Source: Hydrogenophaga sp. (lineage in GTDB: Bacteria > Pseudomonadota > Gammaproteobacteria > Burkholderiales > Burkholderiaceae_C). Taken from it: a stretch of DNA of 64,000 nucleotides. The stretch's first letter is position 1, and each line of letters starts with the position of its first letter. The stretch spans positions 1-64,000 of the forward strand of contig NZ_JAABRQ010000009.1 of NCBI RefSeq assembly GCF_011390835.1, given 5' to 3'. This document shows, piece after piece, positions 1-64,000 of the stretch. Both the position numbers and the translations under genes were made by a program. The notes under the pieces were generated by a model. The model ran no database searches. It was not told the origin of the DNA and worked only from the letters and a program-made list of their open reading frames with translations.

Positions 1-28
1 TGAACTCCTAGGCATGTAGAAAAAGAAA

Positions 29-53
29 GGGCCCCGTCCTGTCGGAGGGGCCC
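29..53 (-). terminator. Rho-independent terminator, minus strand
   Basis: A perfect 7-bp stem, GGGCCCC (29-35) pairing with GGGGCCC (47-53), encloses an 11-nt loop. On the minus strand the stem is followed by a T-rich tract (complement of the A-run at 19-28), so termination is leftward. It probably ends a minus-strand transcript coming from rlmD or serves a gene just outside the window. Confidence 0.6.
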
Positions 54-214
54 AGTCGGGGTTCAAATCAGGCCAAGGGGGCCATCAACAGGTTAAGCGA
101 GGGGCTTGACCTACGGGTCCCTTTTTTTCGCCTTGTGACGCTGGGCAGACGCCATCCGGGCATCAAGTTCGCCAGAAAACTGCCGAAACAGACTCCAACT
201 CCACTGGAATCACC

Positions 215-574
215 ATGCGCCACCTCGTCGTTACCCTCGGTCTGATCGCCGCCACCAGCACGCTGGTCGGGTGTGACGCCCTGGGCATCGAAACCGCAAC
301 CCAGATCAACGCCAAGCGGGAAGCCGAGGCCCGCGCCATTGGCAGCGCCTGCCGCTACGCGCTGCGGGGCATTGAGGACTGTTTTGCCGGCAACAGCAAA
401 GCGGGCAAGGCCGCCGTCTTCGAGGGCTGGAAGGAGATGGACCAGTACATGCGCGACAACCAGTTGGTGGGCCTACCTTCCGGCGATGGTGCGTCCAAAA
501 CCGAATCCGGTGCGGATGCCGCGCCTGCTGGTGAAGACGGTGCCCGCACCGAGGCCAAATCCCGGCGCTCCTGA
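215..574 (+). CDS. Small lipoprotein of unknown function
   Basis: A 119-residue protein with a classical lipoprotein signal peptide: short basic start, hydrophobic core, and lipobox LVGC with the acylated Cys at residue 20. The mature part is alpha-helical and charged in its first 60 residues, with Cys at about 46 and 56, and then has a low-complexity Ala/Gly/Glu tail. It stands alone, convergent with rlmD (48 bp between the ends). The Shine-Dalgarno signal is weak. No domain is recognised. It should be a lipid-anchored envelope protein, but nothing in the context defines its role. Confidence 0.7.
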   Translation: MRHLVVTLGLIAATSTLVGCDALGIETATQINAKREAEARAIGSACRYALRGIEDCFAGNSKAGKAAVFEGWKEMDQYMRDNQLVGLPSGDGASKTESGADAAPAGEDGARTEAKSRRS

Positions 575-622
575 GCGCAAGCCCGCTGCGGGCGATCGCC
601 CGGGCCAAGAATCATTCATGCA

Positions 623-2080
623 TCAGCCAGGCGACGAGTCGTCGCGCTCAAACACCGCCATGCTCTCCACGTGTGCAGTGTGCGGAAACATGTTGACCAC
701 ACCCGCCGCCGTGCAGCGGTAACCGCCCTGGTGCACCAGCAAGCCCGCATCGCGCGCCAGCGTGGCCGGGTTGCAGCTCACGTAAACGATGCGCTGCGGC
801 GCGCTCCAGTTGCCGCGCAACTCGGGGTGCTGGTGCAGCTCAGCCACCGCCTTGGCCAACGCAAACGCCCCTTCACGAGGGGGGTCCACCAGCCATTTGT
901 GCGCCACACCGTCGGCCACCAGCAGCTCGGGTGTCATGTCAAACAGGTTGCGCGCCGCGAACTGCGTCGGGGCAAGCGGCGCATGCCGGCCAGCCTGGTT
1001 CAGCGCCAGGTTGTCGCGCGAGCGCGCCACCAGCGCCTCGCTGCCTTCGATGCCCAGCACCTCGCCGGCCTGCGACGCGATCGGCAGGGTGAAGTTGCCC
1101 AGACCACAGAACCAGTCGATCACGCGCTCGTGGGCCTGCGCATCCAGCAGCCGCAAAGCGCGCGCCACCAGCACCCGGTTGATGTGCGGGTTCACCTGGG
1201 TGAAATCGGTCGGCTTGAACGGCATGGTGATGCCGAACTCGGGCAAGTCATACGACAGGGACGGACCGCCTTCGTCCAGCAGCTTGACCGTGTCCGGCCC
1301 TTTGGACTGCAGCCACCACTGCACACCATGCAAGGCGCCAAAAGCCCGCAGGCGCGCCAGATCGTCTTCGCTCAAGGGCTCCAGGTGGCGCAGCACCATC
1401 GCGATCACCGAATCGCCACAGGCCAGCTCGATCTGCGGACAGGTTTCGCGCGCATCCATGCCGAAGATCAGCCCGCGCAAGGGCATGAGCAACGCACTGA
1501 CGACCGGTGGCAGCACCGCACAGGTCTGCATGTCGGCCACATAGCGGCTCTTGCGCTCGTGAAAGCCAATCAGCACCTCACCCTTCTTGTGCACATGGCG
1601 AACCGATAGCCGCGCCCGGTAACGGTAGCCCCAGGCCGGCCCCTCGATCGGCCGCAGCAACATCTCAGGCTTGACCTTCCCCAGGTGCCAGAGGTTGTCT
1701 TCGAGTACGCGCTGCTTCACCGCTACCTGAGCCGCGGGATGCAGGTGCTGCATCTTGCAGCCGCCACAGGCACCCGCGTGCAAGCCGAAATGGGGGCAAC
1801 CCGGGCGCACCCGCTGCGAAGATTCGCGGTGCACCGCGGTGACCACGCCCGCTTCCCAGCTGATTTTCTTGCGGTGCACGCTGGTGCTGACCAGCTCACC
1901 CGGCAAGGCACCTTCGATGAAGACGACCTTGCCGTCCGGCCGTCGGGCGATGCCCTGGGCATCGATGTCCATGGATTCGACCGCCAGCCAACCGTCGGGC
2001 AGCTCGCTGCCGCCTGGTGGATGCGGATTGGGGCTGGCCGTGGTGGCCAGGCTGTTTTCGTGGAATTCGGAGGCGCTCAT
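623..2080 (-). CDS. rlmD: 23S rRNA (uracil-1939-C5)-methyltransferase RlmD
   Basis: SAM-dependent RNA m5U methyltransferase of the RumA/TrmA family, 485 residues, slightly longer than E. coli RlmD because of an extended N-terminus. In order: a TRAM-like beta-barrel (about residues 30-85), four cysteines for the family [4Fe-4S] cluster (C95, C105, C108, C187), then a Rossmann methyltransferase domain with the SAM loop [12 protein letters not shown], the VDPPREG motif, and the nucleophile motif [10 protein letters not shown] near residue 440. All catalytic motifs are intact. It modifies 23S rRNA in the cytoplasm. It lies upstream in the same direction as the exonuclease gene, separated by about 65 bp. 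Confidence 0.95.
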
Positions 2081-2145
2081 GCTCCGATTGTCTCAGGCGC
2101 CAGCTCCCCACGACCCGCCAAGCGGCGGAACGTGTTGGCTCCGCT

Positions 2146-2931
2146 TCAGGCCCAGGCCTGGAGGTACTCGTCCCAGTGGCTGTCGGTGGGCGCGAGATTG
2201 CCCAGGGTCTCTTTCACGTAGGCGATTTCCTGGTTGTACTCGGCCTCGGTGAGCCCGCCACGCATCTTTTGGAAGCGGCAATACACCAGGTAGGTGTTCA
2301 TCACATCGGTCTCACAGTAGCGCCGCACGTCTTCCGTCTGTCCGGCGAGGTACTGCGAGTACACCTGCGAGCCGTCCATGCCGAGCTTGCCGGGAAAGCC
2401 GCACAGCTTGGCCATGGCATCGAGCGGGGCGTTGTTCTTCGGGCTGTACATCGCGAGCAGGTCCATCAGGTCGAGATGGCGCATGTGGTAGCGGCTGATG
2501 TAGTTGTTCCACTTGAACTCGCGGTCGTCTTCGCCGAGGTCCCAGTACTTGTTGGCCTCCACGCCGTGGCGCAGGCCCCGGTAATGCAACACCGGCAGAT
2601 CAAATCCGCTGCCATTCCAGCTCACCAGCTGCGGGGCGTGTTTCTCCACAGCGTGAAAAAAGCTCTGCACCACCTTGCCTTCGCTCTGCCCGTCGCGGTC
2701 CACAAACGAGTGGATGCGCAAGCCCTCGGCATTGCGGAACACGCAGCTGATAACCAGCACGCGCTGCAGGTGCAAGGGCATGAAATCGCTCTGGCCTTTT
2801 TCCTTGCGCTCGGCCAGCCAGGCGGCGTAGACCTGCTCGTCGCTGGACTCTGCGGGTTCTCCCCGCAAAGCGCGCAGACCGACCACGTCTGGGATGGACT
2901 CGATGTCGAACACCAGCACGGGCCAGGCCAT
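2146..2931 (-). CDS. Predicted 3'-5' exonuclease, PolB-exonuclease-like (DNA_B_exo2 family)
   Basis: A 261-residue protein matching the stand-alone predicted exonucleases related to the proofreading domain of family B DNA polymerases. The ExoI motif is FDIESIPD near the N-terminus (metal-binding Asp and Glu). ExoII is the SWNGSGFDLPVL segment. ExoIII is YCETDVMNTYLVYCRF, with its catalytic Asp. Length and motif order are normal for the family. It presumably trims 3' ends of DNA or RNA in the cytoplasm; the physiological substrate is not known for this group. It lies between nlpD and rlmD on the same strand. Confidence 0.88.
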   Translation of the reverse strand: MAWPVLVFDIESIPDVVGLRALRGEPAESSDEQVYAAWLAERKEKGQSDFMPLHLQRVLVISCVFRNAEGLRIHSFVDRDGQSEGKVVQSFFHAVEKHAPQLVSWNGSGFDLPVLHYRGLRHGVEANKYWDLGEDDREFKWNNYISRYHMRHLDLMDLLAMYSPKNNAPLDAMAKLCGFPGKLGMDGSQVYSQYLAGQTEDVRRYCETDVMNTYLVYCRFQKMRGGLTEAEYNQEIAYVKETLGNLAPTDSHWDEYLQAWA

Positions 2932-2974
2932 GGCGGGCTTTCAGTGGCAGGCCAGTGCCAACAACGCCAGGGAT

Positions 2975-3901
2975 TCAGCGCTTGGGCAGGTAGCCCATGG
3001 GATCGACCGGCTTGCCCAGGCGGCGAACCTCGAAGTGCAGCTTGACGCGATCGGCATCGCTGCTGCCCATCTCGGCGATCTTCTGGCCCTGGCGCACCGC
3101 CTGATCCTCGCGCACCAGCAGCGCCTGGTTGTGGGCGTAGGCGGTCAGAAAGGTGTTGTTGTGCTTCAGGATGATGAGGTTGCCATAGCCCCGCAGGCCA
3201 GCGCCAGCATAGACCACGCGCCCATCTGCGGCAGCGATCACCGGATCACCCACGCGCCCGGCGATGGCCACACCTTTGTTCTTGGCCTCGTCGAAACCGG
3301 CGATGACCGTGCCCTGAGCCGGCCAGACAAAACTCACGTCGTCAGCGCCGGCCGACTCTGGCGCGGTCGAAGGCGCCGGGACCGGAGCCGCCGCGACAGC
3401 CGTCGAAGTGCCCAGCGGGCGCGACACCACCCCGGTGCTGGTGACGGCGTTGGCGGTGACCCCGGTGCCACCGACCGCCGATGTGGCAGCCGTGACCGGC
3501 GCAGCGCCAGTCATCGGGCTGACGACCGGCGGCGCCACGCGCAAGACCTGGCCCACTTCAAGCGCGTTGGCGTTGGGCAGGTTGTTCCAGGCCTGCACGT
3601 CGCGCCAGTTCTGGCCGCTGTCGAGGGCGATGCGGAACAGGGTGTCTCCCGGTCGCACGGTGTAATAGCCAGGCTTGCCGGCGTTTTCGGCACCGGGCGG
3701 CTGCTTGATGTCCAGCGTGCCAGCCGCGCCGGTCCGGTCTTCGACAGGAGCGGGCTGGGCCAGGCGACGGGTCGAGCAGCCGGCCGTGACCAGCAGTGCA
3801 GCCAACAAACCGGAGATCAACAGGCGGTTGGTGTTGGAATGCTGGTGCAGGAGGCCGCGGGCTACGGTCACTGGAAGCGTTGTATTCATGAGGACTCTCA
3901 T
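2975..3901 (-). CDS. nlpD: NlpD-type amidase activator: LysM plus degenerate LytM (M23) lipoprotein
   Basis: A 308-residue outer-membrane lipoprotein. The signal peptide ends in lipobox VTAGC (Cys 42). A LysM domain (about 80-124, from YYTVRPGDTL) binds peptidoglycan, then a Pro/Ala/Val linker leads to a C-terminal LytM/M23 domain. Where an active M23 enzyme has the first His and Asp zinc ligands, this protein reads NKGVAIAG, so the site is degenerate, as in E. coli NlpD/EnvC, which activate amidases rather than cut. The expected role is septal amidase activation and daughter-cell separation. It follows pcm and surE, the classical surE-pcm-nlpD order. Translation could also begin at Met 5. 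Confidence 0.92.
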   Translation of the reverse strand: MRVLMNTTLPVTVARGLLHQHSNTNRLLISGLLAALLVTAGCSTRRLAQPAPVEDRTGAAGTLDIKQPPGAENAGKPGYYTVRPGDTLFRIALDSGQNWRDVQAWNNLPNANALEVGQVLRVAPPVVSPMTGAAPVTAATSAVGGTGVTANAVTSTGVVSRPLGTSTAVAAAPVPAPSTAPESAGADDVSFVWPAQGTVIAGFDEAKNKGVAIAGRVGDPVIAAADGRVVYAGAGLRGYGNLIILKHNNTFLTAYAHNQALLVREDQAVRQGQKIAEMGSSDADRVKLHFEVRRLGKPVDPMGYLPKR

Positions 3902-3978
3902 CTAAGGTGCGGACCCGCTCAGTGGGCCGGTCACAGGATGTGGTGAGGCAAGCCGGGCAGGTCCTGGACCTGGCTGAC

Positions 3979-4782
3979 TCACGCAATACCCGATTTTAGA
4001 GGCACAAAGTGCACAGCTTCGAGCACCGTTCGGCTCACGCCCTGGGCGGTCTTGTCGATCACCACCAGATTCTGACGCCCAGGCCCGGTGGCAGCGGGGG
4101 CCACTAGGCGCCCGCCCACGGCGAGCTGGTCGACCCAGGCGTCTGGCACGTCTTCCCCCCCTGCGGCCGCGATGATGGCCGAATACGGCGCGCCGCGCGG
4201 ATAGCCCAGCATGCCATCGCCCAACAGCAGGTGCAGGTTGGCAATGCGCAGCATGCGCAGGTTTTCTCGCGCCCGCTCGTGCAGGCCGCGCAGCCGCTCA
4301 ATGCTGTAGACCTCGCGTGACAAATGGCTCAGCACAGCGGCCTGGTAGCCACAGCCGGTGCCGATTTCAAGCACCCGCCCCAGCTTCTCCGTGTGCCCAT
4401 GGCACAGCAACTCAGCCATTCGAGCGACCACATTGGGTTTGGATATCGTTTGACCCAATCCAATAGGCAAACTTGTGTCTTCATAGGCCTGGTTGACCAG
4501 GGCCGAGTCCACAAACCGGTGGCGCTCCACCGCCCGCATGGCCGCCAGCACCGCCAGATTCGATACGCCCTGGGCCTCGAGCTTGCGCACCATGGCCGTG
4601 CGCACCGCCTGGGAATCCATGCCGATACCTGTGGTCAGCGGCCGCGCCGCGGAGGTCGAAGGCGCAGCTCGCGCCACCGTGGTTCTCGCGGCGGGGGAGC
4701 CCTGAGCGTTGTGCCCACCCGGCGACAAAGACGCAGGGAACCCGGGCCTGGGACGCGTGCCTGCCGGGATGGGCGGCTTCAT
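3979..4782 (-). CDS. pcm: Protein-L-isoaspartate O-methyltransferase
   Basis: PCMT family repair enzyme that methylates L-isoaspartyl residues in damaged proteins using SAM. The SAM-binding motif [14 protein letters not shown] is intact, and the family motif [15 protein letters not shown] lies just upstream. I place the start at 4782 because that ATG overlaps the surE stop as ATGA, indicating translational coupling. This leaves an N-terminal extension of about 50 Pro/Ala/Arg-rich residues before the conserved domain, which begins near [10 protein letters not shown], and makes 267 residues instead of the usual 210-220. Upstream in-frame codons are spurious readings inside surE. Confidence 0.93.
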
Positions 4783-5594
4783 GCGGGCGTGCCCGGGGCC
4801 GACGCCGCCGGATGCTTGAGCTCGGCAGACAGCTGGGCCGCGGTGGGCGCCCAGTACGGCAGGCGTTCGTGGTCGGTCAGATCGACCTGCAGCGGGGTGA
4901 TGGTGGCGTAACACTGGGCAGTGGCGTGGAAGTCGGTGCCCTCGGTGTCGTCTTTCACAGCCCCTGCACTGCCGATCCAGTACATCGTGTCGCCACGAGG
5001 ATTGGTCTGCGAGATCACCTGCTCGGCCGAATGGCGGCGACCCAGTCGCGCCACCTTGAAGCCACGCAAGCCCTCAGCCGGCACGTTGGGTATGTTCACG
5101 TTCAGCAGCCACGGCAGCGCGCGCTCGGCCGCCTCTGGCAGCGAAGGCAGCAACTGCGCCACCAGCTTGGCCGCCATCTGGCCCGCCGCATCCAGGTGGG
5201 CCCAGCCCTTTTCGGTTTGCGAAAAAGCGATCGCCGGGATGCCGAACAGGTAGCCCTCCATGGCCGCGCCGACCGTACCGGAGTAAATCGTGTCGTCGCC
5301 CATGTTGGCACCGTTGTTGATGCCCGAGACCACCAGATCAGGCCGGTAACCGAGCAGACCGGTCAGGGCGATGTGCACACAATCGGCCGGCGTTCCGTTC
5401 ACATAACGGAAGCCATTGGGCGCCGTGTGCACATACAGCGGCGAATGCAGCGTGAGCGCATTGGACTTGGCGCTGTTGTTGTGCTCGGGTGCCACCACCT
5501 CCACCGAAACACCTGGTAAACCCTTCAGGCCCTCGTACAAGGCCACGATGCCTGGGGCCTGATAGCCGTCGTCGTTGGAGATGAGGATCTTCAT
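4779..5594 (-). CDS. surE: 5'/3'-nucleotidase (stationary-phase survival protein SurE)
   Basis: Metal-dependent nucleotidase and exopolyphosphatase of the SurE family, 271 residues. The N-terminus [15 protein letters not shown] carries the paired metal-binding Asp residues 8 and 9. The [12 protein letters not shown] segment holds the conserved Ser, and [13 protein letters not shown] holds the conserved Asn ligand. It dephosphorylates nucleoside monophosphates in the cytoplasm. It is the first gene of surE-pcm-nlpD, with a 4-nt ATGA overlap to pcm. Its own upstream region is the short divergent gap to the quinone oxidoreductase gene. The C-terminal tail is slightly extended and Ala/Pro-rich. 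Confidence 0.95.
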
Positions 5595-5758
5595 GCCCTT
5601 GATTCTAGGTCGCTTGCCCTGGGAGAACGGCGCGGTGGGGCTTGGCCGTCTCGTCGTCGCACCAGCGACAGCGCAGCGGGTTGTCCCGCTGCTCCCAGGG
5701 CCTGACGATCCCTATCATGGACCGATACCCCGAAACCATTTCATCAAGAGGAAACACC

Positions 5759-6745
5759 ATGCATGCCTGGCTGTGCGAAAACCCTGTCGGCGTCGATGCC
5801 CTGACCTGGACCGAGCTGCCCACGCCCGAGCCCAAGGCAGGCGAAGTGCTGATCGAAATCCAGGCCGCAAGCCTCAACTTTCCGGACCTGCTCATCGTTC
5901 AGAACAAATACCAGATGAAGCCGCCCCTGCCTTTTGTGCCGGGTTCCGAATACGCCGGCGTGGTGCGTGCGGTGGGTGACGGCGTGAAGCACCTGCAGGT
6001 CGGTCAGAGCGTGGCCTGTCTGAGCGGCACCGGTGGCTTTGCCACCCACACCATCGCCCCGGCGGCGCTGTGCATGCCGCTGCCCGCCGGTTTCCCGCCG
6101 GTGGACGCCGCGGCCTTCATCATGATCTACGCCACATCGTGGCACGCGCTCATGGACCGGGCCGCGCTCAAGGCGGGCGAAACGGTGCTCATCCTCGGCG
6201 CCGCCGGCGGTGTCGGTACCTCGGCGATCCAGCTGGCCAAAGCGGCGGGTGCGCGCGTGATCGCCGCGGCGTCCAGCGATGAAAAATGCGCGCTTTGCAA
6301 GACCTTGGGTGCCGACGAGACCATCAACTACAGCGTGCACACGCCGGCCAAAGGCCTGCGGGAGGAAATCAAGCGGCTGACCGACGGCAAAGGCCCGGAC
6401 GTGATCTACGACCCGGTGGGCGGCGACTTCGCTGAGCCCGCGTTCCGCTCCATCGGCTGGCGTGGGCGCTACATGGTGGTGGGATTTGCCAGCGGCCCCA
6501 TCCCCAGCCTGCCACTCAACCTCACCTTGCTCAAAGGCGCCAGCATCATGGGTGTGTTCTGGGGCGACTTTGCGCGCCGCGAACCGCAAGCCAACGCGCA
6601 GATGATGCAGACCCTCGCCAGCATGTATCTGAAAGGCCAGATCAAACCGCAGATCGATCAGACCCTGCCCATGAAAGAGCTGCCCAAGGCGTTCGCCGTC
6701 ATGGGCTCGCGCTCGGTCAAGGGCAAACTGGTAATGGTTAACTGA
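5759..6745 (+). CDS. NADPH:quinone oxidoreductase family protein (zinc-free MDR/QOR type)
   Basis: A 328-residue medium-chain dehydrogenase/reductase. The GroES-like N-terminal domain (to about residue 120) lacks zinc-binding residues. The Rossmann domain carries the nucleotide motif ILGAAGGVGTSAIQLAK, followed by the AAASSDEK segment typical of NADPH users. It probably reduces quinones or reactive enals with NADPH in the cytoplasm. I chose ATG 5759 because AGAGGAAA lies 5 nt upstream and the family begins here; the open frame extends 39 codons further upstream without similarity. It is divergent from surE and followed by a hairpin terminator. Confidence 0.92.
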   Translation: MHAWLCENPVGVDALTWTELPTPEPKAGEVLIEIQAASLNFPDLLIVQNKYQMKPPLPFVPGSEYAGVVRAVGDGVKHLQVGQSVACLSGTGGFATHTIAPAALCMPLPAGFPPVDAAAFIMIYATSWHALMDRAALKAGETVLILGAAGGVGTSAIQLAKAAGARVIAAASSDEKCALCKTLGADETINYSVHTPAKGLREEIKRLTDGKGPDVIYDPVGGDFAEPAFRSIGWRGRYMVVGFASGPIPSLPLNLTLLKGASIMGVFWGDFARREPQANAQMMQTLASMYLKGQIKPQIDQTLPMKELPKAFAVMGSRSVKGKLVMVN

Positions 6746-6781
6746 TGCGCCGACTCCTCGGCCGGTGAAGCGCGAAAACCC

Positions 6782-6809
6782 AAGCCCGTCAGCGACTGCG
6801 GGCGGGCTT
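6782..6809 (+). terminator. Hairpin terminator after the quinone oxidoreductase gene
   Basis: The stem AAGCCCG (6782-6788) pairs with CGGGCTT (6803-6809), followed by one more T. It lies 36 bp after the oxidoreductase stop. The T-tract is short, so termination may be partial. Confidence 0.5.
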
Positions 6810-6945
6810 TGCGGGAAATTGCTGGGGTAGCTGATGGAGCTCTCAGACGACGGCATCAAGTTACTGGTGCCGCATGGCGAAAGCGGAGAAGAAGTTGAAT
6901 AGCGACTGCCTTATGGCTGGACTGCAACAAAATTGCCGTTAGCAC

Positions 6946-7098
6946 ATGCGGGGGCTGTTGCAACGCAGCTGGCGGCTTGCCGCCATCACAACCCTTCTGC
7001 TTGTAGGCTGCGGTAGCCTTGCCCAGAATCAACCTCAATCTGGCGCTGGCACCGATCCCCGCGATACGGATGGAAGGCGAGCACGGCGCTTAATCTAA
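6946..7098 (+). CDS. Possible 50-residue lipoprotein
   Basis: A small frame starting at ATG 6946 encodes a basic N-terminus (MRGLLQRSWR), a hydrophobic core and a well-formed lipobox LLVGC, then a short polar tail ending in Arg-rich residues. Signal and lipobox would be typical of a small entericidin-like or truncated lipoprotein. Against it: there is no Shine-Dalgarno sequence, and the surroundings are degraded (an IS3 fragment lies 30 bp downstream on the other strand). It may be a genuine small gene, the truncated start of a lost lipoprotein gene, or chance. Confidence 0.3.
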   Translation: MRGLLQRSWRLAAITTLLLVGCGSLAQNQPQSGAGTDPRDTDGRRARRLI

Positions 7099-7127
7099 CT
7101 AGCATTGCAAGGCAATCCTGGCCCGGC

Positions 7128-7286
7128 TCAAGCTCTGAGACGACGACACCCGAGCCTCTTCTTCCACGCACAGTACGCCGCCTCGGACACCCCGATCTGG
7201 CGGCTTGTATCAAAGACCGGCGTACCTGAATCGGCCAACCTCAGCGGGTGCGCGTTCTGATTTTCAACGAATCTTGACGTCTTCAT
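7128..7286 (-). pseudogene. IS3-family transposase OrfA remnant
   Basis: A 52-codon frame opens with MKTSRF, the usual start of IS3-family OrfA, and continues with SGTPVFDTSRQIGVSEAAY and CAWKKRLG, matching the OrfA helix-turn-helix pattern (GTPV...CREHGIS...FYKW). After that it deletes into a short RRLRA end and stops, losing the leucine-zipper half. The element is dead: no OrfB and no terminal inverted repeats were recognised nearby. It marks a past insertion in the gene-poor stretch between 6.8 and 7.5 kb. Confidence 0.6.
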
Positions 7287-7501
7287 TGCTTCCCTTTCGC
7301 GCTATTCGGCACTGCAGGAAAGCAACCCTAGCGCCAGTTTTGAAACGTCCAGAACCCGGGAGAGTCGTCATGACTCCTCAGCACTTCCTTCACACAACGC
7401 AGCGCACGAATCGACATCTTGCGTTTCGCCCAGCTGTCGAGCCTGACCACCCCATAGGGGTCACGCTAGTGCTGCCTGCTTGGAATTGCCCGCTGCAACG
7501 A

Positions 7502-8518
7502 CTAGCGATTCCGATTGCGCTCCTCGTCCTCTTTTTTCTTCCACTCTTCCTCTTGCCGGGCATCCTTGTCCTTTTGAACCTGGTCTTTTGGTGCAGCCTT
7601 CTGTTCTTTTACCTTGCCCTTCGGTTCAGGTTGGGATTGTTGCCGCTTCAGATCTTGTTGCTGCCTCTGTTGTTGCTGGCGTTGCTGGTCTTTCTGGCGC
7701 TGTAGATCCTGCTGGCTTTGCTGGTCTTTCTGGCGCTGCAGATCCTGCTGGCGTTGCTGCTCTTTCTGGCGCTGCAGATCCTGCTGGCGTTGCTGGTCTT
7801 TCTGGCGCTGTAGATCCTGCTGGCGTTGCTGCTCCTGCTGGCGCTGCAGCTCTCGCTGGTCTTGCTGGCGCTGCTGCTCCTGCTCGCGTTGCGGGTTTTG
7901 CTGCACCCGCGGCTGAAAATATTTCTGCGCATCAGGATCACGTGGCCGGTAGCGGTAATTCTCGGACCGGATCTCATGCTGTTGCTCTACCGCACGGGGA
8001 TAGCGGTCGCCGGAATAATTCCGCTGGTAGGTTGGCAACGGTGCAGGAGGCAGGGCGGAACTCCGGTCCCAACGGTCCCACCCTCTTCGCCGCTGTTCCC
8101 AGTTACGACCCCAGTGATCCCCCCAACGGGGCGGCAAGTCGGCAATCCAGCCGCGAAAATACGGCGGCGGCTGGCGGTAGTAGCGAACCGGGACGCGCAG
8201 TATAAATACCGGCAGATCGTAGTAATCCACCCTGTCCCACGGACCGTTGTACCAGCCGCTTGCATACCAGATGTCATCCTGGAACACCCAGTACAGGCCG
8301 TCGTAAAAGAAGAAATTGAAACTCACCCGGGGGTCGTAGTAGACGGGATAACCCGGTATCTGGACAAGATCTGGGTACGTCGAATAATTGATGCCGATGT
8401 TCAGACCAGAATACCCAAGGCCGACCGCGGCATAGCTGGATGGTTGGTAAGGGGGTGCGGTATAGCATCCCTGGATAAGGGTCACCGACATCGCGATGAT
8501 CAGGTAGCGAGTTCTCAT
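7502..8518 (-). CDS. Lipoprotein with Tyr/Trp-rich domain and Q/R/K-rich repeat tail
   Basis: A 338-residue protein with a signal peptide ending in QGC (Cys 18). Residues about 20-190 form an aromatic-rich domain (repeated YY, FYDGLYWVFQDDIWY, WYNGPW, many Tyr-Pro pairs) that looks beta-structured. Residues about 205-310 are almost only Q, R, K, D, E and L, with a 12-residue unit DLQRQKDQQRQQ repeated about four times, predicting a long charged coiled coil or rod. The end is Lys/Glu-rich. I recognise no named domain. It is probably an envelope-anchored structural protein. Its promoter is uncertain: the regulon-type promoter at 8834-8877 points at it from more than 300 bp away. Confidence 0.75.
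   Translation of the reverse strand: MRTRYLIIAMSVTLIQGCYTAPPYQPSSYAAVGLGYSGLNIGINYSTYPDLVQIPGYPVYYDPRVSFNFFFYDGLYWVFQDDIWYASGWYNGPWDRVDYYDLPVFILRVPVRYYRQPPPYFRGWIADLPPRWGDHWGRNWEQRRRGWDRWDRSSALPPAPLPTYQRNYSGDRYPRAVEQQHEIRSENYRYRPRDPDAQKYFQPRVQQNPQREQEQQRQQDQRELQRQQEQQRQQDLQRQKDQQRQQDLQRQKEQQRQQDLQRQKDQQSQQDLQRQKDQQRQQQQRQQQDLKRQQSQPEPKGKVKEQKAAPKDQVQKDKDARQEEEWKKKEDEERNRNR
7650..7880 (-). repeat. 36-bp tandem repeats inside the Q/R-rich lipoprotein gene
   Basis: Direct repeats of 36 bp (12 codons); the unit containing TCTTTCTGGCGCTG recurs at 36-bp spacing (units start near 7687, 7723, 7759 and 7795), flanked by more diverged partial copies. The repeats stay in frame, so copy number can change by slippage without breaking the gene. 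Confidence 0.85.
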
Positions 8519-9459
8519 TTTTTGCCCTTTATGTTCTTCATATTTGGTCCGTGGTCATCTGCCAACAACCGGACATAACCTGTTGCGTGTTCGCCAAGGT
8601 GTTGCTGCGCCCGGGAGTTCTCGGAGTTGTTGCCGATGATCCTTTAACCATCGAGTGCTCTACTTGCGAACGAAAAGTAACGCAGTGCCCGACTCAATCC
8701 GTGAGGTCTCCAAGGTCTAGATTGGATTTATCTCTAACGTTCCTGAGCAGAACCGCCACGCGAAATTGGGGTCATAGCAACCGTCCTTCGGAGCCCATTG
8801 GCGATCCATCGACACGTAGGCTACATTTAACTCAGCATGCGCCGATAGCTTTCGGTTGTCTGTTCGCCACCGCACACTGTCCGCTCGGGCGAACCTGCAC
8901 CCGAACACACGACGAAAGCCCACAAAGGCGCTATCACGTGGTCATGTGTGCGAGTGTCGTTCACTTCTTCATTCATGCGCAGCTCGGGCAACCAAAACCG
9001 GCCACTCGGCCGGGGCCAGCCTGACAAGGTCGCGGGAACGGCTGTTTAAGCCAAGGATGAACTGGCGATCTCGACCTGTAACGGCTGGTCGACTGTCCGG
9101 ATGAAACAACTGGAGTGGGGCGGTGACTGGACATCAACACGAGACCGCTTACTGGATGCCGGTTTCACTGCTGGTAAAAGTCGCTCATGAACATTGGCAT
9201 CGCCCCGCCGGGCATTCACCTCATTGAACTGCCGTCCGTTAAAGCTCGAAGTCCTCATCCGATCCTATGTCGATCACAAGTCGTCAACGATGGGCCCCAA
9301 TTCTCAATTGACGGCCGCATTTCCAGGCAAGCTCCAAGTGGAGCATTTGCACGATCACCCCCAGGTGGCATGGCCGCTTCACGGATGCCTTGAACTGAAG
9401 AAGGGCAAAGCCGTATCTGCCTTCCAGCCTCCGCGAGCTTGGTGTGGAATAGGCAAAAG
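8519..9459. other. Gene-poor stretch
   Basis: About 940 bp between the Q/R lipoprotein and the 334-residue unknown protein. Apart from the promoter-like site at 8834-8877 I see no convincing gene. Short frames on both strands lack domains or ribosome-binding sites. Local base composition is less GC-biased than in neighbouring genes, fitting decayed sequence. Confidence 0.6.
8834..8877 (-). promoter_or_regulatory. Regulon-type promoter without an adjacent gene
   Basis: On the minus strand the 20-mer GTGTGCGGTGGCGAACAGAC (8858-8877) has both operator half-sites, TGTGCG and CGAACA, at N4 spacing, then GAC. The -10-like hexamer CATGCT lies at offsets 38-43, identical to that of the gnd promoter. 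The predicted transcript would start near 8827, but the nearest minus-strand gene begins at 8518. It may give a long leader, serve a tiny unrecognised gene, or be a relic. Confidence 0.5.
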
Positions 9460-10464
9460 TCAGCCCGCCCACTCGAGTTGGTAGGCCAGGTTGTGGCCAG
9501 CCATCTTGGAATATTGACGAATTGATTTGCGGGCGAGCGTGAGTTTGACCGCTGGGGGTAGTAGACCGCTGATTCGGCCGAACAGTGTGCGGACTTCGCC
9601 AACCGAAGCGGTCTTTGCCTTGGGAAAGGCAACTTCTACCTTGGCCTGCCGCTGACCTGCGTGGTCCAACAAGTTCGACAGTCTTTCGAACATCTGGAGA
9701 AGCGGATCGGACCGATGCGTCGACCAGTTCGCAGCGGGCACGAAGTCCACGAAGTGCATCAGGTGGTAGTTCAGGTTGATCCAGAAGTTGTCTGCATCGA
9801 TTGTGAGAGGTTCATTGTCAATCACTCGATGGAAGCGCAGCGCCTTGAGTTTGCCGACGCGGTGCATGTTTCCTTCAACCTCTTCAAGTAGGTCGTTGTT
9901 GTAAAGCAGCCGCAAGATCGACGGGAACGTCTCAACTTGGATCGCTTCGAAATCCGTCAGCAGCGCCTTTAGTTTCGGTATCTTGCCCGCGTCCATGGCG
10001 AACGTGTTCGTTGCAGTGCCCAAAATCGAATGGAGCAGGGCCACATTGGGCGAATGTTGGGGATAGTGGCGGGCTGCGTAGTGGTGGCAAAACACGAGGT
10101 GCTCGAGGAATGTGCCATCGGCATGCTCCATACTGAAGTCGCACTCGTTAATCATGAAGTTGATCAATTGTTCATCGATTTTCGGTGGGGGGTGAGCCGA
10201 CTCAGCCTCGGCATATGAGGCCTCGATATCAGCTTCGGCAGCGTGGTCCCATACCGATTCCTTCGCCAGCTTCTCATCCATGATCTTGCGTGGAATCCCC
10301 TCAAGACCACCGAAGATTGTTCGGCTCATATCGAAATCTGCCATGCGCTCCACCCGCACACGGCCTGCATGATCGAATGCGCCGCCACGTGCGATTGCGG
10401 CCTTACGCTGCAAACTCAGCGTTGCATTTAGCTCGGCGCGTTCAGCGCTTGCGTTCGTGACCAT
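9460..10464 (-). CDS. Conserved-looking hypothetical protein, 334 residues
   Basis: I do not recognise this protein. It is soluble and mostly helical, with no signal peptide or membrane segment. A His-rich stretch (EHLVFCHHYAARHYPQHSP, about residues 120-140) and several aromatic/His clusters in the last third (NLNYHLMHFVDFVP) could suggest a metal or ligand site, but no known motif fits. I chose ATG 10464 because AATGAGGTG lies just upstream; the open frame runs 49 codons further without support. It follows the GntR gene on the same strand after a 365-bp gap, so it may be a separate unit. Confidence 0.65.
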   Translation of the reverse strand: MVTNASAERAELNATLSLQRKAAIARGGAFDHAGRVRVERMADFDMSRTIFGGLEGIPRKIMDEKLAKESVWDHAAEADIEASYAEAESAHPPPKIDEQLINFMINECDFSMEHADGTFLEHLVFCHHYAARHYPQHSPNVALLHSILGTATNTFAMDAGKIPKLKALLTDFEAIQVETFPSILRLLYNNDLLEEVEGNMHRVGKLKALRFHRVIDNEPLTIDADNFWINLNYHLMHFVDFVPAANWSTHRSDPLLQMFERLSNLLDHAGQRQAKVEVAFPKAKTASVGEVRTLFGRISGLLPPAVKLTLARKSIRQYSKMAGHNLAYQLEWAG

Positions 10465-10829
10465 GCCCACCTCATTGCGTTGTTTGAAGTCATGCTTACC
10501 ACCGCTCGCTCCCCAGTGTGCATGCACGATTGTTGAGCTGCTGGAGACGGGAAGAAGACTGAATGGCAGTGCGTGCCTGTGAGATAGGCAGGTAGTATCC
10601 CGACCGGACAAACGATGTCAACTGTAGAGTGTCCACTCATGGCCGACTGGATCTGACGATGGCGGTCTTTCGCCCATACCAGCTGGGGAAGGCGCCAAAT
10701 GCGCGGCCAAACAGTTGTATTCGAAGAACGCAAACTGACTCTGCTGGCCTGGAGCTGCGGCTCCTGTTCTAGGATAAATAGAGCGTTCGTCAGGCGCCGG
10801 GTTGCATGGTGAAAGCGACCTGCCCGCCT
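10465..10829. other. Intergenic region, no gene seen
   Basis: A 365-bp gap between the GntR gene and the downstream unknown gene. I found no credible coding frame or strong hairpin. It may hold the promoter of the 334-residue protein, since that gene has its own good ribosome-binding site. Confidence 0.5.
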
Positions 10830-11558
10830 TTACCTGGACGCAAGGATCGAAATCGAGCTGCGCAATTTTGCCTCGTGCAAGGTGTGCAGCGTAATTTTTC
10901 TGACTTCGGCCTTGCTCTGTTCGATGTGACTTCGCAGCATCAGCTTGGCTTGGTCACCTTTACGCTGGATGATCGCCCGGAGAATCTTGCCGTGCTCCGA
11001 GTAGGTCGCATCGATGCGGTCGGGCCGGGTGAAATCCAGCCTCCGAACCACGCGAATGCGTTCGGTGACATCTTGGTGAACGCGTGAGAGCTCAAGATTG
11101 CCGCTTGCCTTAACCAAAGAGGCGTGAAAGGCTTCATCGAGCTCGCCCATGCGCTGCGGGTCCGACTGGCGCTCTGCCACCGGCACTAGCCAAATGGATT
11201 TGAGCGTGGCGAGCTCGGGCGTGTCATCACGCCGCACAACCAGCCTGTCGACGCTGGCGAGTTCCAGAACGATGCGAGGGTCGTAGAGCTGGTCCAGGCG
11301 CTCAAAGTCGATGGGCTTGACGTACCAGCCCAGCTTGGACTCAACATCCACAAGGCCTTCGGTTCGTAGCCGAAACAGGGCTTCTCGCACCGGTGTGCGG
11401 CTGACCCCGAGGCGCTGACCCAGCTCTCCTTCCGACAGCCGGTCACCCGGCACCCAGCTGAAGTTGTGCAGCTCGCCTTTCAGCGCCGCGTAGGCCTTTT
11501 CGGCCAGACTGGTCCGGTTGTGTCCTGGCGGACCGGAGGACAGCGTGACAGCGCGCAT
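10830..11558 (-). CDS. GntR-family regulator (FCD/FadR subfamily)
   Basis: A 242-residue transcription factor. The N-terminal winged helix-turn-helix has the typical GntR signature GDRLSEGELGQRLGVSRTPV followed by REALFRLRTEGLV. The C-terminal helical ligand-binding domain is of the FCD type (conserved His and Arg residues around VKASGNLEL and EHGKILRAI). It lies 7 bp after the last ABC ATPase gene and so is likely the end of the amidase/transporter operon and its local regulator, responding to the imported substrate or a breakdown product. The start at 11558 is chosen because upstream in-frame codons read through the ATPase gene. Confidence 0.88.
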   Translation of the reverse strand: MRAVTLSSGPPGHNRTSLAEKAYAALKGELHNFSWVPGDRLSEGELGQRLGVSRTPVREALFRLRTEGLVDVESKLGWYVKPIDFERLDQLYDPRIVLELASVDRLVVRRDDTPELATLKSIWLVPVAERQSDPQRMGELDEAFHASLVKASGNLELSRVHQDVTERIRVVRRLDFTRPDRIDATYSEHGKILRAIIQRKGDQAKLMLRSHIEQSKAEVRKITLHTLHEAKLRSSISILASR

Positions 11559-11565
11559 CCCGCCA

Positions 11566-12516
11566 TCATGTAGCAAGATGGCAGACCACCATGCGTTCGC
11601 CCGGCAAGAGGACCACTGGCGGTGTCTGGCGCATGCAGCGGTCCTCACCTTCGGGGCAGCGGCCGTGGAAGCGGCAGACCTGCGGTGACGGATCGATAGG
11701 GCTGGTCACTTCGCCACTGAGTCGGATGCGTGACCCCTGGCCAGGAATCGAAGACACCAGCGCTTGGGTGTAGGGGTGGCGAGGTGCGCGAAACAAGGCT
11801 TCGGACGGACCGGTCTCCACCAGCTTGCCCAGGTACATCACCGCCACGCGATCGGTCAGCAGGCGCACCACATTGAGGTCATGGGAGACAAACAGATAAC
11901 TCAGGGACAGTTCGCGCCGCAGCCGGTCCAGCAGTTGCAACACCACCGCCTGCACCGACACGTCCAACGCCGCTGTGGGCTCGTCCAGAATCAGCAGTCG
12001 TGGCTGCACCGCCAGCGCCCGCGCAATGCCCACACGTGCCTTCTGGCCGCCCGAAAGCTGGTGCGGGTAGCGCGACAACAGTTCACTTGGCAGGCCCACC
12101 TGATCGGCCACTTCGTGAACACGCCGGTCGGCGGCGCTGGCGCGCTGGCCCATCAGCAGCGCGAGCGGCTCGGCGATGGTGTCGTGTGCGGTGTAGCGCG
12201 GGTTCAGGCTGTCGGTCGGATCCTGGAACACCATCTGGATGCGGGCACGGGCTGCGGTGCGCGCGAAGCGCAAGGCTGGCGTGCTCGCCAAGTCCTCGCC
12301 TTCGAACACGATGCGCCCCTCGGTGGGGTCCAGCAGCCGCGCCAGCAGCCGCACCAGGGTGGACTTGCCACAGCCCGACTCACCTACCAGCCCTAGGCTC
12401 TCGCCGACACCGATGCTCAGCGACACGTCGTCCACCGCATGCAAAAGCGCTCCGCGCTTACCCGCCACCGGAAAACGCTTGTGCAACCGTTCAACCTTCA
12501 GCAGGGGCTCAGACAC
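11566..12516 (-). CDS. Peptide-type ABC transporter ATP-binding protein (DppF/OppF-like)
   Basis: A 316-residue ATPase of the dipeptide/oligopeptide/nickel uptake family. Walker A is GESGCGKSTL, the signature is LSGGQKARVGIA, Walker B is LLILDEPTAALD, and the H-loop lies in LFVSHDLNVV. The C-terminal oligopeptide-transporter extension carries a Cys-rich segment (CRFHGRCPEGEDRC) that binds [4Fe-4S] in related DppF/DppD proteins. It overlaps the preceding ATPase gene by 8 nt, so the two nucleotide-binding subunits are translationally coupled. Confidence 0.95.
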   Translation of the reverse strand: MSEPLLKVERLHKRFPVAGKRGALLHAVDDVSLSIGVGESLGLVGESGCGKSTLVRLLARLLDPTEGRIVFEGEDLASTPALRFARTAARARIQMVFQDPTDSLNPRYTAHDTIAEPLALLMGQRASAADRRVHEVADQVGLPSELLSRYPHQLSGGQKARVGIARALAVQPRLLILDEPTAALDVSVQAVVLQLLDRLRRELSLSYLFVSHDLNVVRLLTDRVAVMYLGKLVETGPSEALFRAPRHPYTQALVSSIPGQGSRIRLSGEVTSPIDPSPQVCRFHGRCPEGEDRCMRQTPPVVLLPGERMVVCHLAT

Positions 12517-13552
12517 CTTGTACCTCCTGATCGGCCGCGTTGACCCGCGCCGCCGGCGGCATCATCAGGTCCAGCGGGTGCCAGCAGGCGACTGCGTGCA
12601 TATCACCGCCCGCCAGCCGAGGCTGCTCGCTCAGGCAGCGCTCGGTGGCCCGATCGCAGCGCCCGGCAAAGCGGCAGCCAGGCAAATCGTTACGCCGCAG
12701 GTCGGGCAACTGGCCCGCTACCGGCTCCAGGCTGTCGATGGTGCTGTGTTCGCCGGGGGTCGAACTCATCAAGCGCGCCGTGTAGGGGTGACGGGGTCTA
12801 GCAAAGAGCGCTTCGGTCGATGCCATCTCCACGGCGTGACCGGCGTGCATGACGACGATACGATCGCAGTAGTCGGCCGCCAGCGCCAGGTCGTGGGTAA
12901 TGAACAGCGTGGCCATCTGGCGGCTGCGCGCCAGCTCGGTGATGAGGTCCATCACGGCAGCCTGCGTGGTGACATCCAAGCCGGTGGTGGGCTCGTCGGC
13001 AATCAGAAGGCTAGGCTTGCAGGCCAACGCCAGCGCGATCATGACCCGCTGGCACATGCCACCCGACAACTCGAAAGGATACGCAGCGAGCCGCCGCTCG
13101 GGGTCGGCGATGGCCACGTCGCGCAGCGCCTGTACGCTGCGCTGCTGCAGGCTGGTGCGCAGGTCGGTACCGCCGGTGGCGGCATGGCGACGCAACACAT
13201 CGGCGATCTGCTGCCCAACCGGCCGAATGGGGTTGAGCGCCGTGCGTGGGCTCTGGAAAATCATGGAGATTTCCCTTCCGCGAAGGTCGGCTAATGCAGA
13301 CTCGCTGGCCTTCAGCAGATCCATGCCCCCAAACACAGCGCTGCCACTGGTGACGCGCGCAGCACGGTCGCTGATACCCAGCAGCGCATAGCTGAGCACG
13401 CTTTTCCCCGAACCGCTTTCGCCAACCAGACCAACGATCTCACCCTTGCGCAAGCTGAGGTCGACACCCTGCAAGGCATGCACGGCGCCACTGCGGGTGC
13501 GGAACTCGAGACCGAAGTTACGGACGTCGAGCAATGGAGGCTGCGCGTTCAT
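12509..13552 (-). CDS. Peptide-type ABC transporter ATP-binding protein (DppD/OppD-like)
   Basis: A 347-residue partner ATPase. Walker A is GESGSGKSVL (Val after the Ser, as in DppD/OppD), the signature is LSGGMCQRVMIA, Walker B is LLIADEPTTGLD, and the H-loop is FITHDLALAADY. The C-terminal extension again shows the cysteine pattern C-RFAGRC...C typical of this subfamily. It is separated from the DppC-like permease gene by 61 bp, the largest gap within the transporter cluster. Confidence 0.95.
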   Translation of the reverse strand: MNAQPPLLDVRNFGLEFRTRSGAVHALQGVDLSLRKGEIVGLVGESGSGKSVLSYALLGISDRAARVTSGSAVFGGMDLLKASESALADLRGREISMIFQSPRTALNPIRPVGQQIADVLRRHAATGGTDLRTSLQQRSVQALRDVAIADPERRLAAYPFELSGGMCQRVMIALALACKPSLLIADEPTTGLDVTTQAAVMDLITELARSRQMATLFITHDLALAADYCDRIVVMHAGHAVEMASTEALFARPRHPYTARLMSSTPGEHSTIDSLEPVAGQLPDLRRNDLPGCRFAGRCDRATERCLSEQPRLAGGDMHAVACWHPLDLMMPPAARVNAADQEVQGV

Positions 13553-13613
13553 TGGGCTCTCGATTCGAGCGATGTTGGTGACAGCTGATCAGCGAGCGTC
13601 GGTCCTCGGCGCT

Positions 13614-14477
13614 TCATGTTCTTCTCCTCGGGTCGAATATATCCCGCAGCGCGTCGCCCAGCAGGTTGAAGGTGAACACGGCCAGCATCAGCACCAAGCC
13701 AGGGAATAGGCTGACCCACCACTCACCGCTCACGATGAACTGAGCACCTTCGGCCACCAGGATGCCCCATTCGGGCTCGGGTGGTCGCACGCCCAGCCCA
13801 ATAAAGCTGAGACCCGCCGCGTTCAGAATGGCCCAGCCCATGTTTAGACTGACCTGAACCATGGCGGGAGGCAAGGCGTTGGGGAACAAGTGCATCGCGA
13901 GAATGCGCATGTCGCCATTGCCCGACAGCCGCGCTGCCTCCACCCATCCGGCGCTCCGCCGCACATTGGCCTCTGCGCGTGCGACGCGGATGTAAAACGG
14001 CAGGTTGATGACGATCGTGGCCAGGATGATGTTGCCCACGGTATTGCCCAAAGCCGCAACGATACCCATGGCCAGCACAAACAGGGGGAAGGCCATGATG
14101 GTGTCGGCACCCCTGCTGATCACTCGGTCCCACCAGCCACCAAAGAACCCAGCGGCAAGGCCCAGTGGCATGCCAATGATGAACGACACAAATACCGCGC
14201 TGAACGCGATGCCCAGGTCCAGCCGCGTGGCAACCACCACACGGGAGAAAATGTCGCGGCCCAGCGAGTCGGTGCCGAACCAGTGGTTCGCCGAGGGCGG
14301 CTGCAGCGCTGGTCCAACGTTGCTGGCCAAGGGGTCGTAAGGCACCAGTGACGGCCCCAGCAGCGCCGTCAGGACAAAGCCCACGAACAGTGCGGCGGCC
14401 AGCATGGTGACTGGGTTCTCCGACAACACGTGCCGGATGTGGCTCAAGGTGCCGTCTTGCGTGCTGCTGGTACTCAT
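13614..14477 (-). CDS. Peptide-type ABC transporter permease (DppC-like)
   Basis: A 287-residue inner-membrane permease with a membrane segment near the N-terminus (ALFVGFVLTALLGPSLVP), the OppC-type N-terminal extension, the FGTDSLGRDIFSRVV motif typical of DppC, and about five further membrane helices. The EAA loop interacting with the ATPases is the EAARLSGNGDMRILAMHLFP region. It lies 10 bp after the DppB-like gene. With that protein it forms the translocation pore. Confidence 0.94.
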   Translation of the reverse strand: MSTSSTQDGTLSHIRHVLSENPVTMLAAALFVGFVLTALLGPSLVPYDPLASNVGPALQPPSANHWFGTDSLGRDIFSRVVVATRLDLGIAFSAVFVSFIIGMPLGLAAGFFGGWWDRVISRGADTIMAFPLFVLAMGIVAALGNTVGNIILATIVINLPFYIRVARAEANVRRSAGWVEAARLSGNGDMRILAMHLFPNALPPAMVQVSLNMGWAILNAAGLSFIGLGVRPPEPEWGILVAEGAQFIVSGEWWVSLFPGLVLMLAVFTFNLLGDALRDIFDPRRRT

Positions 14478-14487
14478 ATCGCGAGTC

Positions 14488-15501
14488 TCATGATTCGATG
14501 GTCACGCGAGGGTCGACCAGCACATACAGCAGGTCCACCAGCAGGTTCAGGGCTACAAAGAGCAGGCCCATGGTCAGCACGAAGCCTTGAACCGGCGCAT
14601 AGTCACTGGCCGTCAGGGCATCGATGGCGTAGCTGCCCACGCCAGGCCAGCCAAAAACCTTCTCGATAATGACCGACGAACCGATCATGAAGCCGAACAC
14701 CATGCCTAGCGTCGTGATCACCGGCAGCAGCGCGTTGCGCAAGGCATAGCGCACCAGCACCGTGGTGTCTGAAAGACCGCTGGCGCGCGCGGTGCGTATG
14801 AAGTCGGACGACAGCACTGCGATCATTGATGCCCGCGTCATACGCGCGATGGGCGCCAGCACGAACAGCGCCATCGTGACCACAGGCAGGATGAGCTGCT
14901 TGACGCAAGCCCACCAAAGCGCACCGTCACCGGTGAGCGCAGCATCAATGACGTAGAGTCCGGTCACGGTCGGCGGTGGCGACCAGATCGGGTCCAGCCG
15001 GCCGAGTGGCGAAGGTGCCCAGCCCAGGAGGAAGTAGAAAACATAGGCCAGCAGCAGGCCGGTGAAGAAGGTGGGCAAGGACACGCCAGCCGTGATCAAC
15101 ACCCGCGAAAGCTGGTCAAACCAGGAACCTGGGCGTGTCGCAGCCATCACGCCCATGGGCAGTGCCACTGCGCAAGCCAATGCCAGCGCCATCAACACCA
15201 CTTCCAGCGAAGCCGGCAGGCGCTGCAGCAGTTCCTGCAAGACCGGCTGGCCGGTGGTGAGGGACAGCCCCAGATCACCGCGCAACAAGTTGCCCACGTA
15301 GGTAAAAAACTGCTCGATCAGGGGCTTGTCCAGGCCGAGCTGTGCTCGCACCTGGTCCACCGCCTCCTGCGTGGCCGAGCCGCCGGCGAAATAGGCGGCA
15401 GGGTCACCCGGTATGGCCCGTGTCAACAGGAAGGTGATGATGACCACCCCAATCAGGTTGGGCAGCGCCGCCAACAGGCGCTTGAGGACAACATGGATCA
15501 T
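14488..15501 (-). CDS. Peptide-type ABC transporter permease (DppB-like)
   Basis: A 337-residue permease with six predicted membrane helices. It begins with the DppB-type helix and motif RAIPGDPAAYFAGG, followed by the long periplasmic loop, and includes the EAA-like loop (RTARASGLSDTTVLVRYALR). Its ATG at 15501 overlaps the AtzH-like stop as ATGA, tying transport to the amidase genes in one message. Substrate specificity cannot be read from the permease; the neighbouring amidase points to a small amide or ureide rather than a peptide. Confidence 0.94.
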   Translation of the reverse strand: MIHVVLKRLLAALPNLIGVVIITFLLTRAIPGDPAAYFAGGSATQEAVDQVRAQLGLDKPLIEQFFTYVGNLLRGDLGLSLTTGQPVLQELLQRLPASLEVVLMALALACAVALPMGVMAATRPGSWFDQLSRVLITAGVSLPTFFTGLLLAYVFYFLLGWAPSPLGRLDPIWSPPPTVTGLYVIDAALTGDGALWWACVKQLILPVVTMALFVLAPIARMTRASMIAVLSSDFIRTARASGLSDTTVLVRYALRNALLPVITTLGMVFGFMIGSSVIIEKVFGWPGVGSYAIDALTASDYAPVQGFVLTMGLLFVALNLLVDLLYVLVDPRVTIES

Positions 15502-15884
15502 GTAGCGGGTGCGTCAAGCAGGCTCACGTGAGCAGCCACCACCCGCCAGCCCTCGGGCTGGCGCACCCAGCTCTGGCTCTGACGACCGATCTTGCTACCG
15601 CCTTCGCGGCGAAACTCGGTCATGGCGGTGGCGTGGTCGTGGCCAAAGGTGGTGATCACGGTGCGCTGCAGGGCGCGCTTGAGCATGGTGGAAGGCCGCG
15701 ACTTTCGGAACGCCAGGATCTCGGCCGCACCGTAGAGGTTTTCGGTCACGCCATAGCGCACCGTGTGCGGGCTGTCCCAGAACAACTCATCAAGCACCTC
15801 GACCTTGTTGTGAATCAGTGCGTCTTCATAGCGTGCGAAGGCGGCAGACACCTCTTCATGCACTGGCGGCAGATTGATCTCCAC
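15498..15884 (-). CDS. atzH: AtzH/HpxZ-like protein (DUF3225, NTF2-like fold)
   Basis: A 128-residue protein matching the AtzH/HpxZ family. In Pseudomonas ADP AtzH acts beside AtzE/AtzG in cyanuric acid breakdown; HpxZ accompanies the oxalurate/oxamate amidase in Klebsiella. Visible family features are the N-terminal helices with RYEDALIHNKVEVLDELFW, the RYGVTENLYGAAEI segment and the C-terminal WRVVAAHVSLLD strand. I chose GTG 15884: AAGGAG lies upstream at good spacing, it follows the amidase stop by one base, and it gives the family length. Upstream in-frame ATG codons fall inside the amidase gene. Confidence 0.85.
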   Translation of the reverse strand: MEINLPPVHEEVSAAFARYEDALIHNKVEVLDELFWDSPHTVRYGVTENLYGAAEILAFRKSRPSTMLKRALQRTVITTFGHDHATAMTEFRREGGSKIGRQSQSWVRQPEGWRVVAAHVSLLDAPAT

Positions 15885-15885
15885 G

Positions 15886-17223
15886 TCAGAGCTCCTTGGC
15901 GATGGGCGCATGGGCAACGCCCGAGGCCTGCAGTTGTTGGGCGACACGAAGACACAGGTCTTCGCGCCACGGGGCGGCAATCACCTGAACGCCGATCGGC
16001 AGGTGGGGCGCATCCGGATCGGTGCCCCAGATCGGCACGCTCACCACCGGCAGACCGATGCAGGAAACGGGTTGCGTGAGCAAGCCCATGCTGGCGCGCG
16101 CCGGCAGCTTCATGCCCGCGATATCCAGCCATTCGGTACCAATAACTGGCGCGGTGCACGGCGTGGCAGGTGCCAGCACAACGTCCACATCAGCGAAGCT
16201 GTCGGCGACCTTGCGCGCAAACCAGTGCCTGACGCGGTGGGATTGATTCACCCACGCAGCCGGCAACATCGCACCGGCCAGGAAACGGTCTCGCGAGAGC
16301 GGCTCAAAGTCCTGGGCGCGCGTCTTCAAGTCGGGCAGATGAAGGCTGGCTCCTTCGGCATTGGTGATCAGGAATGCGGCCGTTCGGGCACGATCCACCT
16401 CAGGCCACTCGACCACCTGCTCTGCACCCAGCGCCGCCGCTGCGCGCTCCACCGCCAGCAGCGCGGGCGGCAGGGCCATTTTCTGGAACCAGCCCCCCAG
16501 CACGCCGATGCGCAGTCCCTCGGCGCCTCTGGTCAGCAGATCAACGCACGGCGCTGTGGGCCGATCACCTTGAGCCGGGTCGTCTGCATCCCTGCCTTGC
16601 AGGGCGTCGTAGGCAGCGGCGAGCTCGGCAACCGTCCGGGCAAACGGACCCAAGTGATCCAGGCTCGCCACAAACGGGTAGCTGCCCGCCCGCGACAGTC
16701 GGCCGAAGGTGGGCTTGAGCCCGAACACGCCACACAGTGAGGCCGGCACACGGATAGAGCCGTTGGTGTCCGATCCCAGCGACAAGGGAACCTGCCCTGC
16801 CGCCACTGCAGCCGCCGACCCGCCAGAAGATCCCCCACTGAGTCGGGTCAGATCGTGGGGGTTTCGGGTGGGACCGTAGTGCGAATTCTCGGTGGTGAAC
16901 CCATAGGCGTACTCATCCATGTTGAGCGCACCCACCAGCACCGCACCCGCGGCTTCCAGCTGGCGGATAAGGAACGCATCGCGGGAGGCGGGTGGCGCCT
17001 CGCGCTCGATTTTCGAGCCAGCCAGTGTCGACAGGCCTTCCACATCGAACAGGTTCTTCACGGCAAACGGCACACCGGCGAGCGGGCCGCCGATCTGGCC
17101 ACTGTCGACCAGAGCGGCTCGAGCCAACGCCCGCTCAGCCAGCACGCTGGTGAAAGCGTTGACACGGCCATCGGTGGCCTCGATGCGCGCAAGGCTTGCC
17201 CTCACCGCTTCGATAGCGCTCAT
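15886..17223 (-). CDS. atzE: AtzE-family amidase (1-carboxybiuret/ureide hydrolase type)
   Basis: A 445-residue amidase-signature enzyme with the Ser-cisSer-Lys triad: Lys in [11 protein letters not shown], and the cis-Ser and nucleophilic Ser in the [17 protein letters not shown] and [14 protein letters not shown] segments. Sequence and neighbours match AtzE/HpxY, which hydrolyse a terminal amide of 1-carboxybiuret or related ureides in a complex with AtzG. It overlaps the AtzG-like gene by 4 nt. The substrate here is an inference: there is no cyanuric acid hydrolase, biuret hydrolase or allophanate hydrolase gene in the window, so it may handle another ureide or an oxalurate-type compound. 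Confidence 0.88.
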
Positions 17224-17426
17224 GGCTGACGCTCCTGCGTGGGCACGGGGATAAATACATTGCCCGACTCGTCAGCAGGCGTCAGAGGAAAGTCCATCAC
17301 CTTAGGTGCCATGCCGGCGACCAGGTGCAGGTACCGCAGCACACCGGGCCGATGCTCTGGCGCGAGTATCAGCCCAAGGCAGGCGCACTGGGCATCCACA
17401 AAGGCTTGCATGTCTGCCTCGTTCAT
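17220..17426 (-). CDS. atzG: AtzG-like small subunit (DUF4089)
   Basis: A 68-residue helical protein. Length, position and sequence (start MNEADMQAFVDAQ, then PEHRPGVLRYLHLVAGMA and the PADESGNVF end) fit AtzG/HpxX, the GatC-like chaperone-subunit of AtzE. I chose ATG 17426 over GTG 17435 because GAGGTGA sits just upstream of that ATG and this gives the usual 68 residues. It overlaps atzE by 4 nt, as expected for an obligate complex, and starts 10 bp after the binding-protein stop. Confidence 0.85.
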   Translation of the reverse strand: MNEADMQAFVDAQCACLGLILAPEHRPGVLRYLHLVAGMAPKVMDFPLTPADESGNVFIPVPTQERQP

Positions 17427-17436
17427 GCCGCTCACC

Positions 17437-19032
17437 TCAGGCCTTGCTCAGCTGGCGGTAGTCTGGCTGCAGATGGAACCAGTACATGAAGCCATTGACG
17501 TTCTTCTGCATCGCCACATCCTGCGTAGGCTGAAACAGGGGAACCCTCGGCACTTCGTCCATCGCGATCTGGATCATCTCCTTCACCGAGGCGTCGTAAA
17601 TAGGCTTGCTTTCCGCGAAACGGGCGTTGGTGATCTCCCTGTCGAGCTTCGCGTTCTGGTAGCTCATGGTGTTGAACAGCGCGTTTTGCCCGTGGTAACA
17701 CCAGAAGAAGAAGTACTCCGGGAAATCCAGCCAGCCGCCGAAGCGGTTGATGATCATGGGCATGTCTTTCTTCAACAGTGCCGCGCGCCAGGTTGCACCA
17801 GGGATCTTGTTCAGTTGCGCCTTGATCCCGATCGAAGCCAGAGCCTCCTGCGCCAGAATGGCCATGGGCTCACCAATCGTGGCACCGCCCAGGTCGAAAC
17901 TGAGCGTGGTCTCGAAGCCCTCCGCGTAACCGGCTTCCGCCATCAAGGCCTTGGCCTTGGCGAGATCGGTGTTGTACGGCGTCGGTTGAGGCCACTTGAT
18001 GCTGGTGACTGGGCTCTTGCCGCCATACATCTTGATGCCGCGCCCGTAGAGAGCGTTCTCGCTCATCTTGTCGTAAGGCAGCACATAGGCCACGGCCTGA
18101 CGCACCTTGGGGTTGTTGAAGGGCGGCTTGGTGGTGTTCATGCCCAGGTAAATGATCGAGTTCTCGATCGCCGTACCCACCACCTTGACGGGGCTGCCAT
18201 CAACCGCCAGTTCGGCGAAGTCCTTGGGCGGCAGGTCGTATGTCATGTCGATGTCACCCCGCAGCAGCAGGGCGCGACGGTTGCCCGCATTGGGTACATC
18301 TCGCTGCACGATGCGCCGCAGCGCGGGCATGGGACCGCTCTTCCAGTCGTCGTAGCGCGTATAGATGATCTCCTGCCCGGGGCGGAATGCCTCGACCTTG
18401 TAGGCACCACCGCCAGCGGTGTTGTTGCGTGTCCATGCCAGACCCCAGGGGTCGGCTGCGGTGGCGTTTTTCTTCACCAGCTCGCTGTTGAAGATGCAGG
18501 GCACGACCACGGCCATGTTGTTCATGGTCAGCTTGTCTGCGCGAATGAAGTCGACTCGGAAAGTGTGGTCATCCACAACCACAAACTGCTCGGGCTTTTC
18601 CAACGAACCGGCTTTCATCTGGAAGGTAGGGAAGCCGCCTGCTGCGATGGCGCGGTCGTAGCTCCACTTGACGTCTTTCGCGGTCACGGGTGTGCCGTCA
18701 TGAAACTTGGCGTTTTTGCGCAGCTTGAAGGTCACTGACATGCCATCGGGCGCAATCTTCCAGCTCTCGGCCAGTTCAGGCACCAATTTATCGCGGTCGT
18801 AGGTGACGCGGCCGTCGGGCAGGGTTTTCTTGCCGTAGCTCATCAGCCGGTCGTAGACCAGCCAGCTCACGCCATAGGAGGGCCGGTTGGCGCCCAGGGT
18901 GTGGATGTCCAGCGAGTTGGGGCCAAACGCGTTGGCGACAACCAGCACGTCTTTTGGACGTGACTGCGCATGCGCTGCCAGGGGAAGAGCGCCAAGGGCG
19001 GAGGTAGTGGCAATAAAGTCGCGGCGGTCCAT
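17437..19032 (-). CDS. ABC transporter substrate-binding protein (peptide/nickel family, SBP_bac_5)
   Basis: A 531-residue periplasmic binding protein of cluster C. The N-terminus MDRRDFIATTSALGALP has a twin-arginine-like signal ending at AHAQS, suggesting Tat or Sec export. Family motifs include the early LAESWKIAPDGMSVTFKLR and KFHDGTPVTAKDVKWSY segments and the late ARFAESKPIYDASVKEMI helix. It is the first gene of the transporter-amidase operon (SBP, AtzG, AtzE, AtzH, two permeases, two ATPases, GntR). It would bind the substrate that AtzE/AtzG processes. Confidence 0.93.
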   Translation of the reverse strand: MDRRDFIATTSALGALPLAAHAQSRPKDVLVVANAFGPNSLDIHTLGANRPSYGVSWLVYDRLMSYGKKTLPDGRVTYDRDKLVPELAESWKIAPDGMSVTFKLRKNAKFHDGTPVTAKDVKWSYDRAIAAGGFPTFQMKAGSLEKPEQFVVVDDHTFRVDFIRADKLTMNNMAVVVPCIFNSELVKKNATAADPWGLAWTRNNTAGGGAYKVEAFRPGQEIIYTRYDDWKSGPMPALRRIVQRDVPNAGNRRALLLRGDIDMTYDLPPKDFAELAVDGSPVKVVGTAIENSIIYLGMNTTKPPFNNPKVRQAVAYVLPYDKMSENALYGRGIKMYGGKSPVTSIKWPQPTPYNTDLAKAKALMAEAGYAEGFETTLSFDLGGATIGEPMAILAQEALASIGIKAQLNKIPGATWRAALLKKDMPMIINRFGGWLDFPEYFFFWCYHGQNALFNTMSYQNAKLDREITNARFAESKPIYDASVKEMIQIAMDEVPRVPLFQPTQDVAMQKNVNGFMYWFHLQPDYRQLSKA

Positions 19033-19629
19033 GGGTCTTGCTCCTTAAAGGGCTGCTGAGGTAGGCGCGCCATCCACCGAAGTGGCTGATGTCAAAGGCG
19101 CGTTCGAGTGCATAGGCTCCACAACGGAATCCATGTACGTGTAGTCCAACGACAGATTCGACGGCGTCGAACTGCGGTGGAGACGGTATTCCCGCCAAAG
19201 GCTGTGGGGTTTTATCGATGGGCGCGCCCCACTACCCGAAAAATATTCGGCCGACCCCGCGCTCTCATTTTTTTGCAAGGCGGGGAAGACCGGTGAAGCA
19301 CCAGGCTGGACACCTCGCGCCCTCGATCGCCTCGGCACGGGCTGGATCCCGACAGCGACTTGAAGGCGACAGACAACCCGCGGCGCGCGGCCTTCCATCG
19401 CCTTGCCAAACCAGCGCGACCGCTCCAGACCAACCAAACATGGTGCGCGGCCTGCACCATTTCGGTAAGCAGACTGCCATTCAGCGATGGTCAGAAGGAA
19501 ACACATTCTTTTCAGGGCGTTTCAGCTTGTATACATCTAGGTACTCAGCAACCAACGTACCAAGTACGGCTATGGGTGCCAGCCTCTGGCTCAGCGGTGC
19601 CAATGAATCAACACCGCACGAACCAGCGC
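19033..19629. other. Upstream region of the transporter-amidase operon
   Basis: About 600 bp without a credible gene between the porin stop and the binding-protein start. It holds a putative operator/promoter at 19527-19555 and a poly-T run near 19268. Frames here are short and have no recognisable domains. Confidence 0.5.
19527..19555 (-). promoter_or_regulatory. Possible GntR-operator and promoter
   Basis: The minus strand carries TTGGTT (19550-19555) and TATACA (19528-19533) with a 16-bp spacer. The -10 is embedded in the palindrome TGTATACA (19528-19535), a shape used by FCD-type GntR repressors. It would drive the binding-protein operon with a leader of nearly 500 nt. The evidence is one site by eye. 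Confidence 0.3.
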
Positions 19630-20634
19630 TCAGAACCGATGACGGATGCCCAGCGAATAACCACCACCGCTGGACAGGCCCTCCAGCTTGTCGCTCATGA
19701 CCACGCCGTACAACTCGGTACGACGGGACAGGTTGTGCAGATAGCCTAGCGAAAGGGTTTTGCGTTCAAGTGCCTGGCTGGGATCAAGGGTGCCGTACTG
19801 CGCGACAACTGCGCCCGCCCCCAGCGGCAGCCGAACACCCACACCAAGGATGTCGGTCTTGTTGGTGGTGGTGGTGTTCTCCACCTCGCCGTACTGGAAG
19901 AACGCCTTGGCGACGCCGAAGTCGTAGGAAACGCCCAGCTGCGTGGTCTGGGTGTCGTTCACCGGCGCAGCGCCATCTTTTTTCACGTCCTGGTGAACCA
20001 GGCTGGCCGCGAGGGTCTTGCTGAAATAGCTCAGGCCAACGCTCCAGTTTCCGCCGTTGCCCACAGCTGTGGCGCTCTCCTTGGCTGCCACGGCAGCGCC
20101 GAACCGAAAGCCTGAAAGGCTGGGGCTCGAGTAGGCGATGGAATCATTCCAACCCGTGTCGCCGGTGGCCGATCCTGCGCCACTCGTGAAGTAGTGGCGG
20201 ATGCTGGGCGAATAACCAAAGGAGTCGCCGAGGGCGTTGAAGATCAGCGTGGAGACGAAGAGCTGCGTCGTATTGCGCCCCAGGTTCACAGCACCGAAGC
20301 TTTTGTGTGACAAGCCGACCGACGAGGTGCGCGCAAAGTAAGCGTCTCCCGGGAAGCGCCCAGCATCCCCGGTGTCAGCACGGAGGAACGCCTCAAGACG
20401 GAACTGCGCCGACAGCCCGCCACCCAGATCTTCGGTGCCGCTGAAACCGTAGTAACTGGTGGTCATCTTGCCGCTGTCAACGCCAGTGATGGAGCTACCG
20501 CCCGGTACCTTGGTCGAGCCTACGCTCAGATCCACCAACCCATACAGTTGAACCGAACTCTGGGCTTGGGCTGTCACAGCCATCAGCGCCAGAGCAGCGC
20601 CAGCGAGAAGGTTGGGGCGAAGCGCGATTCTCAT
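19630..20634 (-). CDS. Gram-negative porin (Burkholderia-type trimeric porin)
   Basis: A 334-residue outer-membrane porin. It has a signal peptide ending AQAQS, then the typical porin start SSVQLYGLVDLSVG, the glycine-rich GKMTTSYYGFSGTEDLGGGL loop, alternating amphipathic beta strands, and the terminal strand YSLGIRHRF ending in Phe, the outer-membrane assembly signal. I chose ATG 20634 as the residue just before the signal peptide; the upstream open frame (45 codons) has no support. It sits upstream of the transporter-amidase operon in the same direction and probably lets the same small substrate cross the outer membrane. Confidence 0.93.
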   Translation of the reverse strand: MRIALRPNLLAGAALALMAVTAQAQSSVQLYGLVDLSVGSTKVPGGSSITGVDSGKMTTSYYGFSGTEDLGGGLSAQFRLEAFLRADTGDAGRFPGDAYFARTSSVGLSHKSFGAVNLGRNTTQLFVSTLIFNALGDSFGYSPSIRHYFTSGAGSATGDTGWNDSIAYSSPSLSGFRFGAAVAAKESATAVGNGGNWSVGLSYFSKTLAASLVHQDVKKDGAAPVNDTQTTQLGVSYDFGVAKAFFQYGEVENTTTTNKTDILGVGVRLPLGAGAVVAQYGTLDPSQALERKTLSLGYLHNLSRRTELYGVVMSDKLEGLSSGGGYSLGIRHRF

Positions 20635-21197
20635 GATGAAAACTTTCTGTCGTGGTTGATAAAAGGGGAGATTCAGGTCAGCGGTAGGCACAAGCGACGC
20701 GATTGCTTGGCAAGCCCCGACGGGCGCCCAGCCTGGCCTGACCTTGAAGACGTGCATCAGCAACGCCATGAAGGCAGAGACCTATCTGGGTTGAGGCCAT
20801 GTCGGCACTGAAGCTGACCTTCAATATGCTCAGCAACTTGCGTACCAGCCACCGTCGCTGTGCGGCAGATCGCCTCGATGGCACGCAGGCTGCCTCACGC
20901 TCCGCAGCGACCGGTGACCCCGCGGCCGCAGCACGGCTCGTTCGCCGCCACCCGGACACCCGCTTGAGCGCGACGCACCAATGCGCCGGCCGAGATGAGA
21001 AGACGCACGATTGCGGGCGTGATGGTGCTGGCGCACCAAAAGGGCGCGCGCTAGCTCTCTAGCGAAGGCGAAATATGTGCTCACAGTGACTTCTTCGATG
21101 GCCAAGTCGGGCTTGATGCTTGCTTAGAACGCTGCTTGTTTATTTGGCGATGCTGAATTTAGCGAGCGCCCGTTGACTTGAGAAATGAAAAGACGAT
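20635..21197. other. Divergent intergenic region, porin and LysR
   Basis: About 560 bp between the divergent porin and LysR-type genes, the usual place for a LysR-controlled promoter. I could not identify a convincing T-N11-A operator or a gene. Short minus-strand frames here are Arg/Ala-rich shadows. Confidence 0.5.
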
Positions 21198-22133
21198 ATG
21201 GAACACATTGCCGAGAGGAATCTTCGATCGGTTGACCTGAACCTCCTGGTGATCTTCGACGCGCTCATGGTCGAGAAGAACCTGACAAAGGTGGGAGAAC
21301 GCCATGGCTTGAGCCAGCCTGCGGTGAGCAAGGCGCTGAACCGACTCAGGCATGTTTTTTCGGATCCGTTGTTCATCCGCTGCGATCGCGCGATGCAGCC
21401 CACGCAGCGCGCGCGCGAACTGGCCGGTCCGATCAGCATCGCGCTGAATGGCATTTCGAGCACGCTGGTGAGCAATGTGTTCGACCCCTCGCGCTCGCAA
21501 GCTCGACTTCGCGTTGCCAGCATCGACCTGTACCACACGGCCTTGATACCCAGCTTGGTGAAGGAGTTGCGCCAACAGGCGCCCGGGGTGAGCCTGCATT
21601 TCTGCGCGCTTGACTGCGCCAGCATATTCAATGAGCTGTCCTCAGGAAGGATCGATCTGGCGTTTTCTGCGGCGCGTGCCGTGCCGGCCGGTTTTCATTC
21701 CGCGCCCCTATGGCAGGACCATCTGGTCACTTTGATCGGGGAACACTTTTGGGACCGTCCATTCACATCTGACGTTTTTGCAAGCGCCTCCCACGTGGTT
21801 GACGCGGGGCGTGTACACGTATCGCCTGACGGACAAGGTTCCAGCGTTGTGGATGCGATGTTGGCTGCGCGCGGTCTGAAGCGGCATATCGCCCTGGTGC
21901 TGCCCACAGCAGCAGGCTTGCCTCACATCGTCGCCTCGACCGACTTGATCGCAACGCTGCCGATGCGCATCGCCGAGGGTCTTGGCAAAACGCCCGGCGT
22001 GCGCGTGCACCCGCTGCCCTTCGATGTTCAGGTCACCCCTCACCTCGTGTGGCATGAGCGCAGCCAGCTCGATCCGATTCAGGAGTGGCTGCGGAGCCTC
22101 GTCAAGAGCATTGCGGCGCGCTTACCCGCATGA
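21198..22133 (+). CDS. LysR-family transcriptional regulator
   Basis: A 311-residue LysR-type regulator. The N-terminal winged helix includes DLNLLVIFDALMVEKNLTKV, GERHGLSQPAVSKALNRLR and the wing FSDPLFIRCDRAMQPT, typical of the NodD/LeuO-like branch (Arg-Cys before the PT motif). The C-terminal half is a periplasmic-binding-protein-like effector domain. It is divergent from the porin gene, so it most likely controls the porin and perhaps the transporter-amidase operon. The effector is unknown. Confidence 0.92.
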   Translation: MEHIAERNLRSVDLNLLVIFDALMVEKNLTKVGERHGLSQPAVSKALNRLRHVFSDPLFIRCDRAMQPTQRARELAGPISIALNGISSTLVSNVFDPSRSQARLRVASIDLYHTALIPSLVKELRQQAPGVSLHFCALDCASIFNELSSGRIDLAFSAARAVPAGFHSAPLWQDHLVTLIGEHFWDRPFTSDVFASASHVVDAGRVHVSPDGQGSSVVDAMLAARGLKRHIALVLPTAAGLPHIVASTDLIATLPMRIAEGLGKTPGVRVHPLPFDVQVTPHLVWHERSQLDPIQEWLRSLVKSIAARLPA

Positions 22134-22566
22134 CACCTTGCCAACCGTCTAGCGCTTCGCCTAAACGTACATCCGATCCAGGCCCAGCGCACTCCGATCG
22201 ATGACGCTTCCAAAGGCACCGACTCCACGCTTGCCCAGGGCCATTTCAGCTTTAATGGCCATCCTCCGACCAACAGTCAGCTGTTCTGTTCCGTGCCGAA
22301 AACCGATCAAACCGCCATTGCAGCTTTCTGACTGACGTTGAGGGTGGCTGTAGGTTGTGCTCCTCTAGATCGGGGAATCTTTCGGTTGGAATCCGCTACT
22401 CCCGAATGAAACAGGTTTTCGCAGAGACTCCAAGGTCGGAGAGCGCGAGCTTGCGGACCCGACCAACCAACTGAAGTGGGCGACCCGGTCAATTGAATCA
22501 CCGGACTATCCTGGGCCGCATCAACATCCCTCTCGCATCCCCGCAATCGGATGGCAGTTCAAGAGC
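22134..22566. other. Convergent intergenic region, no gene seen
   Basis: A 433-bp gap between the LysR stop and the DUF2254 stop. No credible gene, clear hairpin terminator or known repeat was recognised. Confidence 0.5.
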
Positions 22567-23922
22567 TCAATCCCTGGAAGGTGCGTTCAGCGCGAACATG
22601 GCGGTGTTGCAGGCCGCTTCAAGCTGATGGCGGTCGCGCGGTTCGGTCAAGGTCTGTGTGAGGCGCCTGATCATCTCGGCCTGGTCGAGCAGCGCCTGGC
22701 GTTGTTCCTGCCCCTGTGCCAGCTGGGCCAGATCGGCAATCGCGCTGGCCATCTTCAAGCACGCCTGCAGGCTGCCACCGCTGTAATTGCGAATCGGATC
22801 GAATGCAGCGTCCAGCAGCGACTTGAAAGTGTCTGGACGCGAGACAATCAACCGCGTTCGGCCCAAAGCGTCGTCCAGGTGCCCCAATGGCAGCTGCCGG
22901 CCGGCCACGTTACCCAGCGCTGAGGCCAGGCGGTCGATGCAAGCTTCGGCGGTACTTGGGTCGTTGATGCCGGGTGACAGCGCGCGCTGGGCAATCTCGA
23001 CGAGTTGGTTGATGAGGTTCTGCATGTCCTGCACTGGTGTTCGTACCCGGCCAAAGCTGAATGCCTCGCAAACGCGCCTGCCCTTCTCGGCGTCAAGCTT
23101 CGTCTGCGACCAGATCGTGGCAATGACCGTACCGCTGATGACATAGTCGCCGGGACGGCGCGCAAGAACCACAACCGAGTCGGCCTCGGTGGCGAATTCG
23201 ACCAGAGCGTCCAAGTCGATGTGCTGCACATAGCCCGACTCTGGCGAACGCACGATCGAGCAAGCCTCGCCACCCATCTGCGGAGAAACGCTCAGGTTGG
23301 GGGCTTTGCCAGACGAAGAATGCGGCAGCGGATAGAGCTCCTCGACGGCGCTATCAAGATCGGCACCGACCACGGCGATCACCTCGGGAGCCTGGATCGA
23401 CTTGGCCACGTGGTGAATGAAATAGATCAGTACCGCCAGACTGCCCAGTGCCAGGACGAGCGCGGCTGTCACCGAGGCACTAGGAACGAAGGGCTTTGCG
23501 TCGCCGCTGTGCACCACCCCCAACACGACGATGCAAAACGCAAACGTCGCGATGAACATGCCGAGTGACAGCTGGGTGCCGCGGTCGCGCATGAACGTGC
23601 GCAACAGACGCGGCCCCAGCTGGCCGGCGGCCAATGACAGCGCAACAATAGTGATGGAGAACACGGTGGCAGCGATGGAGATCATCGAGCCAGCGATGGT
23701 GGTCAGCAGAGACCGGGCACCTTCGGCGCCCAGGCCGAAGAGCCACTTCACCCCCAGGGCGTCCGATGCCGTTGACAGCAGCTGCTGGCGCTGGATCCAC
23801 GCCGACTGATCCAGCAGGATCAAGGCCTGAGCCAGGAAAATGCCAAGTGTCGTCATCAGGATCGGCCAGAACCAGAGGCTGGAGCGGGTCGAGTCGGCGA
23901 AGGCGCGAAGTCGATTGAGCAT
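22567..23922 (-). CDS. DUF2254 membrane protein
   Basis: A 451-residue inner-membrane protein of the DUF2254 family, which has no established function. Four membrane segments lie in the first 200 residues (LWFWPILMTTLGIFLAQALI, the TTIAGSMISIAATVFSITIV region, MFIATFAFCIVVLGVV, and ALVLALGSLAVLIYFIHHV). The soluble C-terminal half contains the conserved SPGINDPSTAEACIDRL motif. I chose ATG 23922, at the start of the conserved region with AAAGGACGG upstream; the 55 codons before it are spurious. It is divergent from the frameshifted antiporter (105 bp between starts). Confidence 0.85.
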   Translation of the reverse strand: MLNRLRAFADSTRSSLWFWPILMTTLGIFLAQALILLDQSAWIQRQQLLSTASDALGVKWLFGLGAEGARSLLTTIAGSMISIAATVFSITIVALSLAAGQLGPRLLRTFMRDRGTQLSLGMFIATFAFCIVVLGVVHSGDAKPFVPSASVTAALVLALGSLAVLIYFIHHVAKSIQAPEVIAVVGADLDSAVEELYPLPHSSSGKAPNLSVSPQMGGEACSIVRSPESGYVQHIDLDALVEFATEADSVVVLARRPGDYVISGTVIATIWSQTKLDAEKGRRVCEAFSFGRVRTPVQDMQNLINQLVEIAQRALSPGINDPSTAEACIDRLASALGNVAGRQLPLGHLDDALGRTRLIVSRPDTFKSLLDAAFDPIRNYSGGSLQACLKMASAIADLAQLAQGQEQRQALLDQAEMIRRLTQTLTEPRDRHQLEAACNTAMFALNAPSRD

Positions 23923-24027
23923 GAGGAAGTGTCCGTCCTTTTGGCCCCTCTGCCTAGGCTGGCGACGACCCGGCGCCTGAGTGGCAAATGACCGACACGC
24001 GAAGCGGGCCAGCGTTGATACTTGTCC

Positions 24028-25289
24028 ATGCTCGATGTCGCTGCCTTCTGCTTGGTCATCACGGCCATGCTGGCCTATCTGAACCAACGATTTGTTGGTC
24101 TTCCCACCGCCATCGGCGTCTTGGCCACTGCGCTCGCCTGCTCGCTGGGCATCGTCGCACTGAGCAAACTGTGCATCACGAGCATGCCGCTGCGCCTGGA
24201 AGAGGAGCTGCTTCTTCGATCAACTTCAGCGAAGTGCTCATGCAGGGCATGCTGTCGCTCCTGCTCTTTGCAGGCGCGCTGCATGTCGACCTCAGCGAAC
24301 TCAAGACGTACCGGCTACAGATCGGCGCGCTCGCCCTGCTGGGTACCGTGCTGTCCACACTGGCCGTGGGCTATGGTGTGTGGCTCACGCTGCCCCTGGT
24401 CGGACTGCAACTGCCGCTGCTGTATTGCCTGCTGTTTGGCGCGTTGATCTCGCCAACCGATCCCATCGCGGTGATGGGCATCCTCAAGTCTGCAGGCGCA
24501 CCCAAGGACCTGGAGCTGGTCATCGCTGGCGAATCGCTCTTCAACGATGGCGTCGGAGTCGTCGTGTTCTCGCTGCTGCTGGGCATGTTGGTGAGCGGGG
24601 CGACCCCCTCGCTGGCGCATACCGCCGAGCTTTTGATACTCGAAGCCGGTGGTGGCATCGTCTTCGGCCTGGTCCTGGGCCATGTCACTTTCCTTTTGCT
24701 GCGCAGCATCGACAACTACCAGGTCGAGGTGTTGCTGACGCTGGCTGCCGTGACCGGCGGGTACGCGCTGGCGCGGCGCTTGCACCTGTCAGGACCCCTG
24801 GCCATGGTGGTGGTGGGCCTGGTGGTCGGAAATCACGGTCGCGCCAAAGCCATGTCAGACACCACGCGGCGCTATGTGGACATGTTCTGGGAATTGCTCG
24901 ACGAGATCCTGAACGCGGTGCTGTTCGTGCTCATCGGCATGGAGGTGTTGCTGGTCAGTTTCTCGGCTGGCATCTTCGTGGGTGCTGCCGTGGCCATGCT
25001 GGTCACGCTGCTGGCGCGCACCCTCACCGTTGGGCTGCCGGTGCGTGCGTTGCACCGATTCTTCAAACTGCCAACCAGCTCCTGGAAGCTGATCACCTGG
25101 GGCGGTCTGCGCGGAGGGATTTCGGTGGCGCTTGCGCTGTCGATTCCCGCTGGCCCGGAGCGCAGCGTGGTGCTGTCCCTGACGTATTGCGTTGTGGTGT
25201 TCTCGATCCTGGTGCAAGGCTTGACGGTGGGGCGCGTGGCCCGCTCCATCGTGACTGAGACCCGCAGCTCTGGCGATTCGAAAGACTAG
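24028..25289 (+). pseudogene. Na+/H+ antiporter (CPA1/NhaP type), interrupted by a frameshift
   Basis: The antiporter's N-terminus (MLDVAAFCLVITAMLAY...RLEEELLL, from ATG 24028) and its remainder (INFSEVLMQGMLSLLLFAGA to the end) are in different frames. The switch falls at about 24211-24220, in CTTCTTCGATC, and needs a -1 shift, equivalent to one lost base. Everything else is normal: membrane helices, the ISPTDPIAVMGIL ion-binding motif with its key Asp, the GESLFNDG motif, and the FVLIGME and WGGLRGGIS segments. Possible causes are a real mutation, a sequencing error, or a programmed shift at the repeated CTT codons. Product, if made: about 420 residues. Confidence 0.85.
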
Positions 25290-25456
25290 CTCAAGTCAGT
25301 AGCTCTCCGAGCTCGATCGACGACTGGCTGGACTGCAATCCGGATGCAAAGTGCGGGGAAAACTCCTGCGCCAGCGTCAAGGATAGGCCCTGGCGAAGCC
25401 CCCCACCAGTCGGCATGCAGAGGCCACTTGCCGATTCCTACGGCAGGGCTGCGGAG

Positions 25457-27856
25457 TCAGTTTGCCCGAATTTCTTGGTTGCGCAGTCGCAGCGCGTTGG
25501 TGATCACCGATACCGAGCTCAGGCTCATGGCCAGCGCGGCAAACATTGGAGAGAGCAGCCAGCCGGTGAAGGCGTAAAGCACCCCGGCCGCCAGCGGCAC
25601 ACCAAAAGCGTTGTAGACGAAGGCGAAGGTCAGGTTCTGCTTCATATTGGCCACCGTCGCCACGGACAACGCGCGCGCGACAGCGATGCCGCGCAAATCG
25701 CCCTTGATCAGCGTGAGCTGGGCGCTGTTCATCGCCACGTCCGTGCCAGTTCCCATGGCGATGCCAACGTCGGCCCTGGCCAAAGCCGGCGCGTCGTTGA
25801 TGCCATCGCCGGCCATCGCAACCACACGGCCTTCCGCCTGCAGCCTCTCGACCAACTTCAGCTTATCAGCCGGCTTGACTTCGCCGTGCACTTCCTCAAT
25901 GCCCAGCCGTTTGCCAACAGCTCTGGCTGTCGTCAGGCCATCCCCGGTTGCCATCACCACGCTCAAGCCGGCGTCGTGCAAAGTCTTTAGCGCATCGGCT
26001 GTCGTGGCCTTGATCGGGTCGGACACCGCCAGCAGCCCCGCCAGCTGAGCATCAACCGCGAGGTACATCACGCTCGCACCCTCACTGCGCATTTCTTCGG
26101 CCCGGGTCTTCAGATCGTCAGCCGATACGCCAAGCTGATCCATCAGTGCGGTGTTGCCCAGCGCCAGCGACTTGCCATCGACCTGTCCTTGCACGCCAAT
26201 GCCCGATTTGGAGTCGAATGCCTCTGGCTTGGACAGTGTCAGGTCTTGCTCCCTGGCTGCCGCGACGATGGCAGCGGCCAGCGGGTGCTCGCTGCCCTGA
26301 TCCAGGCTGGCCGCCAGGCGCAGCACCTCCTGATCGTCAAACCCCTGGGTCGACACGGCGCGCTCGAAGGTGGGTCGTCCTTCTGTCAGCGTGCCGGTCT
26401 TGTCGACGATCAGGGTGTCGACCTTGCGTAGGTTTTCAATGGCAGCGGCGTCACGGAACAGCACGCCGTTCTTCGCCCCCCTGCCGGTGGCTACCATGAT
26501 GGACATGGGCGTGGCCAGCCCCAGTGCACAGGGGCAGGCGATGATCAGCACGGAGACCGCATTGATCAGGCCGAACACCCAGCTCGGTTCTGGTCCGAAG
26601 AAGCCCCAGGCGAAGAAGGTCAGGAGAGAAACGGACACCACCGTGACGACGAAGTAGCCTGCCACCGCGTCAGCCATGCGCTGCATGGGCGCGCGCGAGC
26701 GCTGAGCCTGAGCCACCATCTGAACGATCTGCGACAGCACCGTGGCCGAGCCCACGTGTTCAGATCGCATCACCAGCGCGCCGCTGGTGTTCATCGTGGC
26801 GCCGATGATCTTGTCGCCTTCGCGCCTGGTGACTGGCAGCGGCTCCCCCGTCAGCATGGACTCGTCGAGCGCGCTGCTGCCCTCCTCCACTACACCGTCC
26901 ACCGGCACCTTCTCGCCGGGTCGCACACGAAGCCGGTCACCCTCGTGAACATGCGACAGCGGTACATCCTCTTCGGTGCCGTCGGCGTTGATGCGACGAG
27001 CTGTCTTGGGCGCCAGGCCAAGCAGCGACTTGATCGCAGCCGAGGTCTTCGAGCGCGCCTTCAGTTCCAGTATCTGGCCGAACAGCGTCAGCGAAATGAT
27101 CGCTGCAGCGGCCTCAAAGTACACCGCCACACGCCCCTGGACGACGAACGCCGCTGGAAACAACTGAGGCGCCACGGTGGCCACCACGCTGTAGACGAAA
27201 GCCACGCCGGTGCCCAGACCGATCAGTGTCCACATGTTGGGGCTGCGGTTGACTACCGACTTCGCGCCACGTTTGTAAAAGGGCCACCCAGCCCACAGCG
27301 CGACCGGCAACGTCAGACCAAACTCGATCCAGTTCTGGTCGACGCTGCCGAACAGGCCCTGGAAGGCCGAAAAGCCGTGGCCTGCCATGGCCAGGACCAC
27401 GACCGAGATGGTGAAGGGCAATGTCCACCAGAAGCGCCGCTTGAAGTCGGCGAGTTCGGGGTACTCGTCGTCTGCCAGCACGGGCATCTCCGGCTCCAGC
27501 GCCATGCCGCACTTCGGGCAGCTGCCCGGGTGATCCTGACGGATCTCTGGGTGCATCGGGCAGGTGAAGGTGGCGCCCGCCTGGCCGACCTCGGGGGGCG
27601 CCGGTGCCCCCTCCTCTTTCGTGTCCGCGTGCAGGTTGGCGTAGGTCTCGGGCGACGCTTCGAACGTCGACTGGCACTTGCCGCTGCAGAAATAGAAGGA
27701 TCGGCCCTCGTAGGTCAAGTGATGCTGCGATGCCGTTGTCACGGTCATGCCACAGACGGAGTCTTTTAATGGACTTTCAGATGTCAGCTCGACTCCTCCC
27801 TCTGGCTGAGGGAGATCTGCTTGATGATCGTTGTCATTTTTTGAATCCGTGTCCAT
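25457..27856 (-). CDS. copA: Copper-exporting P1B-type ATPase with YHS and heavy-metal-binding N-terminus
   Basis: A 799-residue P1B ATPase. Instead of HMA domains the N-terminus has a YHS-like Cys segment ([22 protein letters not shown]) and the heavy-metal-binding motif [20 protein letters not shown]. The core has the CPC metal motif ([12 protein letters not shown]), the TGEP actuator motif, the phosphorylation site DKTGTLTEG, an HP motif (EHPLAAAI) and the hinge [10 protein letters not shown]. It exports Cu+ or Ag+ from the cytoplasm. I chose ATG 27856: AAAGGAG lies upstream, and the predicted promoter start near 27945 leaves too little leader for ATG 27937. A CueR-like promoter precedes it. 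Confidence 0.93.
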
Positions 27857-27951
27857 CGAGTCGCTCCTTTTCTGATTCAGCAGGCCGCCCTGTGCAGGAT
27901 GGCGCCATCCTTGCCCTGCGGCCCTTCTTGGGGCCAATCCCCTGCTGACTC

Positions 27952-27982
27952 AAGATTGGCCTTCCCCTCATGTAAAGGTCAA
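27952..27982 (-). promoter_or_regulatory. CueR/MerR-type copper promoter of copA
   Basis: The minus strand has -35 TTGACC (27977-27982) and -10 AATCTT (27952-27957) with a 19-bp spacer. Between them is the dyad CCTT-N11-AAGG (27960-27978), the spacing used by CueR at copA promoters. No merR/cueR gene is in the window, so the regulator would be encoded elsewhere. Confidence 0.6.
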
Positions 27983-28016
27983 GCCAGGCGACTGACAACA
28001 TTGCTCGCGCCCGACC

Positions 28017-28253
28017 TCAGGGCACCGCATCGTCCCGATCAAGCAGCGACCTTCTCTTTTCGTACGCTTCGGTTGACAGTTCTCCAGCGGCCAGCCGCTG
28101 CTTCAGCACATCCAGCGGCTTGCGATGCGCGTTCTGCCGGCGAGAGCTCAGGCGAGTCAGGAGATAGAACACGAGGAAACCGATCAGCACTAGCCACAGG
28201 ACCCACCAGAAGCCGTGCGCTCCTCCCATGTAATAGCCGCCGTGGTCAAACAT
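28017..28253 (-). CDS. Small membrane protein with SHOCT domain
   Basis: A 78-residue protein with one transmembrane helix (FWWVLWLVLIGFLVFYLL) followed by a SHOCT domain (PLDVLKQRLAAGELSTEAYEKRRSLL). The N-terminus is Gly/His/Tyr-rich. Such proteins often accompany copper and stress genes, but their function is unknown. It lies 10 bp after the DUF302 gene and ends just before the copA promoter, and is probably the last gene of the HPF-DUF302-SHOCT operon. Confidence 0.85.
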   Translation of the reverse strand: MFDHGGYYMGGAHGFWWVLWLVLIGFLVFYLLTRLSSRRQNAHRKPLDVLKQRLAAGELSTEAYEKRRSLLDRDDAVP

Positions 28254-28263
28254 GTGATCGCAG

Positions 28264-28719
28264 TCAACCTTGGGCTTGTGCCGTTGAAGCGACCAAAGAA
28301 GCCTTCACGCGTTGTAGGCGCTCATGCACCTCTTGTGCGACCTTGGCCACCTCGGCGTTGCCCGTCATTTGCATGATGACCATGGGGTCCATGAAGCTGA
28401 CGATCTGCTGGCCGTCTGCGTCCTCGCGCACCACCACATTGCACGGCAGCAACAGACCGATGTCTGGCTCGGCTTGCAGTGCCTGGTGCGCCAGCGGTGG
28501 ATTGCATGCGCCGAGAATGCGATAGGGAAGCCCGTCGATGCCGAGCTTGGTCTTCATCGTGGCCTGCACATCGATGTCGGACAGCACGCCGAATCCCTCT
28601 CCCTTCAGAGCCTCGGTAACACGTGTGATGGCGCTGTCGAAGTCTCGATCCTTCAGTTCGCAACTGAATCCGTAAGCCGTGCCCTCAGCGGACATGCGTG
28701 AGGGGGGTTTTTCGTTCAT
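28264..28719 (-). CDS. DUF302 domain protein
   Basis: A 151-residue soluble protein of the DUF302 family (TT1751-like fold). Diagnostic segments are ITRVTEALKGEGFGVLSDIDVQ, YRILGACNPPLAHQAL and GLLLPCNVVVRE, with the family Cys residues in ACNPP and LPCNV. Function is unknown; members are often beside redox, copper or stress genes. I chose ATG 28719 because GAAAGG sits upstream; the extra 17 upstream codons lack support. It is the middle gene of the presumed HPF-DUF302-SHOCT unit. Confidence 0.85.
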   Translation of the reverse strand: MNEKPPSRMSAEGTAYGFSCELKDRDFDSAITRVTEALKGEGFGVLSDIDVQATMKTKLGIDGLPYRILGACNPPLAHQALQAEPDIGLLLPCNVVVREDADGQQIVSFMDPMVIMQMTGNAEVAKVAQEVHERLQRVKASLVASTAQAQG

Positions 28720-28785
28720 GATTTGCCTTTCGTTTTCACCAGTTGGTCCAGGCGGTTCGCTCTGGTCCATTTGCCTTTCGCGCGC

Positions 28786-29085
28786 TCAGAACCCTTTGGC
28801 CAGCGCACGAACCAGCTTGAGCAGGGCGCTGTGCATCGCCTGATGCGCCGTCTTCGCGCGGTCTTTGACGACCACGGAACCGCGCCCGACCGGACGTGCT
28901 TCGAGGGTGCAGTTCACTTCGTCCCGCCCTATTCCGGCGGCGCCACAGGAGTCGGTCAAGCGGGCCTCGACCTGGGCAATACGAGCGCCGTAGTGACCCA
29001 GCACTTCCGCCACGATCGACTCCAGGTGGTCGGACATGGCCTGACTCCCATCGATGCGGGTCTCGCTGTTCAGAAGAACTTGCAT
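28786..29085 (-). CDS. HPF/RaiA-like ribosome-associated protein
   Basis: A 99-residue protein resembling the ribosome hibernation (S30AE) fold: the start MQVLLNSETRIDGSQAMSDH, a helix with AEVLGHYGARIAQVEARL, and the basic-acidic end VVKDRAKTAHQAMHSALLKL. Long HPF has an extra C-terminal domain that is absent here. It probably binds or dimerises ribosomes under stress, but similarity to classic HPF is weak and other S30AE-like roles are possible. The regulon-type promoter at 29156-29199 lies 71 bp upstream. DUF302 and SHOCT genes follow. Confidence 0.75.
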   Translation of the reverse strand: MQVLLNSETRIDGSQAMSDHLESIVAEVLGHYGARIAQVEARLTDSCGAAGIGRDEVNCTLEARPVGRGSVVVKDRAKTAHQAMHSALLKLVRALAKGF

Positions 29086-29155
29086 GGTGTCGCTGAGATA
29101 GGGTCGTTGGTCACGGTGATCCAGTTGATGGGTGGCTTCGAATATCTACAAAGTC

Positions 29156-29199
29156 AAGGTACCTGATATGGGGTCATGGTTCCGTTCGATAACGCACAC
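29156..29199 (-). promoter_or_regulatory. Regulon promoter, HPF-DUF302-SHOCT operon
   Basis: Operator 20-mer GTGTGCGTTATCGAACGGAA (29180-29199, minus strand) with -10 TACCTT at 29156-29161. The second half-site is CGAACG rather than CGnACA, and the trailing GAC is GAA, so this is among the weakest members, but the -10 offset is kept. Confidence 0.5.
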
Positions 29200-29348
29200 A
29201 GCAGCGCTCAAGCACGGATGGCGCCGCTGCTCCGCTCTGCGTTGGGCTGATGGCCCTGGATGCCAGATCGCTTGCTCACCCGGAGCGAAAGCGCTTGGCG
29301 ACAGACGCACTCAGCACGCGTCCACCTGGTACGGACAGGCTCGCTTGC

Positions 29349-30071
29349 TCAGGGCTCGGCTGCGCTCAGTTCAGCGTACAGCTGGCGGTCGGCTGCGTAG
29401 CAGCTGCAAGCCTCTGCCTCCAGTCCCGACCGATCCAGCACCGTGATTTCGCCTCGGTGGTAGACGATCAAACCACCCGTCTGAAACTTGCTGGCGGCTT
29501 CTGTCACGCCCACACGCCGCACACCGAGCAGGAGCGCCATGAACTCCTGGGTCACGTGAAAACTGTCGGCCTCGGCGCGGTCCAGGCTCATCAGCAGCCA
29601 ACGGGCCAGGCGCGGACCGAGCATGTGAAAGCGCTCGCACGCCGCGGCCAGCGTCTGCTGGTGCAGCCGCACCAGCAGGCTGGTCTGCATTACCTGCTGC
29701 AGCGGCGGGTTCGCGGTGCATTCTTTGCGCAAGGCCTTGGCTGGGATGCGCCAGCTGTGGCCTGGCCCCTGCACCAGGGCGCGCCAGGGTGTCTTCGACA
29801 GTCCCAGCACCAGCTCGGCGCCCAACATGGTTTCACGCCCCGCCATGCCCACCTCCAGCGCCGGGTGGGTGTCCACATCGACCACCAGCGAGATGAAGCC
29901 CGTCCTGGGAAAGTAGGCGTGGCTCAGCGGTTGCCCGCGCACGCTCAGTTCCGTCGAGAGCACCAGTTCAAACGGTTCGCATTGGTCCAGCAGTCGCTTG
30001 CGGGCGACCTTGGGCAGTTGCTGAATCAGCAGGTTTTCGGCTTGGGCCATCGGCACGTTTTCCTTGGACAT
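29349..30071 (-). CDS. Crp/Fnr-family regulator A
   Basis: A 240-residue regulator with a degenerate cAMP-binding-like beta-roll (residues 30-120) without the usual cAMP Arg-Ala signature, a dimerisation helix (about 125-160), and a helix-turn-helix with recognition helix VRRVGVTEAASKFQ (about 185-197). That helix is nearly the same as in regulator C (VRREGVTEAALKLQ), so both should read the same DNA. The gene is divergent from the PRC-barrel gene, and each has its own regulon-type promoter in between, suggesting autoregulation. A decayed copy of its 5' part lies at 42491-42679. Confidence 0.9.
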   Translation of the reverse strand: MSKENVPMAQAENLLIQQLPKVARKRLLDQCEPFELVLSTELSVRGQPLSHAYFPRTGFISLVVDVDTHPALEVGMAGRETMLGAELVLGLSKTPWRALVQGPGHSWRIPAKALRKECTANPPLQQVMQTSLLVRLHQQTLAAACERFHMLGPRLARWLLMSLDRAEADSFHVTQEFMALLLGVRRVGVTEAASKFQTGGLIVYHRGEITVLDRSGLEAEACSCYAADRQLYAELSAAEP

Positions 30072-30140
30072 TCAGCAACACCCAAACGGGTGGCATCTGA
30101 AAGACGGCTTTCACACTCGCGCATGGACCGCATATTTGCC

Positions 30141-30184
30141 AGTGTGGTACGCACCTCGGGTGCTGACTGTCTGCTAGCGCACAC
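30141..30184 (-). promoter_or_regulatory. Regulon promoter of Crp/Fnr regulator A
   Basis: Minus-strand 20-mer GTGTGCGCTAGCAGACAGTC (30165-30184) with -10-like CACACT at 30141-30146. The trailing triplet is GTC, not GAC, as in the relic at 42749-42792. It points at regulator A (ATG 70 bp downstream of the -10), implying autoregulation. Confidence 0.6.
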
Positions 30185-30221
30185 AGGGGGCTCAGCCTGC
30201 CCAGAACCGTGGTGGGTGGGC

Positions 30222-30265
30222 ATGTGCGTCAGCGAACAGACAGGCTTCCTTCATTCGCGCATCAT
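30222..30265 (+). promoter_or_regulatory. Regulon promoter, PRC-barrel and P-type ATPase operon
   Basis: 20-mer ATGTGCGTCAGCGAACAGAC (30222-30241) with perfect half-sites and GAC, and -10 CATCAT at 30260-30265. The predicted start near 30272 leaves a leader of about 89 nt to ATG 30361. Confidence 0.7.
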
Positions 30266-30360
30266 GCAGGTTCCTGTTTTTTGCCTGCTGGTACCTGGGC
30301 CGTTTGTTTGCCGCGCGTTCACTGGCCTTGCCCCTGACGCATACGCTGCGATCGAAATTC

Positions 30361-31230
30361 ATGAAGAAGCCGACCAACATGCTTTGCATCACCCAAGACC
30401 TGCTGAGCCTCGCCATCGTGGCGACTGACAGCACCAGCGGCGGCCCCATCGGTGAGGTGAAAGACCTCTGCTTCGACGACGCGGCCTGGGCGATTCGCCA
30501 CCTCGTCGTCAAGACGGGATCGTGGCTGTCTGGCCACCAGGTGCTGATCTCCCCGATGGCCGCCGGCAAGCCCGATTGGACCGACAAGTGGCTGCCGACC
30601 CCGCTGGGGCGGGCTCAGTTCGAAAAGCGCCCCGACATCGACCCAGCCATGACCCTCACTCAGCCGCAAGAAACCGGGCGAATCGGCGTCGACAGCCGCC
30701 CCCATGGCTGGAAGGGCCTGGGCGGCTGGAATGGCGAGGAGCATCGAGCGACCGGCTTGCCCGGTGAGGTTGGCGGTGGCCCGGCGACAGCCACGCGGGA
30801 GGCCCCAGACACCGCACCGTTCAGAACGGTACCTGGCGAGCACCACACCGTCCCGCAACTTCGCAGCGGCAAGGCCATGGTGGGCTACCACATCCAGGCC
30901 ACGGATGGCGAGGTTGGCCAGGTACGGGACATGCTCGTCGATGATGCCAACTGGAGCATCCGCTACCTATTGGTGAGCAACAACAGCTGGTGGCTCGGCC
31001 ACGACGTGCTGCTGGCACCGGCGTGGGTACAGCACGTGGACTGTGTGGAGCGATGCATCACGGTCAAGATGTCGCGTGACGCGCTGAAGCAGGCGCTTTG
31101 GTACGACGCCAAGATGCCACTTACCCGCGAAATGGAAATCGCCGTGTACCAGAACCACGGGCGATCCGGGTACTGGACAGACGAGGCCCAACCGCCCACC
31201 TGCGATGCTCTGAACCGGAACGATGCCTGA
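30361..31230 (+). CDS. PRC-barrel protein with two PRC domains
   Basis: A 289-residue soluble protein with two PRC-barrel domains: residues about 6-65 (IGEVKDLCFDDAAWAIRHLVV) and about 175-240 (VGQVRDMLVDDANWSIRYLLVS). They are joined by a Gly/Thr-rich linker. PRC barrels bind protein or RNA partners, and this tandem form is common in bacterial stress operons. Its function here is unknown. The stop overlaps the P-type ATPase start by 8 nt, so the two are coupled. ATG 30361 is preferred to the TTG at 30304; the ribosome-binding site is weak. Confidence 0.85.
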   Translation: MKKPTNMLCITQDLLSLAIVATDSTSGGPIGEVKDLCFDDAAWAIRHLVVKTGSWLSGHQVLISPMAAGKPDWTDKWLPTPLGRAQFEKRPDIDPAMTLTQPQETGRIGVDSRPHGWKGLGGWNGEEHRATGLPGEVGGGPATATREAPDTAPFRTVPGEHHTVPQLRSGKAMVGYHIQATDGEVGQVRDMLVDDANWSIRYLLVSNNSWWLGHDVLLAPAWVQHVDCVERCITVKMSRDALKQALWYDAKMPLTREMEIAVYQNHGRSGYWTDEAQPPTCDALNRNDA

Positions 31231-34132
31231 ACTGACACCCCCTGCCGCATCAGCGGGCAACCCGTCCCTGATGGCCATCGCCGACCTGGCTTCGGCGGTT
31301 GGGACCGACCTGGACCGCGGCCTCAGCGCCGAAGAGGCCGCCACGCGGCTGCGTGCGGACGGTCCCAACGAACTTCGCTCGACGCCACCGGAGCCCGCCT
31401 GGCGCCGGGCGCTGGCGCAGTTGCAGGACCCGCTGGTCTACTTGTTGGGCGGCGCGGCAGCGGTGGCACTGGCGGCCTGGTGGTTTGAAGGTCGCGGCCG
31501 TGAGGGCGCCGCCGGCTGGCCGCTGGATGCCATCGTCATCGCCTGCGTGGTGCTGCTCAACGCCGTGCTGGGTTGGCTGCAGGAATCCAAGGCGGCACAG
31601 GCGGTGGCGGCGCTGGCCAAGATGACCACCGCCACGGCAGCCGTGCTGCGCGATGGCGTCGTGGCCCGTGTGCCCAGCGCTGAACTCGTCAAGGGTGATG
31701 TGCTCGTGCTGGCCGAGGGCGACGCTGTGGGCGCGGATGCGCGTCTGGCGCAAGCGGCCGCGCTGAAGCTGCTGGAGGCGCCGCTGACCGGCGAGAGCGA
31801 GGCGGTGCTGAAGGATGCGGCGCGGCTGTCCGAGCCTGCAGCACTGGGCGACCGACTGAACATGGTGTTCAAGGGCACGGCCGTCGCGCAGGGTACCGGG
31901 CGCGCTGTCGTCACCGCCACGGGCATGCAGACCGAGATGGGCGGCATCGCCACCCTGCTGGATACCACGCCCGATGCGCCGACGCCGCTGCAAACTGAGA
32001 TCGCCCATCTGGGCAAGACGCTGGGCATCGCTGCCTTGATCATTGCCTCCTTGGTGGTGACCACCATCCTGCTGATGTCGGACCTTCATGGCGCATCTGA
32101 TGTCATCACGGTGCTGTTGCTGGGCGTTTCCCTGGCCGTGGCTGCCATTCCCGAGGGTCTGCCGGCCATCTTGTCGGTGGTGCTGGCCATGGGTGTGCGT
32201 CGCATGGCGCGCCACCACGCCATTGTGAAGAAGCTGGCCTCGGTGGAGACACTGGGATCGGCTTCAGTCATTGCCTCGGACAAAACCGGCACGCTCACCC
32301 GAGGCGAAATGACGGTGCAGCGTGTCATGACAGCCTCGGGCCGCACCGACATCACCGGCGTGGGCTACGCCCCCGATGGCCGCGCCGAGCAGGCTGGTGC
32401 CGAGTTGCCCGATGGCCCCTTGCGCGATGAACTGCGGGCGGTGCTGAGCGGAGGCAGCCTCGCCAGCAATGCGCAACTGCGGCAAGACGACAGTGGCACC
32501 TGGGTGATCCAGGGCGACCCGACCGAGGCCGCATTCCTGGTGGCCGAACACAAGCTGGTTGCGCTGGAGAACGGCGAAGCCGCGCCTGAGACGAAGGAAA
32601 GCTTCGAGCGCATCGGTGAGATTCCTTTCACCTCGCAACGCAAGATGATGTCGGTGCTGGTGGTGGACCATGCCGAAGGCGACGCGCACGTACTCTTCAC
32701 CAAGGGCGCGCCGGATGTTCTGCTGGCGCACTGCACCCAGGCTCGCAGCAGCGAAGACACGGTCGCTCTTGATGAGAAACTGCGTGCGCAGGTGCTGAAA
32801 GACATCGGCGCGATGACCGATGACGCGCTGCGCACGCTGGCAGTGGCGCGCCGCACGCTGGCCCCCGACGCGCAGATCCCGACCGATGCGAAAGAGGCCG
32901 CCGCGCTGGAGCAGGATCTGGAATACCTGGGCACCGTTGGCATCATCGACCCGCCCCGCAAGGAAGCGGCCGTGGCCATCGAGGAGGCGCGCCAGGCCGG
33001 TATCCGAGTGATCATGATCACCGGCGACCACCCGCGCACGGCGGTGCGCATTGCGGCTGACCTGGGCATCGTCGACAGCGGTGCGCCGGTGCTCACGGGC
33101 ATCGAGCTCGACAAGCTGGACGAAGCTGCCTTTGCCGCGGCGGTGCCAAAGACCTCGGTGTTTGCACGCGTCGCGCCCAAACACAAGCTGCGCATCGTGC
33201 AAGCGCTGCAGGCCAGCGGCAAGGTGGTGGCCATGACAGGCGACGGCGTCAACGACGCCCCGGCGCTCAAGGCTGCCGACATCGGCGTGGCCATGGGTGT
33301 GGCGGGCACCGAGGTGACCAAGGAAGCGGCGCGCATGATCCTGGCCGACGATCACTTTGCCACCATCGTGCTGGCGGTGCGCGAAGGGCGAGGCGTGCTC
33401 GACAACATCCGCAAGTTCCTGCGCTACCTGCTGTCATCGAACCTGGCTGAGGTGCTGACCGTGTTCGTCGGCGTCCTGGGGGCGGGTGTCATCGGCCTGG
33501 AGGCCACCGCCACCGGCTCGGGAGGCGCGGTCGTGCTGCCGCTGCTGGCCACGCAGATCCTGTGGATCAACCTGATCACCGATACCGGGCCCGCGCTGGC
33601 CATGGGCGTGGACCCGATCGCCGACGACGTCATGGCACGCAAGCCGCGCCCGCGCAGCCAGCGCATTATCGATGCCCGCATGGGGCTGGGCGTGCTGGAG
33701 GCTGGCGTCGTGATGGCGGTGCTGACCTTGCTGACGCTGGATCTGTTTCTGCCTGGCGGCCTGATCGAACCAGTAGATGCCTGGCTGGGTGCTGGTCCGC
33801 ACAACCTGGAAGGTGCGCGCACCGCCGCTTTCACGGTGCTGGTGCTCACGCAGCTGTTCAATTGCTTCAACGCGCGCTCGGAATCCGCCTCCGCGTTCCG
33901 GGCAGCGTTCTCAAACCGCTGGCTGTGGGCGGCGGTGGCGTTGTCGACCGCGCTGCAGGCTGCCGTCGTGCACCTGCCTTTCCTCAACCTGGCTTTCGGT
34001 ACCGTGCCGCTCTCGGCGGGCCAGTGGGCCGTGTGTGTGGCGATGGCCAGCGGGGTGCTGTGGTTCAGCGAAGGACGAAAATTGCTAAGGGGGCTCTGGG
34101 CCCGGCGCTCGCTTTCACCGCTTGGTCAGTGA
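31223..34132 (+). CDS. Cation-transporting P-type ATPase (Ca2+/Na+ type, P2)
   Basis: A 969-residue P2-type ATPase with the N-terminal cation-ATPase domain (GLSAEEAATRLRADGPNEL), the actuator motif LTGESEAV, the M4 ion motif AAIPEGLPAIL, the phosphorylation site SDKTGTLTRGEM, the nucleotide domain with KGAPDVLLAHC, the hinge GDGVNDAPALKAADIG, and six C-terminal helices. PEGLP fits Ca2+ or general P2A/P2B pumps. It probably exports Ca2+ or another divalent or monovalent cation across the inner membrane. Coupling to the PRC-barrel gene and the regulon promoter points to stress-time ion homeostasis. Confidence 0.93.
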   Translation: MPELTPPAASAGNPSLMAIADLASAVGTDLDRGLSAEEAATRLRADGPNELRSTPPEPAWRRALAQLQDPLVYLLGGAAAVALAAWWFEGRGREGAAGWPLDAIVIACVVLLNAVLGWLQESKAAQAVAALAKMTTATAAVLRDGVVARVPSAELVKGDVLVLAEGDAVGADARLAQAAALKLLEAPLTGESEAVLKDAARLSEPAALGDRLNMVFKGTAVAQGTGRAVVTATGMQTEMGGIATLLDTTPDAPTPLQTEIAHLGKTLGIAALIIASLVVTTILLMSDLHGASDVITVLLLGVSLAVAAIPEGLPAILSVVLAMGVRRMARHHAIVKKLASVETLGSASVIASDKTGTLTRGEMTVQRVMTASGRTDITGVGYAPDGRAEQAGAELPDGPLRDELRAVLSGGSLASNAQLRQDDSGTWVIQGDPTEAAFLVAEHKLVALENGEAAPETKESFERIGEIPFTSQRKMMSVLVVDHAEGDAHVLFTKGAPDVLLAHCTQARSSEDTVALDEKLRAQVLKDIGAMTDDALRTLAVARRTLAPDAQIPTDAKEAAALEQDLEYLGTVGIIDPPRKEAAVAIEEARQAGIRVIMITGDHPRTAVRIAADLGIVDSGAPVLTGIELDKLDEAAFAAAVPKTSVFARVAPKHKLRIVQALQASGKVVAMTGDGVNDAPALKAADIGVAMGVAGTEVTKEAARMILADDHFATIVLAVREGRGVLDNIRKFLRYLLSSNLAEVLTVFVGVLGAGVIGLEATATGSGGAVVLPLLATQILWINLITDTGPALAMGVDPIADDVMARKPRPRSQRIIDARMGLGVLEAGVVMAVLTLLTLDLFLPGGLIEPVDAWLGAGPHNLEGARTAAFTVLVLTQLFNCFNARSESASAFRAAFSNRWLWAAVALSTALQAAVVHLPFLNLAFGTVPLSAGQWAVCVAMASGVLWFSEGRKLLRGLWARRSLSPLGQ

Positions 34133-34264
34133 GCATACGAAGGTCATGCATCCGATGCGCCAGCCACACTTGCCCAACAAGCGTGAGCGTATTCCAAGGC
34201 TCGCCTGAAGGAGCGATGGCCCGGAATTGCCCACTCGTTGCTTCTCACAGGTATTTCGATGGCA

Positions 34265-35266
34265 TCAATTCAGCTGTGGCTTGGGGCTTCCCGGCGCGGT
34301 AGAGACGCTGAACCGCCCCAGCCCCATTTCCACTAGCCCCTGTGGGCGGCGTAGCAGGAACAGCACATCCAAGCCCATGCGCTGTGCCATGGCCAGACCT
34401 TCGTCAGGGCCTGCCACCAGCAAGGCCGTGGCCCAGGCGTCCGCCTGCATGCAGGTACGCGCCAACACAGTGACAGATGCCACGGCGTTGTTGACAGGCG
34501 CACCCCGGCGCGCGTCCATGGTGTGAGCCAGGCGCGCTTCACCTACCTCGAGATAGCGTCGGTAGTCGCCCGAGGTGGCCACCGCCAGACTCTCCAGTTC
34601 GATGACCCCTTGTACCGCGCGGCGAGCGGACTCGGGGCGTTCGAGGGCCACAGCCCAGGGAACGCCGCTGGCCTGAGAGCCCACGGCGCGCAACTCTCCA
34701 TCGAGCGCTGCCAGCGCATGCTGCACGCCGTGGCGCTGCAGAACGGTGGCCATACGGTCAACCGCATAGCCCTTGGCAATGCCGCACAGATCAAGTTGCA
34801 GGGGAACAGACTTGCGGGCCCGACCTGCTTGCCTGTCCAGCTCAAGGCAGCCGTGCGCTGGACGCAACGCTGTCTGGCGTGCGATGCAGATCGCGTCGGC
34901 GTCGGGTGCATCGCGCACCGCGCCAAACCCCCAGGCATCGACCAGCGCCCCAACACACGGATCGAATGCCCCCGCGCTCAGGCGGTGTACATCAAGCGCA
35001 CAGGCCAGTACCTCCAGCGTTTCAGCGGGCAGGTCAACCCAGTCGTCCACGGGCGCGCGGTTCAGGCGCATGAGGTCGCTCTCTGGTTTCCAGGGTGACA
35101 TCTGCGCGTCCACCAGCTCCACCGCAGAGGCGAGGTCCTGGCGCAAGGCCGTCAGATTTATGGTGTGGTCAGCGTCCACACTGGCCGACCAGCGTGTCCC
35201 CATGGTCGGACCGTGCAGGGTGGTTCGCTTGCAGGGCGCAGCGAGCTCAGAAGACATCTTCGGCAT
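34265..35266 (-). CDS. apbE: FAD:protein FMN transferase ApbE
   Basis: A 333-residue ApbE family enzyme that covalently attaches FMN from FAD to Thr or Ser in exported target proteins. Visible are the N-terminal HGPTMGTRWSASV, SPWKPESDLMRLNR and LDLCGIAKGYAVDR segments (FAD/Mg2+ site) and the HTMDARRGAPVNN motif near residue 250. No clear signal peptide is seen. ATG 35266 is chosen because AAAGGA is upstream; it overlaps the reductase gene by 20 nt. It is the last gene of a four-gene operon whose DUF2271 member carries an ApbE target motif. Confidence 0.93.
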   Translation of the reverse strand: MPKMSSELAAPCKRTTLHGPTMGTRWSASVDADHTINLTALRQDLASAVELVDAQMSPWKPESDLMRLNRAPVDDWVDLPAETLEVLACALDVHRLSAGAFDPCVGALVDAWGFGAVRDAPDADAICIARQTALRPAHGCLELDRQAGRARKSVPLQLDLCGIAKGYAVDRMATVLQRHGVQHALAALDGELRAVGSQASGVPWAVALERPESARRAVQGVIELESLAVATSGDYRRYLEVGEARLAHTMDARRGAPVNNAVASVTVLARTCMQADAWATALLVAGPDEGLAMAQRMGLDVLFLLRRPQGLVEMGLGRFSVSTAPGSPKPQLN

Positions 35267-37463
35267 AACGTTCCTTTGCTTTGAGCAGTGACACGCTCAA
35301 TTGCAGTGGCGCCAGCACCATGTCCAGCGCCTCGGCCACGCCCTGCGCCATGGCACGGCTTCCACAGACACGCACGATGGCGCCCTGCGTCACCCACTCA
35401 CGCAATTGCTCTGCGTCGCGGCGCAGGGCGTCCTGCACATAGCCACCGCCGTCCGGCACGCGGGAGAAAACCGTCTGCAAGGTCGCCAAGCGCCCCTCGC
35501 TGAGCCAGCGCTGAATCTCGGAGCCGAAGTAAAAATCCCGCGCCGGGTCGCGCCCGCCAAAGTACAAATGCATGGGGCTCCGTCTGTCGTTGCGCCGAAT
35601 GAAGCCGGCCAGGGGAGCAACGCCCGTGCCCGCCCCTATCAGCAGCACGGGCCGCCGCGTTCGCGGCAGGGCGAAACCGGGGTTGGGCCGGATGAAGGCG
35701 GCAGCAAAGTCACCAAGCTGCAGGCCCAGCAAGTTCGTCGAACACAGGCCGTCGGGCATCTGACGCACGCAGATTTCCAAAAACCCATCTTCCCAGCCTG
35801 ACGCCAGCGAGTAGTAACGCGGCACGGCCGAACCCGGTGGCACGATACCGGCGAGATCGCCAGCCACAAAGCGCGCCAGACCGAGCCCACGAAGGCGCGC
35901 GCCCAGGCCCTGCGCCGGCCACGAAAAGCGCAGGATCGCCGCGGCCTGCAATGCCGATCCGGGCAAGGCAGGAAAGTCCTGGCGTGACACGAGGGTGAGC
36001 GCGGTAGCGGGTGGCATGAGCGGTACGTGCTCCAGCACCAGGGGTTCGCTCAACGCCTGTGCCAGTGCCACGCCCCAGCGCGCAAACTGCTGGCCCGATT
36101 GCTGGTGGATGCACTCAAGCGGCAGCAGCTCAGGCCAGCCCTTTGCGCGCAGCGTTTGATTCAGCGCCTCGGCAAAGGCGCAGAAGGCCGGAAACTGCCG
36201 GTCGCCAAAGCCCAGCACGGTCACCGGCACGGCGCTCGCTTTGAGTTTGGCGATCTGCTCCAGGGCATGGCTGGCATGAGCCGGGGCCTGGCCTTCGCCA
36301 TAGGTGGCGGCCAGCACAAACACCTGCCGCGTGGCGGCCGTGGTTTGGAAACGCTCCAGCGGGCAGGTGTGAACGCGGTGGCCGCATTGGCTCAGCGCGT
36401 CTTGCAGCGTTTGGGCAAAACCCCAGGTGCTGCCGCCTTCGCTGGCCACGAAGATGAGCACATCAGCCTGGGCCAGCGGACGGTTGCCTGTGATGTGTGG
36501 CGCCTGCCGGCTCGCTTGCCACCAGATGACCAGGCCCGACAGCCAGAACAGCAACACGCTGGTGCCCACGAGTCCGAGCACCACGGCCCAGGGCCAGGCC
36601 CCTTCGCCCGTGTGCAGCACCACTGCCCAGTCGTTCACGCGCTGCGCAAAAGTCGCATCCTGCCAGGCCAGCATCTGGCCCGAGTACCGGTCGATCCAAC
36701 CTTGACCCTGGGCAGTGGCGACCTTCCAGGTGTCTTCCGGATCGGTGGCACCGGGAAAATTCAGCTTGTGCAAATTTTGTACAGCAAGGCCCTGCACCGC
36801 GGCCAGCCGCGCGCCAGGCAAGTCGGGCTGGCCAGTCACCACCGAAAGCACGTCGGGTTCGGCCCGGCTGTCCAGCGCCACCAGGCCCAGGGTTGAGGCG
36901 CTCATGGTCAGCGCCGTGAGCGATGTCAGGAACAGCACGGCGAGCACCACACGGCCCGCCACCACGTGGATGCGTTGCGCCAGCGAGCCACGCACCCGCG
37001 CCGCCAGCCGCCGCCAGCCACCCATGCGCCGCAGCAACAGCACCATGGCGGAGGCGCACAACAAACCCATGGCCAGCGCAATGCCCGCTGCACCCCAGCG
37101 CCCAACGTCGCCCAACAGCAGCGAGCGGTGCAAGTTCTTCACCCAGCGCGGCAGCGCCGAGGGTTGCCACGCACCCAGCACTTGGCCATTGGCCGGGTCC
37201 ACGTAGGACGCCTGCGGCTGATCGCCGGCAAAGCTGAAGACCACGATGGCACCCGAAGGCAGATGGCGAATTTCCTGTATTCCAGGCACTGTGCGCGTCA
37301 CGCGCTCCACCAGCGTGGCCAAGGGCAAATCGCCCGGTGCGGCGGGTGCCTGCCAGACCTGCTGCACCGGGTCGATCGCCAGGATGGCGCCGGTGACGCC
37401 CAGCACCACGGCCAGGGTGCCAACGGTCAGGCCCACCCAGCGATGGATCGCTTTCCAGCTCAT
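35247..37463 (-). CDS. PepSY membrane, flavodoxin and NADPH-reductase fusion
   Basis: A 738-residue fusion. The N-terminus has PepSY-type membrane helices (HRWVGLTVGTLAVVLGVTGA, LHRSLLLGDVGRWGAAGIAL, RIHVVAGRVVLAVLFLTSLT, a helix near 290-310). Then come a flavodoxin domain (LIFVASEGGSTWGFAQTLQDAL, about 345-480) and an FNR-like reductase domain with FAD motif PRYYSLAS and NADPH motif LIGAGTGVAPLAGFI, ending in the CPR-like tail RYAEDVF. It should pass electrons from cytoplasmic NADPH through FAD, FMN and the membrane to a periplasmic flavoprotein. The DUF2271 gene lies 10 bp upstream and apbE overlaps its 3' end. Confidence 0.92.
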   Translation of the reverse strand: MSWKAIHRWVGLTVGTLAVVLGVTGAILAIDPVQQVWQAPAAPGDLPLATLVERVTRTVPGIQEIRHLPSGAIVVFSFAGDQPQASYVDPANGQVLGAWQPSALPRWVKNLHRSLLLGDVGRWGAAGIALAMGLLCASAMVLLLRRMGGWRRLAARVRGSLAQRIHVVAGRVVLAVLFLTSLTALTMSASTLGLVALDSRAEPDVLSVVTGQPDLPGARLAAVQGLAVQNLHKLNFPGATDPEDTWKVATAQGQGWIDRYSGQMLAWQDATFAQRVNDWAVVLHTGEGAWPWAVVLGLVGTSVLLFWLSGLVIWWQASRQAPHITGNRPLAQADVLIFVASEGGSTWGFAQTLQDALSQCGHRVHTCPLERFQTTAATRQVFVLAATYGEGQAPAHASHALEQIAKLKASAVPVTVLGFGDRQFPAFCAFAEALNQTLRAKGWPELLPLECIHQQSGQQFARWGVALAQALSEPLVLEHVPLMPPATALTLVSRQDFPALPGSALQAAAILRFSWPAQGLGARLRGLGLARFVAGDLAGIVPPGSAVPRYYSLASGWEDGFLEICVRQMPDGLCSTNLLGLQLGDFAAAFIRPNPGFALPRTRRPVLLIGAGTGVAPLAGFIRRNDRRSPMHLYFGGRDPARDFYFGSEIQRWLSEGRLATLQTVFSRVPDGGGYVQDALRRDAEQLREWVTQGAIVRVCGSRAMAQGVAEALDMVLAPLQLSVSLLKAKERYAEDVF

Positions 37464-37473
37464 GCAAGTCTCT

Positions 37474-37950
37474 TCACTGGAGCTGGAAGGTCACGGACTG
37501 GATGTATTGCTTACCGGCCTGCGGCTTGCCGACATTCGCTTTGGACAGCGGCACGCGGACTTCCGAGGGGCTGTCGCGCATGTCTTCTGCTGCGGCGTCG
37601 ATGCGGATTTCATAGCCTGCGTCAATGAGTGCATCCGCCAGATCGGCTGTGACCTTGAGCGTGCGCCCGGCGCCGACGCTGGCGCCGGTGACACCGTCCA
37701 GGCGCTTGGCGTCACCGGCCGAAAGGCGGCTCCAGTCAGACAAGTGCTTGTGGTACTTCGCCTTACCGCCGGCCACCCACAGCGTGCGCACATAGGCGCC
37801 TTTGGCATCGGTCAGGTAGGCCGCAAGATAGGCGCCGTCGCCGCCGTAGCTCTTGAGCTGGGCGGTCAGCGTGATCGGGCGGCTGTGCGCCAGGGCGGGA
37901 AGAGCCAGCGCGCAAGCGGTGGCCAATAGGGTCAAAAGTGGTTTGGACAT
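37474..37950 (-). CDS. DUF2271 exported protein, probable flavinylation target
   Basis: A 158-residue exported protein (signal peptide ending ALAHS, then ITLTAQLKSYGGDGAYLAAY) of the DUF2271 family. Residues 85-91 read DGVTGAS, matching the ApbE target pattern D-x-x-(S/T)-G-A-(S/T), so Thr 88 is the expected site of covalent FMN. With the PepSY-flavodoxin-reductase and ApbE genes directly downstream it probably is the periplasmic electron carrier of the system. The linked flavin is inferred; the motif is seen directly. Confidence 0.88.
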   Translation of the reverse strand: MSKPLLTLLATACALALPALAHSRPITLTAQLKSYGGDGAYLAAYLTDAKGAYVRTLWVAGGKAKYHKHLSDWSRLSAGDAKRLDGVTGASVGAGRTLKVTADLADALIDAGYEIRIDAAAEDMRDSPSEVRVPLSKANVGKPQAGKQYIQSVTFQLQ

Positions 37951-37975
37951 GGTGATGCTCCTGTGGAAAGGGTGT

Positions 37976-38389
37976 TTATTCGGTCTGGCCGCGCGGCGCG
38001 GTACCTGGGGTCAACAAAGGCGATGGCGCGTCGGCGCCGTCCGGTTGTGTTGGTTGGGCCTGCTGCGCGGCACCGTTGTCATTGCGATCGCGCTCCCGCG
38101 CTCGCTGGCGGTCGTCTTGCTTGATCTTCAAGACCGTCAGGGTTTCCGGGTCGATCTTGGCTTTGAAGGCGCGGCCTTGGGCATCCGTGCCGCGAATTTC
38201 GTAGCAGCCATCGTCGATCTTCAGGCGCTGGATCTGCCAGCCCTGTGCGGCTGCCATCTGCCGCACGGCATCGCGCGACTGCCAGCGATTCAGCGGCGCA
38301 TCGCAATCGTCATCGGCCCACACAGGCAGTGTGGCCAGGCTCAGTGACAGAACCAGCAGGCCGCGGCGCAGAAAAGTGGGGTGTTTCAT
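37976..38389 (-). CDS. PepSY domain exported protein
   Basis: A 137-residue protein with a signal peptide (ending VWAD) and a PepSY-like domain (AAAQGWQIQRLKIDDGCYEIRG and the AKIDPETLTVLKIK strand; the two Cys residues could pair). The C-terminal third is low-complexity (RQRARERDRND, Gln/Pro/Ala). It is the first gene of the flavin-electron-transfer operon, 25 bp before the DUF2271 gene. It may act as a regulator, chaperone or electron-transfer partner; no function is assigned. Confidence 0.85.
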   Translation of the reverse strand: MKHPTFLRRGLLVLSLSLATLPVWADDDCDAPLNRWQSRDAVRQMAAAQGWQIQRLKIDDGCYEIRGTDAQGRAFKAKIDPETLTVLKIKQDDRQRARERDRNDNGAAQQAQPTQPDGADAPSPLLTPGTAPRGQTE

Positions 38390-39149
38390 AGGGGATCCCT
38401 TGAATCGGGTGAATGCATGAAAAGCGGTTCTCGATGCAGGCTCCAGAGGGCCGCACGGGCATCTGACCCATGCCGCCAGGGATCACAGCGTGTGGACAAG
38501 CCTCCTCTGACCGGGCGGCGAGAGGACGGGCCCTACCCGGGGTGCTGCCCAGCAGCCCGATTCCAGTTCCAGCTTTGATGCGCATGAGGTTTCTGCTTTC
38601 CTGTTGAATGGCATTGTGGAAAAAGCGCCCTGCATGCAAGCTGAATGGCGCGTTCATCCTCTGTTCATCGCCCAGGAGGTAACACCCAGACCTGTGCCAT
38701 CGTGCAGCTCCTGTGCCCGACCGCTCCAGTTGGGGCAGTTCGGCTGATGAAATCGTCTGACCGCCGACTCGGTGGCTCCCTTGCTGGGAGCTGGCCTGAA
38801 GCCATGCATCATCCCCCTCTGTGTTGCATCCAGACCCACCGAGACTGCGTCACCACCAATGGAATCGAATCTTGGGTCAGCACAGGGGCCAGCGGCAACA
38901 GGGACATGAGCCGTTTTCTCTGCCGCGCAACTCGGTGCGACAAAGGCAGGATGCTCCAGTGAGGTCGCGGGCTGGGCCGATGTCAATGCAGCAACAGCCC
39001 CTCATGCTATGAGGCTGGGGAAAGCTTCTGAGGAGCCTGGTCTTGCGATTTGGGCAATACCTGCACAGAACTCGGGGTACCGACCAAATTCGACGCACAG
39101 CAGGCAGTGGCCGCAAGACAGCGGATCGATTGCTTGCACATGCAAACCC
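38390..39149. other. Gene-free stretch between the flavin operon and BON gene
   Basis: About 760 bp without a convincing gene. A 105-codon plus-strand frame at 38645 has no domain or good ribosome-binding site and Cys-rich nonsense-like composition. No regulon-type promoter is present. The promoter of the PepSY/DUF2271 operon should lie at its left end. Confidence 0.5.
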
Positions 39150-39488
39150 TCACTTCTTGATGGTGAATTCGTCGTGAATGGTGTGGGCACCGTCCGAGGC
39201 GCGCGCAAGCTTGATCGCCTCATCGATCTGCGCCTGGTTGTCGAGCACGCCGCTCAAGCGCACATCGCCCTTGAGCGTCACAACGGTGATATCAAAACCC
39301 TTGAGCAACTCACTCTGCAGAAAGGCCGTATGGACATGATGGGTCACGTCGGTGTCCGAAACCTGGCCAATGTCCGCCGCGGCAACGGGCGCCACCGCCG
39401 CTGTCTCGGGCCCCTTGCCACAGCCCATCACCGACAACGTGAGGATAATCCCGGCGGCAAGGAAAGGAAGTCTGGTTCGCTGATGCAT
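39150..39488 (-). CDS. BON-domain lipoprotein
   Basis: A 112-residue exported protein whose signal peptide ends near SVMGC (likely lipobox), followed by one BON domain (about 45-110, IGQVSDTDVTHHVHTAFLQ, FDITVVTLKGDVRLSGVL, ASDGAHTIHDEFTI). BON domains bind phospholipid and stabilise the envelope under stress. ATG 39488 is preferred to the upstream ATG because AAAGGA precedes it. The regulon promoter at 39536-39579 puts its predicted start 41 nt upstream, like those of ompA and CsbD. Confidence 0.88.
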   Translation of the reverse strand: MHQRTRLPFLAAGIILTLSVMGCGKGPETAAVAPVAAADIGQVSDTDVTHHVHTAFLQSELLKGFDITVVTLKGDVRLSGVLDNQAQIDEAIKLARASDGAHTIHDEFTIKK

Positions 39489-39535
39489 GTGAGGATCCTT
39501 TGATGGATGAGTCATTGACAGATGAACCCAAGCGC

Positions 39536-39579
39536 ATGTTCGTGTGCTTCAGGAAGCCTGTCTGTGCGTTGGCGAACAT
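39536..39579 (-). promoter_or_regulatory. Regulon promoter of BON-domain gene
   Basis: Minus-strand 20-mer ATGTTCGCCAACGCACAGAC (39560-39579) with both half-sites and GAC; -10-like GAACAT at 39536-39541. The operator start is 91 nt from the ATG, the same distance as at ompA. Confidence 0.7.
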
Positions 39580-39739
39580 CGGCATGGCTGGCTGATCGCG
39601 TCGTCCTGGTCAAGCCATGCCCTGCGCCTGCCGACCAGGTGAGGTGCTGCTTCCCCAACCTCGCCGAATGAACCCTCTCGGGGCTCCGTAAACCGGTGGT
39701 CCGATTTCGCGCACCGACATCCTCTTCAGGACCAATCGC

Positions 39740-39829
39740 TCAGTTCGCCCGAAGACCCTGGATTCGCAGGCGCAGCGCACTCGTGATCACCGGTGCCGAA
39801 CTGAGGCTCTTGGCCGGCGAGGCGAACGC
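39740..39829 (-). pseudogene. Fragment of a copper P-type ATPase C-terminus
   Basis: The minus strand encodes about 29 residues and a stop (SPAKSLSSAPVITSALRLRI, then QGLRAN) aligning with the C-terminus of the copper ATPase at 25457-27856 ([17 protein letters not shown]...IRAN), about two thirds identical. No more of the ATPase is present, so it is a broken relic of a second copA-like copy. Confidence 0.7.
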
Positions 39830-39991
39830 CTGCAGCTACTCGCCGCCCTGCTCACGCCGCCCGATACGTGATGGGATGCGCAGGCCCTTCACCGACAGCA
39901 GTACATGGATTCGGCACCAGGGACGCACGCCGCATGTCTTGGGTTCGGTCACAGTGCGGATGATCAAGCTCTCTCCGTGCGACCACGGCCA

Positions 39992-40579
39992 TCACTTCTC
40001 CTGGCCCAGCGCCACCCGAAACGCCTCCAGCTTCGCCTCGTAGGCATCAGCTTCGCCGTAGTCGAGAAAACGGTTGTAGCGCGAATGCGTGCCGAGAATC
40101 TTGTGGGCATGCTTGATGGGGCAAAAGTACTGTTCGGTGCGGGCCAGGATCTCGGCCATGTAGCCCATCAGTCCGTTGCCGTATTCGCAGTAGGTGCAGT
40201 GGAACTTCTCGATGAAGTTGAGGTAGCCGAGGTGGCGCCGGTCAAACACCAGGTAGTCGCCGCGCCGGACCTTTTTGATGCCGTAGATCGGGAAGCAGGT
40301 CCACTGGTAGAAGCTCACGCAGGCATCGAGCATGAGCAGCGGGATCACCATGCCATAGATAAGCGGGCCGGTGATCAGATTCTGTGGCCGGTTGGTCACC
40401 AGCCAGCGAAAGAAGTTGGTCTTCAGCTTGCGATGGGCTTGCCCGACCGAGCGCTCGAACTCGACGCGTTTGCCCTTGATCTGGAAGAACATCCGGCTCT
40501 CCTGATCGTGAACTGCGGTGCGCAGGTCCGCTTCGAGTGCGGCCATTTGCTGCAGGATGTGGTTGATTCGATCGTTCAT
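39992..40579 (-). CDS. Hypothetical protein with CxxC and Cys/His motif
   Basis: I do not recognise this 195-residue protein. It starts with a helical region with Glu, Gln and Arg, has a hydrophobic hairpin near residues 80-105 (LITGPLIYGMVIPLLMLDAC), then FHCTYCEYGNGLMGY and EQYFCPIKHAHK, a Cys/His arrangement that could bind a metal, and a charged C-terminus. It might be a membrane-associated metal or redox protein. The start at 40579 (MNDRINHILQ) has a weak ribosome-binding site. It is divergent from the regulon promoter at 40646, which is close to palindromic and could also act on this gene. Confidence 0.7.
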   Translation of the reverse strand: MNDRINHILQQMAALEADLRTAVHDQESRMFFQIKGKRVEFERSVGQAHRKLKTNFFRWLVTNRPQNLITGPLIYGMVIPLLMLDACVSFYQWTCFPIYGIKKVRRGDYLVFDRRHLGYLNFIEKFHCTYCEYGNGLMGYMAEILARTEQYFCPIKHAHKILGTHSRYNRFLDYGEADAYEAKLEAFRVALGQEK

Positions 40580-40645
40580 TGTTGCGAGCATAGACCCAGG
40601 TGCCCCATCTGGTGTCGTCTTGCGCGGCCGAGGGGGCCAGCCGTT

Positions 40646-40689
40646 GCGTGCGCTGGCGAACAGACCGACGGACTCACCTTCTCGACAAT
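40646..40689 (+). promoter_or_regulatory. Regulon promoter of unknown gene and VIT gene
   Basis: 20-mer GCGTGCGCTGGCGAACAGAC (40646-40665) with GAC, and -10 GACAAT at 40684-40689. The operator start is 104 nt from ATG 40750 (90 from an out-of-frame ATG at 40736). It is the only obvious promoter before the VIT-family gene. Confidence 0.65.
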
Positions 40690-40749
40690 CTGTCCGATCC
40701 GACGCCCGCGGTCCATGACTGCGTGGCACCACCCAATGAGAAGCGCTGT

Positions 40750-41094
40750 ATGGACAAGATCGAACAGCTGGCGAGGGGCCAACTCTCTTCAGACCCAAAG
40801 GACCTGGTCAAGAACGACCGCTGGATCTTTGGCTGGGATGTGCCCGAAGTTGAAGAAGCCTCGTCAGACCGGATGATTCTCAACGCGCAGCGGCAGGCGC
40901 TCGATGATGTTGAATCGGAGTGCTCTGCGGGCATCCCTGGATGCATCAGCGCAAGTCGACGCGGACAGCGGCAAGTCGATCGTGGCGCATGGATCCGAGT
41001 GCTCAAAGGAATGTGCGCCAGTCGGTGCAGTGCGCCTGGATCCGATCACGGTGCAGCGATAGTCACCGCCCATGCACGCGGCAAGCCGCCGTGA
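40750..41094 (+). CDS. Hypothetical protein, 114 residues
   Basis: The first 45 residues (MDKIEQLARGQLSSDPKDLV, then KNDRWIFGWDVPEVEEA) are polar, charged and protein-like. The second half is Cys/Ser/Arg/Gly-rich and less convincing, so the real gene may be shorter, or its 3' part may be frameshifted. I do not recognise a family. It lies just before the VIT-family gene (16-bp gap) behind a regulon promoter. Confidence 0.5.
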   Translation: MDKIEQLARGQLSSDPKDLVKNDRWIFGWDVPEVEEASSDRMILNAQRQALDDVESECSAGIPGCISASRRGQRQVDRGAWIRVLKGMCASRCSAPGSDHGAAIVTAHARGKPP

Positions 41095-41110
41095 ACCGCT
41101 GAGCCCCACC

Positions 41111-41803
41111 ATGCGCCGCCACACCGAACACCACCGCAGCGACCGCATCGGCTGGCTGCGCGCCGCTGTTCTCGGTGCGAACGACGGCATCGTGTCAACC
41201 GCAAGCCTGGTGCTTGGCGTGGCTGCAGCGGGCGCCGACCACCGGACCATCCTGCTGACCAGCGTCTCGGGACTGATCGCGGGCGCCATGTCGATGGCGG
41301 CGGGGGAATTCGTCTCGGTCCATTCCCAGGCGGACACCGAAAAAGCCGACCTGGCGCGCGAGCGCGCCGAGCTGAAACAGGACCCGGCGGGTGAACAGCG
41401 CGAGCTTTCTGGCATCTACGTCGGTCGGGGGCTGGACCCAGCGTTGGCCGATCAGGTAGCCGGCAAGTTGATGGCCCATGACGCGCTCGGTGCGCACGCC
41501 CGTGACGAACTTGGACTCTCCGAAACAACCGCAGCGCGTCCGATCCAGGCGGCCTGGGCTTCTGCCGGCAGCTTCGCGGTCGGCGCGGTGCTGCCGATTG
41601 CCGTCGTCGCCCTGGCTCCGTCCGCGCATCTGATCCTCGGCGTGTCGCTGTCGTCCTTGGCCTTTCTCGCTGGTCTGGGTGCCATTTCGGCCAAAGCGGG
41701 TGGAGCCCGGGTGTGCACCGGCACGTGGCGTGTCGCAGTCTGGGGTGCTGTGGCGATGGCAGTCACCGCAGGTGCTGGTGCCCTGTTTGGTGTGGTTGCC
41801 TGA
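41111..41803 (+). CDS. VIT1/CCC1-family iron/manganese transporter
   Basis: A 230-residue membrane protein of the VIT/CCC1 family, with the conserved start DRIGWLRAAVLGANDGIVST, the GLIAGAMSMAAGEFVSV helix, a cytoplasmic Glu-rich helix (SQADTEKADLARERAELKQD) for metal handling, and three C-terminal helices. Members move Fe2+ or Mn2+ out of the cytoplasm or into stores. ATG 41111 starts the conserved region; the upstream Met at 41072 lies inside the previous gene. Confidence 0.9.
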   Translation: MRRHTEHHRSDRIGWLRAAVLGANDGIVSTASLVLGVAAAGADHRTILLTSVSGLIAGAMSMAAGEFVSVHSQADTEKADLARERAELKQDPAGEQRELSGIYVGRGLDPALADQVAGKLMAHDALGAHARDELGLSETTAARPIQAAWASAGSFAVGAVLPIAVVALAPSAHLILGVSLSSLAFLAGLGAISAKAGGARVCTGTWRVAVWGAVAMAVTAGAGALFGVVA

Positions 41804-42249
41804 ACTCCCGGGACTCTAGCCAACGCAGCCACCCAGCAGGATGCCGTGCGCTGGGAGGTACCGGATCACCGGGTGCGCGTATCGAGCTGGAACTGACTGC
41901 GGTCGGTCGCAGCGGCGTTCATTCGCGCTCAGGAAATGCCGAATGCTTTCACCAGCGGATGCGTGCAGGTCAATAGAAGTTGGGGTGGGGGTTCAGCGCG
42001 GATGGTACACAGCGACCGGGAAGACCGGTGGTCATGGACAAAGGCGTTGAATCCCACGGCCACAGCATGCAGGCATTGGGCGGTGGCGTCGGTGCGCTGC
42101 AGCACATAGGCCACGCGACAGAAAGATGGCGCTCCAATGCCGCCCGGCAGCAGCAGCTTACGTTCGACAGCGAACAGACGCAGACTCCTGGCGGGTCTAA
42201 AAAGGGCGGCAAGGTGAACGCTGTTGTTCACCCCAACCAAAGGACTCAC
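41804..42249. other. Gene-free stretch before the CsbD gene
   Basis: About 445 bp with the regulon promoter at 42160-42203 and no credible gene. A minus-strand open frame here shows weak hints of protein-like sequence (LLLPGGIGAPSFCRVAYV) but has no recognisable start or domain, so it could be a decayed gene. Confidence 0.45.
42160..42203 (+). promoter_or_regulatory. Regulon promoter of CsbD gene
   Basis: 20-mer ACGTTCGACAGCGAACAGAC (42160-42179; first half-site CGTTCG) with GAC. The A-rich -10 TAAAAA is at 42198-42203 (TCTAAA at 42196 is an alternative). The operator start is 90 nt from the CsbD ATG, as at ompA and regulator B. Confidence 0.7.
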
Positions 42250-42465
42250 ATGAACTGGGAAACGATTCAAGGCAACTGGAAACAGCTCACCGGACAGCTC
42301 AGGTCCCAATGGGGCAAGTTGACCGACGATGACCTGCAGGTGGTGGCGGGCCATCGCGACAAGCTTGCCGGCAAGATCCAGGAGCGCTACGGCATCGCCA
42401 AGGATGCGGCCGAGAAGCAGCTCAAGGAATGGGAAGCCAAGGCCGACGAAGCCTGGCTGAAGTGA
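42250..42465 (+). CDS. CsbD family stress protein
   Basis: A 71-residue CsbD-like protein (MNWETIQGNWKQLTGQLRSQ, then DKLAGKIQERYGIAKDAAEK), entirely helical and charged, of normal family length. CsbD proteins are abundant general-stress proteins with unknown biochemical activity. A strong AAAGGA ribosome-binding site lies 8 nt upstream. It has its own regulon promoter and a hairpin at its stop codon. Confidence 0.93.
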   Translation: MNWETIQGNWKQLTGQLRSQWGKLTDDDLQVVAGHRDKLAGKIQERYGIAKDAAEKQLKEWEAKADEAWLK

Positions 42466-42482
42466 GCCACGGCTTGGCTCAC
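42462..42482 (+). terminator. Hairpin overlapping the CsbD stop codon
   Basis: A perfect 8-bp stem GTGAGCCA (42462-42469) / TGGCTCAC (42475-42482) with a 5-nt loop. No T-tract follows, so it may be a weak terminator or an mRNA 3'-end stabiliser. Confidence 0.45.
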
Positions 42483-42490
42483 CCGAGGCT

Positions 42491-42679
42491 GACCACCAGC
42501 GAGTGAAACCCGTCCTGGGAAAGTAGGCGTGGCTCAGCGAATGAGCGCGCGCTCAGTTCCGTCGAGAGCATCAGTAAAAAAGGTTCGCACTGCTCCAGCA
42601 GTCGCTTGCGGGTGACCTTGGGCAGTTGCTGGATCAGCAGGTTTTCGGCCGGGGCGATCGAGGCACTTTCTTGAATCGT
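42491..42679 (-). pseudogene. Decayed copy of Crp/Fnr regulator A (5' part)
   Basis: The minus strand of 42491-42679 aligns with the first about 62 codons of regulator A (29349-30071), sharing AENLLIQQLPKV and RKRLLEQCEPF. Its start codon is ACG where regulator A has ATG (flanks CTGA-ACG versus CTGA-ATG), it has a frameshift after the SARS segment, and it stops aligning after about 62 codons. It is non-functional. It still sits divergently next to ompA, mirroring the intact regulator A/PRC-barrel pair. Confidence 0.85.
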
Positions 42680-42748
42680 TCAGTGGCACCCCAAGGGGTC
42701 GCCTCTGAAACGAAACCTGCACCTTCAAGCGTGAACCGCTCTCTCACC

Positions 42749-42792
42749 GGTCTGGAGCGCTCTGCGCTGTCTGACTGTGTGCGAGCGCACAA
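42749..42792 (-). promoter_or_regulatory. Relic regulon promoter of the crp pseudogene
   Basis: Minus-strand 20-mer TTGTGCGCTCGCACACAGTC (42773-42792), closely matching the regulator A operator (GTGTGCGCTAGCAGACAGTC), including the GTC end. -10-like CAGACC at 42749-42754. It faces the dead crp copy. Confidence 0.5.
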
Positions 42793-42823
42793 GGCGAACG
42801 CCCCACCTGTGGTGAATTTGCAC

Positions 42824-42867
42824 ATGTGCGGCAGCGTACGGACGACCGTCCGCGACACTTTTACAAA
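42824..42867 (+). promoter_or_regulatory. Regulon promoter of OmpA-family gene
   Basis: 20-mer ATGTGCGGCAGCGTACGGAC (42824-42843) with -10 TACAAA at 42862-42867. The second half-site has CGTACG for CGnACA. The predicted start near 42874 gives a 41-nt leader. Confidence 0.7.
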
Positions 42868-42914
42868 CGGGCAGTGCATTTCGCGCAATGCGTCGATGAC
42901 GCAAGAAAGACCTC

Positions 42915-44066
42915 ATGAAAAAATACCACGCTCTTCACATGTTGGGACTCGCCAGTCTCGGCGCAGTCATGGCTGTTCCTGCCCTCGCGCAAGACAGCAG
43001 CTTTTACTACTACGGCATCACCGCCGGCCAGTCGAACACCGACACAGATGCGGCCGGCATCACCGCGGGCCTGCTGCCCGGCGTGAGCGCTGCCAGCACC
43101 AGCACCGACCAGAAAGACACGGCATACAAGCTGTTTGGTGGCTACCAGTTCAACCGCAACATCGCGGTGGAAGGTGGGTATTTCAATCTGGGCCACAACA
43201 GCTTCAACGCGGTGACCTCCCCTGCGGGAACCCTGGCCGGAGAGAGCAAGGTGCAGGGCCTGAACCTGGATCTGGTGGGCACCCTGCCCCTGACCGAACG
43301 CTTCTCTGCGCTGGCACGCATCGGTATCCAGCAAGGTTGGTCCAAGAGCAGCTTCAGTGGTTCCGGCGCCGGCGCGGGCGTGGTGGGTAGCAGCAAAAGC
43401 AACAGCACCAACGTGAAATACGGTTTGGGCGTGCAGTACGAGATCAGCCCATCGGTCTGGGTGCGTGGTGAGGTTGAGCGTTACCGTGTCGACAACGCCG
43501 TGGGGCATATCCAGAATGTGGACGTCACCAGCGTGAGCCTGGTGTTCCCGTTTGGTCGCAAGCCAGAGCGGCGCATGGCCGCCGCACCTGCCTATGTGGC
43601 GCCAGCCCCTGCGCCAGTCGCCATGGCCCCTGCGGTGGTCGCGGTGGCGCCGCCCCCTGCTCCGGTGGCTGTGGTACCTGCGGTTCAGCGCGTGAGCTTC
43701 TCAGCTGACACGCTGTTTGGCTTTGACAAGGCCACCGTTCGCCCCGAAGGCAAGGCCTCGCTGGACGATTTCACCAACAAGCTGAACGGCACCACCTACG
43801 AGTCGATCAAGGTCGAAGGCTACACCGACCGCAAAGGGTCTACCGACTACAACCAGACCTTGTCGGGCGAACGCGCCAATTCGGTGAAGGATTACCTGGT
43901 CGTCAGCGGCAAGCTGGACCCGACCAAGATCAGTGCCGTGGGCATGGGTGAGTCGGCGCCGGTGACCAAGCTCGAAGACTGTTCGGACAAACTGCCCCGC
44001 GCCCAGCTGATCACCTGCTTGCAGCCCGATCGACGCGTGGAAGTGGAAGTCACGGGCACCCGCTGA
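42915..44066 (+). CDS. OmpA-family outer-membrane protein
   Basis: A 383-residue outer-membrane protein: signal peptide (MKKYHALHMLGLASLGAVMA, cleavage after ALAQ), an eight-stranded OmpA-like beta-barrel (about 25-215), an Ala/Pro/Val linker, and a C-terminal OmpA peptidoglycan-binding domain (about 260-383; VSFSADTLFGFDKATVRPEG and the VEGYTDRKGSTDYNQTLSGE motif). It anchors the outer membrane to peptidoglycan. The start has RBS AAGAAAGACC. Its promoter, leader and signal-peptide region are duplicated in front of regulator B. Confidence 0.93.
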   Translation: MKKYHALHMLGLASLGAVMAVPALAQDSSFYYYGITAGQSNTDTDAAGITAGLLPGVSAASTSTDQKDTAYKLFGGYQFNRNIAVEGGYFNLGHNSFNAVTSPAGTLAGESKVQGLNLDLVGTLPLTERFSALARIGIQQGWSKSSFSGSGAGAGVVGSSKSNSTNVKYGLGVQYEISPSVWVRGEVERYRVDNAVGHIQNVDVTSVSLVFPFGRKPERRMAAAPAYVAPAPAPVAMAPAVVAVAPPPAPVAVVPAVQRVSFSADTLFGFDKATVRPEGKASLDDFTNKLNGTTYESIKVEGYTDRKGSTDYNQTLSGERANSVKDYLVVSGKLDPTKISAVGMGESAPVTKLEDCSDKLPRAQLITCLQPDRRVEVEVTGTR

Positions 44067-44085
44067 CCCGCTGTTGCCTTGCCTC

Positions 44086-44107
44086 AGCACCCCTCACGGG
44101 GTGCTGA
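44086..44107 (+). terminator. Hairpin after the OmpA-family gene
   Basis: A perfect 9-bp stem CAGCACCCC (44086-44094) / GGGGTGCTG (44099-44107) with a 4-nt loop, 20 bp after the stop. No T-tract follows, so it is terminator-like but possibly leaky. Confidence 0.5.
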
Positions 44108-44142
44108 CCAGGAAGAGGCCCGCATCCTCAGACTGGCGACCC

Positions 44143-44186
44143 ATGTTCGGTGGCGCACAGACCCCTCCTCGCGTCACGCCTACAAG
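44143..44186 (+). promoter_or_regulatory. Regulon promoter of Crp/Fnr regulator B
   Basis: 20-mer ATGTTCGGTGGCGCACAGAC (44143-44162) with perfect half-sites and GAC, and -10 TACAAG at 44181-44186. The operator start is 90 nt from ATG 44233, matching the ompA arrangement (91 nt). Confidence 0.7.
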
Positions 44187-44232
44187 CAGCTGAGCGCTTT
44201 GCGCTGTGTGTTGACGACGCAAGAAAGGCCCC

Positions 44233-45135
44233 ATGAACAACCGCCACACCTTCCGCATCGTGGGACTCCCCAGTGTCCGTGCGGGCATCGGCGTTCCCAC
44301 CATGTCTGCCACGCCGGCGGGGCTCAGCCCATGTGCGCCGCTCGGACACGGTACCCTGGCCGACCTGCTGTGCATGCTGGGAATCGATACCCTGATCACG
44401 CCAGACGAGGCGAATGCGGCAAGCCAAATGGTGCTGAGGCTGCGCCAGGTGCCGGCGGGCGATCACCTGATCCACATGGGTGCGCCCAGCGAGGCACTGT
44501 ATTTTGTGCGCACGGGCACCTTCAAGATTTCCCGTACCGACGAAGAAGGCCACGAACAGGTGCAGGCTTTCGCCGGGTGCAAGGACATTGTGGGCTTTGA
44601 CGCCTTGTGCATGGACACCTACCCCACTGCCGCCATCGCGCTGGAAGACTCTGCCGTCTACGTGGTTCACAAGAGCGATCTGCTTGATCTGAGCCGGGCG
44701 GTGCCGGCGTTCGGGCTGGAACTGCAGCGCGCTGGCAGCCGGGCACTCACCCGCACCACCGCACTGCTGGATGTGATGTCGGCCGTGTTGGCAGAAGTTC
44801 GACTCGCGCGCTTTCTGCTCCAGATGTCGTGCCAGATGGCTGCAGCTGGTCAGTCGCCTCGGCGCTTTCACCTGCTCATGGGTCGGCGCGACATCGCCCG
44901 AGCGCTCGGCGTGGCGCACGAGACGGTCAGCCGATCGTTCACCGCGCTGGCCATCGCGCACTTCATCCACGTGGACGGCCGAAACGTGGAAATCCTCGAC
45001 ATGGACGGCCTCAAGGTCCATTCGCGCAGCACCCGCCGCTCGCAAGACGATCTGGGGACGCCATCTGCGCGCCTGCAGGCGCAGCAGCGGCGCAGCGCCT
45101 TCATTCCGATGGGATTGAGCAGCCTGGCCGCGTGA
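44233..45135 (+). CDS. Crp/Fnr-family regulator B (FNR-like recognition helix)
   Basis: A 300-residue regulator with a cNMP-like beta-roll (about 65-160), dimerisation helix, and HTH (about 215-245, GRRDIARALGVAHETVSRSF). The E-T-V-S-R helix is FNR-like and differs from regulators A and C. Several Cys residues are present, but not the FNR N-terminal Cys cluster spacing. Its first 23 codons (MNNRHTFRIVGLPSVRAGIG) align with the OmpA-family signal peptide (MKKYHALHMLGLASLGAVMA), so the N-terminus appears derived from ompA; the native start may be ATG 44302. Confidence 0.88.
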   Translation: MNNRHTFRIVGLPSVRAGIGVPTMSATPAGLSPCAPLGHGTLADLLCMLGIDTLITPDEANAASQMVLRLRQVPAGDHLIHMGAPSEALYFVRTGTFKISRTDEEGHEQVQAFAGCKDIVGFDALCMDTYPTAAIALEDSAVYVVHKSDLLDLSRAVPAFGLELQRAGSRALTRTTALLDVMSAVLAEVRLARFLLQMSCQMAAAGQSPRRFHLLMGRRDIARALGVAHETVSRSFTALAIAHFIHVDGRNVEILDMDGLKVHSRSTRRSQDDLGTPSARLQAQQRRSAFIPMGLSSLAA

Positions 45136-45303
45136 AGAGGTCGCCGCCCTGCAACCCACCCCGCGCCCTCTTCGAATCGTGTACCAGATAGATCCAGCGC
45201 CCGCCTAGCGGTGTTTGCCTGGTCGCCCTCCTTGTGAGGTGCTGACCATTGATGGGCCCGCTGCCAGCCTTGGCAGCATGCCCTTTTTTGGCAAGCGCGC
45301 GGC

Positions 45304-45861
45304 CTACATCTGCACCAGGCGACACGCTGCTGGCCAGCCACCCACCGCCTCGGGGGCATCGCCGGCTGGCAGACCCACGCGGGTGAAATCCTGCCGAAGT
45401 TGCGTGCGGCGGCGCTGCGCCATCTGCTCACCGAGCGCGACCGCGTTCAGGCCAGCCAGCCGCAGCTCCACAAACAGCACCGCCTGCGCATCGTCCATGC
45501 TCGGCAGCACACAGTCGGCAATGTCGTCCACCGCGCCGTCGTAGCCGGGGTCGCCCGGTTCCATTTCGTCCAGCCGCGCGATCAGCTGGCGCAAGCGGCC
45601 GTGATCACACAAGGTGGTTCTGGCGAGCACTTCACCATCGAGCACCTGGCGCAACGTGGGGTAAAAGATTTCTTCCTCCATCTGGGCACACAGGCAGAGC
45701 GCATCGCAGAGGCGCTCCACGACATCGGCCTTGACGGCGGGGCAACAGCCTGGACCCTGGCACAGGCGTTCGTGTTCGCGCAACAGCTTGCGGATCAGCT
45801 CGTGGTCGCGTCGCAGCTGGTGCAGCGCGTCGCGCGTCTGCTGGTTGGTTTGGGGGCGCAT
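45304..45861 (-). CDS. Hemerythrin-like domain protein
   Basis: A 185-residue helical protein with a hemerythrin-like HHE domain: QLRRDHELIRKLLREHERLC, MEEEIFYPTLR, and DHGRLRQLIARLDEM. Several His/Glu ligands are present, but the last His expected near LPSMDDAQAVLF is not obvious, so the diiron site may be altered. Cys residues cluster at CQGPGCCP and CDALCLC. It possibly senses O2, NO or iron. The ATG at 45861 is far from the visible AAAGGAAAGG. It lies downstream of regulator C. Confidence 0.75.
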   Translation of the reverse strand: MRPQTNQQTRDALHQLRRDHELIRKLLREHERLCQGPGCCPAVKADVVERLCDALCLCAQMEEEIFYPTLRQVLDGEVLARTTLCDHGRLRQLIARLDEMEPGDPGYDGAVDDIADCVLPSMDDAQAVLFVELRLAGLNAVALGEQMAQRRRTQLRQDFTRVGLPAGDAPEAVGGWPAACRLVQM

Positions 45862-45880
45862 CCGCTGGCTCGCGCTGGGC

Positions 45881-46087
45881 TCAGGCCTTTCCTTTGGCCG
45901 GCTCTGCGTGTGAAGCGGGGTGCAGGTGCAGGGTCGAGCGCTGGGTCGGCGTGGGCGACTGGGGTGCGGCGGGCGGCACCGGCTCGGGCATCTGGCCCTC
46001 CGGCGGCGCACCCTCGCTGGTCATGGCGTTTTCCTGCTGCTCCAGCGTGAGTGGCCGGGGGGTGGCTCGGTTGGCGACGGTGATCAT
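45881..46087 (-). CDS. Small Pro-rich hypothetical protein
   Basis: A 68-residue frame (MITVANRATPRPLTLEQQEN...) with a Pro/Ala/Thr-rich middle and a basic end. No domain is recognised. It lies between regulator C (102 bp away) and the hemerythrin gene (19-bp gap) on the same strand. The ribosome-binding site is weak. It is possibly real but unproven. Confidence 0.4.
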   Translation of the reverse strand: MITVANRATPRPLTLEQQENAMTSEGAPPEGQMPEPVPPAAPQSPTPTQRSTLHLHPASHAEPAKGKA

Positions 46088-46189
46088 CTCAAGGCCCAGG
46101 TTCAGGGTTGTGCACCATGCACCACCGCAGGGTGTCTTTATCGCCGCCCACACCCGTGAGGTCTGTTCGGTAGCGCACGTTGCCCGGCG

Positions 46190-46909
46190 CTAGACCGCCA
46201 TTTCGGGGGGCAGCAGCCGGCCGTACTCCGATTTCACCACGGCATAACACTCGCAGACGCGGGCTTCCAGCCCAGGGCGGTCGAGCACGTTGATGTGCCC
46301 CCGAACGTACTTGATGAGACCCAGCTTTTGCAGCTTGAGCGCCGCTTCGGTGACGCCCTCGCGGCGCACGCCCAGCATGTTGGCGATCAGTTCCTGCGTC
46401 ATCACCAGCTCGTTGCCGCTCAGGCGGTCCAGGCTCAGCAGCAGCCAGCGGCACAGCTGCTGGTCCAGCGAATGGTGGCGGTTGCACACCGCCGTCTGGG
46501 ACATCTGCGTGATGAGCGCCTGGGTGAAGCGCAGCAACAGGTGCAGCACCGGGCCGGAGCGGTTGAATTCTTCCTTGATGTCGGCTGCGCGCAGGCGGTA
46601 GCCCTTGCCCGCGCTCTGAACCACGGCGCGGCTGGGCGTGGTTTCGCCGCCCATGAAGAGCGCAATGCCCACCAGCCCTTCGTTGCCCACCACCGCGATC
46701 TCGGCCGAGGCGCCGTCTTCCAGCACATACAGGAGCGAAATGATGGCGCTGGTGGGGAAGTAGACATGGCTCATCTTGGCGCCCGATTCGTACAGCACCA
46801 AGCCCAGCGGCAGGTCCACGGCTTCCAGCCTGGGTGCGATACGCTGCCACACCGCAGGTGGCATGGAGGACAGCAAATGGTTGGTTGTTTGGTCGACGGT
46901 GATGTTCAA
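46190..46909 (-). CDS. Crp/Fnr-family regulator C
   Basis: A 239-residue regulator of the same subfamily as regulator A: beta-roll (about 30-120, with FPTSAIISLLYVL), dimerisation helix, and HTH ELIANMLGVRREGVTEAALK with recognition helix near residues 181-194. It shares LGVRR-x-GVTEAA-x-K-x-Q with regulator A, so the same operator is predicted. It is divergent from the fatty-acid hydroxylase gene. A perfect palindromic operator and a second site lie between them. It probably autoregulates. Confidence 0.92.
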   Translation of the reverse strand: MNITVDQTTNHLLSSMPPAVWQRIAPRLEAVDLPLGLVLYESGAKMSHVYFPTSAIISLLYVLEDGASAEIAVVGNEGLVGIALFMGGETTPSRAVVQSAGKGYRLRAADIKEEFNRSGPVLHLLLRFTQALITQMSQTAVCNRHHSLDQQLCRWLLLSLDRLSGNELVMTQELIANMLGVRREGVTEAALKLQKLGLIKYVRGHINVLDRPGLEARVCECYAVVKSEYGRLLPPEMAV

Positions 46910-46966
46910 GTGAAGCCTTTGGGTCGCGGCGTTTTCGCCCTGCGAAACGTGTGTGTGACAGGTTGT

Positions 46967-47012
46967 AGCCTACCCAAGTCAGTGTGCGCCGTATGTACGC
47001 TGGCGTACATAC
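46967..47012 (-). promoter_or_regulatory. Palindromic operator and promoter of regulator C
   Basis: A 22-bp inverted repeat (46991-47012; arms GTATGTACGC and GCGTACATAC around a central TG) contains TGTACG-N4-CGTACA. On the minus strand the 20-mer ATGTACGCCAGCGTACATAC ends at 46991, followed by -10 TAGGCT at 46967-46972. This is the most symmetrical member of the set. Confidence 0.75.
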
Positions 47013-47027
47013 CTGACGACCGGCGGC

Positions 47028-47071
47028 GTGTACGTCAGCGCACAGACGCGCCGCTGCGCAGTGGCCAGCAT
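47028..47071 (+). promoter_or_regulatory. Regulon promoter of fatty-acid hydroxylase gene
   Basis: 20-mer GTGTACGTCAGCGCACAGAC (47028-47047) with both half-sites and GAC, and -10-like CAGCAT at 47066-47071. The predicted start is near 47078, 25 nt before ATG 47103. Confidence 0.65.
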
Positions 47072-47102
47072 TGGGGTTTTGCCTTGGCCCCAAGGACTTT
47101 GC

Positions 47103-47693
47103 ATGCCTTTGTTGTCGATCGAACACAGCACCACCGCCTACCGCGCGGACTTTTTCCTCTATGGCAGCGCCGTGCTCGCGCTGGGCGGCTGGCTGGTCCT
47201 GCGTGCCCCCAGCGGCATGTCGCTGGGGCTCTCGGCGCTGGTGGTGCTGGGATGGCTGGCCTGGAGTCCGGTCGAATACGCACTGCACCGCTTTGTGCTG
47301 CACGGCCTGCCCCCGTTCAAGGGCTGGCACCGGCAGCACCACCAGCGCCCGTTGGCGCTGATCTGTGCGCCCACCGTGTTGAGCGCATCGCTGATCGGTC
47401 TGCTGGTGTGGCTTCCTGCCGCAGGCGCCATGGGACTGTGGCGTGGCAGCGCCCTCACGCTCGGCGTGCTCATGGGCTACCTGGGCTACGCCATCACCCA
47501 CCATGCCCTGCACCACTGGCGCTTGCGCAGCCGCTGGCTGGCGCAGCGCAAATACGCCCATGCGCGCCACCACCACTTGCAGCAGCCCTGTTGCTTTGGC
47601 GTGACCACCGGTCTTTGGGACCGGCTGTTGCACACCAGCGGGAAAAAGAAACCCGCCCTGGTGCATATCCGGGTGGTGCGCCGCCAAGGCTGA
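47103..47693 (+). CDS. Fatty-acid hydroxylase/sterol desaturase superfamily protein
   Basis: A 196-residue membrane protein with four helices and the di-iron His motifs of the superfamily: HRFVLH (H-x4-H), HRQHH, and later HHALHH and HARHHH. It likely oxidises or hydroxylates lipid acyl chains. The short length suits fatty-acid hydroxylases of this group. ATG 47103 is preceded by AAGGA. It is divergent from regulator C and has its own regulon promoter. Confidence 0.88.
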   Translation: MPLLSIEHSTTAYRADFFLYGSAVLALGGWLVLRAPSGMSLGLSALVVLGWLAWSPVEYALHRFVLHGLPPFKGWHRQHHQRPLALICAPTVLSASLIGLLVWLPAAGAMGLWRGSALTLGVLMGYLGYAITHHALHHWRLRSRWLAQRKYAHARHHHLQQPCCFGVTTGLWDRLLHTSGKKKPALVHIRVVRRQG

Positions 47694-47822
47694 GCAGCGC
47701 CGGCTGGGTGCGCAGGCCTCACCCCATTTCGAAATCATGGCGAAACGCGAAGAACCGCCGCAGACAGTGCTGTAGCACGACAAAGCGGTCCGACAAAGTA
47801 CCGTCTTGAGTTCGAACGGGAG

Positions 47823-50800
47823 TCAGCCTTTCAGAGGCACCACCAAGCAGCTGTCAGGCGACAGGTCTTTCCAGCGCAGGCGCTCACCCTCCTGCAGCAG
47901 CTGGGCGTGGGGTTTCGAGGCCAGCTCGGCCGCGGGGTCGCCGCGCACCAGCACAAAATGCATTGAACGCCCGTCGCGCCGCAGCGTGATCTCAGCTTTT
48001 GGCCAGTGCGCTGGCAGGCAGGGCGTGAACCACAGTTCTTCTGCCTGCAGCTGCAAGCCCAGGATGGATTCCAGCGCGGCGCGGTGCAGCCAGCCCGCCG
48101 AGCCGGTGTACCAGCTCCATCCACCTCGCCCGGTGTACGGTGGCGCGCTGTACACATCGGCCGCAAGCGCATAGGGCTCGAGACCGTAGGCCGAGCGCCA
48201 CTGCGGGTGCGCTGCGCGGTGAGCCGGGCTCAGGTAGGTGAAGTACCGGTAGGGCGTGTTGCGGACGAAGGTGTTGCCATGCTCGTGCAGCGCCACCTGC
48301 GCGGCGGCCATCAAGGCCCAGACGCCGGCATGGGCGTACTGGCCGCCGTTTTCCCGCACGCCGGGTGGATAGGCCTGGATGTAGCCTGCGCTGGGGCTGG
48401 CGTGCTGAAGCGGTGGATCCAGCAGGCGGATCAAACCGTTCTCGGCGTCCACGAGCTGGGTCTCTACGGCGTCCATCGCCATGCGCTGGCGCTCGTCAGA
48501 GGTCTGATCCGACAACACAGCCCAGGCCTGCGCGATCAGGTCGATGCGCGCTTCGGGCTGGCTGGCCGAGCCCAGCGGGCTGCCATCGTCAAAGAAAGCG
48601 CGCTTGAACCAGGCGCCATCCCAGGCCTTGGTATCGAGAGCCTCCAGCCAGCCGGCGAACGCCACTTCCCACCGGCGGACCCGGCTCAGCTCGCCGCGCG
48701 CACGCGCCAGCGGCAGCCAATCGCTCACGATGCGGCACAGAAACCAGGCCAGCCAGACCGACTCGCCCCTGCCCTCGCTGCCCACCCGGTTCATGCCGTC
48801 GTTCCAGTCGCCGCCCCCCATCAGGGGCAGGCCGTGCGCACCCACCGGCAGGCTGCGGTCGATGGCGCGCGCCCCGTGCTCGTACACGCTGGCCTGCTGG
48901 GCGCTGATGGCAGGTGAGTCATAGCGATCTTCCGAGCCCTCGGGCACCGGAGGGCTGTCGAGAAAGCTCACCGCTTCGTCCAGCAGCGCCGTGTCGCCGG
49001 TGGCCTGCAGGTAGTGCGCGGTGGCGAAAGGCAGCCACAGCAGGTCGTCCGAAAAATGGGTGCGCACACCGGCGCCACCTGGGCTGTGCCACCAGTGCTG
49101 CACGTCGCCTTCTTCAAACTGGCGCGAGGCACACAAGACGATCTGCGCGCGCAGCATGGCGGGCTGCGCCCACACCAGCGCCATGGTGTCCTGCAGCTGA
49201 TCGCGGTAGCCGGTGGCGCCGCCAGCCTGGTAGAAGCCGGCCTTGGCCCACAGGCGCGAGGACACGGTCTGGTAGAGCAACCAGCGGTTGACCAGGGCGT
49301 CGAACAAGGGGTCGGGCGTCTGGACCTGGGTGGCGCCCAGCAGGCTGTCCCAACGCGCCTGGACAGCGCGCTCGCGTTCGCCAGCGTCGACCTGGCTGGC
49401 CTGGTGCATGAGTGTCCGCGCGGCGTTGGCATCGCCCGCATACCCGATTAAAAACACCTGCTCCAGGCTGGCGCCCGGGCGCAGCGTGAGCGGACGCGAG
49501 AGCGCGGCGCAAGGGTCCAGGCCAAAGCCACTTCGCTGGCCCAGGCGCTGCGGCAGCGCCAGCTGGCCACCCGCGTCAAAGAAGGCGCTGCGGTCGCAAG
49601 TCCAGTCCAGACTGCCGGCGTCACCGGCAGCAGCTTGCGCCTCACAGAAAAACGCGGTGCCGCCCCCAAAGCCGGCCGCATGCTCGGTCTGGGTGCACAG
49701 CAGGCCAAGCAAGTCGCCACCGGGCGGACCTCCCTCCTGCGGCTGGGTCAGCAAGGTGGCGCGGTCGCCTCGCTTCTCTCCCATCATCCACTCCACCAGC
49801 CCGACGAGGCGCAGGTGCGCCTTGCCCGCGCCGTGGTTGGTCAGCTGGATGCGCACCTGCTTGACCGCGTTGTCGGCGTCGACGCACCAGCTGACCAGGA
49901 CCGCCAGCGACCCACGCTGGTGGCGAATGGTGGTGAGGCCCTGGCTGTGAACCACCTGGTAGCGGGTGGCCTCAGCCCCCCAGGCCGACGGTGCCGTGCT
50001 CCAGACCTCGCGGGTGCGGCGATCTTGCAGCAAGAACCATTCGGATGGCGGGTCGGCCACCGGGTCGTTGGCCCAGGCAGTGAGCTGGTTCAGGCGGCTG
50101 TTGAGCGCCCAGGTGTTGCCGGCGCCAGTCTCGGACAAGATCGTCCCGAAGCCGGGGTTGGCGAGCACGTTGGTCCAGGGCATGGGCGTGGCCAGGCCGG
50201 CGCCCGCTTCGAATGCGAAGGCGCTGCGTTCGTGCAGGAAATCGCCGTGGCTGGGCAAGGCCTCGGTCTCGCTCAGGCGCAGTGGCACCGGATCGTGCGC
50301 CGGTACCCCGCCGTTCCCGAGGTGCGTCCCGGCGGTATCAAAGCGGTCGCACCAGGCGCGCACCTGGTGCAGCAGCGCCTGGCCGTCGGCTTGCAACTGC
50401 ACGCGGGCCAGACTGTGCAAGGTGGTGATCTGCTCGGGCGAGAGCTCGTCGACGCGCAACAGGTGCAGGCCGGTGGCAGCTTGAATCGGGTGAGCCTGCT
50501 GGTCGATGGCGTGTTGTTCGCGCAGCAGGGCGAGCGCGCGCTGCAGCGGCATCTCGTAAGAGTGCAGTTCGCGGCTGAGCACCACCACATCGCAAGCCAC
50601 GCCCGCGCGCGACCACTCGCGCAGCACCAGCGCCAGCACGCACAGCAGGCCCAGGCCCTTGGGCATCCCGGCATGCACCAGCAGCAGGGGCCGGTCACCC
50701 GAGATGCCCAGCGGCCACAGCGTTCGCCGGTCACTGTGCAGCGCGCCGGCGTCAGCCGATCCCGATGGCGTCGCATGCGCCTGCGGCAGGGTCAGCACCA

Positions 50801-53800
50801 GCGCAGTGGTGAGGGCCTGCATCGCGGGCAGGTAGTCGACACGCGGGCGGTGCGGCTGCGCGGCAATGCCCGCCAGCGTGGCCGACATCAGCGAAGAGCG
50901 TTCCACGTAGCTCGGCTGACGGTACTTGTCGATCACCGCCAGCAGGGTGGCGGCGTCGTCGCTGGCGGCGGTGGCAAAGGTGACGCTGGCCTGAGCCCCC
51001 GGCGCGATCAACACCCGCACACCGAGAACCGCCACCGGGTCGAGCCCGGTGTCGAGAGCGGTCGGCACCAGCGGCACGGCTTTCAGCGCGGCCAGCGGTT
51101 GTGCCGGCGTGTGCAGCCGGCCCAGCCACTGCGCCCGGTCGGTCTGGCAGCGCAACCCCAGCACCTTGCCTTCGGCGCTGGCCACAAAATGCGCCGCCTG
51201 CAGCGTGCCTTCGGTCTGCAAGCGGGGGGTGCGCACGCAGCGCAGTGCCTGCTGTTCGGGCAACCAGTCGGTCTTGACGAACAGGTTGGAAAACGCCGGA
51301 TGTGCCTCGTCGGCGGCGTGGCTGGCCAGCGTGATGTCCAGCGCCGAGATCAGCTCCAGCTCGATGGCTTCACTGCTTCGGTTGACCAGCAACACCTTGC
51401 GCAGCTCGATGTCGTCTTCCGGGCTGACCCAGACCGTGGTGGTGACCTTCAGCTCGGGCCAGGTCGCGTCGAAACACACGCGGTCGGTGTGGAAGCGGCA
51501 CTGGTAGCTGGCGTCGGGATCGGGCGCCGGGTGGCGCGTGACCGACACCGCCGCGCCGCTGCCACCCAGACGCAGGTAGATGAAGGCCCCACTGGCGTCG
51601 CGCATCGCATCGTCGCGCCAGCGGGTGATGCCAGTCTGGCCCCAGCGGCTCCAGCCCGCGCCGTGGGAGCGCAGCGTGACGCTGTAGCGCCCGTTGGACA
51701 GCAGGTGCGTGGGCTCCAGCGCCTGCGCGCCGGGCGTGAGCATGCGGACGTGCTCGGACGCGTGCCGCGGCAGGGCTGGCAAGGGCTGGGTCTGCAAGCG
51801 GTGCAGGGCCGGCAGCTCGCGCGGCGCGCGCTCGTGCAGCAGCGAACACACGGCTTCGATGCGCGGATGCGACATGCCCCAGCGCTGCGCCACCCCGCCG
51901 CACAGCACATTGGCCAGCGCCACGATGCTCATGCCCTGGTGATGTGCCATGAAAGTGTTGACCAGGGTGAAGGGCTCACCATGGATCTGCCGTGCCTGCG
52001 TGAAGTCCAGCGCTTCGATGAATCCGTAGCGCCCGCGGGCAGACAGCGCACTCAAGGCCCGCAGGTTGTTACACGCCAGCGCCGCGTCCACCTGGGTGGC
52101 CAGCGCCGTGGCGTAGGGCGCGATGACCTGCTCGGCCGCTGGCGTTCGCCGCATCGCCAGCCTTGGCACGCCCTGCGGCGCGTACTGGTAGGCCAGGGTG
52201 TGGTCTTGCCCGGCGTAGGCGCTCTCCGAAATGCCCCAGGGCATGGCGCTACCGCGCACGAAGGCGATCTGCTCCCGCAGCGCCGAGCGACCGGCTTCGA
52301 ACAGCGCGCTGTCACGCGGCGGCTGCACCACCAGGGTGGGCATCAGGTACTCGAACATCGAACCCGACCAGGAGCGCAACACGGCGCGCCGCCCGCTGGC
52401 AAAAAAGGGCCGGCCCAGCGCCGCCCAGTGGCGCACCGGCAGCTCGCCCTTGGCGATGGCGAGCAGGCTGGTGGTGCGCGATTCGGAGGCCAGCAGGTCG
52501 TAGAAGCTGGTGTCGAGCTGCTGATGGTCGACCCGGTAGCCGATGTGCAGCAGGTGGCGCTTGGGGTGGTAGAGGAAGTGGAAATCGGCTTCCCAGGCCA
52601 TGGCTTCGAGCTGCTCGGCCGCGGCCTGCAGGCGTTGTTGGGTGCGCTCACAGCTGCCCGCCCCTCGGGCTGCGACGTCCAGCCCCCCTGAGCGCAGGGT
52701 GGCCAGGTGGTCGGCCAGCAGCCAGCGCAATTCGTCCTTGGGTGTGGTGGGGTGGCTGACAATGGCCGGGTTGCGCGCGGGTTGCAGCCCTTCGAGCTCA
52801 GCCTGCGCTTGCAGCAGCAGAGCGAGGAACGCGGCGCAGGCGGTGGCATCGACCGACTCGGGTGGTGTGGCATCCAGCAACTGCCCAAGCGCCGTCTGGT
52901 GCAGCGGCTGGTGAAGCACCGACTGGAGCAGTGGCAGATGGGGCTGCAGGCGCTCGCGAGACCTCGCAATGGCCTGCAGGTTGGCTGAGGCTTCGTGTGG
53001 ATCCTGCGCCAGCTCGCGGCAGGCCTGAGCCACCGTGAGCAGGTGGGCGCTGAGGTTGCCGCTGTCCACCGTGGACACATAGCGCGGCGGCAGCGGCTGC
53101 AGGGTCTCGGTGTCGTACCAGTTCAGGAAATGACCCCGGTGGCGCTCCATTTGCTGCAAGGTGGTGCAGGTGGCATCCAGGCGCGCCAGCAGGTCCTGCG
53201 TGCCGATCCAGCCAAACCGGCGCGCGCAGGCCGCGCTCAGCAGGTAGAGCCCGATGTTGGTGGGCGAGGTGCGATGGGCTTCGATCTCGTACGGAAAGAG
53301 CTGCAGGTTGTCAGGCGGCAGGTGGTGGTTCTGGGGGTTCACGCAGCGCTCGAACAGGCGCCAGGTGTCGCGCGCCACACCGTCCAGCAATACCCGGTCA
53401 GCGGGCCGCAACGCCTTGCTGCGGCTGGGCCATGGTGTGTTGCTCGCCCAGACCAGCAGCGGTGCCAGCGCCCAGAGCACGAGCACGGTGAGCGTGAGTG
53501 CACCGGGCGCAGGCGGCGTGAGCAGCCACAGGCCCACCAGCCACAGCAGCGCACCGACGGGCTCGATGCGGTGGCGCCCAAGGGTGGCGGGCAGGCGGGT
53601 GGCCAGGCCAGCCTGAGCGGCCTCTGCGGTGGTCCATTCGAGCAGGTGCAGCCGGCTCACCGCCAGCCGGTGCAGCGTGCGCAGCACAGCGTCGAGCGAC
53701 ATCAGTGCCTGCTGCTGCAGCAGCGCCAGGTGCCAGAAGCCTCCGCCCACGGCGCGCAGCAGATCCAGCGAGCCAGCCACGAAAAAACGCGCGCCCAGCA

Positions 53801-56402
53801 GCCGCCAGTGGCCCGGCACACAGGCGGCCAGAGCGCCCAGGAGCGGGCCGGCGCTGTAGGCGGCCAGGGTGAGCCCCAAGGCCACGGGCAGCGACACGCC
53901 CAGGCCGAGCATGGCCAGGCCGATCAGCAGCAGCGAGGCCGGCGCCACCAGCGAGCGGCGCAGGTTGTCCAGCAGCTTCCAGCGGTTGATGGCGCCCAGC
54001 GGCCAGTGGCGATGGCGCAGCAGGAACGGCAGCAACTGCCAGTCGCCGCGAGCCCAGCGGTGCAGGCGCGCGGCAGCGGCGTCGGCGTGGGTGGGATCGG
54101 GCTCGATCAGGGTCACGTCGGTCACCACGGCGCAGCGAACCAGCGCGCCTTCGAGCAGGTCGTGGCTGAGCACCTGGTCGCTCGGCAGGCGATCGCCCAA
54201 CACAGCGTGCAGGGTGGCCACGTGCAGCAGGCCTTTGCCGGTGAAGCTGCCCTCGCCAAACAGGTCCTGGTACACATCGGAGCTCATGGCGCTGTAGGGA
54301 TCGATGCCGCGCTGGCCGTCAAACAGCCATTGCCAGAGGCTGCGCGGGCCATCGCCGGCCAAGGGGGGCACGACGCGCGGCTGCAAGATGCCGTAGCCCC
54401 TCACAACGCGCTGATCGACGCTGTCCAGCTGGGGCCGGTTGTTCGGGTGTTCGGCCACGCCAACCAGCGCCCGCAGGCGCCCGGGCGGCAGCTGCGTGTC
54501 GCTGTCGAGCGTGAGGATGTAGCGCGTGTTCGGTGCCATGCGCGAGACTTCGCCGAGATCAAAAAACGGACCTGGCGTACCGGTGGCGAGCGCGGCGACC
54601 AGCTGCTCCAGCTTGCCACGCTTGCGCTCCCAGCCGAGCCAGCGCCGCTGCGTGGCGCTGGCGCTGCGGCCGCGGTGCAGCAGCAGGAAGCGCGGCGGCT
54701 GGCCAGGGGCTTCGGGGTAGCGGGCATTGAGCGCAGCCAGCTGCGCCTGTGCGTGAGACAGCAGGGAATCGTCGTCGGCATGGTGCTCGGTGTCTGCGTC
54801 GGTCCAATCGCTCAGCAAGGCGAACTGGGCGCAGGCCTCGGTGTTGGCCAGGTGGTGAAGTTGCAGCCGGTGCACCAATTGGCTGATCGAATCGCGGTGG
54901 CTCAGCATGGCCGGCACCACCACCATGACTCGGGCTTCGGGCGGTATGCCATCAGGCAGCAACAAGCGTGGCAGATGCGAGGGCTTGACCGATTCGCTGA
55001 TCAGGCGGTTGACCAGGGCCACCACCGCCTCGGAGGCGGGCAGCAACATCAGCAGACCCACCAGCACCGTGCCCAGCTGCGTGGGCCAGCTGGCTGCGAG
55101 CCAGCCCGGGCGGTACAACAACCAGGCCACCAGCAGCAGCGAGCCCAGCAGCATCGCACCGAGGTAGGCAGCGGTTCGCGAAAGGCCAGGCGCCGGCCTC
55201 CACAGACCAGCACGTCGGCGTTTCAGGCCCAGTGCCTGTTCCAGCGCCGCGCGCCCATCGCCCTGCAACCAGTGCGAGGCCAGCGCGCTGTGGCCGCTGC
55301 CCTCGCTCATCAGCTGCAGCAGCCGCTGCGCCACCAGGGCCTCCCCCTTGCCGCTCTGCGCAGACAGGCGCTCGATGCCGTGCAGCGTGGTGTTGCGGCT
55401 GGCGTCGTCTTCCGCTTGGAACACCGACGAGCCCAGCATCGCGCGGACAACCCGACTGGTGTGGGCCACAGCGTCGGCCCAGTCGGCAGCACCGATCAGG
55501 CGCAGCGCGGTGATCGCGTTGCCCACGCTCAGGTGGTCGGCCGCCTGGGCCGCGTGTTGCTGGGCCTGCAGGGTGGCCAGATCGGGCACTTCCTGCTGCA
55601 GCCAGTCGCGCGCCCGAGCCAGTGGCGTGTCGCCGGCGACCTGTGCATGTCCGGCCAGGCTCTGGGCCAGCTGCAACACAAACACCTCGCCCGCGCGACG
55701 CCGCACCATCAACTCGCGCATGGTCACCAAGTCGCCCAGGGGCAGCGTGTCAATGCGGCTGGCGCACAGGCTGGCGAGTTCGCGCGCGGCCTTGTGGCTG
55801 GCGATGCGATCGGCCAGGCGACGCAGGTTTTCCACCAGCACCACGCGCAAGGTGGTGGGCAGGGCCCAGAGCTCGCCCTGGGTCAGCTCGCGTGCGTCCT
55901 GGTAGGCATTCAGAAACTGCACCAGCAGCGTTTCGTCGAAGGCGCTGTCGGTGTGCGCCACAAAAGCCCAGGCCACGCCGTAGATGCGGGGCAGGCCGAC
56001 CAGCGGCGCGTCCTGCAGCACGGGCAGCGTTCGGTAGTAGCTCAGTGGCAAGCCTTCGCGGATCTCCCGCAGCTGGGCCTCGATCAGGTGGAAGTTGTCG
56101 AGCAGCCACTCGGCCGCGGGGCTGACCTCTTGCCAGTCGTGTGACGCCAGCGCGATGAACTCGTAGGCGGACCGCAAGGTGCGCACATTGTTCTGCAGGC
56201 GCGGGTAAAACGTAGCCCGGCCAAAGCGGGCCAGGTCCGCACGGTGGGAGGTACCCAGGCTACGACCGTGTTGTTCAAAACGTGTCCGGCCAAACAGCTC
56301 GGAGCGGATCGGCTCCAGCGCCGGGCCGTTCGAGGCGTCCAGCACGCGTTCGAGCCGATTCGGGACCCATGACCAGCGCCCCAGCCCGCGTGCATCCGCC
56401 AT
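47823..56402 (-). CDS. ndvB: Cyclic beta-1,2-glucan synthase-like giant glycosyltransferase (NdvB/Cgs)
   Basis: A 2859-residue protein, the length and architecture of NdvB/Cgs: an N-terminal cytoplasmic region, membrane helices (AAYLGAMLLGSLLLVAWLLY and others near 400-460, and again near 800-1030), a GT84-like transferase domain with ILTLDSDTQLPPGRLRALVG (the D-S-D motif), a central glucoamylase-like region, and C-terminal GH94-type domains with GGDWNDGMNRVGSEGRGE. It should make periplasmic cyclic or linear beta-glucan from UDP-glucose. A small TM gene precedes it by 3 bp, and a regulon promoter precedes that. Confidence 0.92.
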   Translation of the reverse strand: MADARGLGRWSWVPNRLERVLDASNGPALEPIRSELFGRTRFEQHGRSLGTSHRADLARFGRATFYPRLQNNVRTLRSAYEFIALASHDWQEVSPAAEWLLDNFHLIEAQLREIREGLPLSYYRTLPVLQDAPLVGLPRIYGVAWAFVAHTDSAFDETLLVQFLNAYQDARELTQGELWALPTTLRVVLVENLRRLADRIASHKAARELASLCASRIDTLPLGDLVTMRELMVRRRAGEVFVLQLAQSLAGHAQVAGDTPLARARDWLQQEVPDLATLQAQQHAAQAADHLSVGNAITALRLIGAADWADAVAHTSRVVRAMLGSSVFQAEDDASRNTTLHGIERLSAQSGKGEALVAQRLLQLMSEGSGHSALASHWLQGDGRAALEQALGLKRRRAGLWRPAPGLSRTAAYLGAMLLGSLLLVAWLLYRPGWLAASWPTQLGTVLVGLLMLLPASEAVVALVNRLISESVKPSHLPRLLLPDGIPPEARVMVVVPAMLSHRDSISQLVHRLQLHHLANTEACAQFALLSDWTDADTEHHADDDSLLSHAQAQLAALNARYPEAPGQPPRFLLLHRGRSASATQRRWLGWERKRGKLEQLVAALATGTPGPFFDLGEVSRMAPNTRYILTLDSDTQLPPGRLRALVGVAEHPNNRPQLDSVDQRVVRGYGILQPRVVPPLAGDGPRSLWQWLFDGQRGIDPYSAMSSDVYQDLFGEGSFTGKGLLHVATLHAVLGDRLPSDQVLSHDLLEGALVRCAVVTDVTLIEPDPTHADAAAARLHRWARGDWQLLPFLLRHRHWPLGAINRWKLLDNLRRSLVAPASLLLIGLAMLGLGVSLPVALGLTLAAYSAGPLLGALAACVPGHWRLLGARFFVAGSLDLLRAVGGGFWHLALLQQQALMSLDAVLRTLHRLAVSRLHLLEWTTAEAAQAGLATRLPATLGRHRIEPVGALLWLVGLWLLTPPAPGALTLTVLVLWALAPLLVWASNTPWPSRSKALRPADRVLLDGVARDTWRLFERCVNPQNHHLPPDNLQLFPYEIEAHRTSPTNIGLYLLSAACARRFGWIGTQDLLARLDATCTTLQQMERHRGHFLNWYDTETLQPLPPRYVSTVDSGNLSAHLLTVAQACRELAQDPHEASANLQAIARSRERLQPHLPLLQSVLHQPLHQTALGQLLDATPPESVDATACAAFLALLLQAQAELEGLQPARNPAIVSHPTTPKDELRWLLADHLATLRSGGLDVAARGAGSCERTQQRLQAAAEQLEAMAWEADFHFLYHPKRHLLHIGYRVDHQQLDTSFYDLLASESRTTSLLAIAKGELPVRHWAALGRPFFASGRRAVLRSWSGSMFEYLMPTLVVQPPRDSALFEAGRSALREQIAFVRGSAMPWGISESAYAGQDHTLAYQYAPQGVPRLAMRRTPAAEQVIAPYATALATQVDAALACNNLRALSALSARGRYGFIEALDFTQARQIHGEPFTLVNTFMAHHQGMSIVALANVLCGGVAQRWGMSHPRIEAVCSLLHERAPRELPALHRLQTQPLPALPRHASEHVRMLTPGAQALEPTHLLSNGRYSVTLRSHGAGWSRWGQTGITRWRDDAMRDASGAFIYLRLGGSGAAVSVTRHPAPDPDASYQCRFHTDRVCFDATWPELKVTTTVWVSPEDDIELRKVLLVNRSSEAIELELISALDITLASHAADEAHPAFSNLFVKTDWLPEQQALRCVRTPRLQTEGTLQAAHFVASAEGKVLGLRCQTDRAQWLGRLHTPAQPLAALKAVPLVPTALDTGLDPVAVLGVRVLIAPGAQASVTFATAASDDAATLLAVIDKYRQPSYVERSSLMSATLAGIAAQPHRPRVDYLPAMQALTTALVLTLPQAHATPSGSADAGALHSDRRTLWPLGISGDRPLLLVHAGMPKGLGLLCVLALVLREWSRAGVACDVVVLSRELHSYEMPLQRALALLREQHAIDQQAHPIQAATGLHLLRVDELSPEQITTLHSLARVQLQADGQALLHQVRAWCDRFDTAGTHLGNGGVPAHDPVPLRLSETEALPSHGDFLHERSAFAFEAGAGLATPMPWTNVLANPGFGTILSETGAGNTWALNSRLNQLTAWANDPVADPPSEWFLLQDRRTREVWSTAPSAWGAEATRYQVVHSQGLTTIRHQRGSLAVLVSWCVDADNAVKQVRIQLTNHGAGKAHLRLVGLVEWMMGEKRGDRATLLTQPQEGGPPGGDLLGLLCTQTEHAAGFGGGTAFFCEAQAAAGDAGSLDWTCDRSAFFDAGGQLALPQRLGQRSGFGLDPCAALSRPLTLRPGASLEQVFLIGYAGDANAARTLMHQASQVDAGERERAVQARWDSLLGATQVQTPDPLFDALVNRWLLYQTVSSRLWAKAGFYQAGGATGYRDQLQDTMALVWAQPAMLRAQIVLCASRQFEEGDVQHWWHSPGGAGVRTHFSDDLLWLPFATAHYLQATGDTALLDEAVSFLDSPPVPEGSEDRYDSPAISAQQASVYEHGARAIDRSLPVGAHGLPLMGGGDWNDGMNRVGSEGRGESVWLAWFLCRIVSDWLPLARARGELSRVRRWEVAFAGWLEALDTKAWDGAWFKRAFFDDGSPLGSASQPEARIDLIAQAWAVLSDQTSDERQRMAMDAVETQLVDAENGLIRLLDPPLQHASPSAGYIQAYPPGVRENGGQYAHAGVWALMAAAQVALHEHGNTFVRNTPYRYFTYLSPAHRAAHPQWRSAYGLEPYALAADVYSAPPYTGRGGWSWYTGSAGWLHRAALESILGLQLQAEELWFTPCLPAHWPKAEITLRRDGRSMHFVLVRGDPAAELASKPHAQLLQEGERLRWKDLSPDSCLVVPLKG

Positions 56403-56405
56403 GCG

Positions 56406-56648
56406 CTAGCGCATCAGCGAAACACCGCCCACCAACAGCATGGCCACCATTGCCGTGGTGACCACATGCCCGGTCAACAGGCCGTGCAGGCCGTCAGCCC
56501 CGGTCCGCAATGTGTGGAGCCGGCCACGCAGCGCGCCGCACTGGCTCAGGTGTTCGCCCAGCGCCGAGCGCTCCAGGGGCGAGACATCGGCCGGATGACC
56601 GAATGATGAGGTGTCCCAGCAGGGTGCCTGGGAAGAGATGTTGGACAT
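56406..56648 (-). CDS. Small membrane protein cotranscribed with the glucan synthase
   Basis: An 80-residue protein (MSNISSQAPCWDTSSFGHPA...) with one C-terminal transmembrane helix (VVTTAMVAMLLVGGVSL) and a polar N-terminal domain. No domain is recognised. ATG 56648 is preferred to 56666 because AAGGTG precedes it. It ends 3 bp before the ndvB start, so it is probably coupled to it. It may be an accessory or regulator of glucan synthesis. Confidence 0.7.
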   Translation of the reverse strand: MSNISSQAPCWDTSSFGHPADVSPLERSALGEHLSQCGALRGRLHTLRTGADGLHGLLTGHVVTTAMVAMLLVGGVSLMR

Positions 56649-56699
56649 GATGCGCACCTTGTGCATGGGTAGATAACAGAGGTCAGAAACCTATGTGTC

Positions 56700-56743
56700 T
56701 TTGTAAGGCAACGGGCGTTTCAGGTCTGTGCGCTGTCGAACAT
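56700..56743 (-). promoter_or_regulatory. Regulon promoter of small TM gene and ndvB
   Basis: Minus-strand 20-mer ATGTTCGACAGCGCACAGAC (56724-56743) with perfect half-sites and GAC, and -10 TACAAA at 56700-56705. The predicted start is 45 nt from ATG 56648. The rest of the gap, 56744-57042, shows no gene. Confidence 0.75.
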
Positions 56744-57042
56744 TGGGCTCGGGCGGCGCGGTTGTGGTGCCAGCGCGGGGTACTCAAGACAGGGAGTCGG
56801 CCAGGCCAACCGTCAGTCGGGACGTCGTGAGGCGATTTCCTGACCGAATCGCTCCCTTTGCTCTCGATTCAAAACAAAGCCAGTCCGGCACTCTCCCCCG
56901 TGCGGGCTGCGAGCGCCAACTGCGTGTTTGCGGCCAGGCCTATGTGAGCCCCGCGCACGCTCGGCAACGCCTGCTTTGGAATCCGTACACTGGTGCGACC
57001 GGTCACAGGCTGCGCCGTCCATCGGGAACCCCGCGTCCACTG

Positions 57043-57660
57043 TCAGCGCAACGGTGCGCTGGCGCCTGGCAAGTGATTGGGTTGGCAACATGGCACCTCA
57101 TTCCACAAGCCGATGGTGCGCCGTTCCGGGTGATGCGGGTCGATGCCCAGCAGGCTCACCGACGCTGTGTGCAGCGGGAAGTGCTGGCCTTCGACCAAGG
57201 CCAAGCCAATCCAGCGCACGGCCAGCGCTGCGCCGAACTGGCCGTGAGAAAACAGCACCACGGCTTCTTGCATCGCGCAGAGGCGCTGGATGAGTCGGTC
57301 GGCTCGCGCGCTGACGTCGTCAGGCGACTCGCCACCCGGGCAGCCGTCGCGCCAGATGTTCCACTCCGGTCTCTCGCGGCGAATGTCCACCGAGCGCCGG
57401 CCTTCGAAATCGCCGTAATCCCACTCGGCCAGATCGGGCTCAATCTCGCTCGATGCACCCAGACCGGCGAGTTCGCAGGTCTGGCGTGCGCGCTGGCGCG
57501 GGCTGACCAGCACTCGCGCGCACGCCCAGCTTCGCAGCCGGGGTGCCAAGGCGCGTGATTCACCTTCGCCATGCGCTGTGAGCCCGATATCGGTCACACC
57601 GGTGTGCTGGCCGGTCAGCGACCAGACGGTTTCGCCGTGGCGAACCAGGCAGGCCGTCAT
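57043..57660 (-). CDS. Histidine phosphatase family protein
   Basis: A 205-residue phosphoglycerate-mutase-like phosphatase: LVRHGETVW (the catalytic RHG), a second basic segment RQRARQTCELA, a Glu/Asp-rich centre EPDLAEWDYGDFEGR, and FSHGQFGAALA with the second His. The substrate is unknown; a sugar phosphate fits the operon. It overlaps the aldolase gene by 4 nt (ATGA). Confidence 0.9.
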   Translation of the reverse strand: MTACLVRHGETVWSLTGQHTGVTDIGLTAHGEGESRALAPRLRSWACARVLVSPRQRARQTCELAGLGASSEIEPDLAEWDYGDFEGRRSVDIRRERPEWNIWRDGCPGGESPDDVSARADRLIQRLCAMQEAVVLFSHGQFGAALAVRWIGLALVEGQHFPLHTASVSLLGIDPHHPERRTIGLWNEVPCCQPNHLPGASAPLR

Positions 57661-58706
57661 GCCGCTCTTGCTTCTTCGTCCATCGCATCGCTGTACGCGC
57701 CCTGCACCGCAGCGGCATTGCAGCGTGCGCGGTGCAGCAAGGCGTTCTGGGCGATGACGCGGTTACCGTCCTTTCCCGCCCAGAGACCCAAGGCCGGCTG
57801 CTGCAGTGCCCGCCCGAACGAAAAGCTGAGCGGCCAGGGCAATTCAAACGCAGGGGAACCGGAGGTCTGGTTGGGCTGGTGCATGGCATTGAGCCGCGCT
57901 GTGGCCAGAGTGGCCGGCTGGCCACCGGAGAGAAAGGCCACCCCCACCACGGCGGCCGGCACGGTGCGCCGCAGGCAGCTCAGCGTGGCCTCGGCAACTT
58001 CAGCCAGCGACGCGGGTTCGCCACAAGACAGGCCCGGCAGCACCATGTTGGGCTTCAGGATCATGGCCTCCAGCGCCACGCCCTGTTCGTGAAGCTGTTC
58101 GAACACCTGGTGGAGCACTTCGGTGGTCACCTCAGCGCAGCGCGTCAGCGTGTGCCCGCCGTCCATCAGCACCTCGGGCTCGACGACGGGCACGATTTGC
58201 GCCTCCTGGCACAGGGATGCATAGCGGGCCAGGGCGTGTGCGTTGACCTGGATGCAGGCCTGGGTGGGCAGGCCGTCTGCAATGACCAGCACCGCACGCC
58301 ACTTGGCGAAGCACACGCCAAGCGTTGCAAAGCGAGCCAGGCGTTCTCGCAAGCCGTCCAGGCCCTCGGTGACGCGCTCGCCAGGGTGGTCTGCCAGGGC
58401 GGTCGTACCAGCGTCCACCTTGATCCCGACCAGGATGCCTGCGGCGCGCAGCACATCCGCCAGCAGCACGCCATCGCGGGTGTTCTGGCGCAAGGTTTCG
58501 TCTAACAGGATCGCACCACTGATGAATGGCGACAGGCCGGGTGCTGTCACGAGCAACTCGCGGTAACGGCGACGGAACTCCTCGGTCTGCGCGATGCCGC
58601 ACTCGGCCAGGCGCCGGTTGCAAGTGCCCACGCTTTCGTCCATGGCCAGCAAGCCCTTGCTAGGCTCCATCAGCGCCTGCGCAGTGACGGTCAGGGCATT
58701 GATCAT
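57657..58706 (-). CDS. Class I fructose-bisphosphate aldolase
   Basis: A 349-residue Schiff-base aldolase: start LTVTAQALMEPSKGLLAMDESVG, GIKVDAGT (catalytic region Lys), VPVVEPEVL, and the Schiff-base Lys in MILKPNMVLPG. It cleaves fructose-1,6-bisphosphate without metal. In an operon with phosphoketolase it would supply or consume fructose phosphates for the shunt. It overlaps the 68-residue gene by 4 nt (ATGA). Confidence 0.93.
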   Translation of the reverse strand: MINALTVTAQALMEPSKGLLAMDESVGTCNRRLAECGIAQTEEFRRRYRELLVTAPGLSPFISGAILLDETLRQNTRDGVLLADVLRAAGILVGIKVDAGTTALADHPGERVTEGLDGLRERLARFATLGVCFAKWRAVLVIADGLPTQACIQVNAHALARYASLCQEAQIVPVVEPEVLMDGGHTLTRCAEVTTEVLHQVFEQLHEQGVALEAMILKPNMVLPGLSCGEPASLAEVAEATLSCLRRTVPAAVVGVAFLSGGQPATLATARLNAMHQPNQTSGSPAFELPWPLSFSFGRALQQPALGLWAGKDGNRVIAQNALLHRARCNAAAVQGAYSDAMDEEARAA

Positions 58707-58909
58707 GTGGGCGGGTCGTTCGGCAAGGCTTTTTCAACCTGGTCCAGCGCCCGCCTGATGGCCGCGATGATGAGCCGGTGTGCCAGCGGCTCATCGATGT
58801 CGGGCACGTCCCACTCGGCAATGGTGAGGTACTTGTCAACCAGTTCGGTGACGTCGATTTCCAGTTGGGCGCGGTGCGCCTCGAGTTCCCGTCTTTCAAT
58901 GCTGGGCAT
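58703..58909 (-). CDS. Small hypothetical protein in the phosphoketolase operon
   Basis: A 68-residue helical, acidic protein (MPSIERRELEAHRAQLEIDV...). I do not recognise it. The ATGA overlap with the aldolase gene and the 12-bp gap from phosphoketolase make it a real operon member. It may be an accessory or chaperone to phosphoketolase or aldolase. Confidence 0.7.
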   Translation of the reverse strand: MPSIERRELEAHRAQLEIDVTELVDKYLTIAEWDVPDIDEPLAHRLIIAAIRRALDQVEKALPNDPPT

Positions 58910-58921
58910 GGTGGCTTGCTT

Positions 58922-61300
58922 TCATGTCGTGGCGTTCCAGCGCCAGTTGCGGATTTCGGGCATGTCCTGCCCGTGCGCCCGGATGTGGTGCGCGTGTTCA
59001 ACGAGCTTGGCGGCCAGCCTGCCCTGCAGCGCGGTGCCTGCCGAGCCGGTTTGCGGCAGCCGGTCGATGGTGTCCATCACCAGGTGGAAGCGGTCCAGGT
59101 CGTTCAGGACTGTCATGTCGAACGGCGTGGTTATCGTGCCCTCTTCCTTGTAGCCGCGCACATGGAAATTGGCGTGGTTGGTTCGCCGGTAGGTCAGCCG
59201 GTGGATCAGCCAGGGGTAGGCGTGGAACGCAAAAATCACCGGCTTATCGCGGGTGAACAGCGCATCGAAGGCCGCGTCACTGAGCCCGTGCGGATGCTCG
59301 ATTTCGGGCTGCAGCCTCATCAGGTCGACGACATTGACCACGCGCACGCGAAGCTCGGGCAGTTCTGCGCGCAAGATCTGCACCGCAGCCAGCGTCTCGA
59401 GCGTGGGCACGTCGCCGCAGCAGGCCATGACCACGTCGGGATCGTCCTCCACCGCGCCTGCGGCCAGCTCGTTGCCCGCCCAGTCCCAGATGCCGATGCC
59501 CGCAGCGCAATGCGCCACCGCTGCGTCCATGGTCAACCACTGCGGCGCCGGGTGCTTGCCGGCGACCACCACATTCACGTAGTGGCGGCTGCGCAGGCAG
59601 TGGTCCATCACCGACAGCAGGCAGTTGGCATCAGGTGGCAGGTAGACGCGCACCACCTCGGCCTTCTTGTTGACCACATGGTCGATGAAGCCCGGGTCCT
59701 GATGGGTGAAGCCATTGTGGTCCTGGCGCCAGACGTGCGAGGCCAGCAGGTAGTTGAGCGAGGCGATCTTGGGTCGCCAGGGCAGCCCGGCGCTCACCTT
59801 GAGCCACTTGGCGTGCTGGTTGAACATCGAGTCGATGATGTGGATGAAGGCTTCGTAGCAGTTGAACAGGCCATGCCGCCCGGTCAGCAGATAGCCCTCC
59901 AGCCAGCCTTCGCACTGGTGCTCGCTCAGCATTTCCATCACCCGCCCTTGCGGCGCGAGCCACTGGTCGCTCGGCGCGGTGGCGGCATCCCATTGGCGGT
60001 TGGTCGCTTCGAACATCGCGGCCAGCCCGTTGGACACGGTTTCGTCGGGTCCGAAGACGCGGAAGTTGCGCTCAGCTTCGTTCTGGCTGGCGACATCGCG
60101 CAAGAAGGGCCCTAGCACGCGGGTGTCGCCCATGCCAGGGGTGCCGGGTGTGGGCACGTCTGCCGCGTACGCGCGGTAATCGGGCAGGTGCAGGTCGCGC
60201 AGCAGCAGGCCGCCGTTGGCATGGGGATTGGCCCCCATGCGCCGGTGGCCGCTGGGTGCCAGCGCTGCGAGCTCTGACTTCAGTCGGCCATGCTCGTCGA
60301 AAAGTTCTTGTGGCCGGTAGCTGCGCAGCCAGTCGTCCAGCAACTTGAGGTGATCAGGGTGTTCGGCCGGGTGCAGCGGCACCTGATGCGAACGGAAATT
60401 GCCTTCGCAAGGCTCACCGTCCACCTGCTTCGGCCCGGTCCAGCCCTTGGGTGAGTTCAGCACGATCATGGGCCAGCGCGGGCGCTCGGTGTGCCCCTGC
60501 TCGCGCGCATGCCGCTGGATGCGCTGGATCTCCCGCACCGCCTGGTCCAGCGCCTCGGCCATGCGCTCGTGCATGGGCCCGGGCTCGTGCCCCTCCACAA
60601 AAATCGGCGTCCAGCCGCAGCCGCGAAAAAACTGCTCGAGCTCCTCGTGCGTGATGCGCGCCAGCACCGTGGGGTTGGCGATCTTGTAGCCGTTCAGGTG
60701 CAGGATCGGCAGCACGGCGCCGTCGGTCGCCGGGTCGAGAAACTTGTTGGAATGCCAGGCGGTGGCCAGCGGCCCGGTCTCGGCCTCGCCATCACCGACC
60801 ACGCAGGCGACGATCAGGTCGGGGTTGTCGAAGACGGCGCCGAATGAATGGCTCAGCGAGTACCCAAGTTCGCCGCCCTCATGGATCGAACCCGGGCACT
60901 CGGGCGAGACATGGCTCGGTATGCCACCGGGAAACGAGAACTGCCGGAACAGTTTTTTCAGCCCGGCTTCGTCGCGGCTGATCTCAGGGTAGACCTCGCT
61001 GTAGCTGCCTTCGAGGTAGGTGTTGGCGACCACCGCCGGGCCGCCATGGCCGGGGCCACTGACAAAGATCATGTCCAGGTCGTGGGCCAGGATGGCGCGG
61101 TTCAGGTGCGCATAGATGAAATTCTGGCCAGGGGTGGTGCCCCAGTGTCCGAGCAACATGGGCTTCACGTCGCTCAAGGTCAGCGGCCGCTTCAGCAGCG
61201 GGTTGTCCCACAGGAATATCTGACCGACCGACAGGTAGTTGGCGGCTCGCCAATAGGCGTCCAGGCGTTGGAGCGAGGCGTGGCTTTGTTCGTCTGGCAT
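58922..61300 (-). CDS. xfp: Phosphoketolase (Xfp)
   Basis: A 792-residue thiamine-diphosphate enzyme converting xylulose-5-P (and fructose-6-P) plus phosphate to acetyl-P plus glyceraldehyde-3-P (or erythrose-4-P). Visible: the start [40 protein letters not shown], and the ThDP motif [20 protein letters not shown]. Length is normal. It heads the operon xfp, 68-residue gene, aldolase, histidine phosphatase. The predicted transcript start falls on the ATG itself (a possible leaderless mRNA). No downstream acetate kinase is seen. Confidence 0.95.
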
Positions 61301-61306
61301 CCCTCC

Positions 61307-61350
61307 ATACTGGGGTCGACAGGTCCGCTGGTCTGTGCGCTGGGGAACAC
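61307..61350 (-). promoter_or_regulatory. Regulon promoter of phosphoketolase operon
   Basis: Minus-strand 20-mer GTGTTCCCCAGCGCACAGAC (61331-61350) with GAC; first half-site TGTTCC. -10-like CAGTAT at 61307-61312. The standard offset gives a start at 61300, the A of the xfp ATG; GGAGG lies directly before the ATG. Confidence 0.6.
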
Positions 61351-61370
61351 AGCCCCTGATGCGTGCTTAA

Positions 61371-61414
61371 GGGTGCGGCAGCGAACAGACGCCGGTCTTT
61401 TGAGGATGCATGCT
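61371..61414 (+). promoter_or_regulatory. Regulon promoter of gnd-tal-tkt
   Basis: 20-mer GGGTGCGGCAGCGAACAGAC (61371-61390) with GAC; first half-site GGTGCG. -10-like CATGCT at 61409-61414, the same as at the 8834 site. The predicted start near 61421 leaves an 80-nt leader to gnd. Confidence 0.65.
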
Positions 61415-61500
61415 TGAAATGGCGTTCTTCGTGAACCCGTCCATTGAATTCGCCTTTGTCTTTGTGTCTGGGACGAGACCACAGGAAAGGAGCATCAAGT

Positions 61501-62541
61501 ATGCAGATCGGCATGATCGGCCTGGGCCGTATGGGCGCCAGCATGGTCAAACGCCTCTTGCGCGGTGGCCATGATTGCGTGGTCCATGACCAGGCACCCG
61601 AAAGCGTCGCGCATCTGGTGGCGCTGGGAGCGACTGGTGCGCCCTCGCTGCCGTCCTTCGTCCAAGGGCTGACCGCACCCCGTGTGATCTGGCTGATGGT
61701 GCCAGCGGCGGCCGTCGATGTCGTCCTGGATCAGCTGAGGCCTCTGCTGCAAGCCGGCGACACCATCATCGACGGCGGCAACTCACACCACTACGACGAC
61801 CTGCGTCGCGCCGCGGCGCTGGCCTCTCTGAGCATTGCCCATGTGGATGTGGGCACCAGCGGCGGCGTGGCCGGCCTGGAGCGCGGCTACTGTCTGATGA
61901 TCGGCGGCGCCCAACCTGTGGTGCAGCGGCTCCAGCCCGTGTTCACCACGCTGGCCCCAGGCACAGGCACGGCCGCACCGACCCCGGGCCGGCGCACCGG
62001 TCTTGGCACCGCCGATCAGGGCTGGCTGCACTGCGGGCCGCATGGTGCGGGTCACTTCGTGAAGATGGTGCACAACGGCATCGAGTACGGCTTGATGGCC
62101 GCCTATGCCGAGGGGTTGAACATCCTGCACCACGCGAACGCCGGGCTTCAGGCCCACGCCGTCGACGCCGAAACAGCGCCCTTGCGCGAGCCCGCGCATT
62201 ACGAATACCAGATGGACCTGCCCGAGATCGCCGAGGTCTGGCGACGCGGCAGCGTGATCGGCTCGTGGCTGCTGGACCTGACGGCCGAAGCCCTCGCGAC
62301 CGACCCCGCGCTGGCCAGCTTCGAGGGCCGGGTCTCCGACTCCGGCGAGGGCCGCTGGGCGGTGCAGGCGGCCATCGACGAGGCCGTGCCTGTGCCCGTG
62401 CTGAGTGCCGCGCTCTATGCCCGTTTCGCCTCGCGCGGCCAGGCCGACTTCGCCAACCGCGTTCAGTCGGCCATGCGGCATGAATTTGGTGGCCACGCCG
62501 AGAAACCCGTGCCGGGTCCGGCGCCAACGCACAGGCCATGA
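61501..62541 (+). CDS. gnd: 6-phosphogluconate dehydrogenase, decarboxylating (short YqeC/GntZ type)
   Basis: A 346-residue oxidoreductase making ribulose-5-P, CO2 and NAD(P)H. It has the dinucleotide motif MIGLGRMGASM, the GTSGGVAGLERGYCLM substrate motif, and the catalytic Lys in HFVKMVHNGIEYG. It is shorter than E. coli Gnd because it lacks the long C-terminal domain. ATG 61501 has AAAGGAG upstream. It is divergent from phosphoketolase, so the oxidative pentose-phosphate branch and the shunt share one control region. Confidence 0.93.
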   Translation: MQIGMIGLGRMGASMVKRLLRGGHDCVVHDQAPESVAHLVALGATGAPSLPSFVQGLTAPRVIWLMVPAAAVDVVLDQLRPLLQAGDTIIDGGNSHHYDDLRRAAALASLSIAHVDVGTSGGVAGLERGYCLMIGGAQPVVQRLQPVFTTLAPGTGTAAPTPGRRTGLGTADQGWLHCGPHGAGHFVKMVHNGIEYGLMAAYAEGLNILHHANAGLQAHAVDAETAPLREPAHYEYQMDLPEIAEVWRRGSVIGSWLLDLTAEALATDPALASFEGRVSDSGEGRWAVQAAIDEAVPVPVLSAALYARFASRGQADFANRVQSAMRHEFGGHAEKPVPGPAPTHRP

Positions 62542-62602
62542 AGGTCCGCACCAGCCATCCGAGACCGCCACCCCGAAGCACCACCAACCAAATACCTTTC
62601 CC

Positions 62603-63691
62603 ATGAACCACGCCACCACCGCCCTGCAGCAACTCGGCCAGAGCCTCTGGCTCGACAACATCACGCGCGGCCTGCTGAAAAGCGGCACCCTGGCCCACTA
62701 CATCCAGCACCTGTCGGTGACCGGCCTGACCTCGAATCCCACCATCTTCGAACACGCCATCGGCAGCGACGACAGCTACGACGCCAGCATCCGCGCCTTG
62801 CACGACGCGGGATTGACAGACGAAGCGCTGTTCTTCGCACTCGCCCTCGAGGACCTGAGCGAGGCCGCCGACCTGTTCCGCCCGACTTTCGACGCCAGCC
62901 ACGGTGTGGATGGCTGGGTGTCGCTCGAAGTCTCGCCACTGCTGGCCGATGATGCGATCCACACCATCCAGGCGGCGAAGCGGCTGCACGCGAAGGCCGG
63001 CAAGCCCAACCTGTTCATCAAGATCCCGGGCACGCCCGCGGGCATCGAGGCCATCGAGGAGGTGATCTTCGACGGCGTGCCGGTCAACGTCACGCTGCTG
63101 TTTTCGCGCGAACATGTGCTCGCCGCCGCCGAGGCATACCTGCGCGGCATCGAGCGCCGGCTGGCGGCCGGTCTCAGTCCGAACGTGGCCTCGGTGCTGT
63201 CGCTCTTTGTCAGCCGCTGGGATGTGGGGGTGAAGCTGGAGGTCGCGCCTGCGCTGCACAACCGGCTGGGCATCGCGATCGCCATGCGCACCTACAAGGC
63301 GCACGGCGAGTTGCAGGCCTCGGAACGCTGGCAGCGGCTGGCCGCCGCGGGCGCGCCAACCCAGCGCCTGCTGTGGGCCAGCACCGGCACCAAAGACCCC
63401 GCGGCGCCCGACACGCTGTACGTGCAGGCACTCGCAGCACCCGACACCATCAACACCCTGCCCGAGAAGACGCTGGTGGCCTTCGCCGACCACGGTGAGA
63501 TTGACAAGCCCATGCGCCTGGACGGCGGTTATGCCGAGGTCCTGATCGAAGAATTCACCCGCGAGGGTGTGGACGTGAATGCCCTGGCTGCGCGCCTGCA
63601 GCGCGAAGGCGTCGATGCGTTCGCCCAATCGTGGCATGCCTTGCTGACGCGCATCCGGGAGAAATGCGCATCGCAGGCAGCACTTCCATGA
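62603..63691 (+). CDS. tal: Transaldolase
   Basis: A 362-residue transaldolase (longer TalB-like/actinobacterial type). The Schiff-base Lys is in [17 protein letters not shown], with [15 protein letters not shown] upstream and [12 protein letters not shown] after it. It transfers dihydroxyacetone units between sedoheptulose-7-P and glyceraldehyde-3-P. ATG 62603 starts the conserved region, 61 bp after gnd. It overlaps tkt by 4 nt (ATGA). Confidence 0.94.
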
Positions 63692-64000
63692 CCGCCAGCG
63701 AACAGCAAAAATTAGACCAGCGCTGTATCAACACGCTGCGCACGATGGCCATTGACCAAGTGGAAAAGGCCCACTCCGGCCACCCCGGCACGCCGATGGG
63801 CGCGGCACCCACGGCCTACTGCCTGTGGCAGCGCTTCCTGCGCTTCGACCCCGAAGACGCTGCCTGGCCCGACCGCGACCGCTTCGTGCTGTCGGTCGGA
63901 CATGCGTCGGCCTTGTTGTACGGGCTGCTGCACCTGTGCGGCGTGAAGGCCGCGACACGCCTGGCGCCTGAGCGCGAAGGCCTAGCCGTGACCATGGCCG
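63688..64000 (+). CDS. tkt: Transketolase, N-terminal part (runs off the window)
   Basis: The first 104 codons of transketolase: [40 protein letters not shown] (ThDP-binding His region), and [20 protein letters not shown]. The ATG overlaps the tal stop (ATGA), so gnd-tal-tkt form one operon. The gene continues past 64000. Confidence 0.92.

Follow-up and report, generated by a model that had tools for sequence, protein, structure and literature searches.

A fixed operator centre at -41.5 combined with a degenerate -35 box is the layout of class II activation, and CRP Glu181 reads base pair 7. Regulons governed by ANR feature arginine deiminase and stress themes, which overlap with those of the island described here. 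Excerpts of one report give Arg180, Glu181 and Arg185 as the base contacts of CRP (PMC12531629), and excerpts of another describe the low-oxygen-activated (lxa) locus of Burkholderia cenocepacia as a clustered stress locus of ~50 genes (PMC6127331). The DNA analysed here, referred to as the window, is a 64,000-nucleotide stretch from Hydrogenophaga sp. that forms the left portion of contig C68 (118.6 kb). Positions 28-118.6 kb of C68 very probably constitute a clustered stress/persistence regulon, in which C-type Crp/Fnr proteins would act at a shared palindrome via class II promoters. None of the papers listed by our literature searches describes this operator or its regulator, and no such operator is given in excerpts of PMC4603805.

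Operator copies in the window and on contig C68

The window contains 7 exact TGTNCG-N4-CGNACA palindromes, compared with a shuffle mean of 0.15 (0 of 100 shuffles reached 7), and 9 further intergenic copies with one mismatch. The resulting 16 intergenic sites begin at 8861, 29183, 30168, 30223, 39563, 40647, 42161, 42776, 42825, 44144, 46164, 46994, 47029, 56727, 61334 and 61372, and two copies (23038 and 63689) lie inside genes, as judged by our own gene calls. A preliminary description had counted fifteen core sites; the number was about right, but the core as it was written is exact in just 7, and two of the examples offered, at 42160 and 61371, differ from it in the first core base. The six 20-mers that were quoted, and the palindrome at 46991-47012, were found letter for letter. 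With two mismatches the core is near chance in the window (53 versus 42.2 expected; 4 of 100 shuffles as high), and over the whole genome the bare core with at most one mismatch occurs 185 times versus 189 for the control. Since the mismatched bare core is so close to control or chance, the GAC that follows most sites and the -10 hexamer were added as columns to a promoter matrix trained on sites from other genomes. The predicted sites in the window are listed below; bits are scores from the scan with this matrix, and gene families are Pfam assignments where marked.

8861..8876, minus strand: operator/promoter toward ORF 7502-8518; exact core with GAC; 30.0 bits
29183..29198, minus strand: operator/promoter of HPF-like, DUF302 and SHOCT genes (29085-28017); 1 mismatch, without GAC; 18.8 bits
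30168..30183, minus strand: operator/promoter of regulator gene A (29349-30071); 1 mismatch, without GAC; 18.1 bits
30223..30238, plus strand: operator/promoter of PRC-barrel gene 30361-31230 and P-type cation ATPase 31271-34132 (Pfam); exact with GAC; 30.5 bits
39563..39578, minus strand: operator/promoter of BON-domain gene 39150-39428 (Pfam); exact with GAC; 31.5 bits
40647..40662, plus strand: operator/promoter toward VIT1-family gene 41072-41803 (Pfam), 418 bp to the called start; 1 mismatch with GAC; 26.9 bits
42091..42106, minus strand: operator/promoter-like, no called gene within 1.5 kb downstream; 2 mismatches; 21.8 bits
42161..42176, plus strand: operator/promoter of CsbD gene 42250-42465 (Pfam); 1 mismatch with GAC; 26.5 bits
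42776..42791, no strand assigned: weak extra site 5' of the OmpA-family gene; 1 mismatch, without GAC; 13.9 bits, on the minus strand only
42825..42840, plus strand: operator/promoter of OmpA-family gene 42915-44066 (Pfam); 1 mismatch with GAC; 22.3 bits
44144..44159, plus strand: operator/promoter of FNR-like regulator gene B (44233-45135; Pfam, NCBIfam); exact with GAC; 28.0 bits
46164..46179, minus strand: operator/promoter toward hemerythrin-like gene 45304-45861 (Pfam), 310 bp to the start; 1 mismatch with GAC; 25.6 bits
46994..47009, no strand assigned: palindrome between regulator C (46190-46909, minus) and fatty acid hydroxylase (47103-47693, plus); exact, TAC replacing GAC on both sides
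47029..47044, plus strand: operator/promoter of fatty acid hydroxylase 47103-47693 (Pfam); exact with GAC; 30.2 bits
56727..56742, minus strand: operator/promoter of small gene 56406-56666 and GH94-type glucan synthase 47823-56402 (Pfam); exact with GAC; 30.3 bits
61334..61349, minus strand: operator/promoter of phosphoketolase 58922-61300, then aldolase and histidine-phosphatase-family genes (to 57043; Pfam); 1 mismatch with GAC; 26.2 bits
61372..61387, plus strand: operator/promoter of 6-phosphogluconate-dehydrogenase-like gene 61501, transaldolase 62603 and following genes (Pfam); 1 mismatch with GAC; 26.8 bits

Among the genes at 29085-28017, DUF302 scored above its Pfam cut-off, and HPF-like and SHOCT below theirs. 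The palindrome at 46994..47009, which scores 23.5 bits toward C and 19.9 toward the hydroxylase, is a probable autoregulatory site of C. The site at 8861 stands apart from the main island; its target, ORF 7502-8518, has no Pfam family, and our gene caller set the start at 7906.

Scanning C68:28-118.6 kb with the matrix produced 40 matches, or 44 per 100 kb versus 0.56 in random sequence, so that nearly forty predicted promoters in one 90-kb stretch appear to have one DNA switch in common. The scan of C68:1-28 kb gave a single match of at least 12 bits, at 8.9 kb, in agreement with the earlier statement that 9-29 kb is devoid of sites. The condition that would have spoken against a regulon, a motif equally common inside genes, did not hold: 32 of the 34 sites with at most one mismatch on C68 are intergenic, though 83% of the contig is coding by our gene calls. 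A genome-wide regulon was not recovered, given the bare-core counts above and the concentration of the motif on one contig, with 14 of the genome's 19 exact sites on C68. Contigs C4, C13 and C27 are among those carrying exact sites outside C68. The operator in this genome mostly reads TGTKCG-NYRN-CGMACA. Of the 17 sites with a single possible target, 13 have GAC on the side of the gene and 1 has it on the side away from the gene. The CRP regulon was rejected as a candidate, TGTGA-N6-TCACA having 0 exact matches on C68 and 1 with one mismatch, which is genic.

Promoter geometry

Across this genome's 28 GAC sites, the hexamer at +22 past the last A of the site averages 3.04 matches to TATAAT, while the remaining offsets between 10 and 44 give 0.64-1.86; A is present at +23 in 24/28 and T at +27 in 19/28. 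The same -10 pattern was displayed by 185 GAC sites from other genomes, where the A occurs in 51/79 exact and 78/106 one-mismatch sites and the T in 58/79 and 70/106, respectively. If the -10 hexamer is assumed to occupy -12 to -7, these sequence-derived positions put the centre of the palindrome at -41.5, and the GAC that follows it falls within the -35 box, at -33 to -31. A palindrome at -41.5 with a -10 at a single fixed distance points to a class II activation layout. In the proposed mechanism, the site would overlap a degenerate -35 box reduced to GAC, a YANNNT-type -10 would follow at a fixed distance, and transcription would consequently depend on the activator.

The regulators' own promoters keep this geometry, usually without GAC, and the -10 score at GAC-less autoregulatory sites is 2.71, so little above the 2.39 and 2.57 of GAC sites in other genomes that we do not propose a stronger -10 there. 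This arrangement suggests that C-type regulators activate their own promoters, i.e., that these promoters are positively autoregulated. It also bears on whether the palindromes might be repressor sites, since a palindrome over the -35 region could equally block RNA polymerase; in view of the class II layout, retained at the regulators' own promoters, we regard repression as unlikely. If the palindromes had arisen from a small repeated element of the REP or MITE kind that spread through the island, this would account for numerous near-identical copies on one contig. Such an origin is hardly credible, as the 28 aligned sites have no strong flank column besides GAC (a selection rule in that set) and the -10 positions, site orientation follows the genes, and the same sites recur by orthologous regulators in other genera.

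Regulators, operator co-occurrence and residue 184

The Crp/Fnr-type proteins considered are as follows.

29349..30071, minus strand: regulator A, Crp/Fnr paralogue with V184 in the recognition helix; HTH_Crp_2; 38% to C
44233..45135, plus strand: regulator B, FNR-like, predicted target; cNMP_binding, HTH_Crp_2
46190..46909, minus strand: regulator C, predicted regulon activator, E184; HTH_Crp_2, cNMP_binding; operator upstream of orthologues
C67:88199-88915: regulator D, E184 kept
C68:92853-93647: regulator E, E184 kept

The C-terminal Crp-type helix-turn-helix (PF13545) scored above cut-off in all five, and the cNMP-binding-type domain (PF00027) did so in B and C and fell below in A, D and E. 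No NCBIfam model matched C or A at an E value of 0.01, while D and E matched weakly; four paralogues occur in this genome. The predicted structure of C has a Crp/Fnr fold (mean pLDDT 89.1; Foldseek E value of 4.6e-12 to apo GlxR).

The C-type branch occurs in Beta- and some Gammaproteobacteria. Searching the 350 bp in front of C-type genes located an operator with at most one mismatch in 21/29 family loci (reversed control 1/29) and in 58/79 named loci (control 2/79), two sets that may have genomes in common; in both, the operator half-site ranked first of 180 permuted half-sites. Across 200 family genomes, this one included, the motif was present in 50 of 81 with a regulator (130 sites) compared with 28 of the 119 that lack one (34 sites), with a p of 7e-8 that, like the helix-operator values below, ignores kinship among genomes. 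The reversed control gave 33 matches, in 16/81 regulator-bearing and 12/119 other genomes (p 0.06; rank test p 0.02), and thus itself leans toward regulator-bearing genomes. One genome with the motif and no C-type hit, G107, has a 48.6% relative left out by the cut; G173 is an exception too, with the motif and no C-type hit.

The exact GAC motif lies within 500 bp upstream of just 14/126 regulators in other genomes, and 45 of the 104 sites listed sit within 30 kb of a regulator. Summed over 13 genomes that have E184, GAC sites with at most one mismatch number 179 versus 83 for the control, with no excess in three of the 13, Hydrogenophaga intermedia among them; the same-genus G114 has four regulators yet 0 GAC sites, and 5 exact cores versus 7 in the control. 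Of the 185 stretches that follow sites in other genomes, 72 encode a relative of a C68 or C67 protein (an uncontrolled count), and the commonest shared targets are BON (12), D-type regulator (11), fatty acid hydroxylase (6) and glucan synthase (6).

In the alignment, the recognition helix is VRRVGVTEAA in A and VRREGVTEAA in C. The preliminary description had called these near-identical; they differ at residue 184, which we equated by eye with CRP Glu181 and which covaries with the operator. An operator is upstream of 56/68 loci with E184 (none with at most one mismatch was found at the other 12/68) versus 2/11 without (p 6e-5), and the proximal -5 base is A in 8/9 non-E sites versus 20/105 E sites (p 4e-5). 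Because the non-E rows form a single clade, this covariation counts as one event. At loci without E184, no perfect alternative palindrome recurs within 350 bp upstream; a whole-locus scan ranks GC-rich palindromes first, with NGTACG-N4-CGTACN behind (14 places in 7/11 loci).

Regulator A, alone or as a heterodimer with C, might read some of the sites, for instance the palindrome with TGTACG half-sites at 46994 before C. Residue 184 of A is V in this genome and A in Acidovorax, lineages that lack E184 prefer the base A at -5, and the two exact window sites of the seven with TGTACG half-sites, 46994 and 47029, are both in the C promoter region. Such a role is doubtful, as exact sites before C-type genes in other genomes show no enrichment of TGTACG half-sites (10/50 versus 10/66, p 0.62), which leaves it unsupported across genomes. 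What had been proposed, that one Crp/Fnr subfamily controls all the sites, is supported as to one regulon, one palindrome type and one subfamily, on account of regulator adjacency, helix covariation and fixed geometry; the pair A and C is not, and is better replaced by C, D and E, all E184.

Direct control of the island by B or another FNR/ANR-type oxygen sensor, as proposed for Anr-type proteins and low-oxygen genes elsewhere, is very unlikely. B sits within the island and carries its own operator (28.0 bits), its best NCBIfam model is FNR (112.7 bits versus a cut-off of 228), and the excerpts of PMC9104464 identify the Crp-Fnr regulator anr2 as a fitness determinant in anoxic survival of B. 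cenocepacia H111. However, TTGAT-N4-ATCAA has 0 exact matches on C68 and 3 with one mismatch, 2 genic and 1 intergenic (reversed pattern 0), so an FNR regulon was rejected; in other genera the palindrome adjoins C-type genes, the genes covered by that scan, and B resembles a regulon target.

The cysteines of C are 142, 153, 219 and 221 only, and the N-terminal cluster of the FNR oxygen-sensing Fe-S type is absent. Of 55 aligned orthologues, all have C142, H145, H146, C219 and C221, and 54 have C153. The model of C puts these residues where the long helix 120-145 ends, within helix 148-160, and where a C-terminal helix, 220-232, starts, so that together they could make up a metal or redox centre at the hinge beside the DNA-binding domain. 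We tentatively entertain, at less than even likelihood, that C-type proteins are a separate sensory Crp/Fnr class whose Cys/His hinge centre switches a dedicated stress island carrying its own regulators, and that the specificity for the operator was rewired a single time, via residue 184, in the Paraburkholderia/Cupriavidus lineage.

The proposed regulon and known systems

In the regulon proposed here, C, with its paralogues D and E, would bind the palindrome as dimers. Sequence statistics establish the sites, their position between genes, the promoter geometry, the adjacency to regulator genes in other genera and, through one clade, the covariation of helix and operator; we infer the physical binding, the activating direction and the signal. 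The signal is probably oxygen or energy limitation, as judged from a gene content that includes the arginine deiminase pathway, an F-type ATPase operon, phosphoketolase, HPF-like and membrane-maintenance genes. A Crp/Fnr branch for which NCBIfam has no named family would thereby gain an operator, a promoter layout and a regulator that can be tested, and many poorly annotated stress genes (CsbD, BON, PRC-barrel, DUF302, HPF-like) a common candidate regulator. The change at residue 184 and in the operator may serve as a natural experiment in the evolution of Crp/Fnr specificity.

The arrangement resembles class II activation by E. coli CRP in its Crp/Fnr fold, a 16-bp palindrome with TGT equally far from the dyad, and a centre at -41.5; the equivalents of Arg180 and Glu181, matched by eye, are kept in C as R183 and E184. 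It differs in its half-site (TGTKCG, versus TGTGA in CRP), in E188 where CRP has Arg185, and in its target genes. FNR and ANR belong to the same superfamily as C, which differs in having no N-terminal cysteines, and C68 has no exact FNR box. Like the lxa locus, as described in excerpts of PMC6127331, the island is large and clustered and includes a BON-domain protein as well as a zinc alcohol dehydrogenase. The same excerpts, which give no operator for lxa, list six universal stress proteins there; no Usp family was matched by the 70 proteins scanned from this genome, which include part of the island's genes.

Clustering of the operator on one contig

The preliminary description had quoted seven strings as copies of a Crp/Fnr-type operator, and all seven were found where it had placed them. 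The window contains 7 exact copies of the palindrome TGTNCG-N4-CGNACA versus 0.15 expected, and the whole 3.67-Mb genome contains 19 as compared with 1 for the reversed pattern, the control used here. These are distributed over contigs C68 (14), C67 (2), C4 (1), C13 (1) and C27 (1); C68 (118,645 bp), of which the window is positions 1–64000, makes up 3.2% of the genome and holds 14 of the 19 (binomial p = 1e-17). When the trailing trinucleotide GAC was included and up to one mismatch was allowed, 41 rows were obtained genome-wide versus 3 for the control, with two palindromes entered twice, both strands matching; 28 rows are located on C68, 3 on C67 and 10 elsewhere. The core without GAC, at one mismatch, gave 185 matches versus 189 for the control and therefore is not in genome-wide excess. 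With 83% of C68 coding, 32 of its 34 sites (at most one mismatch) are intergenic (p = 8e-23), as judged with a simple gene caller of our own whose gene starts are approximate.

Promoter geometry and target genes

At the 28 GAC-bearing sites on C68 and C67, a hexamer resembling the −10 element starts exactly 22 bases past the last A of the palindrome. Matches to TATAAT average 3.04 at +22 and 0.64–1.86 at every other offset between 10 and 44, with A at +23 in 24 and T at +27 in 19 of the 28 sites. If this hexamer represents positions −12 to −7, the palindrome would be centred at −41.5 and GAC would lie at −33 to −31 within a TTGACA-like −35 box, an arrangement through which C-type Crp/Fnr proteins are proposed to activate an island at C68:28–118.6 kb from class II promoters. 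The same geometry was observed in 185 non-redundant GAC sites from other genomes, for which the mean at +22 was 2.39 (79 exact sites) and 2.57 (106 one-mismatch sites). A promoter matrix built from these 185 sites, none from this genome yet all picked by the consensus found here, gave 45 matches of at least 12 bits on C68 and C67, only one of them within a called gene. Forty are in C68:28,001–118,645 (44 per 100 kb, two palindromes being counted twice with both directions scoring), one is in C68:1–28,000 and four are in C67; over six rounds of first-order random sequence, the density was 0.56 per 100 kb. Two promoter-like matches, at 42091–42106 (−; 21.8 bits) and C68:96222–96237 (−; 29.1 bits), have no same-strand called gene within 1.5 kb downstream, where unannotated small genes or RNAs might lie. 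Operators were also seen at C67:299–317 (+) and C67:1046–1064 (−), both within the first 1.1 kb of that contig, from which point to 89 kb there is only one weak matrix match, at 4.9 kb. Possibly, the island runs on into C67 from the end of a different contig.

Pfam scans of 70 proteins of this genome assigned the targets in the window to DUF302, PRC-barrel, cation ATPase, BON, VIT1, CsbD, OmpA, hemerythrin and fatty acid hydroxylase families, to HPF-like and SHOCT families below their cut-offs, to carbon metabolism (phosphoketolase, class I aldolase, 6-phosphogluconate dehydrogenase and transaldolase), and to a GH94-type glucan synthase of 2,859 aa. Outside the window they comprise phosphoglucomutase, PPK2, a second HPF-like protein, baeRF, Mla-type transport and ferritin-like proteins, genes of the arginine deiminase pathway and subunits of an F-type ATPase, arranged in an order that resembles N-ATPase operons. 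From this gene content, we infer a role in survival under energy or oxygen limitation. Of the 185 stretches that follow GAC sites in other genomes, 72 code for a protein related to one from C68 or C67, a count made without a control; the commonest are BON (12) and D-type regulator (11), followed by fatty acid hydroxylase and glucan synthase (6 each) and OmpA (5).

Regulators and their link to the operator

Four paralogues from one Crp/Fnr branch are present in this genome.

Crp/Fnr paralogues and their identity to regulator C
46190–46909 (−): regulator C, reference for identities
C67:88211: regulator D, 73% identical to C
C68:92859: regulator E, 65% identical to C
29361 (−): regulator A, 38% identical to C

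The predicted model of regulator C (mean pLDDT 89.1) resembles GlxR, mycobacterial CRP and FNR folds. Residues C142, H145, H146, C219 and C221 are invariant in 55 orthologues, and C153 is conserved in 54 of them; the closest orthologue among the matches listed from named records, at 87%, belongs to a Hydrogenophaga MAG.

Co-occurrence was evaluated in 200 family genomes, including this one, with a C-type protein defined at E 1e-60 and with this and all other comparisons uncorrected for relatedness. The exact GAC motif was present in 50 of 81 genomes with a C-type protein (130 sites) versus 28 of 119 without (34 sites; p = 7e-8), and the reversed control in 16 of 81 versus 12 of 119 (p = 0.06; rank test p = 0.02). 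G107, scored as regulator-less, contains a 48.6% relative. In G173, which has no C-type match at E 1e-60, GAC rows were noted at C204:4621 and C163:12219, three in all with one palindrome read in both directions; one of these sites lies close to the end of a contig of 5.5 kb. An exact GAC motif precedes only 14 of 126 other-genome regulators by 500 bp or less, and in regulator-bearing genomes 45 of 104 sites among those listed are within 30 kb of a regulator.

In the 350 bp that precede C-type genes, the operator (at most one mismatch) was found at 21 of 29 family loci (reversed, 1 of 29), these being the best-scoring ones and one having just 75 bp upstream, and at 58 of 79 named loci (reversed, 2 of 79), which are 80 retained from at least 584 relatives less one without upstream sequence. 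Exact operators numbered 27 versus 0 reversed at the named loci, and in both sets the operator ranked first of 180 permuted half-sites. The named loci extend to Gammaproteobacteria, e.g., Thiocystis and Thermomonas. Horizontal transfer of the Dyella and Rhodanobacter regulators is suggested, since these gammaproteobacterial rows group with Burkholderiales in a 55-row tree (98/90; L121 and L144 versus L152 and L161). In Acidovorax sp. NO-1 (L187:12993–14545), tandem C-type and A-type regulators adjoin a glucan synthase gene.

Of the sites (at most one mismatch) some 40–170 bp upstream of C-type genes, 68 of 76 lack GAC on the regulator side, and the −10 toward the regulator is at its usual position (the mean peaks at +22, with 2.71). 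For exact sites at loci with Glu at recognition-helix residue 184 (E loci), GAC on either side was seen at 7 of the 25 close to the regulator versus 29 of 33 elsewhere (p = 5e-6). This arrangement would fit regulators whose own expression depends on the activator, with the promoter balanced differently.

Recognition helix, regulon size and known systems

Residue 184, equated by eye with CRP Glu181, is E in 69, S in 7, P in 3 and A in 1 of 80 loci; it is A in the Acidovorax sp. NO-1 A-type regulator and V in regulator A of this genome. An upstream operator (at most one mismatch) accompanies 56 of 68 E loci, leaving 12 without, versus 2 of 11 non-E loci (p = 6e-5). Among the nine non-E sites that retain the proximal half and GAC, proximal −5 is A (CGTACA-GAC) in eight, versus 20 of 105 sites in E loci and none of the 32 sites of this genome. 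The distal halves of the nine are variable, three of them reading TGA[AC]CG. The pattern TGANCG-N4-CGTACAGAC was detected in 6 of 8 non-E genomes (14 sites) versus 1 of 16 E genomes (1 site; p = 0.001; control 0 of 24), having first been spotted in four of the same eight; minus those four, the result was 2 of 4 versus 1 of 16 (p = 0.09). This test is thus weakened and is one of several lines, while the proximal −5 comparison stands. Since all nine non-E rows form one clade in the tree of 55 (100/98, rough bootstrap), the helix–operator covariation represents one event. At L183 and L185 (Paraburkholderia), several variant promoters have in common, by eye, a TGAGAACGT-like −10 sequence, like an extended −10.

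In 39 other members of the genus, the exact core numbered 344 versus 181 for the control and exceeded it in 31 but not in 8; hence regulons differ in size, that of this genome being one of the largest. The same-genus G114 encodes four C-type proteins, one of whose genes has an exact TGTACG palindrome approximately 115 bp upstream, but it has 0 GAC sites and no excess of the core. Thirteen E184 genomes gave 179 GAC sites (at most one mismatch) versus 83 for the control, without excess in G239, G250 and G253 (Hydrogenophaga intermedia).

Neither operator nor regulator was described among the matches listed in literature searches, some of them off topic, that covered few subscription papers. In NCBIfam, A and C were unmatched, and D and E matched weakly, below cut-off. 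Class II regulons of Crp/Fnr proteins are already known; novelty appears to lie in the operator, in the branch of regulators and in the physical clustering.
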